Assembly: GCA_022606425.2 (NCBI GenBank)
Contig: JAHDVF020001307.1
Coordinates: 186,001-250,000, forward strand
Length of the DNA: 64,000 nt
Source of the DNA: Lepidostoma basale
Lineage: Eukaryota > Arthropoda > Insecta > Trichoptera > Lepidostomatidae
Reading direction: 5' to 3'
Shown here: in pieces, positions 1-64,000 of the stretch
Numbering within the stretch: the stretch's first letter is position 1
Layout of the letters: each line of letters starts with the position of its first letter
Notes under the pieces: model-generated
What the model was told of the DNA's origin: nothing
What the model saw: the letters and a program-made list of their open reading frames with translations, nothing else
Database searches by the model: none
Program-made: the position numbers and the translations under genes

Positions 1-1084
1 ATTCGGTGAAACTAAACCAAATCATTTTATTAGTAGAATTGTTATGTCGATATTTGTAGTTTTTAATAAATAAAAACGTAACATTGTATAATACCCACAA
101 TGTGCTGCTTAAGTGTTTCAAATTGAATGACAAGAATCTCAAAAAATAATATAATGTATACAGATCAACAATGAAGCACCTCTCTTACAAAATATATATT
201 TTTTAAAGAATCCTGTCTCCAAAGGTCTATTGCACATTTTTTGTCATCAATCAAGGCGTAACTCTACACATTGTAGATATACAAAATGGTATGATTTGTA
301 AATTTGTTACATAAATTATTTAATTTACACAACAACTCTTAATAAAAGTAGGAAAATCTGTCTATGAATTACTTATAACTAATATTTAGATTAAACAGTG
401 CAGATTTTTTCACCACGTAATTTGTGCTAGGCAAGAGAAATACAAAATTTTAAAAGAATAATATTATATTTCATCATCTACACAAAATACTGCTGCGATT
501 AAAACAATGTTTCAACAAGATCAACATTCATTACTCCTACGAGGTTTCATTGACAAGTTCTGAATTGTTTTTTTTCTTTTAATAATACATAGATATTATA
601 TTTGGCCCTTAAAATAATAGACATTGTATAGTAATGATGCTGGTACAACCGAAAAGCAACGTTTCTAAAAAAACGTTTGTGTTGATAATAATATTTATTT
701 TATCCTATATGGTTCTGTTTATCACAAATTCAGCTGTTAAAAATTTAATCAGGTGATGACTTCATATTAAACAATTAATATTGGTGGCATAATATTGAAC
801 ACTTGAGCTGTTAGCATTCAAAATGATGTAAATATTACAATTGGTTAAATAAAAGAGTTATATTGACATTATTATATCTAGAATTCAAAGATAAAATCAA
901 CAAACAAGTGGGATAATAATTATGCATGCTATATAAGAGAGAATTGAAAATACAGATATTAGTAATTATGTCAGATATACATAAAAACAGGAGTTCTGAC
1001 TACAGGCTTCATGGCTACAAAAGGTAATGCTCTGCTAGGAAGTATGCCTCTATAAAATGTTGTAATGCGCATGTCGTAATGACT
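1..1084. other. AT-rich gene-free stretch
   Basis: No coding region, RNA gene or recognisable repeat was found here. The base composition is strongly AT-rich with short homopolymer runs. It lies downstream of the 3' end of the malectin gene. Confidence 0.5.
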
Positions 1085-1385
1085 ACACTACAGTCCAACT
1101 CTCTAGCGTCCACGAGTGGTCTCTTGGATCCGAAAACCCCGGACAATGTGACCTCCTACATTACCATCAGCGTCATAGCAAATAGAGAATGGATGAAGTG
1201 CTAAAAAATTGGATTCACTCAGCTAAGGGAAGTCAACTCCAACAGAAAATCCTCCAGAGAAGGCAAGCGGAAATCAATCTGGATATTTCTCCCCAGGTCA
1301 TCACTACGAAGAGGCCAATTACTCTCAAGTCAGCATTGAGGAACCTAAAAAAACTTAGGTTAAAGATAATCAATTATACATAGGA
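1085..1385 (+). mobile_element. RTE-type LINE 5' fragment
   Basis: This stretch matches, in opposite orientation, the 5' end of the nearly complete RTE-type LINE at 24362-27704. Shared landmarks are the block GCGTCCACGAGTGGTCTCTT, the block ACAATGTG followed by ATTACCATCAGC, and CAGCTAAGGGAAG near 1220. It covers the untranslated leader and the first codons before the endonuclease domain, and is degraded. The open frame at 1189-1383 is a by-product of this relic and not a host gene. Confidence 0.65.
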
Positions 1386-1842
1386 CGGTTGTGATTGCTG
1401 CAAGATCCAATGCAAACAAGCTACACGGAAGATATATATTTTTTATTTGTACATTATAAAGTGAGCAAATATACTGCAAGTTCTGAAGCCAGCTTCATTA
1501 AAAGATAAAATAAAATAAAACATCTAAAATGTTAAAATTCAGCCTGTTATGTTAGAATATCCAAGAATAAATTATGATTCATTTAATTAAGACAGTACCT
1601 ACATAATATTAAGAAAACAACTTTTGTCTAACGAAGACATCTTTGTATCTATGTGCAATTATAATTATATAGTGTCTTGTGTGTGCAGATATACCGAAAC
1701 CCAATACATAAAATTATTATAAATGGAAGGATCTGTATAAAAACCTATAAATTTATTTAAATCATCAGTTAAAAAACATAAAGATAATTAGAAGCCATTG
1801 CATATTATGACTAACAGATTAAAAAATGTTTATCCATTTGAG
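1386..1842. other. AT-rich gene-free stretch
   Basis: No gene, inverted repeat or recognised element was found in this stretch. Confidence 0.4.
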
Positions 1843-1926
1843 TTTATCCATGCGCCCTTGAGGTGATTACATCACAAAAACGGCGCTTTAAAAGTTAGCA
1901 TATCATTATTATTATTATTATTATTG
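1843..1926 (+). repeat. 3' end of dispersed repeat with (ATT)n tail
   Basis: The core CGCCCTTGAGGTGA, a TCAC half-site and AAAACGGCG recur in reverse complement at 31626-31680, inside a longer copy of the same repeat. Here the unit ends in an (ATT)n microsatellite at 1907-1925. This is how SINEs and RTE-type 3' ends usually terminate, so this is probably the 3' end of a retroposed repeat. Confidence 0.5.
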
Positions 1927-2645
1927 AGATATAGTTGACTTGTAATTTCAATTATGCATTGTTTTTGTATTACTTAAAGTAGCATGCAAGTACATTAATA
2001 AAAAGTGGTGTCTTATGACATGATATGCTGTTTTAATGAAAATTTTCATTAAAATGTACAAATAATATGAGTGGGTTTATAAAAAATGGTAAAAATTCCA
2101 CTATGAATAGAAGATCTGAGGAAAATTAAAAATAAACCACAATGGAAGCCAAATTAAACATTTTTTGTTGATGATATTTTCGTCGGAGTTAAGATTAACT
2201 CTATAAAATTCATTCAATTTTTTATAAATGGTTTATTTAAATTTAGTTTTCATAATTAACACGTCAAGTAAAAACAATGTTTATATTTTCGTGATAGCAA
2301 TACTACACGTGCAGTTGGACGTTCTGTGGATTTGAATGTGCCTTTTTCAGACTATGAGGACTAAATTACCCAAACATGAGAAAAAGTTCGCAAAAACCTC
2401 AATCCAAGCCTGAAAAGCTCATTCATTTTCTAGAAAAATAAATTAGTTTCTCAAGTAATTTCTCAGACAAATTCTCGCAACCTTGCATTCACAGGCTGCA
2501 GGAGTTTCTCGGGTATTGGGAGAGTACACAAACATTGCAGTAGAAAGGTGAGACTAGACGAACAGTACTTTTGGCGACTATTATAATTATTGCATGTGGA
2601 ATAGATCACGATTGGGAGCGGTCGTGGAATCACAGAGAGCGTCCA
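1927..2645. other. Malectin 3' UTR and downstream DNA
   Basis: On the minus strand this follows the malectin stop codon. No other gene is visible. A perfect 24-bp palindrome built on TTTTAATGAAAA lies at about 2030-2053. Confidence 0.4.
2232..2237 (-). terminator. Candidate poly(A) signal of malectin
   Basis: This is the first AATAAA hexamer read on the minus strand after the malectin stop codon. It would give a 3' UTR of about 410 nt. Position alone supports it. Confidence 0.3.
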
Positions 2646-3449
2646 TCACAGCTTGCACAGGCAGAACAGCAGAGGGATAAAGGCTCCGATGGCCACGAAC
2701 ACAGGCAGCATGATAGAGGAGTCGTCCGTGGAGTACGGATCAGGCTGCTTGGGGCCGCTGGGACGCCGCGCCTTGGGTGCCTTTTCTTCCGTCTCTTCCT
2801 TTACCTCATCTGCCTCCGGTTCCGGCAGCAGCGTCGGCAGTTTCGGTATGTTCTCCAGCTTCCCTCTCACCACGTACATGGCGTTGATCTTAGGATTATC
2901 GCGGTACCCCTTGATGAATTCTACTCTGATCTTGCCCCCGCGGATGTCCGACTCCTCCTCGTTGTAGTAGAGCTTACCTCTGCTCACGCTGTAGGGCACG
3001 TATTCCTCATGCGCTACCCCGCGCCCCACTTTATCGTAAATATCCAGATCCGCGACGATGGTATGATCCCCGTTCAAAACAACATCGAACACTTTCATGT
3101 TAGGAGCGTTGAAATAAACTTCGCTAAATTTCAGCACTAGCACAAAATCACCGTCCGAGTGTGCCGGGATGTCGTAACCGAAGGTGCTGTGGTGGTAGCG
3201 CTCGGTCTGATAGAGAATCTGGTCGTTGGGGTTCACCCTTCCGATCATCAACAGCTGTTTGCCATAGTCCGACGCGGTACCCACTTTACCCTGGAGAGGA
3301 TCCCTCTCGTACCGCACGCCGTAACTGTCCGTGTGGGCTTCTCCGCCGGCATTGATCGCGTAAATTATTTCTCCGAGGCTTGTCACTCCCGACGTTTCGA
3401 GTAATAAAAGCACAACCGCATTCAGTAATAATACCGAAAGCCATTCCAT
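2646..3449 (-). CDS. MLEC: Malectin, ER membrane carbohydrate-binding protein
   Basis: The 267-residue frame has an N-terminal hydrophobic signal peptide (residues 1-25). A malectin domain follows at about residues 28-190, with family blocks AINAGGEAHTDSYGVRYERD, ERYHHSTFGYDIP and KIRVEFIKGYRDNPKINAMY. Then come an acidic and proline-rich linker (about 205-240) and a C-terminal transmembrane helix (about 247-265). Length and order match animal malectins, type I ER membrane lectins that bind diglucosylated N-glycans with ribophorin I. The aromatic and acidic sugar-contact residues appear to be kept, judged from family knowledge. The frame is uninterrupted, so the coding region is one exon. Antisense frames over it are shadows. 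Confidence 0.95.
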   Translation of the reverse strand: MEWLSVLLLNAVVLLLLETSGVTSLGEIIYAINAGGEAHTDSYGVRYERDPLQGKVGTASDYGKQLLMIGRVNPNDQILYQTERYHHSTFGYDIPAHSDGDFVLVLKFSEVYFNAPNMKVFDVVLNGDHTIVADLDIYDKVGRGVAHEEYVPYSVSRGKLYYNEEESDIRGGKIRVEFIKGYRDNPKINAMYVVRGKLENIPKLPTLLPEPEADEVKEETEEKAPKARRPSGPKQPDPYSTDDSSIMLPVFVAIGAFIPLLFCLCKL

Positions 3450-3851
3450 AATTAATGTCTTCTGTTATTCCTACTTGGCAGATGTCACTCATGAGTTAAA
3501 CATTTAAATTATGAATTAATTTAGTCTCCTGTCGATGGAATTTTGCTAACATCAAATAAACTAATCGATTTGTTTGGATTTGATCAATTTAATCTCTCAA
3601 ATAGGGAAATAATTAATCATTTATCCCGTGAAAACGACTCCTTTTTTATTATTATCGCGATCGGGGACCTAAGAACGCCGGCCGATGTCAAAGCCCATAG
3701 ACAATATGAATAATAAACGTGGACAATAGCGTTGTGCCAGTCAATGGCTCGATTAATCGTTTTATTATTATGAGTAGGTACTTAAGAAATAGTAATGGGA
3801 TTTTCCTAAATACGCTATATTGTATTTCTTTTTTAAATTTAGTTAATTAAT
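3450..3851 (-). promoter_or_regulatory. Malectin upstream region
   Basis: This is the gene-free DNA 5' of the malectin start and should hold its 5' UTR and promoter. I see no clear TATA box or initiator. Confidence 0.3.
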
Positions 3852-4140
3852 TAAGGTTTTCTGCTTAATGCTTTCCAATCTTCATAGATGACGCTAGTGT
3901 AGAATGAACTTAAAAATGTAAAGAAAGGCGTGGAATCCTACCATATATACAAGTTCCAAAAAAAAATCTGTCAGCTGTGGTGGTCGTAAAAAGGGCGGAA
4001 CGGGGAATGTTGTTAAAACATAAAGCGATCGCTCAACCCAACCAATGACAGGTCGTAAGTCCTGTAAGCGCCTCGGCCACCACCTTCTGTTCCCAGAAAA
4101 CAATTTACACCTTCGTCTCTATTGAGATACAATTAATCCT
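3852..4140 (+). repeat. Dispersed repeat Y, copy 1
   Basis: This block of about 290 bp recurs at 60706-61000 in the same orientation and at 48415-48690 inverted. Shared landmarks are TTTTCTGCTTAATGCTTTCC, GGCGTGGAATCCTACCATAT and CTTCGTCTCTATTGAGATAC. It has no coding capacity and no obvious terminal inverted repeats. Its class is unknown; a non-autonomous DNA element or SINE-like unit is possible. Confidence 0.65.
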
Positions 4141-4439
4141 TATTAATTAATATTTACCTGACTGATTGGTACATAAAAAAAAAAAAAAATTAAAAAATTG
4201 TGCAAAAGTGTCGTGAAAATACATTAAACTTTATAAAAACCATTCATTGAACTATATTCGATAATACCCACATACCTACAAAAAATGAATGTTAATCTGT
4301 ATATACTAATTTTCATTGATTCACTTCAAGGAAGCTCTTTGTTTGTGAATTTTAACTTAAAATGAAAAGTTTTAAGAGAACTCCTGAAAACTCATTTCTT
4401 GTCTCGATTTCGAATATGATAGAGCAGTTTATATCACAT
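4141..4439. other. AT-rich gene-free stretch
   Basis: A short poly(A) run occurs near 4179. Nothing else is recognisable. Confidence 0.4.
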
Positions 4440-4690
4440 TAACTATCTAACCAACATGGGGTTGACAAAAATAATGGACCGCCACACTGTTCTTTCCTGA
4501 CATAATTCTCTCGCTTCCTCGACATTCATACATCGTGTCATTCTCACACTTTATTTCTCCGACTCCTCACGTAGGTGACATTTAATATTTGATTGTGCCA
4601 TGTTTTCCTCGGTCTACCTATATTTCTTGTTCCATTTACATTGATGACACATTCATCATTTTGTTCAGAACATTTATTATATTCCATGTC
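4440..4690 (-). mobile_element. LINE family X 3' fragment (copy 1)
   Basis: Minus-strand translation gives the C-terminal signature of the family, with VNGTRNIGRPRKTWH and RSRRN, but is interrupted. It is a 5'-truncated dead copy. The family is described fully at 33070-34080. Confidence 0.7.
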
Positions 4691-4889
4691 GTTGGCGAAA
4701 TTAGAAGCTTCATTAGACAAGAATTTTATTTTCAAATTCTTTCTTTGTCTTCTGTGGGTTCAGGTGAGAATTTAATGGTCTGTACAGTAGTGGGGTGCAA
4801 GTCCATATAAGGCTTTGTAAATGAGTTGACATAGTTTATACTCTATTCGTCGGTGAAGTTGGAATAGCAAAAAGATTACTTGAGAAGAT

Positions 4890-5095
4890 TTGGATGGGTA
4901 TGTATTTATTGTTTCTTGAACAATGGTGTAAAACTCCATATTAAATAATTAATATGAATGAAAACGTCTGTTTAGAAGTTTTATTATATTTTATGTGAAT
5001 AACATGTTTCCCCTGTCTAAGGCATAATCAAATGTCGATAAAATATAATACAACTTCTAGAAAACAGACATTTTCATTTGGTCTATTTATTTGTT
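4890..5095. repeat. Foldback palindrome A with degenerate ribozyme-like core
   Basis: The arms at about 4957-4995 and 5038-5078 are near-complementary and share GTCTGTTT, AGAAGTT and TATTATATTTTAT. The same repeat, including its left flank, recurs at 11695-11875. The minus strand carries GGGGAAACATGTTATT, matching the 3' half of the hammerhead-like motif of the other palindromes (GAAAC, two bases, GTT). The CTGANGA half is not intact. Confidence 0.55.
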
Positions 5096-5536
5096 TTTTG
5101 GGTCGCTAACAGTAGTCATATGCCAGATAACAAATTAATGTAATCCGAGTTTAGATTAGAATGTAGACATTTGAATTTTGTTTTACTTGTAACCATTGAA
5201 CCCGGTTTTGACAATGTCATTTATCTGTTGATACAGATAACAATTATTAACAAAATTTACTTTTAGAAGTTTTGGATAGGACTATAAATGTATTTATCAG
5301 TGAATTATCATGATCTATTCTCAGTAGTATGCAATCTTCCCGATAGAATTTTTGGTGTGCTACTTAATTATTTTTATTTCCTTTGATTCATTTAATTTAA
5401 CGGAGGTAATAAAACAACACATTGAAGTATTAAAAAATCATATCACATTTAATAATAGAGATTCACTTAAAACTACATAAGACATGGGTTCATAACAAAT
5501 TGTATTCACTTTTGATAAATCTAACTACATACAGCC
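5096..5536. other. 3' flank of B3GLCT
   Basis: There is no gene here. On the minus strand an ATTAAA at 5448-5453 and an AATAAA at 5373-5378 follow the B3GLCT stop codon and are candidate poly(A) signals. Confidence 0.35.
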
Positions 5537-5707
5537 TCATAATTCGATGTGCTTGAGTTTATTTCCTTTGTGCGACTCTATAAATTTGGAGTCATCCTTC
5601 TGAAACCACTGGCGGTACACGTCATCGGGGTTGAGCATCCAGTGCTTGTGAAAGGAGACAGGGCGATGAGGGGCAAGGTACTCTAGAGGGTAATCCATGG
5701 GACGGCC
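5537..5707 (-). CDS. B3GLCT: B3GLCT exon 10 (C-terminus)
   Basis: It encodes residues 403-459, with RPMDYPLEYL and PVSFHKHW, which align with the end of animal B3GLCT. The acceptor is TTTTCAG. The protein ends in KLKHIEL, a KDEL-like ER signal. Confidence 0.93.
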   Translation of the reverse strand, partial: GRPMDYPLEYLAPHRPVSFHKHWMLNPDDVYRQWFQKDDSKFIESHKGNKLKHIEL

Positions 5708-8700
5708 CTGAAAATAAAACAATTCTTAAATACATACTAGTATACTAATTCATACAAAAGAATCTTTCGATGTGTCTTTTTTATTATTTATGCCCATTAA
5801 TAAGCATACATAATGAGTATACAAAAGAAATGCAGCTTTCTTAAGCCTTTAATGTCGAGGTTACAGCATGCACCCTGCAAAATAAGGCTATCCATTTATC
5901 TCATCATGGACCAGGATCAACAACTACACCTAGAATCAGGAATTCCTATGATAGATGAATTTATTCTGAAACTTGCCGAACATTTTTACAAAGGACTCCC
6001 TTCACATCCTAATCCCACATAAAAGACCACTCAAATTACGACCCAAACACCTCCAGCCGCCACAAGTGCACAAAATCGATCCTCCTTCAGAGGAACACTC
6101 TGGATCACACAAATCAAGCCCCCCCATAAACCAACAACTCACCAAATCACCTTTCCAACAATGTTCCCAACAGATGTAAGAGGAATAGGCACAAGACCTG
6201 AACCTCTGTAAGCCAGAGTGAGTTGTCCTGGGATGATGATGTCCAGCCATATCTCCATCTTTTTGACGGCCTTCTTGGTAGTCTCTTGCTGCTTGGGTTT
6301 TCATCTTTGACAATTTTCACAATTCTTGTATTTTCCATGCGGTCTATGTGGTCTCTCCAAAAGTGCCTTCTGCTTCTTCCCCATCATACTATGTCCTCAA
6401 CACTACAGACAGACCTTATCATTTCATTTCTGATCCGATCTCTGAGGATTTTGCCTGCGATGGAGCACAGGGTTTGCATTTTTGCTACTCTAAGGAGGTT
6501 CTTTGTTCTATTGGTATCGGCTCTGACCTCTATTTCATACGTCATGATGGGGGGGACTCATGCCTTGTCCAAAGCATCTAATCAATATAATGTTTATGGA
6601 ACCACCAAGGATGTAGAGGAAATCATCATTCTTAACTTTTACATATTCAGACAACTTAGTGCAGAGTAGTTGACTAGAGGTACTTAAAAAAAATCCCATC
6701 GTTAGTTTTTAGATAAATTTATATTACCTGGTGAAATAATGGAGAATGAATGAGCGGAACTTTGAGCCTATTCAGGCAGACCCCTAGCCACATGTCATCA
6801 GGTGAAGAGAGAGATGGACAAGAACAGTTGGCCAGTTGTGGTAGAAGGTCCACACTGAAGACGAACCCTCCTCCACCAGTCAAGTAGTCATAACCTGACT
6901 TTCCCTTCCAAATGTTGTAGCCATATCTTTCCCCGAGGGCAATGTTTTTCTCACCATAGCACGATAATATTTCACTCAGGCGAGAAATGCTGAAAATAAA
7001 ATTAAAGAAACTATAAAATGAAAGTATACTGTGATACAACTTTGTGAAATATGGTAATACTCAAATTTTCTTACAATTATTACAAATATAACTTTTTGGA
7101 TGCTAAGGACTGTGTATAAACAGTCTATTGAACTTGGGAAACAATATAAAGCTGTTTATTCTAACTGACTGATAGACTGGCTGGAAAATGCCTTTATTTT
7201 AACCAACTGATTACATATTTAAAAAAATAATAAATTAATTGTTAATTTACAACACTGTTAATATCACTATTTTTTATTATACACTTTTAGAGATGTTTGT
7301 AACACCCGATGATGCAAACATCGGTTAGCGAAACAGCTGTCGCGACATTCTCAAAATACTATTACTAACTAACTAACTAACTAACTATCACGCCACCTCT
7401 CCGGAGGGGTAGGCAAAAATAATGGAATGCCACACTGTTCTGTCCTCACATATTTCTCTCGCTTCCTCTACATTCATACATATTGTCATGCACGCATGTC
7501 GATTTCTCCGACTCCTCACGTGACCGACATTCAATATTTGATTGATTTGATCGTGCCACGTTTTCCTCCGCCTTCTTCTATTTCTAGCTTCGTTCACGGC
7601 GTTTACATATACCTTCTTTACCATTCTGTCTTCACCCATTCTTTCCTTGTGTCTAAACCATTTTAATGACCCTTTCCTTATTTTGTTCATAACGCTTTCA
7701 TTCGCATCACATTCACTTCTTATACTTGCATTTGTCACTCTATCATATACAGATTTGCCACACATTCGTCTTAGAGATCTCATTTCTACTGCATTTATTC
7801 TACTTTCATCCTTCTTTTGCCAGTTCCATGCTTCACTTCCATACATAAGGGTCGGCACAAAAACACCATACTATTAAAATATATATTTTGTTTAAGTGTA
7901 TACGATTTTTTTTATATTATAACAGTGTTGTTAATTTAAAAGTTAATAATATTAAAGTATCATAGTGTTTCGGTCAAAACAATGGACTAAAAACATTTAA
8001 TACAGTTATGAATACCTTAATATAGTATCATCATCTGCAATCACCAGCCATTTTATTTGGGGATAGGTTTCCAAGTTATTATTTAAATAACTAAGAATAG
8101 CAAGAGTTTTGGCACAATGTCCTTTGTCAGTGTTTGGGATACCTAAATCTACAGTTGGAATAAAACTATCTGAAACACAAAAAAAAAACATTTAAATACA
8201 ACATAATGGTATTTAACACGTTGCCTGTGGAGCACTGGAGTTCATCAGTTCCTACTTATTTAAAACCGAACGGTATAAGACCTGACCTGGACAGGGGTCC
8301 GCCATTGGAGTCCTCCCCTTACCACTGTCCCGGTCAGTGCTCTGCAGTCAACGTGTTAAAATAAAATAAAATTTAAATTATTTATTTGTTTAATATACTA
8401 ACCATTTTTATCACTGATGAATATTAAGTGAGGTATATACTTTCCCCAAGTCCGTTTTACTATCCTAACTCTGTTATCGTGGTATTTGTGGTAAGTTTTA
8501 ACGGCAAAAAATAGAGAGTCTAGCGATACAGAATCACCCTGAAAAAAGAAACAGGTTTGTAATTATAAGCTGGAAAATTATGTTGAGCATTCACTATTAA
8601 TATCTAATAAGATACTATTAATATCCAGATTATTGTACTTGAGAAAAGAAATCATATTTTAACCTTTAAACACCTGTGCGCCGCATGCAATAAAGGTAGC

Positions 8701-11700
8701 CCACTGCCCAAGCAAACATTTGCGAAAATTTGGGACCTACGAGTAGCTTTTATAAAAATAATTATATCTCTAAAATTAGTCATCCTATTTAGGTAAAACA
8801 AAAATCATTATGAAAATAAGAGATTGTTTATAATTTACAAAAGCTTCATTTGTTATAATTTCCCATTTTATATAATTACACGATAAAGTTAATATTTTAA
8901 TTTAAATGTTTTTTTCCTATGCCATATTTTAAAACATTTGTCTGTGCATAGACCTACAAGTATGTAGTTCAGGCAGTGGTATAGATTGTGTATTTTATTA
9001 GGCGGATCATAATAAAACAACGCATATCCCGAGTCGACCTTGTAACGCAGGTACAAACACTAATATTACGCATCATCACAAAAATATTTATCAGAACCAA
9101 AAATAAAATTATGGATCGGTATCTCAAATACATTATTTACTTAATCTAATATTCATATTTTGAATATTATTATCATAAATTAGTGTATGTAATCTGATAT
9201 TGAAATGCACCATAATCAGCAGTCCCGTACGGGACCGTTGGGCATTGAACGACGTAAATCTGTAGTCACGTACGGGACCACTGGGTGTCTAAAGGTTAAA
9301 AAACTACTTACACAGGCATCATAGGTCCTTGGATATGTTGCGCACATCGCTGAGGACACAACACAGAATTCCTTTTTGTGTGTGAGGTGCACACCAATAC
9401 CATCATCTAATAAATACTTGGCTAATTCATAAGATGGATCAATTGAAAACTCCGAAAAGTTATCAGTATCATTTATCTCTTGAAGATTGTATACCCTAGT
9501 AAAAAAAAGGACAAATGTTTAAAACAAAAGCAAGGTAAAGTACAATTAAAATATATATTAATCTTGTATTTACACTGCTTTATTTATGGGATGGTTTGGA
9601 CATATGGAACGAATGGAAGAGAGTAAAATGGTTAAAAAGTTGTACACAAACAGCGGTAGTGGTAAAAGAAACCGAGGACGACCGAAGAAAACATGGCATG
9701 ACCAAATTAATCAATTACAAAAAGGCGGCTACATTCGAAATCGGAATAATTGACGTGCGTGCATGGTACAATGAATGTAGGGAAAGCCCGAGAAGTACGC
9801 CAGGACAGAGCATTGTGGCGATCCATCCTCTCTGCCTACACCTCCCGAGAAATGGCGTAATGGTTAGTTAGTTAGTTAGTTTTTTCTTTATTTAAATTTT
9901 TACACTACCAACTGTTTTTGCTCCAAGGGAAGGAGTTTATCAAAAAAACTTAATTTTAACCTAATGAAGTGTTAGTGGGAGCGAAACTTGTTGGTTAGTT
10001 TAAAAAATAAAATAAACTGGTGTAAATTAAAATTTAAATTAAAAAAAATAAAATAAAGTACGAGCTACTGCACTTGATCATTTAAGGGCAAAATAGAGGA
10101 TCGTCGAGGTGTGAGGAGATGATGAATCTCTTGGCTCCGAAGCATTTGTGACTGGACTGGGATTGGAACAGTCGAGGCACTATTCAGTACTGCGCAATAC
10201 AAGAACATGCACTCTCAAGTGATAGTTAACATCGGGGCGACCCGACATAACCCATGAAATAAAGTGTAAAAACAAATGATATCTATTTTCATTTATTTTT
10301 TTAAGTATCACATCACAAATTAAGTGATTCAAACGGAAGCATAAATTACTATTCACAAATAATAACTGGATACATTTTCAAGATACCATTTGAATATCTA
10401 TAGTAAAAACCCTATCTTATTTTTACTTAAGTCTATAAAAGATAGGCACATGAAAATAAATATATTGTACTTTTTAAGAATTTACAATTATTAATGATGG
10501 TATGAAGTATATAAAGACAATAACAATCATGGTTAAACGGTTTTCATTAATCTTTAATCACTTGTTTTCAATTTAGTACTTCATTTGTTTACAGCTAGTA
10601 ACATTTTATTACTTAAACCAGAGGTCGGCAAAGTGCGGCTCCGGAGCCGCATGTGGCTCTATGTCCTCTTAAGTGCGGCTCTTTGGCCCTTCAAGTTCGA
10701 CTTTGGTACAAATGTCCACGAGCACAAATACCACAAATGTCCACGGAAAGAGTTACCATTGTCTACCAAAACAATGAAAGATTAAACAATTAAAATGTTT
10801 TCGAATATAACCATCCAGCAAATCGAAGTTCAGAAATTGATTTTAGTTTTATAGCCCACATATCAAGGGTTTTCATGAACTTTGTAAGACAGATTTGAAC
10901 TGACCTTCACGCTCTCCCATTTGGCCCCTTGTGAATTTTTTCCTGTGATGATACCTAATCACAAACTCATTTGGGAGCAAAATCAATAAACAGATTTGGC
11001 TCCCAATTTTTTTTTAACCGTTGTAATGTACGTTTTTGGCTCTTTGGCAAAAAAGTTTGCTGACCCCTGACTTAGACCATAGATAATTTTTGCTTTTACT
11101 TTTAAGATTAGATTACTTTAATAGACAAACTAAAAATTTGATAGTCAAAGCTCTTGGTGCAAAAACAATCATACATTCAGACTGAACAGGTGTGTTGAAA
11201 TCATTTTTAAATGAACAATAAATTGACTTACGTCCGCAAGAGTCCGATGCTCATAGCAAATCCTGAGGCAAAGTTTGGAAATAAGAAATTATCTTCAGTT
11301 AGAGCGAAGTGGTGTATAATAGTTGGTTCTGTGTCTTTTACACCATGTCCAATCCAGAAATCCTAAAAACAAATGAAAAGTTGATAAATAAAATATATAG
11401 CATAAAAACAAACAAGGTGCAGAGATATTGGTTCATTTACTTAGTAAACAGTTAATAAGATAATAAAAACCAAAAATTCTAACTTTAAAACAACAATATA
11501 AAGAAATGGAAACAATTTAAGATCATCATTAACTCTATAAACATTCTTCTTCTTCTTCTTCCTCAGCCTATTCCCGTCCACTCCTGGACAAAGGCCTCCT
11601 CCATTTGCTTCCATGTCATTCTGTCCTGTGCAGACTGCATCCAGGTTATTCCGACGTGTCTGTTTAGATCATCCTTCCACCGTAGTTGCATTACAATATA

Positions 11701-14700
11701 TTTATTGTTTCATGAACAAAGATGTAAAACTCTATACTAAATATTGATGAAAATGTCTGTTTTCAAGTCATTCGGATATTTGATAATGTCTAAGTAAGCC
11801 GAAACATGTCACTCCCATAAAATATAATAAAATTTCTAGAAAACAGACATATTCATTACAATGTATATAATAGAATCCTTACTTCCTTGTGAATCCTAAC
11901 AGTAAATTTTATAAATGATATATTTTGGAGTTATTCAAATAAGTATGATATATTCCATAATAGTTACAAAAACAAATCAAATATTTAGGTGCAACAGGAA
12001 AACATATATTTTTGAATGATTGGGAACAGAATATTTATTTCTTTTAAATGTGTAGGATAATAAATTAATGTACAATTGACAAGAAGTACTTAACCATACA
12101 TACATTTTCAGGATTGTGGCGCTTAAGTAAGCTGTGCATCTGATTCAGACGCACAGCAGTGTGGTCGTCACAAAAAACTACCCATTTGTGAGAGTCTTGG
12201 TACTTTTTATACAATTTTTTTATCTGCGGCAGCACTGTCCATGATCCAGGGGAACTGGACAATACAACAGTAGGAGGTTTCTGAAAATTATGAAGAATTG
12301 AGTAAGTAAGAGTAATTTGATTGTAATACCTTATCTAAAAAAAAAAGGGTTTTATTTTCACGAATAAAAAAAATATTAAAAGGGGGTCTCCCGTGGGGGT
12401 GAAAAATAGAAGGATGGAGCTTGCATCGGTTAAAGTGTGGCAGTCCATTCTTTCTGCCTGCCCTTTCAGAGAGACGGCATGATGGTAACTTAGTTAGTTA
12501 GTTAAAAGGGGGTTATATATTTATACCCTAGTACCATAAGTATAAGATGTTTTCATACTAAAATATACATTTTTAAAAACTATATTCATTATAATGTTTC
12601 TTGACTAGAATAACCCATTGCTATATACGATAATATAAATGGATGATATGCTACGGGGTTGGTAGCAAAAACCAGTACGCGCTGGTGCATTACACTAATA
12701 AGGGGAACGGCACGACATGGAAAACTGACATCGGGGTGGGATTCTGCAGGGTTGTAGTACCCCCTAAAACTCATCGATTGTTCGTGTAAGAAAGCGCAAT
12801 GGTCAGTCAATTTCGAGAAAAAGAGGAAAAAAAATGGAGTACTTGAGAATCAAAAACCAGTTTTGAACCTATAACCATCCGGTCAGTGGAAGAGCGCACT
12901 AACACCTAAGCTGTTTGAACAGTTAAGAATAGTGGCGATATTTCATTTGTATCTTCTCAGTCATATTCCTCATGATTGAGGATCATGTCCATCCTGTAAG
13001 CCATTGACCATGGCACGCCTTGTGCTCCTATTATCCGTTAGTCTCCAGGTTGCAGCTAAAGAGAGACCAGTCAGATCCCTGATTTTATCAGACCAGCGGC
13101 TCGCTGATCGTCCCTGTGGTCGTCTTCCCTCTACTTTGCCCACGATGATGAGCTTTTCAAGGTTGTCCTGATATATCCGGGCTATGTGTCCAAAATATAT
13201 GTGTCCAATATGTACGAGTATATGTATAAGCTAGGCTAAAAAACTAAAGGGCCTTTTTCTCGAATTTTTTTGACCGTTGTGTGACCGTTTGACAATCAAA
13301 TTCTCATCCCAAAATCAATTTTCATTGAGAAAATAATTTTTAAGCTTATTTTGAAAAAAATCTTACTATATAAATTATACAGTACACTCTTCCGGGGTCC
13401 GGTTAACCGGGAAGCGGATTATTCGGGACACTTGAGTCATTGAAAAAATATTTTATAAAAACAAAAATATTTCCCAATAATACTTATAATGCAAACAAAA
13501 ACTCAAATCTGTTACAATGATATTGGGCGTCTAATTCATAATTGTGTCACCGCCAACATACGTTTTTGTATTTGCAATAAAGCACCCGCAGCGTAGTTCA
13601 GACTCATAAAACATTGTCGTTAATTTTATTTTACGGTGAAAAAGTGTTTATAATAATGGATAAGCGCAAACAAGGCGTACCTAATTAATAAAAAGAGAAA
13701 ATTGATAGATTTTGCGGTTACATCGGATAGCGCCGAAGGCATTTTACATGTTTTCGGATTGACTGGGAAATCGATTATACGGGATTTTTTTTCACCATCC
13801 ATCCCGAAAAATTGAGAGTGTACTGTACATATACTGTACATCTTTGAAAATGATGAAATACCGGTTTGTCTCAAAAGAAAGGTCTACGACATGTGTATAC
13901 TGCCCATGATGACATACGGACTAGAGACGACAACTCTTACAGCAAAAAGTGTCCACAGGCTCAAGTGTATACAGAGGTCCATGGAAAGACAGATACTTGG
14001 TGTGAGCTTGCGTGACCGCATAAGGAATGAAGAAATCAGACGCCGTACCAGGGTTGCTGACGTCATGGACCGAGTGGCAAAATTGAAATGGCAATGGGCT
14101 GGACACTTGGCTAGACAGGGTGGCAACAGATGGGCTCCCAGGATACTCAGTTGGAGACCATGGGCAAATAGGCGAAGTGTCGGAAGGCCACCGATGAGAT
14201 GGACCGATGATATTGTCAAAAGGGTTGGAAAATTTTGGATACGAAGGGGGCAGGATAGAGACGAGTGGAGGAAATTGGAAGAGGCCTATATCCAGCAGTG
14301 GAGGGAAGAAGGTTAGCAAAGAAGATGAAGTAGACTGTACATGTAAATTATAACATAGAATCGCAGTTACTTTATTACAATAATAAATTATGATGCTACT
14401 AAAGTCTTTTTTTTAATCAGTTATAATTTGGCCTAGTAAAAAAACGGTTTGGCCTAAAATCTGATTGGGCTGGTAACACAGACATATATTATTAAACCTA
14501 GATTATAAACAAGAGATGTGAGTTAAGACGTACCGGTTGAGAGTTAGCCTGTTCCCTAATGTCGATCCTCAGGCGTTCAGCTAGGCTCGTGTGGTAGGGG
14601 TGCTTCTGGGTCATAATCACGAATAAGATTTCTCCATATTCTAAAACAACATTATTCTAATTAAATAATTTTCAAAAGAAGTTTGTTTCATCATAAATTA

Positions 14701-17700
14701 AAATATCATTTACCAAATGATCCCGAACCAATGGTACAGAGAGTACAGAGTGGTGCAAAATAAGCATTATGTGTTGAGTTTAATAGAACGAAACTGTATA
14801 TTTAGTTTTTATTATATACACTTGTTCTTATTTAGTGTTATAGCACTTATTTAGTGCCTATTTTACTTCAACCATTCATTTGATGATATTAGCAAAATGA
14901 AATGTGCCAATCGCATAAAATATAATAAATCTTCTAGTGATCTGACTGTTTTCAATTAAATAAAATAATAATACATTTAGTATTTGTATCTAAACCACTT
15001 TATTTGGTAACACCAACCGGTTTCGCTCCCTCCGGAGTTTCGTCAGGGTGAAAGAGTAAACTGTTAAGTTATTAGTTTACTCTCTCACCCTGACGAAGTT
15101 CCGGGGGGAGCGAAACCGGTTGGTGTTATCAAATAAAGTGGTTTAGATACAAATACTAAATATGTATTATTATTTTATTTAATAACGTCACACCACAAAT
15201 TAATTGCTTCATACGAAAATTTAAAAAGATGATTTCTATCAATTTAATCTTATCAGTTCTTTTGCTAAAATCAATATGATTAGTGTAATAAATCACTCCA
15301 AAAACTCCAATTCAAAAAATATTTTCCAAATATAGAATATTAATCCATTTATCTCTTTTTAATGTTTTTTCTCTGGTAGGTACTTTGTCTAATATTAATT
15401 TGCAAATATTACATACTTAGGTTCTTGAATTAGTTAGGTTAGTTTATATCCCGTTATATAATATACCGTTCTCTCGATGATAGCTATGTAAAACCTTCTA
15501 AAAGTGATGGGAAAATTAAACAAAAATGATAAAAAAATATTGTTTTTAATATTTTTTCAACATTGAAGAATAGAAATTAAAATTATTCAAGTCATTTTGC
15601 GAGATCGCGTACACAGAAAACAGTAAAATAATTACGACAATATACTCGATATATACTCGTAATAATATGGTTTCTGATATAAGCATTCGTTTTGCGTTAT
15701 CACTTTATCAATATATTTTTGTTATGGTTTGTTAACACCACTAATCTGGGGTGGTGTTCCTAAAACTGTGACCCCGGCTCTCCTAGAAACGACACAATGT
15801 CGGCAAACCTTTCACCACAATGGCAAGAGAAAATGATAAAAGAAAGGCAATGCCTATTATAAATAATACTAGCACGCACGAATTTATAATACTTTTATCT
15901 ATTGTCTACAAATCTTGATATAATATTGAACATTATTATAGTGAAAAGAAAACACGTAACATTTTCAATAAACTTTTAATAAATAAGGTGATTTAAAATA
16001 TTTATAATATATTATATTTTTACCAACATTAAAATGAATGCCGATTAAATTCAGTGCAATTAAATATTAAAAAATATTCTAATTATAATTTTATAAGAAT
16101 ATATAAACAAGCCACATATAAAAAAAATATTTTGTAATTGTAAATTTCAAAAAAAAAAAGTAGTGTACATTTAGTTCAAATCCACTAATGTTTGTGTCTT
16201 CGATCGGTTTCGGCAGCTCGCTGCCATTAAAGAAGACCAAAAGATGGCAGCGAGCTGCCGAAACCGGTCAAAGACTCAAACATCACTGGATTTTTACTGA
16301 ATATACATGTAGGTTAAATGCATAGCCCACATAAGCGGACTTCGACTGCTGAACCAGCATATTTCATGATGAAATATAGTACACGAATAACCGAAAACGC
16401 CTGACTTAGGACCTACTTATCGAAACGCTGAATCAGGGCCGAGATTCATTCACTAGGTCACTAGAGCAGAGCAGCGTGTGCAGAGGGAAGCAAAGCATAT
16501 AAAAGCGGTACTTCCGACCACCCAATCCGTCAGTCAGTATTACGGCTTCTAACAGACACGAGTCTACGTTAATAAGTCTACGCCACGAGGGATCTCGGAC
16601 TCCCTCTCCCGCCGATCTACGAAGCCACGCTACTACGTCATTCCTTCTTGCGACTTCTAACCGACACGAGTCTACGTCGTCAAGTTTACGTACAAAGAAC
16701 CCCCGACTCTCCCACCGAGCTTCGCTACTGCCTACACTGCTACGCCACGTAACTTCCGACGAGTCTTCGCTCCAGCCGACCGACGCTACTACCCAGCGAC
16801 CCATCAGCCCCAGCTGCTATCGACGTCCAAGCGCACGCTCCATCACGAGTACATAATACTGTTAACGTATGATTACTTGTGATCCGCAATAAACGCTGCA
16901 ACGTTCACCGTCTTTCAACCCTCACCACAACTCCCAAAGTGGTGACCCCGACGTGATCGGACTCCCCCAAAGTGGTGACCCCGACGTGATTCGACTCCCC
17001 CAAATACATAAAAAATCATCTTTTTTATTTTCATTATGCCTCATATAGTTACGTTATCGTATTTAAATCAATTAACTAAAATATATTAATAAACATGATT
17101 TGCCGTATTAGCAAAATAAAAATCGAAATATAAAATTTCCTCTAGGTGTTAGTAACACCAGATTGAATAAGGGGCGATTTGGGGTAGAAATGTCCCTCGG
17201 GATGATTTATCAGGCGGATATTGGAGAAGAGAGTAACGGGGGTGGGGGGGTGGTAGATATTGAAGTCTGTTCGGTACGTGACAAAAATGATCGAACATAG
17301 CACAAGACTGTTCGGAATATACACGGTGTTTGGGGGTTAATTGTGTTTCTCAAATTAGTTTCATTATAGAATACTATATTTTACTGTCTCAATCATTTTG
17401 AAAGCATTTGAAAATAAACTAGAAAGTCATAGAAAAAACAAGCATAGCTAAAGAACTGCTGATTCAAAGTAAAAGGTGGAACATATTGGTCGTATTATAA
17501 GATCAACAACAACAACAAACCATCACGCCGTTTCTCCGCAGGGGTAGGCAGAGAGAATGGACCGCCACACTACTCTATCCTGACATACCTCTCTAGATTC
17601 CTCCACATTCATACATCGAGTCATACACGCACGTCGATTCTTCTGGCTTCTGACATGACCAACCTTTAAAATTTGATTAATTTGGTCATCCCATGTTTTC

Positions 17701-20700
17701 CTCGGTCTACCTCGACTCCGTACTCCATTTACATCGTTAACGTATACTTTTTTAACCATTCTTTCTTCACCCATGCGCTCCATATGTCCGAACCAACGCA
17801 GCGATCCTTTCATAATTTTGTTCATAATACCTTCTTTCGCTCTACATTCCTTTCTAATATCAGCATTTAAGATTCTTTCGTACATAGTTCTACCACACAT
17901 ACGTCTTAGGGACCTTATCTCTACTGCATTTATTCTGCTTTCATATTTCTTCTGTCAGTTCCATGCTTCGCTTCCATACATAAGGGTTGGGACCAGAACT
18001 CCATTGTGAACGGCCATTTTCGCTTTCATAATTTATAAGATGTCAAAAATACAAATGCAATTATCATGTCCGGTGGTAAGGTAGTACCGGTACTATTGCG
18101 CCTACAAAGATTTTATTAATAAAATTTTCCCGAATACCGTACGATACTGGCATACGAGTATGTGAACCATTTGTCACAAATCTTTTTCTTCAAGTGCCCT
18201 GTCGGGTCCCCCCAACGTTAGCGATCACTTCGGCGAACCTGTCCCTGACCTGCGCCCCTCGGAACAGCTCCTCCACACTTCGGATGCCGGTCCTCTCCCT
18301 CACGTTTCACAGCCAGGACATTTGACTCCTACCGGGCCCTCGGCGTCCCTCAATTTTCCCCTCCAATATCAGTTGGAGAAGGTGGTACATTTCCCCAAGC
18401 AGTATATGGCCCAGATGTGAAATCTTCCGAACCTTGATAGTTGATAACAGAAATGTTCGAAGTAAATTATATTATAACAACAACGAAATAATTCACATTT
18501 GAAATATTCCGTGACGTCATCACTCTCATGTTAATTGGCAACCTTTTAAAAATAATTTATGCTTTTTGGAACATGAGCTAAAACTGTTATCTAGTAAAAT
18601 AAAGGCGAAATTATCTAAATTTTCTAGATCATTTTAGGCCAAATCGTGCTGAAAATAAATAAAATAAAAGTATTCTTCCTTGATTCAAAATGAATAAAAA
18701 AAAACATACATTCTTGTTGATGAAAGTAAGATAAATGAGAAGAATGTGCGGGAAAAAGATACACAATAGAATACCGAACGACGAAATAAGGAAGAAATTT
18801 AAGGCAGATGATTATGTAATAATTAACATTAAAAATGGTTCCCTGAGATGGTTTTGACATACGGAACGAATGGACGAGAGAAGAATGATTAAAATGTTGT
18901 ATACAAGCAGTGTGAGTGGAAAGAGAAGCCGTGGAAGACCAAGGAAAGCGTGGCATGGCCAAATTAATCAAATCGAAGTAGGAAAAATCGATGAGCGTGA
19001 ATGTGACGATGTAGAGGAAGCTAGAGAGGTATGTCTAATCATATCAAATCAAATCAAATTAAATCAGTTTATTTTCTCAAAAGATATTACAAACAATTAT
19101 TACAGTTTAAGACATCTATTGTGGAGAAGATTCCTTGAGGCCCTATGCACCACGGAGGTGTGACAGGACAAAAAGAAGAAGAAGAGAAGACATCTATTAA
19201 AAACAGGCAAAATATAATAAATATATAATACCAGGAACGCATGAGAGATGTTTCGAAAAGAATACAAGATATTCTCCAAAGTCAAGAATATTTGTCTTCT
19301 GAAAGTACTTTCACGAATATGAAAGACATCGATCTCTGAAGCGACCATGTTCAGCAGTTTGATTGCTCTCCCCACCGGCATCACCAGAGGCAGGTTGGTT
19401 CTGCATGCTGGGAGATAAAACAGTCTGTGCTGACGCCGTCGAAGATAACCATCCGGAACATAAAGATGGATAGCCTCCAAGATGACGGAATTTTCAAAGA
19501 ATCCCCTGATAAGTCTGAAGAAATGGGTAAGTGTGCACCCATCCCTCCTTATCTGCAAACTATTGGTCCCCAGCATGCCCAAGAGGAATGCAGTGGGATA
19601 AAGTCACGGATAGCTACCAAACTCCCTCATGTAGAGATATGTCCATCGCCTACCCCTCCGGAGAAACGGTGTGATGGTTAGTAAGTTAGTTACATTCTTG
19701 TTTTAAAAAAAATAATATTTACGTTTTATTTTCGTCATAAAAATCTCAATTGTACGCAGCCTTAGTACCTATATGGTAAATGAACGGAACCAAAGATCGT
19801 TTTGGATATTTTACGTGGCCAATGCGAAAGTCGTATCTAATAGCGAATCGTTATTTACCTGGTGTACGTACTAAAATGTATCAATAAAAATAAACAGTAA
19901 AATACTTTACGATGCAAGAGGAAACACGCAAAAAATAAATTGATTGCAAAGCTTGAATAAAACAGTGATAAGTTTTAGTACTGAAAGCACGTCGAAAAAA
20001 CCACATATTTTTATAACATCATTAATAAAATAATATTATAATATACACAATTAATACATAAATATATCTTTTATACTTTTAATTTCGATATAAATATTTT
20101 TGATAGCTTTTTATTTTTATTTATTGCTTTCTTCTTCTTCAAGTGCCCTGTCGGGTCCCCCCAACGTTGGCGATCACCTCGGCGAACCTGTCCCTGTCCT
20201 GCGCCACTCGGAACAGTTCCTCCACACTTCGGATGCCGGTCCACTCCCTCACGTTTCGCAGCCAGGACATTTGTCTCCTACCGGGCCCTCGGCGTCCCTG
20301 AATTTTCCCCTCCAATATCAGTTGGAGAAGGTGGTACTTTTCCCCATGCAGTATATGACCCAGATGTGAAATCTTTCGAACCTTGATAGTTGATAACAGT
20401 TCCCTGTCAACTCTAGCTCGCCTCAGGACTTCGGTATTTGTAACCATGTCTCTCCAGGGAACTCTGAGCATTCGGCGATGGAGCCACATTTCAAATGCTT
20501 CCAGTCTGTTCATTGAATTTTATTGCTTTAACCTAGTCAAATCAATGGACCTGGGTTACACAATGGGAAGTGAAAAAATAGACATAATATGCTATGCAGA
20601 TGATGCGGTACTAATAATAAACTCCGAAGATGATCTACAAAGGCTATTGTACAAATTTCATAACCATCTCAAAGATTCAACATGAAAATCTCTATAGACA

Positions 20701-23700
20701 AAGAGCATCTCCATAGCCAGTACGATTCAAGCTTGCATTAGATGATAAAATAATAGAACAAGTGATGCATTTCAAGTACTTAGGTGTTGATGTATCAGCC
20801 AGCAGTGACCTCTACGGAGAAGTAACAGAACTAACAAACCGGCCGCCGTTGTGGCTGGCTGCTTGAAAACTGCTGTTTGGAAAAACAAGGAGAGCAAAAT
20901 ATTAATCTACAAGACACGCGCTCGTCCTATAATGACATATGGAATCGAAACGAGGGCTGAAACCATCAGAACAAAAAATGTCTCATAAGAACCACAGAAA
21001 TGAGGACTCTTCGATCAGTTGCGGGAACGATACTCCGAGACAGAGGAATAAATTCCGAAATAAGAAAGATCTGCAATGTAGAAGATGTCGTGGCATGGGG
21101 AAGACTGAGAAGACGCTACTGGAAAGATCATGTGGAGAGAGCATGTTCTGAAAGAGTGATAAGTACCAATAGGAAATCGACCTCCAGGAAGACCACCCAA
21201 AATATGGCAGGATAGTTGGACATCTTAATCCCAGGAACAGGCTCCGAGAAATAACAGGACACAGTTCTAAATAAAGCAGAAGAAGAAGCTTTAACCTAGT
21301 TGCTTTTGTTTGCTTATATTTAAAAAATGGACACCAAGGAATAAATTAGTGAATGTAAAATATTACAGTGAATTTTGTAAATACAAATGTAGTTATTACA
21401 ATATATATTAAAAATGAATATTGTAATAACTGTTTTAAAATAGAGAATTTATATTTAAATTACCCCATTTTTACTAACATGCGGAGAGAAAATCGGTAGG
21501 TACCTACTGGTGTCTGCACACTCATAACGATCTCAAATTTGGAATTCGAGAGATGTGAAAATACGTCGGCGGCGTTTGTTTCTCAAGCGCGAGGAACCTC
21601 GGCGGGAAAACATATTATTTGGTTAGGTACGTTCTACCACCGCCATCGTCGGGCTGAGTACATCCTCGTTACCTCCCCGCGACGCCACAGTGTACGATTT
21701 GACCAATCTAGCTGGACAAAATTCAGAATCAAAGCTACATGATTTTAAATGATCTTTCATGGCAATTTCGAGACATGGAAGTAAATAAAACAAAAATTTT
21801 CTGATTAAATATAATTTAATTTGACTTTAACAATGATTTTAAATCTGTATAATGTTTTATTGTATTCTTTTTTGGTAGTTTCCGCAACAGTGAAATGTAT
21901 GGATCGGACGACATTAATAAATACTTCATTAAGTCATAGTTTGTGCGTACACGAGATGTTTTTAATGTGTGACCTAATCTTACCTTCCTAATTTCTTTGT
22001 TTTTTTGCCTCAGAAGCCTCTTCGGACATTTGACCTATTGGTATGATAGAATGTCTTATAATTTCTGCTCCATGTACCAGGATCTTATGTAATGTAGCTG
22101 GCATGTTATACCATGGGTACAGAGTAAGATATAAGTCCCGAGTTTCCAAACAATATTGTTTAAATTTATCAGAGTCAATTTAATAGCCAGACGCCATTGC
22201 TGCAAGAATAGTGCTGAGACGACAAATAAAATGTTCTTCAATACCGGTGATACGAGCCGTTGTTTTATAATTGTGAAAAAACGCTCTTGCGGTGTTGCCA
22301 TCGTTACTTGTACCAAAACCTGGTTTAATTTTGTCTGTAATGAGACCAACTTCTTTGAATTGACCTTTTATCATATCCTTCTTCTTTTTAAAAATTTCTT
22401 TATTTTTCTCTCCCCTAACTTGCTACTCAGCTATTTCCATTCTATAAGTAATATTTAACAGGCATTCTATTGTGCGGATATAAGCATACAAGCTTGATAT
22501 CCCAACCTGTACATGTTTTCATCAGATTCTCTTACGATTGTGGTTGAATTCGACGTTTTTCTAGTTTTTCGACGGGAGGGTAACTCTGCTCTTTCACTTC
22601 AACTAAATGGTCGTAACATGGCTATAGACGGAATCCTCTTTCATTCTACTCTTGTTGAATATTTTTGTACATCTGCACAGTGAAATTATTTGCAACAAAT
22701 AAAGCAAACGCTTCCTCCGGGGTGTAAGGACGTTGTTCTTTGTTTATGGTAATTCTTCTTCTAGCTTTTTTTATACTCGGTAGCTCGTCTTGGCGAAGCT
22801 GTAGACACTTCCTGTATTAAATTAGCAGCGTCTCGTTTACCACTGCCTCGCACACTTAATTGTGCAGCAAAAGATAGCTGTGCATCGTTATATTCTTCCA
22901 ATAAATGCTGAACTTTGCGCTGTTTCGATTTAGTGCAACTATCTTCAAAACGCTTTTTCGATCTGCCAACACTGGGATTCGGTTTTGGGAGCGGTTCGTA
23001 AAACATATTAAATACAATTTCATCATTTAACCGATCCTCGTGTGCACTTAAAAATAAATATAATTGTCTATTTTTACGAAGCCATTTCGAACGAATCTTT
23101 TCGCATTTCCTTTTCAGAAATTTCTTTAAGGGCTTCTCTTGATCTTGTTTGAGGACAAAATTAACAAATCTTGACTTTACAAACGTTATAACTTCGTTTA
23201 ATTTGCATTTGAACGGGGAAGAACGCCAAAATTCAAATAATGACTTTCGCGAAATCCGGGCACCTATAAATAAAAAAATATAAATCTTTATTCTAGCACA
23301 TAATAGCAAAAAACGATTATGTTCTCAACAAACTTATATGATGCAAAAATATTTTAAGACCTAAATGCGTGACTCTAGACTTTAAGACTATCCAAAGTCA
23401 ATTTATGCGTTTTTTTGTGGTTTTGAAAATGATGTTCTTTAAAACAGTATCCCGAAGCCTTCACAAGTATTTTGGTAGATTATAATAATACAATAAATCA
23501 ATAGTTACCTTTAGTTTAACAATCCATTACTAAAAAGCACTTGAAATCACACAGAACAAAGTAAGACATCCGCACACGTCGACGTTCACTGTAACGCTGA
23601 ACGGGGGACGGGCTACCCTAAGCCGAAACAGCGATTTCGCTCAACAACAGTAATGGAACTGTGGCGCCAATATTTGTTTGGAGTGCGTTATCGGGTGAAG

Positions 23701-26700
23701 AAAACATTCAAGAGCATAGTAATACTTAAGAAAAGCAATATTTCAACATAATGATTTTCGACTTTTGTCTAGCTAGATTGGTCGAATCGTATGTAGTGCG
23801 ACGTCTCGGGATGTGCAACCCGCTCCGTAATATACGATAATAATGCAGCCAGGCCGTGCATTCTGTATCGCGCCAGCCATAAAACATCGTTATCATCTGC
23901 AAGTAAATTCTCCTGCTCCATGTTTTCGCGGAGTTTGTATGAATAATGTTAGAGAATGCGAAAAGAATTGGGGTTTGTTGCACTAAGTGCACATACACTA
24001 TCACTCCTAGAGAAAGAAAAAATATGTGTTAAAGAATTCTTCTTAAAAAACTGAGAACTAATTGTTGGTCAATAAAGTTTGAGCGGATTAAATAATATGT
24101 ACCCGCATATCAGGGCTTGTTAAGTCTGGTTTCTTCCAACTGAGACAGCTAAAGCATATAAGGAGATATTTACCTATTGATGAAGCTAGGACCCTCGTAA
24201 ATTCTTTTGTAGTGTCACGTTTAGATTATTGCAACGGAATGTACGCTGGATTGCCAAATAATCAATTAAGCAGAATACAAAGCGTATTCAATGCTGCTGC
24301 CCGATTGATTATGGGGCAACAGAAATACTGTCATATCACGCCGCTCCTGAAGGAACTTCTTCTTCTTCGATGGCCCTACAGCCCATATCGAGCCTTAGCC
24401 TCCAGTATTCTTCGCCTCCAACTCCTCCTGTCCTCCGCTTCGACCCTCCAATCTGACACTCTTAACAATCTTGTTCCATCTCTCCCAACTTCATCCTCCC
24501 ATCGCAGCCTTGGTCGTCCAATTGGTCTTCTACCACCTGGGTGCCACTCCAGCAATCTTTTTGGGGTTCGCGATGACGGCATCCTCTGCACGTGACCGGC
24601 CCATCTCAGTCTATTCAGTCTGACCTGTGTGGAGAGACTGGGAGCTTTGTAAATATTGTACAGCTCGTCATTATGCCGCACTCTCCAGCCTTCACCGTCA
24701 TTCACAGGCCCCAGAATTCTGCGCAGCACCCTTCTCTCAAAAGTATCCAGTCGCTCTGCAGATTTCGCTGTCATTGTCCACGCCTCACACCCATAGGTCA
24801 CTACTGTTCGGATGATTGGTTTATACAGGGTGATTTTGGTTTTCCAGTGTACATTTCTTGATTTGAGCGCTGGTAGTAGAGAGAAGAATGTTTTGTTACC
24901 AATTGTGATTTTTCTTTCGATTTCCTTGTGATCTTCGTTTTTTTTTGTTATAGACGAACCCAGGTAAGCGAAGTCCTCCACCATCTTAAAGTTGTATCTG
25001 TCCTTGAATCTGATGGTTCGCCTTGAGTTATGGGTTGCATTCCTGGTTTGTTTCATTATTTGTGTCTTTTCTTCGTTTATCTCTAAACCCACCTCCTTGG
25101 CTGCTGTCTCTAAAGGTTCAAATACTTCGTGTATGGCTGTTAGGGATCTTCCTACAATGTTAAGGTCGTCTGCATATCCTATGATCTGGCTGCTATGAAA
25201 GTATGTGTTGGGATTCGTGTTAAGGTGGTAAGTTTTCCTTATGGCATATTCCAAACTCAGGATAAAAAGTGTTGGGGCTAAACCATCACGTTGTTTGAGG
25301 CCCTGTGATACCATGAATTCATCTGTGAGCTCTCCTCCTATCTTGACTCTACATTTTGTATTATCCATGGTTGCTTTTACCAGTCTTATTAACTTCGTAG
25401 GGATTTTGAAGTTCAAGAGTACATCATACAGTTTCTCTCTACTGATACTATCATAAACCTGTTTGAAGTCAATGAACAGCTGATATACATCGACGTCAAA
25501 TTCCCAGCATTTTGCTAGGATCTGCCTTGCTGTGAACAATTGATCACTTGTTGATCTGTTCCTCCTGAACCCAGCCTGGTACTCTCCGATGATGTTTTCT
25601 GCAAAGTGTTCCATTCTGTTTTTAAGTATTGTGGTAAAGATTTTGTATGATGTACTCAAAAGTGAGATGCCTCTGTGATTCTCGCATTTCAACTTGTCTC
25701 CCTTTTTGTGGATTGGACATATTATACTCATCTGCCAATCTTCAGGGATATGTTCTAGGTTCCATATTTTTGTTATAATTGTGTGAATCAACTTATGGAG
25801 ATGATCATTTCCATATTTCAGTAGCTCAGATGGTATATTATCCACTCCCGGTGCTTTATTGTTTTTTAATTTCATAATTACTAATGTCACTTCTGTGATT
25901 GTGGGAGGATTTACTTCGTAATCATTTTCTGTGGGTACCTCGGTTATTTCATTTTCGGAACTTGTGTTTGGGTTAAGTAGATGTTGGAAGTATTGCTTCC
26001 ATCTGTCTTTGATCTTCTCTGAATCCGCTATCATGTCTCCCGCAGCGTCCCTACATAAGCTTGTATTTGGTTTGAACCCTTTCTTAAAAACGTTGACTGC
26101 TTTATAGGCTTCTCTTGTGTTGTTTTCAACAAAGTCCTGTTCCATTTTCAGCAATATATTATTCATGTATGCTTTTTTTTTGGTTTTCAGTATTTTGTTG
26201 GTCTCCCTTCTGGCTTCTTCGTAAGCCTGTCTCTTGGGTATTGTACCTTGCTCTATGTATATTTTTCGAAGTTTATTTTTGATTTCTATTTTGTCCTTGC
26301 ATTCATCATCAAACCACGGATTTTTGGCTCGCCTAGGTCTGTTGCCTATACCTGTTTCGGCTGCATTTAAAACTGCATTTTTAACCTTATCCCAATCTTT
26401 TTCCATGGTTTCTTGAGATATCGCTTGGTCTAATTCGTTTGGGAGATGTTCTATGAGCGCATTGTGGTATCTCTCTAGACCTTCGGGTGTTTTGAGTGCA
26501 TCAGTATTGAATTTCATTACATCCTGTTGTCTTGTCGTTTTGTAATTTGAGATGCGACTCCTATATGTTGCTACTGCCATGTAATGGTCTGAATCACAAT
26601 TTGCACCTCTGTATGTTCTCACGTTCATGATATTTGAGGCCCCTCTTTTTTCTATTAATAAGTGATCGATTTGGTTATGGTGTCTGCCATTTGGAGAGGT

Positions 26701-29700
26701 CCACGTCCACTTGTATATGTCTTTCCTAGGTAACTGTGTGGATGATATGACCATATTCCTGGACCCAGCAAAATCTATGACTCGGAACCCATTGTTATTA
26801 CTATCCACATGTAGGCTGTGTCTTCCTGTAATATGTTGGTGTGCTGTGTCTCGACCTATTTTCGCATTGAAATCACATATAACAATTTTTATATCGTTCG
26901 AGGGTATTGAGTCAAAACATGTTCCAATTTATGATAAAAAGTGTCCTTAATTGCATTATCCTTATCTTCAGTCTCTGCATGCACGTTTATCATTGAAACG
27001 TTAAAGAATCTGGTTTTAATACGGAGAACACATATTCGCTCGTTTATAGGTCTGAAACCAATAATACTGTTTTTCACATTTTCGTCCACTATAAACGCAA
27101 CCCCGAGTTGATGGTGCTTCTTGCTACCGCTGTGTAGAACCGTGTGAGTTGTGGTGTCAAACGTCTCACTGTTCAGCCACCTTGTTTCCTGCACCGCCAT
27201 TATTTGTACCTTATACTTCTTCATCTCTGCAGTTAGCTCTCTAAGAGCTCCACTTCTATTCAGCGTTCTAACATTCCAAGTGCCAATTCGTATGTCCATA
27301 TTTCGTTTGCCGGGTCTAGTCCGAGTTCCAGTCCTTGTCCGAGGCTCTGCGTCTGGTTTCGTAATCATTGCTTTTTTATGGGGAGAAGTTATTAGCATCT
27401 CGCCCAACCCCCTACCAGGAGGGCCAGGGTTTTTCTGTTGGGGATTTCCTTCCCTTAGCTGGGTGGTTCCGGTTTTATGGCGCCAGAAGTTCGCCATTCA
27501 TCCTCTCCTATCTGCTATGGCTGATGGTATTGCCAGTGGCCACATTGCCCGGGGCTCGCGGGGCCTAAGAGACCACTCGTGGACGCTAGGAGTAGGACTA
27601 TTGGTAGTGTTGCTGATGGAATGCAACTGTGGCATTTCACGGCATTTAAGTGACACATATTTCCCAGCAAAATATGCATCTCCGTGACCCTACCAAACTT
27701 TGAGCACCCCTGAGGAACTTCACTGAGTTAAAATCCGAGAGCGAATAAAATACAATTTGTGTTTGACAGTGTTTAAAAGGCTCGACACCAGAGAGCACCA
27801 GCATATACCGGAACTCTGCGTGACACCCATGCCAACGGAAAGGCAACGTTCACTCCGATCAGTAGAAACAAGTGCAAACAACATAACAATTTAAGTTAGA
27901 GCCAATAAAGCAAGTTTCTATGATCGTGCTTTCAGCGTTGCGGGTCCGTTGACGTGGAATAGCCTCCAAGTGAAGCAGTCCATCCTGGTGAAGCAGAACC
28001 TGGTGAAGAGTACAGGTATAAAATTCAATAGTTAACTAACTAATCATCACGCCGTCTACCAGAATGGGTAGACAGAAAGAATGGACTGCCACACTTTTCT
28101 TTCCTGATATACTTCTCTCAAATCCTCAACATTTATACATCGTGTCATGCACGCACGTTGATTTCTCCGACTCCTCACGTGGCCGACATTCAATATTTGG
28201 TTTATTTGATCGTGCCACGTTTTCCTCGATATGCCTCTAATTCTATGATAATTCTATTTACATGGTTAACATATACTTTTTTATCATTATTTCTTCATTC
28301 ATTCTTTTCGTGTGTCCAAACCATCTTAATGATCCTTTCATTATTTTGTTCATAACACTTTCATTCGAACCGCATTCACTTCTTATATGTATTTTTTTAT
28401 TCGACACTCTTTCTACACATTAGTCTGATTAATATTTTTTTTTCTATAAAATTAAGTTTTAAAACAAAGCATTTTTTGCTAAATTTATTAATTAAACAAA
28501 AAGTCTATTTTGAGAAGTCCAATCAATGAACATTAATATGCCAGACGCTTTTCTGCATAACCATTATTTTTATTTTCCGACGACAAAGAGAACTTTGAAT
28601 TTGGAATGAATGGGGCAATTAGAGATGGGATCCATAGAGAATATTTCGAGTGGCCGCGGGTACCTGCTCCGAATGAAATTCAATGCGGCATGGACTGCAT
28701 TTAATAATTACTGCGAAATAATATTATTGAACTCTTAAAACGAGCTATTTGTGAACTCTGCAGTTTACGTAATGGGGTAAATTCTTGCCAATTCAATTTA
28801 TTAATATTTTTTGCAATAATTTTTTTATGAAACACTGTTTTTAATACTTTGTATAAAAACCGCATTATGAGTAAGTAGCCCCAACTGGTTTCACTCTGTA
28901 GTACTCTGTGTCTCCAGTTTTGTGTATAGCCCTGAGGAAAATTCGCTACAGAGTGAAACCGGTTGGCGCTTATACTCATAGTAAAGTGGTTTTTACTCGT
29001 ATACATAGTGTTAGCTTCTTATCAATTTTTTCATTCAATGTTTGAACAATACTGTATATTGTACATAAGATGGAATAAAATTGTTGGTAGTTTTCGATCT
29101 CATACATATATATTTTTTTTATTAATTTATTTAAAAAAAAACAATTGGGTTATATGGATACATTTTTAGATCTTACTATTAATTATGTATTGTTTCAGAT
29201 ATATTTTATATTGAGTTGTAGTGAGACTCCTTGTGTCTTTTGGTAGTTAATTGTAAAGTTTCAGTCCATTGTTCAATATCCTTGATTGTCCTGTCTTAGT
29301 TCGTGCATTCGGTAAGTGGTATCTGTCACAGTTCCTGGTCCAGTGTCTGTGTATGTCTAAATTTTTAGTTAGTTTGTAGCTGCTGTCTGTGTCTTTTCCA
29401 TGGTCACTCTGTGTACAATTTTTAAGGTTTCATATTTGGTCAGGTCTGATATGTCCATTATACCTGTATGTCTGCGTATGTTTGAAAATAGTGTTATCAA
29501 CAAGAAATGCATTGAGTTTACGCCTTGTCTACGAGGTCTGTCCATTAAATACGCGAACTGCGTTGCCCGGGTGGTCTTCAGATGAAATTCGCGCAAGAGC
29601 ACTGGCTACTTCGTTACCAGGTGAGCCACTAAGTGAATCCGTAATCAACAAAACGTCGAGTTAAACGTACCGCTCGAACGGGGAATTTTATTGTAGCGTG

Positions 29701-32700
29701 TGTTTTATGCTCCTGTCGACAATGGAGATTGACAAACAGATATGAAATAACAAGTCAACATCAAATTTCTGGTGAAATTTGGGAAAAATTATCGGAAAAT
29801 CCATGAAATGTTTAAGACTGTTTATGGAGCTAGGACACTGAAGAAAACTGCCCTTTTTAAGTGGATCAATTGTTTTGATGAGGGCCGTGAAGACTGCAAG
29901 GACGATACAAGTTCAGGACGACCGTTGACTTCCTGTGTTGATGAAAACATTGAACGTGTTCGGTTTGTTATGCTTTCCAATCATCGATTAACTGTTCAGA
30001 TGATTGCTGATGAACTAAATTTAGGAAAATCGTCTGTGCACCCGATTTTAACAGAACATTTGAAGTTGAGAAAATCTAGACAATCCGCCTTCACATACAT
30101 CACTGATTGTCCTTCAGTTTCTGACCCGTAATGCGATCTCTGTGATTGATCATCCTCCCTATTCATCAGATTTAGCCCCTGACGACTTCTTTTTGTGTAG
30201 ACGTGTAGACGTGAAACGAAAAAGCAGCTAAAGAGCCTGACTCTTGAAGACTTCCAGGAATGTTTTGATCAATGGAAACGGAGGTGGGACAAGTGCATTA
30301 ATACAAATGGGGAGCATTTTTAAGGGGATAAAATTTATCTACCCCAAATTCTGGAACATAAAAAAAATTTGTTCGCGTATTTATTGGACAGACCTAGTAT
30401 AATTTGGTCAAACTAAAATAAAACCACGTTTTATGACTTTTTCAATTCAGCACAATTTTAAACATTGACTATCAAGCCGAAACCTCACAAACCATTCTAC
30501 TTTGTTTAGTGTCACGCGTGCTTGTCGATGTATTGATATTTGATTATGCCATAAAATTTTTCATTAGAAGTCAAGACAATGAAATATAATACATATTATA
30601 CTCGTATATTACAGAGGGCCATCATAATATAAATAGGCAAAAACGCGCATATCGTCAAGAAAAAGAACTAGAATATTTTTAATACAAGAGAGCACGAGGA
30701 ATACTTCGATTATCTCCGAAATTAATTCGAAATGCGCACGATGCGCACGATGCGCAAGCGCGAGAACGTTTCTGGATAATTTTTAATTTTGCTCCGATTA
30801 TTGTTGTATAGCAGTAGTGTAGAAAACAATTTGAAGTTGTTAATTGTGAAATTTTTAACGTGTGTGAAAAAAAAATATTTACATTAAAATTTTCACTTAT
30901 TACTGATTACGACTGTTCAGTGAACCAAGAGGGAAGAAAATCTTTACTTCCGTGAATATTTCACGGGTTGCAACTGGTCTTATTTTATTCTCTTAAGAAG
31001 TCTTTTGGTTTCGAGTTTCGCAGACAGCAAGCGCTAATGAAGCGAATGGCGAAATTCTCACCATCACCTTTAATCTAATAATAGTAAATACGTGTCATTT
31101 GAGAAAAAAAACATGTGATTTATCTCACTACTATACCTAAGCACGATTATGGAATGGTAGCGCGGTTTCTAACATCACCACCAGTTTTCGCTATTGCCTT
31201 TGGCGGGAAAGCCAATCAGCGTTTTCAGGAAGTGACGCGTATTTTAGAATTTAGAAGCGACGCCGATGCTCAAAGAAACGGCGGCAGATGCGCTCCGAGC
31301 ACGACGCCGACGGGCGTTCGTATGTTTTATTCAGGCGAATAACCACACTCCAGGTGCCAATGCATCTGAGACGAGATAAAAAAGATCTTAATGAACCATT
31401 TTCTACGTTATAGCCAACGTTATAAATAAATGATAAACATTTTCTGAGAGACGTTTAATTAAATAAGATGCTAAGTGCCATTTGAGTATTTAAAATAATG
31501 CATAATATTACATATCGGTGATACTACATATCGGTCTTAAAAGGGAGACTTCGCACATAATCGGTTAACTTCAGCGTTGTAGAGTAACTACGACTCACCA
31601 ATAATATAATATAAGGCTAATTTGTATAACGCCGTTTTCGTGAATAGCTCACCTCAAGGGCGCTTTGACAATGTTTTTAGTCATCTGACACCAGCAATCA
31701 GATAATCGTTGTTTATATTTTATGCGATATTTAAAAAGGTGAGTTTTTAGGTGAGATTTAGAATCAGTCGGATTGTCAATGCAATGCCTGCCCTTGCGAA
31801 AGCCAGATCTCCGAAATTTGTCCGGGGTTGCGCTTTGGCTCAACTAATCTGCCTATTGCCGAGGAGTTTGCCGATCGAAGCGTAGATTGCCGCGTGTTAG
31901 GGCTATCAGCAATACAAAGTTCGGATATAGGCTGGTGCCATTCCGTAAAGCGGTTTAAAAACCGCCCAGTATAACCGATACTCTCTTTCTTATGCCCGGT
32001 ATCTATTACTTACCACAGGATCTTTAATCTTCTCCGTCCACTCCACTTATTTCATCCGTCTAATTGGTCCCTAATCCTTTTAGCACCTCTCCCAATTCTC
32101 AATTTGCCTTCCGTATAATCCCCTGTCCAGAATGTCCATCGGTCTTTGGTCCAGAGGATGGTTTTTAAGCTTTCTATACAAGTCAAAATCTGTGAGTCTT
32201 ATTATGGTAGTCTACGAACATGTCCATAAAATTTAAACCACATTTTTCTAATTTCTGCCGCAAGCATAGACATTTTTTTTAGTTGTTATTCGAAATATCA
32301 ATCAATGGTATCTTCTGTTTTTTTAGAGAATAGGTATATTGTCTTTTTGTATCGAACAATCTCTCATTCGTTCCTGGTATTTTATCTGTTCTTAAACAAA
32401 TGCCTTAAACTTTCAATATGTTAGGAATGTCTTTTGAGAAAATAAACTGATTTGATTTGATTTGAATTTAAATATTAAGAGTACAGTGAAGTATAATATT
32501 ATAGTAGTATAGTAGTCGAGTCGACCTTCGTGGCAGAGTGCAAAGAGCTCTGACTTACATACCGAAGGTCCCGGGTTCGATTCCCGGCGATGGCAGTGTG
32601 ATTGTCACACTGTCTTTGGTCTGGTGTAGAATTCTCGTGACAATAAAATGGCGGTAGACTGGGCTACCTATCACATGTTATAAGAATCAATATAATAGAT

Positions 32701-35700
32701 AAAATAAATTGTATACACTAATTGGGTTCAAACGACCTGTTGTATACAAGGAAAGAAATGAAAAACATAATTAATATTTAAAAAAAAATGAAAAACATTT
32801 CCAATTTTCATAGGAAGCACTAACATTGTGGTTAGACATTTTAAACTTATAGATATAAAATAATAAAACATTTTGTATTTAACAAGGTATGATTATTATA
32901 ATTGATGCCAACTAGTTTCGCTTGGACCCAAGCTTCATCAGGGCAGTATAACAACTGTTGTTAGTTGTTATATTACCTCGATGAAGCTTGGGTCCAAGCG
33001 AATCTAGTTGGCATCAATTATAATAATCATACCGTGGTTAAATACAAAGTGTTTTATTGTTTTATATTTATTACTAACTAACTAACTTACCATCACGCCG
33101 TCTCTCCGGAGGGGTAGGCAGAAAGAATGGAACGCCACACTGTTCTGTCCTGACATACGTCTCTCGCTTCCTCTACATTCATACATCTTGTCATGCACGC
33201 ACGTCGATTTTTCCGACTCCTCACGTGACCGACATTCAATATTTGATTGATTTGATCGTGCCACGTTTTTCTCGGCCTTCCTCTATTTCTAGCTCCGTTC
33301 ACGCCGTTTACATATACCTTCTTTACCATTCTGTCTTCACTCATTCTTTCCATGTGTCCAAACCATCTTAATGACCCTTTCCTTATTTTGTTCATTACAC
33401 TTTCATTCGCACCACATTCACTTCTTATACTTGCATTTGTCACTCTATCATATACAGATTTGCCACACATTCGTCTTAGAGATCTAACTTCTACTGCATT
33501 TATTTTACTTTCATCCTTCTTTTGCCAGTTCCATGCTTCACTTCCATACATAAGGGTCGGCACAAGAACACCATTGTGCACTGCCATCTTAGCTTTTTTG
33601 GATAGGCTTTTGTTTGCGATGACAACTTTAAGTGCACCATTTATTCTGTTGCCTGCCCCAACCCTTCTTTCAATATCCTTCTCCACCTTCCCATCCTTTG
33701 TAAACATACTTCCTAAATAAACAAATTCATCCACTTGTTCCAGATTTTCACCGTTTACACTAATGTTGCAGACTGTCATGCTTCCTTCTTTTTCGAAAAT
33801 CATTACCTAAGACTTATTCACATTCATCATCAAATCGTATCGCTTGCATACCTCATACATACTAAACACCAGGGCTTGCAGTTCATGCTCGTTGTCTGCA
33901 AGTAGCACAGCGTCGTCCGCATTCAACAAACAGCTTACTGACACACCGTTCATTTTTGCACCTGCTTCCAACCCTTTCAGCTCTTTCATACACTTGTCCA
34001 TATATAGATTAAACAACCATGGGACACATTACACACCCCTGTTTGACACCTTTATTGATTTATATTTATAAAAAAAATATTATATTTTCATTTGCTCTAC
34101 AGCCTGCCAAGTCTTCCCATTCAAAGGTCCAACACAAGCGAAGATACGTTAGAATCCCGGTACATTTGTACAATATCGTTTCCCAAACGTTCCCAAAGGG
34201 AAGCCGCCAGCAAATACTGCCATTTCACATAACCCAATAACATTATTTGACAAGTTCGTGATTGCCTCGCTAAGGGTGTCGTAAATAAATTATTCAGGGC
34301 TACAAGCGGAGGTTTCCGAAGGACTGTTTGTTATTCAGGGGATAATATCTGGAGCGATTGTCTTCAGAATCAAATAAACATATTATTTGATTTTTGTATT
34401 ATTGTCAGGTAGGTGCTTTGCAGGGGGGAGGAATATTAAACTTCAAAATTCAAAAATGTTGCAACATCGGTTGCAAAAACAAAGTTTGGTTATAACGATG
34501 TTTTAACTACTTCCACTTTTGTCTTTATTTCGACAGGGACCGATTTCACCAGATTGGCTGGCATCGACTGCGAAAGAAATAAAGACAAAAGTGGAAGTAG
34601 TTATTAAAAAACATCATTTTACTAGTATTTCATTATTCAAAAGATTTCAGTATAATCATTAGATTATCTTAAAAACTCGCTTGTTTAAAATAGTAAAAAC
34701 CTACAAAAGTTCCCAACAAAAGGTTCCATCCCTAATGTATGGAAGCGAAGCATGTAACTGGCAGAAGAAGGATGAAAGCAGAATAAAGGAATGTAGAGCG
34801 GAAGAAGGTATTATGAACAAAATTATGAAAGTATCGCTGCGATGGTTCGGACATATGGAACGCATGGATGGAGAAAGTATACGTTAATGATGTAAATGGA
34901 GTACGGAGTCGAGGTAGACCGAAGAAAACATGGCATGCCCAAATTAATCTAATTTTAAAGGTTGGTCATGTTAAAAGTCGGAGGAATCGACGTGCGTGTA
35001 TGACTCGTTGTATGAATATGGAGGAATCTAGAGAGGTGTGTCAGGATAGCGTGGGTGTGGCGGTCCATTCTCTCTGCCTACCCCTGCGGGGAAACTGCGT
35101 GATAGTTTTTTTGTTTGAACAAAAGTTTACATAAAATTTATATATTTTTACTGTGATATTACACCCAAATTATCTCTTAGTAGAGTTACCTAAAGAAAAC
35201 AGTTTTATTTTATTTATTTTAACTTGACATGGATCTTGTCTTATCGGGAGTACCGGCCCGAAGGCTATTGGACCTCCATATTTTGGAAATTTCTTTGTTG
35301 GGTTTAGAATTTAGAGGTTGGATATTATTTGATGGTGAGATGGAGGTTTCTTTGAGGATGTGGTGGGTTGGATCCGATATGTGGACCTAACTACTCGGGT
35401 AGGGAGAAGTATTAAGAGTGAAGAGTCTAAGGTCTTGGGTGAAGACCGAGGGACGGCGACAATGAGTGACCTTGGGTATGGGCTGGTGGTCTTGGATGAG
35501 GATCGACGTGGCCAATGGTGTATGTGATACACGTTGGGGTAAGTAGGAGAAGGAGCACCATCAAAACAGAAAATCACCCATTGCGGTGCACATGCATGTA
35601 TATGAAACTCTTTTAAACCATCTCACGTTCCGAAAAGTTCTAAAACAACCTCCAAAATTCTTTTTTTGTAATAAAAAATTCAAAGGACAGCTTGTTCACG

Positions 35701-38700
35701 GACGCCATCTTGTTGCACTCTTTAAATTTCAATTTGGAATAAATTTATTCTAAAGGCCGTGCCACACTGTTTGAAACAAGCTCTCCACAGGGGTGACCTT
35801 GGTGGAAAGCTGTGGAGCCCACGGTTGGTGTAGCGTCCACATACTGTTGTAAACAAGCTCTCCACAGGGGTCACCTTTTCGTTCAATACGTCCGCACTCC
35901 ACCGATGCGATGCCGCTATGCAACTGACCTTGACTGATGGAATGTGGAGCGCCCACATGTGGAATGTGTGTTTACAACGGCGGGATCCACACGCTACTAT
36001 GCGCGTCCGTCCACAAAGGTTGTTGAAGGTCAAACGAATTTTTGTTGCAAACAAGTGTCTACACAGTTTTAAATCGCCGGTGGAGACCGATGTGGAAAGC
36101 TTGTTTAAAACAGTGTGGCACGGCTTTAAGATTCGAAACGTTTGAGTAGGTACCTACTGCGATCTGTAGAAAGAAAGTTATAAGGAGGGTAAAACATTTT
36201 CCGACATAAATAAGAACACAATCGATATCGCGTAATGAGATCGTTATGCAGTTGAGTGTCGGTCGTTAACTCCGGAGAGGCGAGCTTAAAGCATTGGAAA
36301 AAGTTAAGTGAATACATAATTATGAATTAATTTGATATTCAAATAGGAAAAAATAATATTCTAGAACTCGATTCGATCTCTGCGAATTTAAAGGTTGATT
36401 CAAGACGACTTTTTTGTCAAATCTTAAATGGAAAGAAATCAAGCAAACAATCTTTTATATTCGTCTTCACTTTGTGTTTTTTATTTTAAAGAAAAAGCTA
36501 ATATTTTATCACAACCCTTGTATATTTCTGAATAAAGAAAACAAGTCAGTTGATTGTAAGACCTTCGTGGCCGAGTGGTGAGTGCATTGACTGCCACCCC
36601 GAAGGTTCCGGGTTCGATTCCCGGCGAGGGCAGTGTGATTGTCACACTGTCTTTGGTCTGGTGTAGAATTCACGTGGCAATAAAATGGCAATAGATTAGC
36701 TACCTATCACATGTCACGATAATCACTATGATAGCTATAATACCCTTTACATCGATTTGGCTCATGCTGTCATGATGTAAAGAGCGATTCAACAAAATAA
36801 TAATAATAATAATGAGAAAAAAGTCTTTAGGTAGTATGTTTACAAGAGATGGGCGAGTGGAGAGGGATATTGAAAGAAGGGTTGGGGCAGGCAACAAAGT
36901 GAATGGTGCACTTAAAGTTGTCATCGCAAACAAAAACCTATCGAAAAAAGCTAGAATGGCAGAGCACAATGGTGTTCTTCTACCGACCCTTATGTATGGA
37001 AGCGAAGCATGGAACTGGCAAAAGAAGGATGAAAGTAGAATAAATGAAGTAGAAATGAGATCTCTTAGACGAATGTGTGGATACTCTGTGTATGATAGAG
37101 TGTCGAATAAAAATATAAGAAGTGAATGCGGTGCAAATGATGGTGTCATGAACAAAATAATGAAAGGATCATTAAGATGGTTTGGACATATGGAAAGAAT
37201 GGTAAAAAAATTATATGTTAATGATGTAAATGGAACCAGAAATAGAGGAAGACCGGGGTAAACGTGGCACGATCAAATAAATAAAATATTGAATGTCGGC
37301 CATGTGAGGAGTCAGAGAAATCGACGCGCGTGCATGACACGATGTATGAATGTTGAGAAATCGAGAGAAATATGTCAGAAAAGAAATGTGTGGCAGTCCA
37401 TTCTTTCTAACTACCCCTTTGGGGAGACGGCGTGATGGTTAGTTAGTTTAACATTAAATATGTAATAATAAATATAATACACTGAGAAAAATTGTACTAA
37501 GATGGGCAGCTTTTGGAAAAATATCGGTATACAGATCAATCTGAAGATAAAAGTATACGAAGCGTGTCTTCTGCCGGTTGCCACTTATGGCCGCGAAACT
37601 GTAACATTATTCAAACAAAGTGTCATAAAACTATAAGCGACCCAAAGAACCATATTAAGAATAAGCCTTAGAGACAGAAACGATACCTTGAGACAAAAAA
37701 CAAAGGTCACTGACATCATCCAACACATAGCGACCAGTGGCGGTACTCCCATAGAAGCCCAGAAGCCCGGCTTGCGTAAGAAATTTTGAATCAAAACCCC
37801 CAAATCTAAGTAATCATGCCCCCGCATAAACCAACAACCCACCAAATCACCTTCCAACAATGTTCCCATCAGACTAAGAGTAATAGCCACAAGAGCTGAA
37901 CCTCTGTAAGCCAGAAGAGGTTTTGATTCAAAAAAATTTACGCAAGCCGGGCTTCTGGGCTTCTATGGGAGTACCGCCACTGATAGCGACTCTAAAATGG
38001 CAACGGGCGGTCAAGTAACCAGAAACTCTAACGAATAATGCAGAAGAAGACTGCTGACTTGGAGATTACGGACCGCAAAGAGAAGTGGAGGGCGACCGCA
38101 ACCAACTGACTGACGTGGGCATTACCTGCAGTCTGCACAAGACAGAGTGACGTGGAAGCGAATGGATGAAGCCTTTGTCCAGGAGTGGACGGAAACAGTT
38201 TTAAGAAGAATAAATACAATGAATGTATTTAAGAATAATGATTAATCATTTTTGGTATATTTTCTGAAGTCTTTTGATTTATAGGACGTTTAAGAATATC
38301 GCTGAACCATTTTATTCGGGGGAAATGTTCAGAGTATAAAAAGCATTCAAATAAGCGAATCAATGGAGGCATTCAATGCAAAGGAGAGCAGTAATCACTC
38401 ACTGCCCTAATTCAAGCTACAGAAAGGAAAACAATTAATTACAAAGTGGAATGAATGTAAAACTAAGTGGTAAAATTGTGGAAAGAACGTTTCAAAGGCG
38501 TTTTTTCGCTTGCTTACATTTTCAAATCCATTTTTTTTTCTTCAAATATATAATACATTATAATTATAAATTCCATTGCCGCTCCCATCCATCCATCCAT
38601 CAATGGATAGGGGGCGGTGGCGTGCTTTGGCAGAGGCCAACGTTCAGCAGTGAATGACAGACAGCTGATGATGATGATGATGATGAATTATACATACATT

Positions 38701-41700
38701 TAAATTGCTAATTTGGAATAATCCACCGACATAATAAACACATTAACAAGTACGACCTAATATTGTATTTACACTAGTACACATATTTTTTTTAAAAAAG
38801 GCGCGGTGCGGTAAAAAAAGATTGGAAACCAATGATTTAGATCAATTTTATTACCCATGAGTATTTAAATGTGCCTAATTGCTGCCTATTATTTCAGGGG
38901 GGAAATACATGAAATTTTTCAATGCATATATTTTTCCGCTATGACACTTACGACGCTAATATATACACAAGTACGCATATTTTTTTCTAAAAAAAGGGGT
39001 GGTGCGTTATAAAAAGATTGGGAACCAATGATTAAGATCAATTTTATTACCCATAAGTACTTAAATGTACCTAATTGCTGCCTATTATTTCAGGGGAAAT
39101 ACATGAAATTTTTCAATGCACATATTTTTCCCATTATAAGGGCAACTCATGACAGATAAATAATATATATGTGAAATTTATCCTCTAGATCTACTCCCTT
39201 GAAAAGATATTTCGATCTTTCTTCTATATACGCCATACTTTGTGTTGTTATGATGGTTTATTTCTATTATTATTTTTTATAAATTTTGTATATGCAACAC
39301 TTATATAATATTTTAAAAAATAAAATTACATAGGCATTTTTCGGACAAACAGTCCTTCTTCAGAGATACATAATATTTTTAAAAATGTATCGTCATAATA
39401 TGTATCACTGAAGAAGGACTGTTTGTCCGAAACACGTCTGTGTAATTTTATTTTTTTAATATAAGTGTTGTATATACAAAGTATATAAAAAAGAAAAAGA
39501 GAAATACAAGATATTTCGATCGTTTATTTTATATATGAGGGTATTAGTTGCAAACCTAGCAAACTCCATCGTTAGATGTTTTGAGTAAATCGCAAAAAAC
39601 TGATACGCTAATAAAATGCGCTTTTTTACGATATTTATTTTTTTCATCTCAACCAGTCAGTATTTTAAAAGTAATCAGCCATGAAATAATCATCATTATG
39701 TTGATAATTAAAGTAAAATAATGAATTTCATTTTGGAGTTTGCCAGCTTTGCAACACTCAAGTGGAGGTTGCCATGTTTGCAACAAACCCTATATTTCAA
39801 TAGCAAAATTCTTCAGAATGAAGCCGAATTTGAAACTGAAAATCAATAAAAAATGTGTGCAAATGTATTATGAATAAGATCCAATTCATATCTCACTTTT
39901 GATTGTTGGTGGAGTTTGTCGGGTTTGCAAATAATACCCTCATATATCCTTTTTGAAAAAAATCTTATGTAATATTCTGCAGTCTTTTTATTTGTTTTAA
40001 AACAGACAAAAAAAATAGGAGATAAAAAAACAATTTCTTGGGGTTCGATAATATTGCTAATAGCCAGTTTAATAAAAAAAATCATCAAATAATACAAAAA
40101 TCCTCAATTTTGACGACCTTCGCGGTAGAGTGGCAAGAGCTCTGACTGCCATACCGTAGGTCCCGGGTTCGATTCCCGGCGATTGCAGTGTGGTTGTCAC
40201 ACTGTCTTTGGTCTGGTGTAGAATTCATGTGACAATAAAATGGCGATATATTATATTAGACATGGACCTATCACACGTCATGAGAATCAATATAATAGCT
40301 AAAACAAATTTTATACAGTAATTGGGTTCAAACGGCCTGTTTTTTTTATTTAGAAATAACGAGCATAATACTCGTATAATCTTATTTCTTGAAATTATAG
40401 TATGGTGCACTCAAAGCCATAACTGCAAATAGAAATATATCCACAGAAGCAAAGATGGCAGTACACAATGGAGTTCTAGTGCCAACCCTCATGTATGGAA
40501 GTGAAGCTTGGAACTGGCAAAAGAAATTGAATTGAGATCACTAAGAAGAATGTGCGGGAAAACTTTGTATGATAGAATACCGAACGATGAAATAAGAAAG
40601 AAATGTAAGGCAGATGACTGCATCATGGATAAAATTAAAAAAGGATCTCTGAGATGGCTTGGACATATGGAACGAATGGATGAGATTAGAAGTGTTAAAA
40701 AGTTGTAGACAAGCAGCGTGAGTTGAAAAAGAAGCCGAGGACGACCGAGGAAAACAAGGCATGACCAAATTAATCAATTACTAAAAGGCGGTCACATTTG
40801 AAGTCGGAATAATCTACGTGCGTGCATGGTACAATGTATAAATGTAAAGGAATCCCGAGAGGTATGCCAGGACAGAGCATTGTGGCGATCCATCCTCTCT
40901 GCCTACTCCTCTGGGGAAATGGCTAGTTAGTTAGTTAGTTAGTTTTCCTTAAAATTACAGTATTTATCTTAGCTTTGATCAATGTTATAGGTACCTACGT
41001 GTTAGATTCATAGTACATAAGTTATCTATGTTCTTACCCGCACAGAAAAATACTAATAGTATTTCATCTATGGTAAATGGCGGGTTCCTACCAAATTACG
41101 TATCGGAAAATGGAACGAAAAAATAAACGAACGCCGTATCGTGTCGGAACATTTGAAATTTGAAATTTCCGAGGCGCATAGCCGTTCTTGTCAACGAATT
41201 TACCGCCGAATAAGAAATAACTATGGTCGTATTATCCGTTAACGATCCGTCGGAGATTCGATGGCCCGTGAGCGTGGCGGGTAGCGTGATCCCTCCTATT
41301 AATGCCCCATAACCGTCGCTTGGTGGCCAATACACGGCCATCCTTTCTCGGGGGAAACGTTGGAACAATAATAAATACAATTAATAATATGAAGACTACA
41401 GGGGAAAAACAAGGAATGTCAGTAGAAGGTTAATTAGAATAAAGCTAATCAAAGTCTATATATTTCTTAGCAATTAGCAATCGATTATCTGGCTAGATTA
41501 GCCAGATAGTCGATGAAACACATGATTTTTGGATATGAAAATTTTACTGTGAATAGATACGTACAAATGCCGCTAGATGGCATTATTACATTTATTTTGA
41601 ATTTTAACTGACATTCCTTGTTTTTCCCCTGTAGTCTTCATTTGAGGGCTGATCATTAAATCAGAAGATTCATCCATCTTCATTCAGAAGATGGCAGCGA

Positions 41701-44700
41701 GCCTCCGAAACCGGTCGAAGACACAAACATCAGTGGATTTTAACTAAGACTAACTAACTAACTAACTAACCATCACGCCATCTCCCCGTAGGGGTAGGCA
41801 GAAAGAATGGACCACTACACAGTTCTGTCCTGACATACATTTCTGGATTCCTCTACATTCATACATCTTGTCATGAACGCACGTCGATTTCTCCGACTCC
41901 TCGCGAGACCGACATTTAATATTTGATTGATTTGATCGTGACACGTTTTCCTCGGCCTTCCTCTATGTCTAGCTCCGTTCACGTCGTTTACATATACCTT
42001 CTTCACCATTCTGTCTTCACCCATCTTAGCGACCCTTTCATTATTATGTTCATAACACTTTTATTCGCACCACATTCACTTCTTATACTCGTACTTGCAT
42101 TTGACACTCAATCATATACAGATTTATTTATTTATTTATTTTATTTATTTATTGTTATAAACGGAATATATTCCAATACATTATTTTCTTACAGACAATT
42201 TACTTAAATCTATGAACATTTTTAGAGCAACGGTAAAAATTAAGCCTAAGACGAGTTAAGTCTGTGCGTCTATGCAGGTAAGTATTGTAATAGGTTTTTT
42301 ATGAAAAAAGGACACTATTATAAATAAGAATACAGGTTTTAAAGATAGGACATAGTTAAAATTAAGAATACAGGTATAAGATTATTAACGGAGAAGTACA
42401 ATTATAAAACTAAGACTACAGGTAGGTATATAGATTATTTAAGGACTACAAAAAGATTACAAAGGACTCATTCAAATCGACATAGAAACAGAAGGTTCGA
42501 AAAATTACGTTCATTAATACTATGAACTAGTTTAAAAATAAAAATAAATTAAGGGTTTGGTAGAGGTCGATACTTTTTAAGTGAAGAAATAAAGGAATTT
42601 AGATTTATTCCAAAAAAATCTAAGTCATGACAAGAATTTGCCAGTCTAGTCATTCTCGGTATAGGTGCATTATATCCATAGTTGGTTTTATGTAGATTTT
42701 CGCGGAAAAGTTTAAAATTCCTTAAATTTCGGGTTGGTATATTAAATTTTATACTGTCGAGTAGACAGGGTGCATCAAAGTGTGAGTTTATAATTTTGAA
42801 AAAGGAGATTAAGTCATAATTACTTCTGCGATTAACTAGTGGTGAAATATTCAGTAGTGTTTCCAGGTCGGAGTAGGAATAGTCTTCTCTATCAAGTCTT
42901 AGCATTCGACCAATTTTCCTAAGAAAACGATGCTGTACGGACTCAATATTGGAGATGTGAATTTCATAGTATGGAGACCAGACTACTGATGCATATTCTA
43001 AGTGAGGACGAACTAAGGCACAATAGAGTGATTTAAGAGTGGATATGTTTTTGAAGTCGGAAGAAATTCTATTAATAAAGCCAAGAAGTTTATAGGATTT
43101 GTTGACAGCTAACTCAATATGTGAGGTGAAAGATAATTTGGAGTCTAGTGTAATTCCTAGGTCGCGTATGCAGGTTTCACTTGAGAGCTGTATATTGTCA
43201 ATGCTGTAAGGGTAGTTAATTGGAACATTTTTCCGAAAAAATCTCATAATTTTACATTTGCTTGTGTTTAATTTCAGGTCATTATGTACACACCACTCAT
43301 AAAATGAGATTAAGTCAGCTTGAAGAAGTAGACAATCTTCGGAAGTATTTATGACTTTAAGAATTTTGTTGTCATCCGCAAATAACCAGAATGAGGAATT
43401 ATTAATTGACTCATGTACATCATTAATAAATAGATTAAATAGTAAGGGAGCAAGGTGGGCTCCTTGAGGTACGCCAGAAGTTACAATTATAGGATTAGAC
43501 AGGAAGTTGTTGATTCGTACAATTTGTTTTCTGTTGTTGAGGTAAGATTTGATAAGTGAAAGAAATGGGTCTCTTATACCGAGCGCATGTAATTTAGAGA
43601 GAAGAATATGGTGATTGACTGTATCGAAGGCCTTGGAAAAGTCAGTGTAAATTACATCAAGTTGTTGACTTTGTTCAAGACCTTTTACGATATTATCAGT
43701 AAAAGAAAGAAGATTTGTTGTTGTCGATTTCTTGGATCTGAAGCCGTGTTGTTGATTGATAAGAATGTGAGTGAAAAGTGGTGTTATTTTGGCCGTTACA
43801 ATAGATTCAAATAATTTCGGGATATGTGACAAGATAGAAATAGGTCGATAGTTTTGGATATCCGCTTTGTTGCCAGTTTTGAATATGGGTTGAATATAAG
43901 ATAGCTTCCATTTTTCGGGAAATGTTCCGCTTGTGAGAGAGTAATTGAACAAAGTACAGAGAGGTTTACATAGAGTGCTTTTACATTTTTTGAGAATTAT
44001 TTCGGGAATCAAATCCGGTCCTGAGCAGGATTTACCTATGAGTGAGTTTAATTTGATGAGAACATCAGAGGGTTGTAACTGAAGGTGGTTTAAGTCAACT
44101 GTTTTATTATAGTTTATTACACGGTTATGGTTGTTTGTATTGATGGTATACACAGAAGAAAAATGAGATGCAAGAAGGTTGGATATATCTTGACCATTGG
44201 ATGCTTTAGTATCATTAAGAAACATATTTGAGGGTAGATTATTGTCCGTTCTTCTTTCGGCAACATAGTGCCAAAACTTTTTAGGATTAGAGTTTAATGT
44301 TTTTTCTGTTTCCTCTATATAGGAATTATGACATAACATGGATTCAATTTTACATTGCGATCGAAGATGAGAAAATTGTTTATAATAAGTTAAACGGCCA
44401 GTAGATTTGTACAATTTGTGGACTTTTTTTTTCTCGAATATTAATGTTTTAAGTTTTGAATTGAACCATTTGGGAAATTTAGGTGGAGAGAAAATCCTAG
44501 TAGGAATAAATTTTTCAATAGCCTGGGTGAGGATAGAATTAAAATATAGAAGGCTTTCATTAATATCATCTGTTTTGAAGTGGGAATTCCAATCTACTTG
44601 TTCGAGGAACTTATTCATTTCGAAATAATTACCATCGGTATATTTTTTATAAGAAGTGTTTTTTGAGCTAAGAGATTCAATTTTAGATGATGTTCGAAAT

Positions 44701-47700
44701 ATAAAAGAAAGGGGTGGGTGATATTTATCTATTGGCACAAGTATTTCGTCAGCTTCGTGCACTTGGATTGAAGGCATGTTACTAAAGATCAAGTCAAGAT
44801 ATGATCGAAGAATGTTGGGAATGAAATTTAATTGGAACATGTTCATATAGGCAAAGAAATTAGATATGAGTGTTGCCTGGGTTGATTGCTGTCCGGATAT
44901 TGTGGCACCTTTGTCGTCATTTGACCAAGATGTGTTTGGGAGGTTGAAGTCACCGCACATAACCGAGGAGTCGTGTTTGTTTTGCAGTGCTTTATCTACG
45001 ACTAATGTGTATGATTGATAAATCACTAAGGAGGAAGATGGGGGTATGTACACACAACCGACGGTGATCTTTTTCGAACCGACTGTGATACTAAGTATTA
45101 TAAGTTCATAATCCTCATTATGCATCTCCAGTACGAGACATGGGTATGTGTTTTTTACGCATATCATGACACCACCTCCCCTAGAGTCGTTTGCTCTATC
45201 GCAACGGTAAATGTTATAGCCAAATAGCCCCAGCTCTGATGAGGAGAGACCGCTTTTTAGCCAAGTTTCGGTCAGGAATATTATATCATACTGAGTAATA
45301 AGTATATTTTCTTGCAAAGTACTGATTTTCGTATTAAGTCCTCTGACATTTTGATAGTAGGCGTTAAAGCAGATCTCCTCCTCAAGACCGGTAGGATTTA
45401 GCAAAAAAAATTAATTTTTGATAGCTCTCGTTTGTCTGCAGCTTGACGCGCAGGACATTCAGGGGAGCCAGTGACATGACAAGCTGTTTTACGGAAAAAA
45501 GAGCATGTAGCACATTGAGGATTTCTGTCTTTTTTTGTACATGTGTCGCGGTTGTGACCAAGTTGGGCGCAGTGATGGCAAGTAGGTTGGTCAGCTGTGC
45601 AATTCTTCATGTGATGACCATACAGGTGGCACTTATTGCACTTCACGTTGTCGATCCAATCACGAATTCCGTGGAGTTGCCAATCTATGGCTAGGTTTTT
45701 CTTGGCAACAAGCGCATGACGTACCTTAGGTGGCACACTGTATATGTGCGTGCAGTTGCCCGTACGAGGACCAGACTTGTGGGAGAATTTTATTTTATTT
45801 TTAAGGTCACTTATGGTTAGGCCGGTTTCGGACGATGATTGGTGATGGATAGCATCGATGATGGTGTTCGAGTCCATGTCCTGCGACAGACCTCTAATGG
45901 CGATCCTGGGCTGGCGATGTTGCGGCACAGTAGCTTTGAGTCCAGCGTTAGCCAGGGCGGTGGAGTTGGCAAGCAGGGATGCTTCGGCTTCAGTGTGGGG
46001 GTGCACTACTATACCTCCATTTTTCATTTCTCGCACTCCCATCACCCGAACTCCAATAGAAGCAGGATTTATTGCCCTTTTCAGGGTCTCCAGCGTGATT
46101 GCAGTTTTTGGTTCATTGGAGAATACCATTACAGCGGGTCTTGGAGGGATGGCCGGAGATTTATTGGTGGTGATGAGTGGAGGAAAGGTCGAATTATCGG
46201 GATCAGTCAGTGCATGCCGCTGTTTGGTCTCTTGAGAGGGCTTGCCAGCCGTCTCTGCATAAGTGTTTCTGTTGATAAGCATTTTTTTTATATTTTCTAT
46301 GTCATTGGCAATTGAGTTGAGAGATGATTTTACATCCAGCGATTCATCCTTTTCATGAGATGTAGACGATTTTTCGCACACACTTGATATGTGCATCACC
46401 ATCTTTTGTACGGCATCGATGATGGAAGATTTTTGGTCTTTACTAAGAATGTTTGTGAGGGATAGTGTATTGTTAATAAATGTTTGAAGATCTAACACAT
46501 CCTTCACGCGCTCTACTGAAGACATCGATGCCATTTCGGTTGTTTGGCAACGTCGCGAGACCTTTTGACGAAATGCGGCTGGGACAGCAGGTAATAAGGT
46601 TGTAAAATGATGTGACAAAATGTCGTCTTGTGAAGTTCAAGTACACGGTTCGTTGTAGTTATAAAAAATTAAATACACTTTTTTGTCGTAAAACACATAC
46701 ATAAATTGAATCTAATGATTGAACACGCACTACACTTTAGCACATCACCGAAACTGAAATTAAACTATATAAAAGACTATTTAAATTAATATTTTTACTC
46801 GGAGCAACTTAAACACGACCGTCCAGTACGAAATGTGGAGAAAAAAAAAAGTTGAAAAAAAAAATTTATTACACATTCGTCTTAGAGATCTCATTTCTAC
46901 TGCATTTATTCTACTTTCATCCTTTCTTTGCCAGTTACATGCTTCGCTTCTATACATAAGGGTCGGCACAAAAACACCATTATGCACTGCCATAGACTTA
47001 ACCAATAACACTCAAAATACTAATAGCTCTGTAGTTTCCACATTCCATATGAGATCCTTTTCCTTTGTACAGAGGCATGATTACTTCTCCAGTCGAGTGG
47101 GGTATCTCTAACATTGGTTGAATAGTTTACATATCAATGCAGAAACTACTTCGCCAATATACTCGTACATTTCTAATTTTTTTTTTAATTCTCATTATTT
47201 GCAATGAACTTGAAATTTCAAATAACATCAATATTTTTCAAACCGACTAACTAACCATCACAGCGTCCTCCTGAAGGGGTGGGTAGAAATAATGGACTAC
47301 CACATTCATACATCGTGTCATGCACGCACGTCGATTTCTCCGGCTCCTCGCGTGGAATTAAACTATACTCGTATGTCTATTAAAGACATTTGTTTATAAT
47401 TATAATTTTTATTTTCGTGAGTATAATATACATGTTCAATAATTCGGTACCTATTTGGCAAAAGGTCCCGACTGCTTTTTATGAATTTTACAGAAGAGCA
47501 AAAATAAGATTTTTACATTATTTTGATTATTTATAAAAATGTTATTTGTCTTCCAAATTGTTCGTTTTAAATGTCAATTTACGTAGCATAACGTTATCTA
47601 CAAGATATTAGTAACTAAATAAATAAAAATACATATATTAAAAAAAAAGGGTTGAATGCAATTGTATATAAAAAAAATACATAATTTTTTTTTTATAAAA

Positions 47701-50700
47701 AAACTACAGCTCTAACGTTTTGTCAAAATATAAAGTGTGCAAAAATAATACTGATGGTATATTTAACTCAATTTCACAAAAAAACGCATCTGGGACCTTT
47801 TGCCAATTAAGTACCGAATTATAAACTAATACATTTTACTTAAAAACTATATAAAAACGAAATGTTCAACATTCAGTTTATATTTAATTTAGCGAGTATA
47901 AATTGTAGTAAATGGGGACGTCCGTCTGTGTTGTGCTATTTTCGCCCATAGCTGTCTGTGTGTATCGGATTACGGCGGGAAAACGGTGAAATTCGGCGTA
48001 AAAAATGTTCAGCGATACAGAGTGACGGGTCCGATGGCAGACAGTCGGTGCTAGCGTCCATAAAACAGAATTGGTTCCGCGACTGCTCCGACACGAGCGT
48101 GGAGGACACGCGAGACTACGAGATTAATGGGGGCGGGAAAAGTCACCTAAGCGGGGTACAAGGGGGGAGTGACACAACATGGCGTGTGTTTTCATGATAT
48201 CAAAATCGAAAGTGGTTTATTACGTATACTTAAAACAAATATGGATATATTATGAATAAACAATAAAATTAAAAAAAATGCAGATTTGCCATGACTTCAA
48301 CGCTTGTTTTTACTATAAACTAACTGACCCGGCGAACTTCGTACCGCCTCAGAATTAATAAATGCCGTGTTAACCTATTAGCTGAATTAAATTCAGTTCA
48401 AGAATCAATTGTATCTCAATAGAGACGAAGATGCAAATTGGAAACAGAATATGGTTGATCGAGGTGTTTACAGGACTTATGGCCTGTCATTGGTTGGGTT
48501 AAGCGCACGCTTTATGTAATACAACATTCCCCATTCTACCTTTTTTATTATGACCACCATGTCTGACAAATTTTTGGAAGTTGTATATATGTTAATCTGC
48601 AACACCACCCTTTGCATGGTAGTTTATTCAACCTACACACTAACGCCATTTATGAAGATTGTATTTTAAGCATTAAGCAGAAGATCTTTTTTACGCAATG
48701 TGAAAAGCTACCACCATTTAGCGCATTGCTAGAAATCGCCTGGAGGTGTCAATCCAATCTATATCTTCGTTTCTATTGAGATACAATTGATTCTTGAATT
48801 GATAGCCCGCAATGGGTGAAATCCAGTTGTTCGTCTACAAGTATTTATATACATTCAAAATGTTGTAAATTCAGTTATTTATTAAGTTCAATAATGTGGA
48901 AAAATCAAAATGAAAAGTAGTTGGATTAAATCGATATGAATGTAATTCACATGGCAGCAAGAGGTTTGCTTTATTGAAGTGAATCGAAATGACTCGCGTA
49001 GCATTATTGCATTACTTTCTGTTAAACTATTATATTTGCTGGATGGGATGGGGTCGATTTTTTCCGATGTTTTAATAGTTATTCTGCTATTCGGGACGGA
49101 GACAAATCCAACAAATCAAAGATCATCGAAATCGGTCCAGCCGTTCTTGAGTGATAATTGGTGTAACTAACACGACTTTGTTTTATATATATATTAGGTC
49201 CTTACATATGTTCCACCAGTTCCACCGTGGCACCAGTGCTGCAGAAACGGCTCGAAGGATTAATGATGTGTATGGCGACGGTTCCGCAAAAGAAAACACA
49301 GTGCGTTTTTGGTTCCAACGTTTTCGTTCTGGAAATTTCGACCTGCAGAACAAGCCCCGTGGACGGCCGGAGACCAAAGTTGATAATGAAGAATTGAAGG
49401 CTATTGTGGAAGCGGATCCATCGCAAACCACGTCCGAGTTAGCTGCAGGCTGCGGTGATAAAACTGTTTTAATCCACTTGAAGCGAATTGGGAAGGTGAA
49501 AAAGCCTGAAAGGTGGGTACCTCACGAATTGAGTGAAGCAAATCAACAAACGCGCGTTGACTGCTGCGTTGCATTACTCAACCGGCACAATAATGAAGGG
49601 ATTTTGAATCGAATCATTACCTGTGATGAAAAGTGGATTCTGTATGATAATCGGAAGCGCTCATCGCAATGGCTGAACCCTGCCGAACCAGCCAAACCAT
49701 GCCCTAAGCGAAAATTGACTCCAAAAAAGTGACTTGTGAGCGTTTGGTGGACTAGTGCTGGTGTCGTTCACTACAGCTTTCTTAAATCTGGCCAGACGAT
49801 TACGGCAGATGTCTATTGTCAGCAACTGCAAACCATGATGGAAAAGCTAGATGCTAAACAACCGAGGCTGGTTAATCGCTCTAGGCCACTGCTGCTTCAT
49901 GATAACGCTAGACCACACAGTGCAAAACAGACGGCTACCAAATTAGAAGAGCTTCAATTGGAATGTCTAAGACATCCACCGTACTCTCCGGACCTTGCCC
50001 TAACAGATTACTATTTTTTTCGAAATTTGGATAACTTCTTGCAAGGGAAAAAATTCAACTCCGATGGGGCAGTCCAAACCGACTTCAAAGATTTTATTGA
50101 TTCTCGTCCGAATGGTTTTTTTTAGTAAATGTATCGATGAACTACCTATGAGATGGCAAAAGTGCATAGATAGCAATGGTACATACTTTGATTAAATAAA
50201 TATATTATATTTAAAAAAATCAACTTTATGTTCCTCCCATACAAAACGCCAATTTCATATGTAAGGACCTAATAGATATATTTGTATTAACTATATAGAC
50301 CAATAATAACATATGGCGTCTAAGCAAGGGCAGACACAGTAAGGACCAAACAAGTTTTGGGGACTTTCGAGATGAAGACACTTAGAACGATAGCAGGCAA
50401 GACACTGAGAGATCGCGCGAGGAACACCAGAACAAGAGAGATATGTGAGGTTAAGGATATTATAAGATGGAGCAGACGGCGAAAAAGGGACTGGTACGGT
50501 CATGTTCAAAGAACGGACACCACCAGACTCCCCTAAATTGCATTACATAATCAGCCTTATGGGACTCGTCCTCGTGGAATACCTCCTAAAAGATGGAAGG
50601 ACAGCTAGGAGTCTACCTCACAGGAGGAGCAACACTCTGGAGAACAGACCACATAAGTCTACAACAAGGAAGAAGAAGAAGTAGAAGAAGGTTTTTCGTG

Positions 50701-53700
50701 GTCAATTAAATTATATTTAAATAATCACAGGTCGCAGTGTTATAAAAATAGTTACTGTGTACAAAAGCGTATTAAAAATTTGTAAAAATCGTCAATTTCA
50801 TTAGAATAACGTTATTTTCAGAACACCGTGCATAGATGCATATTCAAACTACATGGACGCAATATTAAAAAAAAATCGTTATCTTGAATAGCCATGAACG
50901 GGATTTTTTTACAAAATGGCGTAATAGCAGCCACTAACATTTTTAATTTTAGAAAATGGTCGCTGAAATGGTTACACAGAGTAGTTTGCGATGTTCTTGT
51001 AAAAGCCGTGTAATTTAAACTCGAGTTTAAGTATCGAATCCGCGTTGGAAGTGTGAAGTGCAAATAAGAAAATAAAACAGTGCAGTTGGAAGTTCAACGC
51101 TTCTGAATAATAAAGCCAAATACACTGGAAAACGCTTAGAGCTGTCTGGTTAATATGGCCGGGAGTGGAAACTCCCTGGTGGAAACTTCTGCGAGTGTTA
51201 GCTTTCAGAATCTCGTTCAATTTTATACAATTTTGAAAACTGGATAAAGATTTGTTTAAATAAAGAAAACCGTTCTTACCGTTTATGTTTGTAGAAACGA
51301 AAAAAAATTCGACGAATTCAAGAATTACGATTTTTAGGAATTAATTTATTTTTTACACTATCACTCAAAATGAAAAATGAAAAAAACAAAGTTTTAATTC
51401 ATCACGTTTTGTTGTTTCAAAATACAAAATAAGTATTAGAGTAAATTATTTTTTATTTGTTAATGCGGTGCGAATGATGGTGTTATGAACAAAATAATGA
51501 AAGGATTATTAAGATGGTTTGGACACATGGAAAGAATGAATGAAGAAAGAATGGTAAAAAAATTATATATTAACTATGTAAATGGAACTAGAAATATAGG
51601 AAGACAGAGGAAAACGCGGCACGATCAAATAAATCAAATATTAAATGTCGGCCACGTGAGGAGTCAGAAAAATCGACGCGCGTGCATGACACAATGTATG
51701 AATGTTGAGGAAGCGAGAGAAATAAGTCAGGAATGAAAAGTGTGGCAGTCCATTCTTTCTGCCTATTCCTTAGTTAGTTAGTTTTTATTTTTTATATTGT
51801 ATAATATTCAATGTTTTGTATCTTGAATTCATGCAAGGAAAATCATTAAAAAATCTTGTTTACTATTATAAATTAATAATGGAGTTTCACAAAACTAATA
51901 CCCCAACCATCAATAAATTATATTGCCGGAAATATAGTCTTCGGAATAATTTATATACGGGATGGCGTAATACTAATATAAAAATACATTTTTTAGAAAT
52001 AAATTTATGATTTTATTATCTGCATTTAATCAAAATATTACATACTTGGAAAAGACTCGTTTATTTTAAATTGAAAAAAATATAGGAATGGGGATTATTG
52101 TGAAAATTACTATAGCGATTCTAAAAAAGATACCATAAAGATTATTTTGCGCCAATCTGTTTTATTTTTCTGTGTAAAACAAACGACTGAATAAAAAAAA
52201 TCGCTATTGATTAAATGTATAAAATAAAATTTGTATTGATTTTAATTTCTGATACCAAATCAAGAATAGCGAAGATTTTTTCAAGAATTATAAACACTGT
52301 TTATTTTTCCCTTTTGAGTTTATTTTAAGTGTTTCGAAGGTTTTATACCTTCATCATCGGAATAACGATATAAACTAAATATTAAAAAAATATTCCATAA
52401 ATCATAGGAATACACTTTTGAAAAAGGACTACCATTGATCAAAAACTTATTATATTATGTTAGATACGGTTATGTGGTACTTACGTAGGGAAGATACTGC
52501 GACAAGTGCATTCGCTATAACCAGGCAAACTGCAACAATAAATAAATATTAGTAAAACAATAAAATTAATAATCAATCGGTTGGTGGCCTAGGGTACAGA
52601 ATGGTTGACTCTCGATCCAGGGAAATTTGGCTCAAACCTGGGCATAACCGGATTTCTTCATCATAATAATGAGCTATTTTCACTCATATTGGCGAATGTA
52701 TTATAAATTTTAATAGCATTCATTTAAATAATTGATGCTAGTTATAATAAAATAGTCTGGTTCAGCTGAGGGAAGTACTGTCTTTATTATAAGTGTGTAT
52801 TTATTTAACTTATTGAATGCTAAGGCATTAACCCTGTGGAATTCCATAGTATTATACTTAGGAAATTGAAAAACTTTGTTTAATCCACTATTTAATAAAA
52901 AATATTAAAAAATACGACATGTATCGGAGGATACCTCCATCTTCAGGTGTAAAAATATAATAAAAACTAAACAAAGAAAGACAATTATTTTATTAGTCTT
53001 TCTTTGTTTAGTTTTTATTATATTTTTACACCTGAAGATGGAGGTATCCTCCGAAACATGTCGTGTTTTTCAATATTTTTTATTAAATAGTGGATTAAAC
53101 AAAGTTTTTCAATTTCCTAAATATATTTATTTTATTATTCTGTTATTCATCTTATGTTTCTCGCTCTTTCTATTATGTATGAATTATTATTGTGTTTCTC
53201 TAACTATTATCAATAGTGTATTGAAAAATAATTCTGTAATGCTTTGGATATATTTAAATAAATAAATGGAAATTAAAAAAATGCCATTTTCAATTAACAT
53301 TCTAAATTGAACCTTTTGTTTTTTTTTTATCGTGGATAAAATTATTAAAAAAAAGTTTTTAACAATTCATACTAAATCTACTACTTTAATATATAAAAAA
53401 GTAAATAACAATTTTAGACAAAAGAATGATACTATAGTCGAACTCGGTTATTATGATCAATGAAATAGTGTAATCTCAGAAGTAACGAGGAAACAGATAT
53501 TTCATGTCTTCATATTATGTCCGGAAGACTGCCAAAGAGTTGGAAGGATAGCTGGGAGTCAAGTTCCTAAGAGAGACCAACATGACTACAGGAACAGGCC
53601 AAAGATCTAAAAGGAGAAGATGCGATGGGTATTTTTGTAAGCATTTAAAAAATACTTATTCTCGGATATAACGAGTAATGCTTATAACGAGAAAATTAAA

Positions 53701-56700
53701 TCGGCCCCATCTTCCTTGTGATAACCAAGTTCGACTGTATTTTGAAAATTAGTCAAAAAACCGATTTCGAAATTAATATTTACATACCGAAAAGTTTCGA
53801 AGGACGCATCGTAGCAAACTAAACTACGTTATATTTCGCTACGAGTAACAGGCGAACGGTGTGGCTACGACCGCTACGCCAGGCGAACTAAACACGATTG
53901 GGACTGAGCTTTCTCAGGTAGAATTTACTTGAAGTGTTAAGAGAAAACGTTCGATCGCCTTTTCAAAATAATCTCATAAGATGTTTCACATGAGGTAATC
54001 ATTGTCTGTTATGGCACAATTGAAAGTAAATTCACTTGGGATATAACGACTTATAACTAGGGCTCGGATTTATATTCCCTAAAAAAGTTAAAAATATTAT
54101 TTTATACATACTTGCCAAAATATGCTTTTATATTCTCTAACCTTATATTTACTGTTAACTAGAAACAAAAACATGATCTTATCTGTGACAAACTATTTTT
54201 TGTATCGTACAATTACATATTTTTATATATTTTCGGGGGTATGACAGCCGATTTTTTACAATTTTTATTTAGAAGGAAAAACGAACTCTCGAACATGTAT
54301 ATTGTGCAATCATATATTTTTTTATTGCTGAAATTAGATCGTTCTTTACAGGCGAAAATGTTCGTACTTTTAAGCAACCCTTTGCACCCTGTGGGGTAAA
54401 CAAGTGACATAAGCCATATCAGTTTAAAACTCCTTTAAATAGTCTCCGGCTTTCAACATATAGGCTGCACTGTCCCATATAAGGGTGCATACATTCTCCG
54501 CCATGTCCAGTTTTCCTTGCCACTACAGTAACAAGTTCAAAAAGGAGACTACGTACAATAAGGATAAAAATATTCCATTTAAATGCTCTCACCCCGAGAA
54601 CCCTAAAATATTCTTAAATATTCGATAAACCCTGAAATATGCTTTTATATTTCCTAATAACTAGGGCTAAAGGGCGTATATATATCTCAAAACATAATAA
54701 AATGGCGTCTTTTTAAAGCCCCAATAAAGCGAAGCCCAGGAAAAAAATATGCTTTTTTGTCAATTCCGAACCCTACTTACGAAATAAGTTAAGAAATTCA
54801 ATAATTAAATCCATAGTTAAGAAAATTATTACTTAAATAAAATTGGTTATATACAAACTGATTTTATTTTCTACACACATTTTATTTTAATTTCATCAAA
54901 AGCTACACAAAATAAAAGTTGTTTTTTTAAACCCAAATGATGTGTTTTTTTGGATCTAGGGTACATTCGTGTATCTTGATATTCTCTACAGGTGATGTTT
55001 CGGAGATTGTTGCAGTCTCTATCTTCCATCTACCTTGAATATGAAGGCTGTAGCGATCTCCGAAACGTTGATCAAAGAGGATGTACCTAAAATTAAATTC
55101 TAATAAAATATATCATCAATATGTGACGAATATCGAATATGACAAATGTGCAATATGACGAATATGAAGGAATACGAATATAGAGGTTCCACTGTATATG
55201 TATAATAAAAATGTAATTGAGTATTTCTTAATATATAGGTATTTTTTTAAAACTGCTTTTAAAATGGTCATATTTTAGAATAAATGTTTCGCGTATACGA
55301 TTTTAAATTCTGAGCTTATCTTCGCAAAATAAAAATTGTTTCAATATCACGTTTTTAGGAAATACTAAATATATATTGGTGTGGAGTGTTTTACTACACG
55401 GCTGCGAGACTTGGTGCCTAGGCGAAAGAGAGCGCAAAAGGCTGGAGACATTTGAAATGTGGACCTACCGACGAATTGCCCATGTTTCATGGAGGAACCA
55501 CGTTACAAATGAGGAGGTTCTCAGCAGAGTTGAAGAGAATAGGCACATGAATAGGCACACAACACCATAGCGGAGAGGCGCGCGAGATGGATTGGTCATG
55601 TGTTGCGACACGATTGTTTCCTGCATGATTGGAGGGAATGGTCGAGGGATCGATTGGCAGAGGACGACCTCGCCAGGAGTACCTAGACCAGATTTACCGA
55701 GATATGGGCTGCACCTCTTATGGGGAGTTGGAAGAGAGTTGCCGAGGACCGAGCGGAGTGGGAGAGGAGATACGTCGCCTTGCTGCATTCCAATCTTTAG
55801 ATTGAGACCGGAGAAGAAGAAGTATGTAAGTAGTAAGTAGGGGTCGAAATTGACATAAAAACTTTTTTTTCCCTAGCCTAGCTTTAAAAAAGACGCCGTG
55901 TTTGTGTGTTTTGCGATCTATAGACCCCCTTTAGCCCTAGTTATTAAGAATATCAAAACATATTTCAGGGTTTAACGAATATTAAAGAATATTTCAGGGT
56001 GAGAGCAATTAGGTGAGATTTTTTTACTATGCCCATATTGTATGTGGTCTCCTGTTCGAACTTAATTAACGATTGAATAGACAAGCAAAAAGTAAACAAT
56101 AAACGTCGTGACGTGAATTTTTTTTAACAATGAACACACCAATTGTGTTTTCATTTTTCAAAAAATTACATCTACGAGGTCTGTTCAAAAAGTATCGCGA
56201 ATTTTGAATTTCCGCTGGCTACGTATATTTGATTTTTGATTTTTTTGTAGCGTTATGTTGGTACTCATGTCCCTTACTTATGCTGACAAGGTCGGCCATT
56301 TTGAATGTTTAGTTAATTTTTGACAGCTGTTTTGCTTGGATGTGTTTTGGCTCGTCTTCGATTTTTGCCTATTCCAAAAAATGGATCAAAGAATCTGTAT
56401 CAAATTTTGTGTGAAAAACAAAATAAAGTGCGCGGACGCATTTCGAATGTTGACTGTGGCATATGGTGAAGCTACCTTGGACCAAAGCAACGTTTATCGG
56501 TGGTACAAAATGTTCTCAGAGGGCCGAGAAGATATGAACGACGAAGAGCGTGCCGGACGCCCGAGCACGTCAACAACAGACGAAAACATTGATAAAGTGA
56601 AGAAAATAGTATTAGCCAATCGTCGAATCACCGTTAGAGAAGTTGCTGAGGACCTAAACATATCGATTGGCTCGTGCCATTCGATTTTAACCAATGATTT

Positions 56701-58680: not shown

Positions 58681-59449
58681 TTTGGACGGGCAGCAAATAG
58701 TACATAATATTTTCACGGCGTTATTTTATTTTCAGCACATACCGGCTAACTTGTAATATTTTGACACTGACATTTGTTGACATCATTGACAGATAAAATT
58801 TAAAGTAGCATCGACAATGTAAAATTAAATTTTGTGGTACCTACCTAATTAATTTTTTTGATTGTAAAAAATAATATCGTCCGATGTTGGTTTGTCAACA
58901 TGACAGGAACGAAGTCAGCTGAAAAATCAGCACAGTTAGCGTTAGCGATGTTATATCGAAGCTAATTTTAACTAGTAGTATTTTAATAGTATTATTAAAA
59001 CTTTTTAGGATATGTATAAAATGTCAAGAAAAAATTGTTTTTATCGAATATCCAATTGGCCAAGTAAATACATAATCCAAAGTTTATTATTATATTTTTT
59101 GTTTGTTTATTGTTTCAATAGAATAATCATTTTACTGTGTTATCTTGTGAACCTTAAAACCGGTTTACGTTATATAATTAGCTTGCCTTATCTTCCCCCT
59201 CTACAATTCTATCAATCAGTTTTCCTTAAGTTGCAAAGAACTGTCGGGTTGTTATAAAATACAATCTATTTAGACTTGGATCTTCAGTTCGTGGACAAAA
59301 ATATATCTTTTACTAAAAACATTGATACAATTTTTTATCAAGGTGGAATTTTTCATTTGTTAAACTGTATAGTTTGCCTCGGATGTTAGTTAATTAAAAG
59401 TGCACATTTTTAGTAATTTGTTTTTGAGTTTTTTTTTTTAAATTTTAGA
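58681..59449. promoter_or_regulatory. Divergent promoter region B3GLCT / ACOX3
   Basis: The two start codons are 769 bp apart in head-to-head orientation and no other gene lies between them, so both promoters and 5' UTRs are probably here. I see no TATA box. A polypyrimidine run ending in AG at 59448, just before the ACOX3 ATG, suggests a 5' UTR intron on that side. Confidence 0.5.
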
Positions 59450-59584
59450 ATGGAAGAAACTAAGTTGCAAGAGTTGTTCCCGGCCTTTTCTTCTGGACCA
59501 CTGTCGTCGTATAGAAAGAAGGCTTCATTTGATTGGAGAAAGTTGAAATTAGCTATTGATGGAGAGGAGATTATTCAATTTAAA
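59450..59584 (+). CDS. ACOX3: ACOX3-like exon 1
   Basis: 45 codons from MEETKLQELFPAFSSGPLSS to GEEIIQFK. The donor is GTATGT, phase 0. Confidence 0.88.
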
Positions 59585-62500
59585 GTATGTGATTAATAAT
59601 AAAATTTCTTTATTTCATTATTCAAATCATAAGACCTTCAAACTAACAAACTGATCCTTGGATTTTTATCCTTTTCCGATAGGTTAATGATTAAATAAAA
59701 CATTGTCATTGTGATCAACTGTCATTTTTCATAACCCTTCTTTTTTCTGTTTAATAATAAACAAAGTAACTAAATAACCATCACACTGTCTCCAGAGAGG
59801 AGGGACCGCCATACATTGCACCTCTTCCTCCACATTCATACATCGCATTCACGTTTGTCAATGTTTCCGACTTTGAATTGCGGGCTTTCAATATTTGATT
59901 AATTTGGTCATGCTATGCTTTCCTTGGTCATCCAAGACTTCTCTTTCCACTCACACTGCTTGCATACAACGTTTTAACCATTCTTCTCTCGTGCATTCGT
60001 TCCATATGTCCAAACCATCTGAGGGATCCTTTTTTAATTTTACTTATGATGCAATCATCTGCCTTATATTTCTTCCGTATTTCGTTGTTTGGTATTCTAT
60101 CATATATATTGTTTTCCCGCACATTCTTCTCAGTGATTTCATTTCTATGGCATTTATCCCACTTTCATCCTTTTTTTGCCAGCTCTAAGCTTCACTTCCA
60201 TACATAAGGGTTGGCACTAGAACTCCATTATGTACTGCCATCTTTGCTTTAGTTGAAATATTTATATTTGCAGTGATGACTTTGAGAGCGTCATTAATTT
60301 TGTTCCCAGCACCAACCCTTCTTTCGATATCATTCTCCATTTTTCCATCTCTTGTAAACATGCTTCCAGATAGATAAATGTTTTTCACCGTTCGCCCTTA
60401 TGTTACAAATTGTAATACATTATTCTTTTTCAAATACCATCACTTTAGACTTGGACACATTCATTACAAGGTTAATTAATAATTACCAGAAAACAATTTA
60501 CATCTTCGTCTCTATTGAGATACAATTAATCCTTATAAAATTAAAATAATTTATCCGCAATGGGTGAAATCCAGTATTTGTCAACAAGAATTTGTATACA
60601 TTCAAAATATTGTATAAAATAACTGGTCCAAGTAGGCATAAAATTGGAGAGACATCTCCAGGCGTAGTCTAGTACTGTATGATTTGCAGAGACTTTCACA
60701 GTACATTATTAAAGATTTTCTGCTTAATGCTTTCCAATCTTAATAGATGACGCTAGTGTAGAGTGAACTTAAATATGTAAAGATAGGCGTGGAATCCTAC
60801 CATATATACAAGTTCCAAAAATTTGTCAGACGTGGTGGTCATAAGAAAAAAGGAGGAATGGGGAATGTTGTTAAACATAAGGCGATCACTCAACCCAACC
60901 AATGACAGGTCATAAGTCCTGTAAGCGCCTCGGCCACCACATTCTGTTCCCAGAAAACAATTTACATCTTCGTCTCTATTGAGATACAATTAATCCTTAT
61001 AAAATTATAATCTTATTTTTATTAGATTATTATTTTGATGTGATGGGCTCGCATTACCCAATGTATGAATCTTGAAGATTCGAGAAGAGTATGTCAGGAA
61101 GGAACAGTGACTCAATTCTTTCTAGCTAGCCCTGACAAAGTTTGTTTTCTTTCAGAACAATATATGGTCCATACTAAGAGAGTATGATAGCACGAAAGAG
61201 TCTTCTACAACCTTGTCCATGGATGAGCAGCGAATACTTACACAAAAGCGTGTTATGCTGATTGCAGATCAATTTCATTTGACTATCGAACAGGTATGAA
61301 ATTTTTCACATTGATCAATCAATAGAAATATCTCTTTGATTAGATAAAAATATAATTATACCTATTTTTGTTTCAATAATTGTGAATATATCAATGACTC
61401 GTCAAATAATCCCTGTAATCTAATTTGATTTTTAAAAATTTAATATTCTTATACACTGTATGATAGAGTGTCGAATGAAAATATAAGAAGTGAATGCAGT
61501 GCGAATGATGGTGTTATGAACAAAATAATGAAAGGATCATTAAAATGGTTTGGACATATGGAAAGAATGAATGAAGAAAGAATGGAAAAAAAATTATATG
61601 TTAACGATGTAAATGGAACCAGAAATAGAGGAAGACCGAGGAAAATGTGGCACGATCAAATAAATCAAATTTCGAATATCGGCCATGTGAGTCAGAGAAA
61701 TCGACGCGCGTGCATGACACAATGTATGAATGTTGAGGAAGCGAGAGAAATATGTCAGGAAAGAAAAGTGTGGCAGTCCATTCTTTCTGCCTACCCCTCC
61801 GGAGAGACGGCGTAATGGTTAGTTATTTAGTTTTATTACTATTCTTGTATGTATGATTTCCTTCTAAATATAGAATACATGTAGAAAAATAATTCCAAGT
61901 TTGAATAATTATTTTGATCAAAAATATGAATGTAAAGAGGTTTTCATTCATATTTTTAAAATAGTATTTTATAATTTGCATGTATATTTTTATCATATTT
62001 TTGTTGTTGTTGATTTAAAAGGCTAACACCAAGGACTTAAATCAATGGCATTTGAATTTATTATCTTCTTCTTCTTCGAGTGACATGCAAGGTCTCTCCA
62101 ATGTCAGCTATCACCCTGGCTTAGACCTCCCTGTCCTGTGCCAGACGGAACAACTCCCTCACTCCCCGAACTCCGGTCCATACCTTGATATTCTCAAGCC
62201 AGGACATTTGGGGTCTTCCCACACCGCGCCTATCCTCGATCTTCCCTTTTATGATGAGGTGCAGCAGATCTTATTTCTCATTGTGGAGAATGTGTCCCAA
62301 ATATGCCATCTTTCTAGACTTCGCATCAGACAACAATTCTCTTGATACTCTGGCTCTATGTAGCACCTCATTGTTGGTGACCATATCAGTTCATGAGATC
62401 CGTAACATCCTGCGATGGAGCCACATTTCAAGTGCTTCTATATGATTTATTGTGTTCACTTTGAGGTTCCAGGTCTCCACTCCGTATAATAATATGGATC

Positions 62501-63108
62501 AAATATATGGCACTTGACCATCCTCTGTCTCAATTTTAAGTTGATGTTGTCATTGCAGAAGAATGGTCTCATATTATTGAATGCGGCCCTCGCAATCTCT
62601 ATTCTGCACCTTCAGAATTTATTATGCAATCTCCAATATGAACAGAAAATAACTCAATATTATGAAGACGGAATCTGGTCGTGTCCAGATTTGAACCCCA
62701 AGTCCCCCGGATCATGAACCAAGCGTTCTGTCCCCTAGACCTTTTTTTTGTAGTGTTTTAATCTGGTGCCTAAAACTGTTGTTTCTTTTCAGATGCGGGT
62801 AAATCCAAAACTGCACAGTGCGTGGTGTGAAGCAATATTCATGTACGATCTGGCAGCCGGTATGGGCTACAGTATAAACCACAAGATGTTCACGTCTGTT
62901 CTCAAGAACCTTAGTAGCGGCCGTCACGATAAGACTCTTCAGGACATCGAAGAACACCGTATCGTGGGATGCTTCGCTCTCACCGAGATAGCACACGGTT
63001 CCAATGCAAAAGGAATGCGTACGACCGCTACTCATGACCCTAAAACTAAAGAGTTTATTTTACATTCCGAAAACTTTGAAGCTGCCAAGTGTTGGGCCGG
63101 TTTATTAG
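59450..63108 (+). CDS. ACOX3: Peroxisomal acyl-CoA oxidase (ACOX3-like), first three coding exons
   Basis: Exons 59450-59584, 61156-61293 and 62793-63108 have GT-AG borders, are in phase, and give 196 residues before the window ends. Matches to ACOX3 are FPAFSSGPLSSYRKKASFDW near the N-terminus, ILTQKRVMLIADQF, and FALTEIAHGSNAKGMRTTAT, the acyl-CoA oxidase FAD/substrate block. The latter leads into FILHSENFEAAKCWAGLLG. Family role: the first, H2O2-producing step of peroxisomal beta-oxidation, in this subgroup mainly on branched or very long chains. The catalytic glutamate lies in later exons outside the window. Confidence 0.9.
59775..60470 (-). mobile_element. LINE family X fragment (copy 15)
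   Basis: In ACOX3 intron 1 on the minus strand: GSMFTRDGKMENDIERRVGA, VPTLMYGSEA, LRWFGHMERMHERRMVKTLY, in several frames. Degraded. Confidence 0.78.
60471..61010 (+). repeat. Dispersed repeat Y, copy 3 with partial duplication
   Basis: 60706-61000 matches 3852-4140. Its end block (CTTCGTCTCTATTGAGATAC) also occurs at 60500, and the GCAATGGGTGAAATCCAGT block at about 60555 matches 48809. A partial second unit therefore precedes the full one. Confidence 0.65.
61040..61135 (+). mobile_element. LINE family X terminal relic (copy 16)
   Basis: A short, decayed piece of the C-terminal region (CMNLEDSRRVCQE-like reading) just before ACOX3 exon 2. Confidence 0.5.
61156..61293 (+). CDS. ACOX3: ACOX3-like exon 2
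   Basis: 46 codons, NNIWSILREYDSTKES to HLTIEQ, between TTTCAG and GTATGA. Phase 0 at both ends. Confidence 0.85.
61455..61835 (+). mobile_element. LINE family X fragment (copy 17), well preserved
   Basis: The 115-residue frame 61468-61815 is open from SNENIRSECSANDGVMNKIM to the SAYPSGETA terminus, with a short TTAG-type tail. It is among the youngest-looking copies. Confidence 0.85.
62050..62650 (-). mobile_element. LINE family W fragment (copy 3)
   Basis: Minus-strand reading: ARAAFNNMRPFFCNDNINLK, ALEMWLHRRMLRIS, MAYLGHILHNEKYDLLHLI and GVGRPQMSWLENIKVWTG, with breaks. It lies in ACOX3 intron 2. Confidence 0.78.
62793..63108 (+). CDS. ACOX3: ACOX3-like exon 3
   Basis: It encodes residues 92-196, RVNPKLHSAWCEAIFMYDLA to CWAGLLG, and ends with one base of a split codon at a GTAGAA donor. 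It contains the FALTEIAHGSN signature. Confidence 0.92.
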
Positions 63109-63179
63109 GTAGAAAAAATATCAAACAGCTTAAATTCTTTAATAAACTAAAGTAGTCCAAAAACATTTTAAAAATGCTA

Positions 63180-64000
63180 TCTGATTCATCATCAGCCGTC
63201 TGTCATCCACTGCTGAATGTAGGCCTCTCCCAAAGCACGCCACCGCCCCTTATCCATTGCCGCTCCCATCCATTCATGTCCAGCAATCCTTTTCAGATCG
63301 TCGGTCTAGCGGGCAGGGGGATGTCCAACTCTACGGAATCCTGTACGCGGTCTCCACTCCAGAATCCGTCTTTCCCATCGGCTATCGGTTCTCCGACAGA
63401 TATGGCCAGCCCACCACCACTTCAGCCTGCCTATCCTCAGAGCCACCTTGGTTTATTGTCGAATAAATTCGTTTTTGAATCTGTCCCTCAAGGTTATTCC
63501 AAGCATGGCTCTTTCCATGGTGCGTTGGGCGACCTTGAATCTGTAGACTAGACCTTTTGTCAGTGTCCACGTCTCAGCTCCGAACGTCATGACTGGCAAG
63601 ACTCACTGGTTGAAGACTTTATTCTTGAGGCATTGTGGTATTATAGAAGTGAAAAAATGAAGTAATTTTCCAAAGGCCGCCCAACATATCTAAATTCTTC
63701 GGTTGGCTTCTTTCTCAAAATTGCTTCTACCTAACTGTATGATTTGGCCAAGATATTAAGTATTCCTGTACCACTTTGAAAGCCGGCCCATCGACGGTTA
63801 CTGATTTTGGGATAATATGTTCACTATACATGACTTTCGTCTTGTCCAAATTCATCCTGAGACCCACTCGTCTGGATGCAGTGTTCAGTTCATCAAGCAT
63901 GCCTTTGAGCTCCCTCACAGATTCCGCAAGAATGACAATGTCATCTGCAAAGTCTATCTGATTGATGAGAAAAAATACCAGATAATTTGATTCAGTTGTA
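63180..64000 (-). mobile_element. LINE fragment, truncated by the window edge
   Basis: The minus strand gives DDIVILAESVRELKGMLDEL, GLRMNLDKTKVMYSEHI, then MTFGAETWTLTKGLVYRFK, GRLKWWWAGHICRR and LWERPTFSSG with frameshifts. It is the RT palm to C-terminus of a LINE whose 3' end also occurs at 38575-38690. Confidence 0.8.

Follow-up and report, generated by a model that had tools for sequence, protein, structure and literature searches.

Among Penelope-like elements (PLEs), head-to-head pLTRs with a one-sided tail are described in PMC3846280, and inverted pLTRs and 3' extensions are also described in PMC8969392. The PLE enzyme cuts and extends both strands, and the interval between two internal RT start sites corresponds to the tail (PMC11167929). 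As no start-site difference between the strands was found in vitro in that work, a strictly one-sided tail is not predicted by it. For the minimal hammerheads of PLEs dimers have been proposed, and thousands of them are dispersed in non-coding metazoan DNA, according to passages of PMC7761336 and PMC6155905. Minimal hammerheads, inverted pLTRs and tails of PLEs are already published; a report of foldbacks with hammerheads was not apparent in the literature searched.

The window, a stretch of 64,000 nucleotides from Lepidostoma basale (assembly GCA_022606425.2, contig JAHDVF020001307.1, positions 186,001 to 250,000), contains foldback palindromes which are likely to be pLTR-only PLE insertions, paired head to head at a staggered break and joined. 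Each arm would be a short copy that begins near the transcript start, includes a minimal type I hammerhead-like motif and ends roughly where the RT/GIY-YIG ORF begins. The arm sequences look unrelated because several families share the layout and not the sequence. It is unlikely that the foldback palindromes are a separate kind of mobile element, and the proposal of separate non-autonomous ribozyme foldback elements, made in a sequence-only reading, is probably wrong: open PLE frames exist in the genome, PLE inserts bear the core at both inverted ends, and the foldbacks bear PLE-type tails on one arm.

For the detection of the core a covariance model (R1) was derived from 26 cores that belong to the same families and lie at other loci, outside the window. 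With R1, 12 hammerhead-like cores were identified in the window at E <= 0.0041, spread over eight of the 13 loci listed in the sequence-only reading. Both arms are supported at 14954, 32849, 39276 and 52860, and one core each at 16175, 28842, 7285 and 41683. The view that a dozen palindromes share one core held for these eight; three loci scored weakly, namely 9899 (E 0.12), 11695 (E 0.13) and 52326 (E 0.51), and loci 4890 and 54930 gave no R1 match at E <= 5. Since an unlisted site at 25687 (E 0.14) scores on par with 9899 and 11695, the weak R1 sites carry no evidential weight. The features of the window are as follows.

4973-5059, inverted repeat at locus 4890, 95%
7302..7345, plus strand, hammerhead-like core, single arm, family F8, R1 E 0.00045
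9957..9996, plus strand, weak core-like site, R1 E 0.12, not significant
11738-11865, inverted repeat at locus 11695, 77%
11776..11814, plus strand, weak core-like site, R1 E 0.13, not significant
14955..15183, foldback of family F1, arms within 14975-15161 (93 nt, 92%)
15011..15050, minus strand, hammerhead-like core, F1 left arm, R1 E 1.9e-06
15086..15125, plus strand, hammerhead-like core, F1 right arm, R1 E 1.3e-07
15184..15225, plus strand, one-sided tail of the F1 foldback, ACG in place of ATG
16164..16307, foldback of family F4 (locus 16175), arms 64 nt, 86%
16198-16231, left-arm site of the F4 foldback, R1 E 0.46 only
16234..16273, plus strand, hammerhead-like core, F4 right arm, R1 E 0.0006
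28877..28970, short decayed foldback (locus 28842), arms 25 nt, 92%
28928..28968, plus strand, hammerhead-like core with two extra bases, R1 E 0.0038, also found by regex
32800..32848, minus strand, one-sided tail of the F2 foldback, minus-strand reading MSNHNVSASYENW
32849..33071, foldback of family F2, arms within 32878-33041 (79 nt, 90%)
32906..32945, minus strand, hammerhead-like core, F2 left arm, R1 E 6e-09
32974..33013, plus strand, hammerhead-like core, F2 right arm, R1 E 0.0009
34491..34673, PLE foldback absent from the sequence-only reading, blastn match to PLE loci L051/L052
34534-34574, minus strand, decayed core in the left arm of that foldback, R1 only E 0.16
39204..39217, plus strand, target site duplication AAGATATTTCGATC, 14 bp, left copy, repeated exactly at 39508..39521
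39218..39258, minus strand, one-sided tail of foldback 39276, with an ATG and the reading MAYIEE (frame by eye)
39312-39459, arms of foldback 39276, 65 nt, 89% identity
39329..39367, minus strand, hammerhead-like core, left arm of foldback 39276, R1 E 0.0041
39404..39442, plus strand, hammerhead-like core, right arm of foldback 39276, family F5, R1 E 5.3e-07, also found by regex
39508..39521, plus strand, target site duplication, 14 bp, right copy
41681..41720, plus strand, hammerhead-like core, single arm, family F4, R1 E 0.00057
52323..52364, minus strand, weak core-like site, single arm, R1 E 0.51, not significant
52807..52852, minus strand, one-sided tail of foldback 52860, minus-strand reading MEFHRVNALAFNK
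52853..53125, foldback 52860, arms 52853-52987 and 52991-53125 (135 nt, 96%)
52912..52950, minus strand, hammerhead-like core, left arm of foldback 52860, R1 E 3.6e-06
53028..53066, plus strand, hammerhead-like core, right arm of foldback 52860, family F3, R1 E 6.7e-09
54997-55066, inverted repeat at locus 54930, 77%

The inverted-repeat search of the window yielded 48 pairs, of which the 25 longest were inspected; the palindrome at 9899 is absent among these 25. The additional foldback at 34491..34673 matches L051/L052 with 87.5% over 80 nt and 91% over 45 nt, and its right arm ends just past the core, with a tail reaching 34673. The single-arm F8 core at 7302..7345 is joined to a (TAAC)n/ATCACGCC repeat, and the single-arm F4 core at 41681..41720 to a (TAAC)n-type repeat of the same kind.

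A strict regular expression (exact CTGANGA, stem II of at least 4 bp, GAAAC..GTY) found five sites in the window, 15090, 28932, 39408 and 53032 on the plus strand and 32941 on the minus strand, and none in 30 first-order Markov shuffles. With up to two core mismatches allowed there were nine sites, compared with a shuffle mean of 1.3 and a maximum of 3. Genome-wide, the exact core pattern matched 10,851 times and the reversed pattern once. The Rfam scan of the window, at gathering cut-offs and at E <= 5, gave no hammerhead match. RF00008, the one hammerhead family searched genome-wide, also had no match there, but likewise none in 14 control genomes, and this result is hence uninformative. Matches to microRNA families of Rfam sit on the palindromes below cut-offs and were taken as foldback artefacts. 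A model with an extra base and a self-complementary stem III detects motifs in the window which the Rfam scan misses.

The order CTGANGA-like, hairpin, GAAAC, GTY was confirmed as that of a type I hammerhead-like motif with an almost absent stem III, the kind reported from PLEs; CTGANGA, stem II, GAAA, NUH, stem I and a near-absent stem III are found together at eight of the 13 loci. The additional base before stem II, regarded as systematic in the sequence-only reading, proved to be so: it is present in 52 of 55 cores, counted after dropping duplicate cores from overlapping loci, while two have none and one has two. For one chosen stem, 3,324 matches with the extra base and none without it occur genome-wide. 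The textbook type I (Rfam) hammerhead was rejected on this base and on the missing Rfam match in the window at E <= 5. IMG/VR gave at least 120 pattern matches, and 11 of the matches listed have a stem II of at least 4 bp, eight without an extra base, one with one and two with three, by criteria slightly unlike those behind the count of 52 in 55. With 11 such stems among the 120 matches listed IMG/VR was discarded as a source of relatives and serves as control only. Covariation of stem I was also borne out. Stem I positions 1-4 are paired in 44, 38, 41 and 33 of the 55 cores (shuffled means 35, 22, 22 and 22), and 32 double-change cells were counted across 26 cores; stem I pairing was no criterion of the search, which in part selects for stem II pairing. 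A self-complementary stem III segment is present in 48 of 55 cores.

It is rather unlikely that the core is only a conserved hairpin, a binding or RT-start signal, and no ribozyme, a reading which would be compatible with a PLE origin. The near-universal extra base, the families departing from CTGANGA and the silence of Rfam agree with such a hairpin, as does the report of a PLE ribozyme that depended on protein and without which insertion still took place in vitro (PMC11167929). Against it stand the conservation of CTGANGA and GAAAC, the GTY site, the covariation of stem I and the self-complementary stem III segment, and cleavage of the PLE motif has been reported (PMC11167929). If active at all, the ribozyme probably works on tandem PLE RNA, in dimeric form or together with the PLE protein. 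It probably does not act within the foldback, whose RNA is predicted to form one long hairpin (for 52853..53125, -185 kcal/mol, z -33.7).

That no PLE frame is seen in the window was confirmed in a narrow sense, as one PLE ORF query had no tblastn match there. Elsewhere in the genome 59 PLE ORF matches were scored of 3,702 candidates, some of them tandem and head to head, and 21 of the 59 have an open frame of at least 750 aa with no stop. Locus L052 encodes a 758-aa ORF with RVT_1 (1.4e-13) and GIY-YIG (6.6e-05) and carries the core in its inverted flanks (R1 E 1e-06 at both ends). Locus L051 is a truncated PLE pair, head to head, with arms of ~980 nt at 98.8%, the core at both outer sides, a tail on one side and a 12-bp flanking direct repeat CATAAAGCGATT (read by eye). 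The core of both loci is CTGTCGA, and because it departs from CTGANGA at A6 it may be inactive. Two diverged C-terminal PLE fragments, L031 (45% over 66 aa) and L044 (33% over 104 aa), have a core within about 250 nt downstream (R1 E 5.7e-05 and 0.0026, respectively). The PLE pLTR L055 (C308) gave no R1 match at E <= 1, with a degenerate motif visible by eye only. The top GIY-YIG matches include C102 (L053) and C729 (L054), of which L053 resembles bacterial UvrC by eye and was rejected as a PLE. A PDB sequence search gave a single weak RT match. Among the long PLE proteins, 62 of 78 do not begin with the loose start motif compared. No PLE ORF adjoins the best genome places listed for F1 and F3, judged against the 59 scored ORFs; the PLE link of the common families F1-F3 consists of tail and layout only.

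Autonomous copies in the genome have an RT and GIY-YIG ORF of which none is left in the foldbacks, and the foldbacks have inverted head-to-head pLTRs, most of them with a one-sided tail which reads as an ORF start. For the anatomy 29 foldbacks were kept; those with arms shorter than 40 nt, with less than 50 nt past the core start or near a locus end were dropped. The 3' ends of the arms point outward, and the distance between core start and outer arm end is 80-109 nt in 24 of the 29. A tail of ~40 nt encoding the ORF start, called above the 99th percentile of 1,500 random 80-mers, is found on exactly one arm in 22 foldbacks, on none in seven and on both in none (P 0.0012 for the one-sided tail under random dealing). 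The tail sequences were supplied by four of the 29 (L011, L048, W39407 and W53031). Leaving these four out gives a one-sided tail in 18 of 25 foldbacks (P 0.007); a restriction to cores no more than 200 nt apart gives 18 of 24 (P 0.005), and both filters together give 14 of 20 (P 0.027). Two-armed tails never occur. The tails read as ORF starts, and some resemble starts of PLE proteins, e.g., MEFHQV and MDFHQV. Of 52 cores, with three of 55 left out as too near a locus end, 31 have an inverted copy upstream only, one downstream only, one on both sides and 19 on neither. Flanking duplications of at least 10 bp occur at seven of 29 foldbacks with 2.9 expected, a mild enrichment only.

A PLE origin with the palindrome made by self-priming, one cDNA folding back and copying itself, is unlikely. 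Self-priming on an antisense template is offered as an interpretation in the discussion of PMC3846280, and the arms within a locus can be very alike, with 96% at 52853 and 98.8% at L051. Snap-back copying should yield mirror-image ends, which does not agree with the 22 of 29 foldbacks that have a tail on a single arm and the absence of any with two; the differing short fillers in five of the seven F1 centres compared (W15089, L176, L177, L179 and L181) also count against it. These five centres also speak against free-standing non-autonomous foldback elements that would use borrowed machinery to multiply as palindromic units. The 10,851 core matches would suit such elements, and the 40 best genome places scored for F1 all match the foldback 14955..15183 on both strands and are palindromic, though the query is itself a palindrome. 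The F1 centres of L178 and L180, separate loci, have one difference in 71 nt, and this shared centre suggests that some palindromes may have multiplied as units. As a general account we regard these elements as quite improbable, since tails, target duplications and truncated PLE pairs are ordinary PLE anatomy and the core-to-core distance varies from about 0 to 914 nt, where the widest pairs may be separate insertions. In foldback elements and MITEs, long inverted arms enclose little other sequence. AT-rich ends and inverted arms would suit hairpins of MITE-like DNA transposons with the motif present by chance in their terminal inverted repeats. This origin is very improbable and was rejected: symmetric ends and a constant duplication are lacking, the outer ends being asymmetric through one ORF-encoding tail and the direct repeats at two inserts measuring 12 and 14 bp with differing sequences. 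Compared with foldback elements and MITEs, the present inserts have a one-sided tail and a PLE-type start codon.

For the pLTR-only PLE insertions favoured here, reverse transcription would be primed by both strands of the staggered break, with each side using one of two internal RT start sites that lie about 40 nt from each other. Both short cDNAs would run off near the RNA 5' end, and their ends would be joined through a few filler bases. More tentatively, PLE integration may be obligatorily lopsided, with the distal start on one strand and the proximal start on the other. On this reading each cDNA would run off at the transcript 5' end, just upstream of the ribozyme, before the ends are joined. 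The thousands of ribozyme stubs scattered over animal genomes would represent the shortest outcome of the reaction, with the transcript start at their centres. If the insertion model is true, the dispersed minimal hammerheads outside recognisable PLEs are explained here as the stub left by PLE internal initiation. The one-sided tail (22 one, 7 none and 0 both of 29) represents a footprint against simple snap-back self-priming, and through this asymmetry genome data can be used to test in which order the steps of PLE insertion take place.

In comparison with known systems, the metazoan non-LTR retrozymes (passages of PMC7229834) are also non-autonomous, have type I hammerheads and are possibly PLE-mobilised. 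Retrozymes are described there as tandem repeats with ~170-400-nt circles and canonical hammerheads, whereas the present elements form inverted pairs, have minimal cores and carry ORF-encoding tails; inverted order and minimal core rule against a retrozyme identity. The minimal type I and variant PLE hammerheads (Cervera and de la Pena 2014; Lunse et al. 2017, as cited in passages of PMC7761336 and PMC6155905) likewise have almost no stem III; the additional base after A9, present in 52 of 55 cores, may set the present set apart from the published ones. With the Penelope/Poseidon PLEs (A. vaga Pen, PMC3846280; Anolis PAc, PMC11167929) an RT and GIY-YIG ORF, tandem and head-to-head inverted pLTRs, palindromic junctions and a tail of 30-40 nt on one side that extends into the ORF are shared, as are, at some loci, short target duplications. 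PAc likewise has a hammerhead motif at the pLTR-ORF junction (PMC11167929). Its ORF starts inside the ribozyme, whereas that of L051 starts about 65 nt and that of L055 about 80 nt past the core (core by eye in L055). Unlike those PLEs, the foldbacks sampled here lack an ORF, and each of their arms has only about 110-150 nt of pLTR.

An inverted-repeat search found the window rich in such repeats, and an exact-core search retrieved five hammerhead-like cores, compared with none in 30 shuffles. In four of them a single extra base precedes stem II, and in the fifth two do; a scan of the window with Rfam gave no hammerhead match. Across the genome (769 Mb in 1,572 contigs) the core pattern CTGANGANN{9,20}CGAAACNNGTYG matched 5,451 and 5,400 times on the two strands, and the reversed pattern, used as control, 0 and 1 times. 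The extra base had been described as systematic in the sequence-only reading, and this was borne out by 55 distinct cores drawn from the window and from fetched stretches (30 short, 20 long), with zero to two extra bases permitted: 52 carry one (A in 30, T in 22), two carry none and one carries two. The stem of F3, one of the families labelled F1-F8 in this analysis, gave 3,324 genomic matches with one extra base vs. none without it. When the same pattern was applied to IMG/VR as a control, stem II was present in 11 of the 120 matches listed, and these 11 had no extra base in eight cases, one in one case and three in two.

Stem I positions 1-4 are paired in 44, 38, 41 and 33 of the 55 cores (shuffled means 35, 22, 22 and 22), position 5 in 13 (20 shuffled) and position 6 in 31 (22 shuffled), counts in which members of one family are not independent. 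The segment A-C-loop-G-U is self-complementary in 48/55 cores with letters that vary by family (AT, CG, TA, AGCT), as would be required, judged from the sequence, of a dimer with a shared stem III. Among 26 cores outside the window, stem I shows 64% standard pairs and 32 double-change cells. Over the whole structure of these 26 cores, paired cells, double-change cells and covariation were higher than in any of 500 shuffles or any slid version; pairs showing a double change were no more numerous than in shuffles (7 vs. 6.9). Stem II pairing is in part selected by the core search itself. A covariance model built from them (R1) recovered eight of the 13 loci listed in the sequence-only reading, with 12 window sites at E ≤ 0.0041. 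Of the other five, 9899 (E 0.12), 11695 (E 0.13) and 52326 (E 0.51) score no better than expected by chance, to judge by site 25687, which had not been listed and reaches E 0.14, and 4890 and 54930 are absent from the R1 matches in the window.

Some Penelope-like elements (PLEs) in the genome carry such a core. The genome contains 62 GIY-YIG domain matches, with at least five divergent pairs among the matches listed. At locus L052 a 758-aa ORF with RVT_1 and GIY-YIG domains is flanked by a core downstream and an inverted core upstream (R1 E 1e-06 each); the core reads CTGTCGA and departs from the consensus at A6. Locus L051 consists of two truncated PLE copies head to head, with arms of ~980 nt (98.8% identity) and the cores at the outer sides; a direct repeat of 12 bp, read by eye, flanks the pair on both sides. 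At L031 and L044, cores follow diverged C-terminal fragments of PLEs. With the L052 ORF as query 59 genome copies were scored out of 3,702 candidates, and 21 of the 59 have at least 750 aa and no stop; they are arranged in tandem (contigs C308 and C502) and divergently. The terminal repeat (pLTR) of the C308 elements (L055) bears only a degenerate motif by eye and gave no R1 match.

PLE features in the genome and the window
C308:2096145-2107985: PLE array, one tandem pair per strand, the two pairs divergent, with four open frames
Window 34491-34673: PLE foldback not listed in the sequence-only reading, right arm without core and bearing the tail, direct match to L051/L052

The foldbacks themselves look like PLE inserts. 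An inverted arm lies within 900 nt of 37/55 cores, compared with 50/300 random places, and among 52 cores 31 have an inverted copy upstream only, one has it downstream only, one on both sides and 19 on neither. The outer end is 80-109 nt from the core start in 24 of 29 distinct foldbacks. Core-to-core spacing in the 29 varies between roughly 0 and 914 nt (17-50 nt in 16), and the most widely spaced pairs may be separate insertions. Past one arm runs a tail of ~40 nt whose ATG opens an ORF-like start; the five quoted here were chosen from 45 candidate reads.

ORF-like starts in tails
L011: MSHHKLSASYES
L014: MSYHKVSASYEN
Window foldback 32849: MSNHNVSASYEN
Window foldback 52853: MEFHRVNALAFNK
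L051: MNFHQEISVKSFDY

Similar starts occur, by a loose pattern, in 16/78 long database PLE proteins (e.g., MEFHQV, MDFHQV). The tail was found on one arm in 22 of the 29 foldbacks, on no arm in seven and on both in none (P 0.0012). It was one-sided in 18/25 after omission of the four foldbacks that supplied tail sequences (P 0.007), and in 14/20 when pairs more than 200 nt apart were also omitted (P 0.027). At foldback 39276 a 14-bp duplication, AAGATATTTCGATC, encloses the tail and both arms; flanking repeats of at least 10 bp occur at 7/29 foldbacks vs. 2.9 expected, a mild enrichment only.

Such a layout could arise from two facing reactions with internal starts, each cDNA being copied back to the 5' end of the RNA; once joined, these would yield a head-to-head palindrome with a single tail. 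According to PMC11167929, the Anolis PLE protein in purified form cuts both strands and extends them, and reverse transcription starts inside its RNA at two sites, the interval corresponding to the tail. For rotifers, PMC3846280 describes inverted pLTRs and palindromes like those seen here, likewise with a tail on one side, and favours self-priming as the origin of the palindromes; the one-sided tail speaks against a simple snap-back.

At F1 centres (window and six fetched loci) AGTTTACTC is present in 9/14 arms, followed towards the centre by a short filler that is locus-specific except in L178 and L180. The AGTT of F1 arms resembles an arthropod initiator, and the arm ends may thus correspond to transcript starts. 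L178 and L180, F1 foldbacks on different contigs, share the same centre with one difference in 71 nt; some palindromes may therefore be copied as units or sit within a duplication. The RNA of foldback 52853-53125 is predicted to form a single hairpin (-185 kcal/mol), so that ribozyme action within foldback RNA appears unlikely on this folding model.

Other features of the window
2646-3449: malectin gene, top named matches including moths, butterflies, locust and cricket (74-78% identity)
4973-5059, 11738-11865: two palindromes, outer arms alike (AGAAAACAGACA..TTCATT), GAAACATGT stretch inside
7353-7769, 17514-17860, 28021-28410, 33073-33474, 37069-37448, 41751-41996, 61457-61832: abundant repeat starting (TAAC)n-ATCACGCC..GGGGTAGGCAGA
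24376-27497, 42549-45404: LINE-type ORFs, not PLE, with RVT_1 and Exo_endo_phos domains
37730-37987: inverted pair, 69-nt arms (91%), 120 nt between
49151-49732: Mos1-type HTH fragment
56336-57442: Mariner-type transposase, DDE match

The two palindromes are a different, nested repeat, and their inner stretch resembles that in L044. The (TAAC)n repeat directly adjoins the PLE arms at 7285, 32849 and 41683, and similar sequence is found at L022, L025 and L045; in reverse it resembles a (TTAG)n-tailed retroposon with a preference for AT-rich PLE ends. Contig C102 (1.6 Mb) has an open sequence at 22850-23450 resembling bacterial UvrC by eye, and C729 may be similar; both are possible symbiont or contaminant contigs.

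In the literature searched, partly available as excerpts, no precedent was found for the tally of lopsided tails, which does not prove it unpublished, nor for interpreting dispersed hammerheads as PLE stubs, a reading that may likewise be published. The reviews PMC7761336 and PMC6155905 report minimal type I hammerheads by the thousands in many metazoan genomes, mostly dispersed, some of them in PLE pLTRs and with possible action as dimers. Neither the ribozyme nor the inverted arrangement of pLTRs is therefore new.
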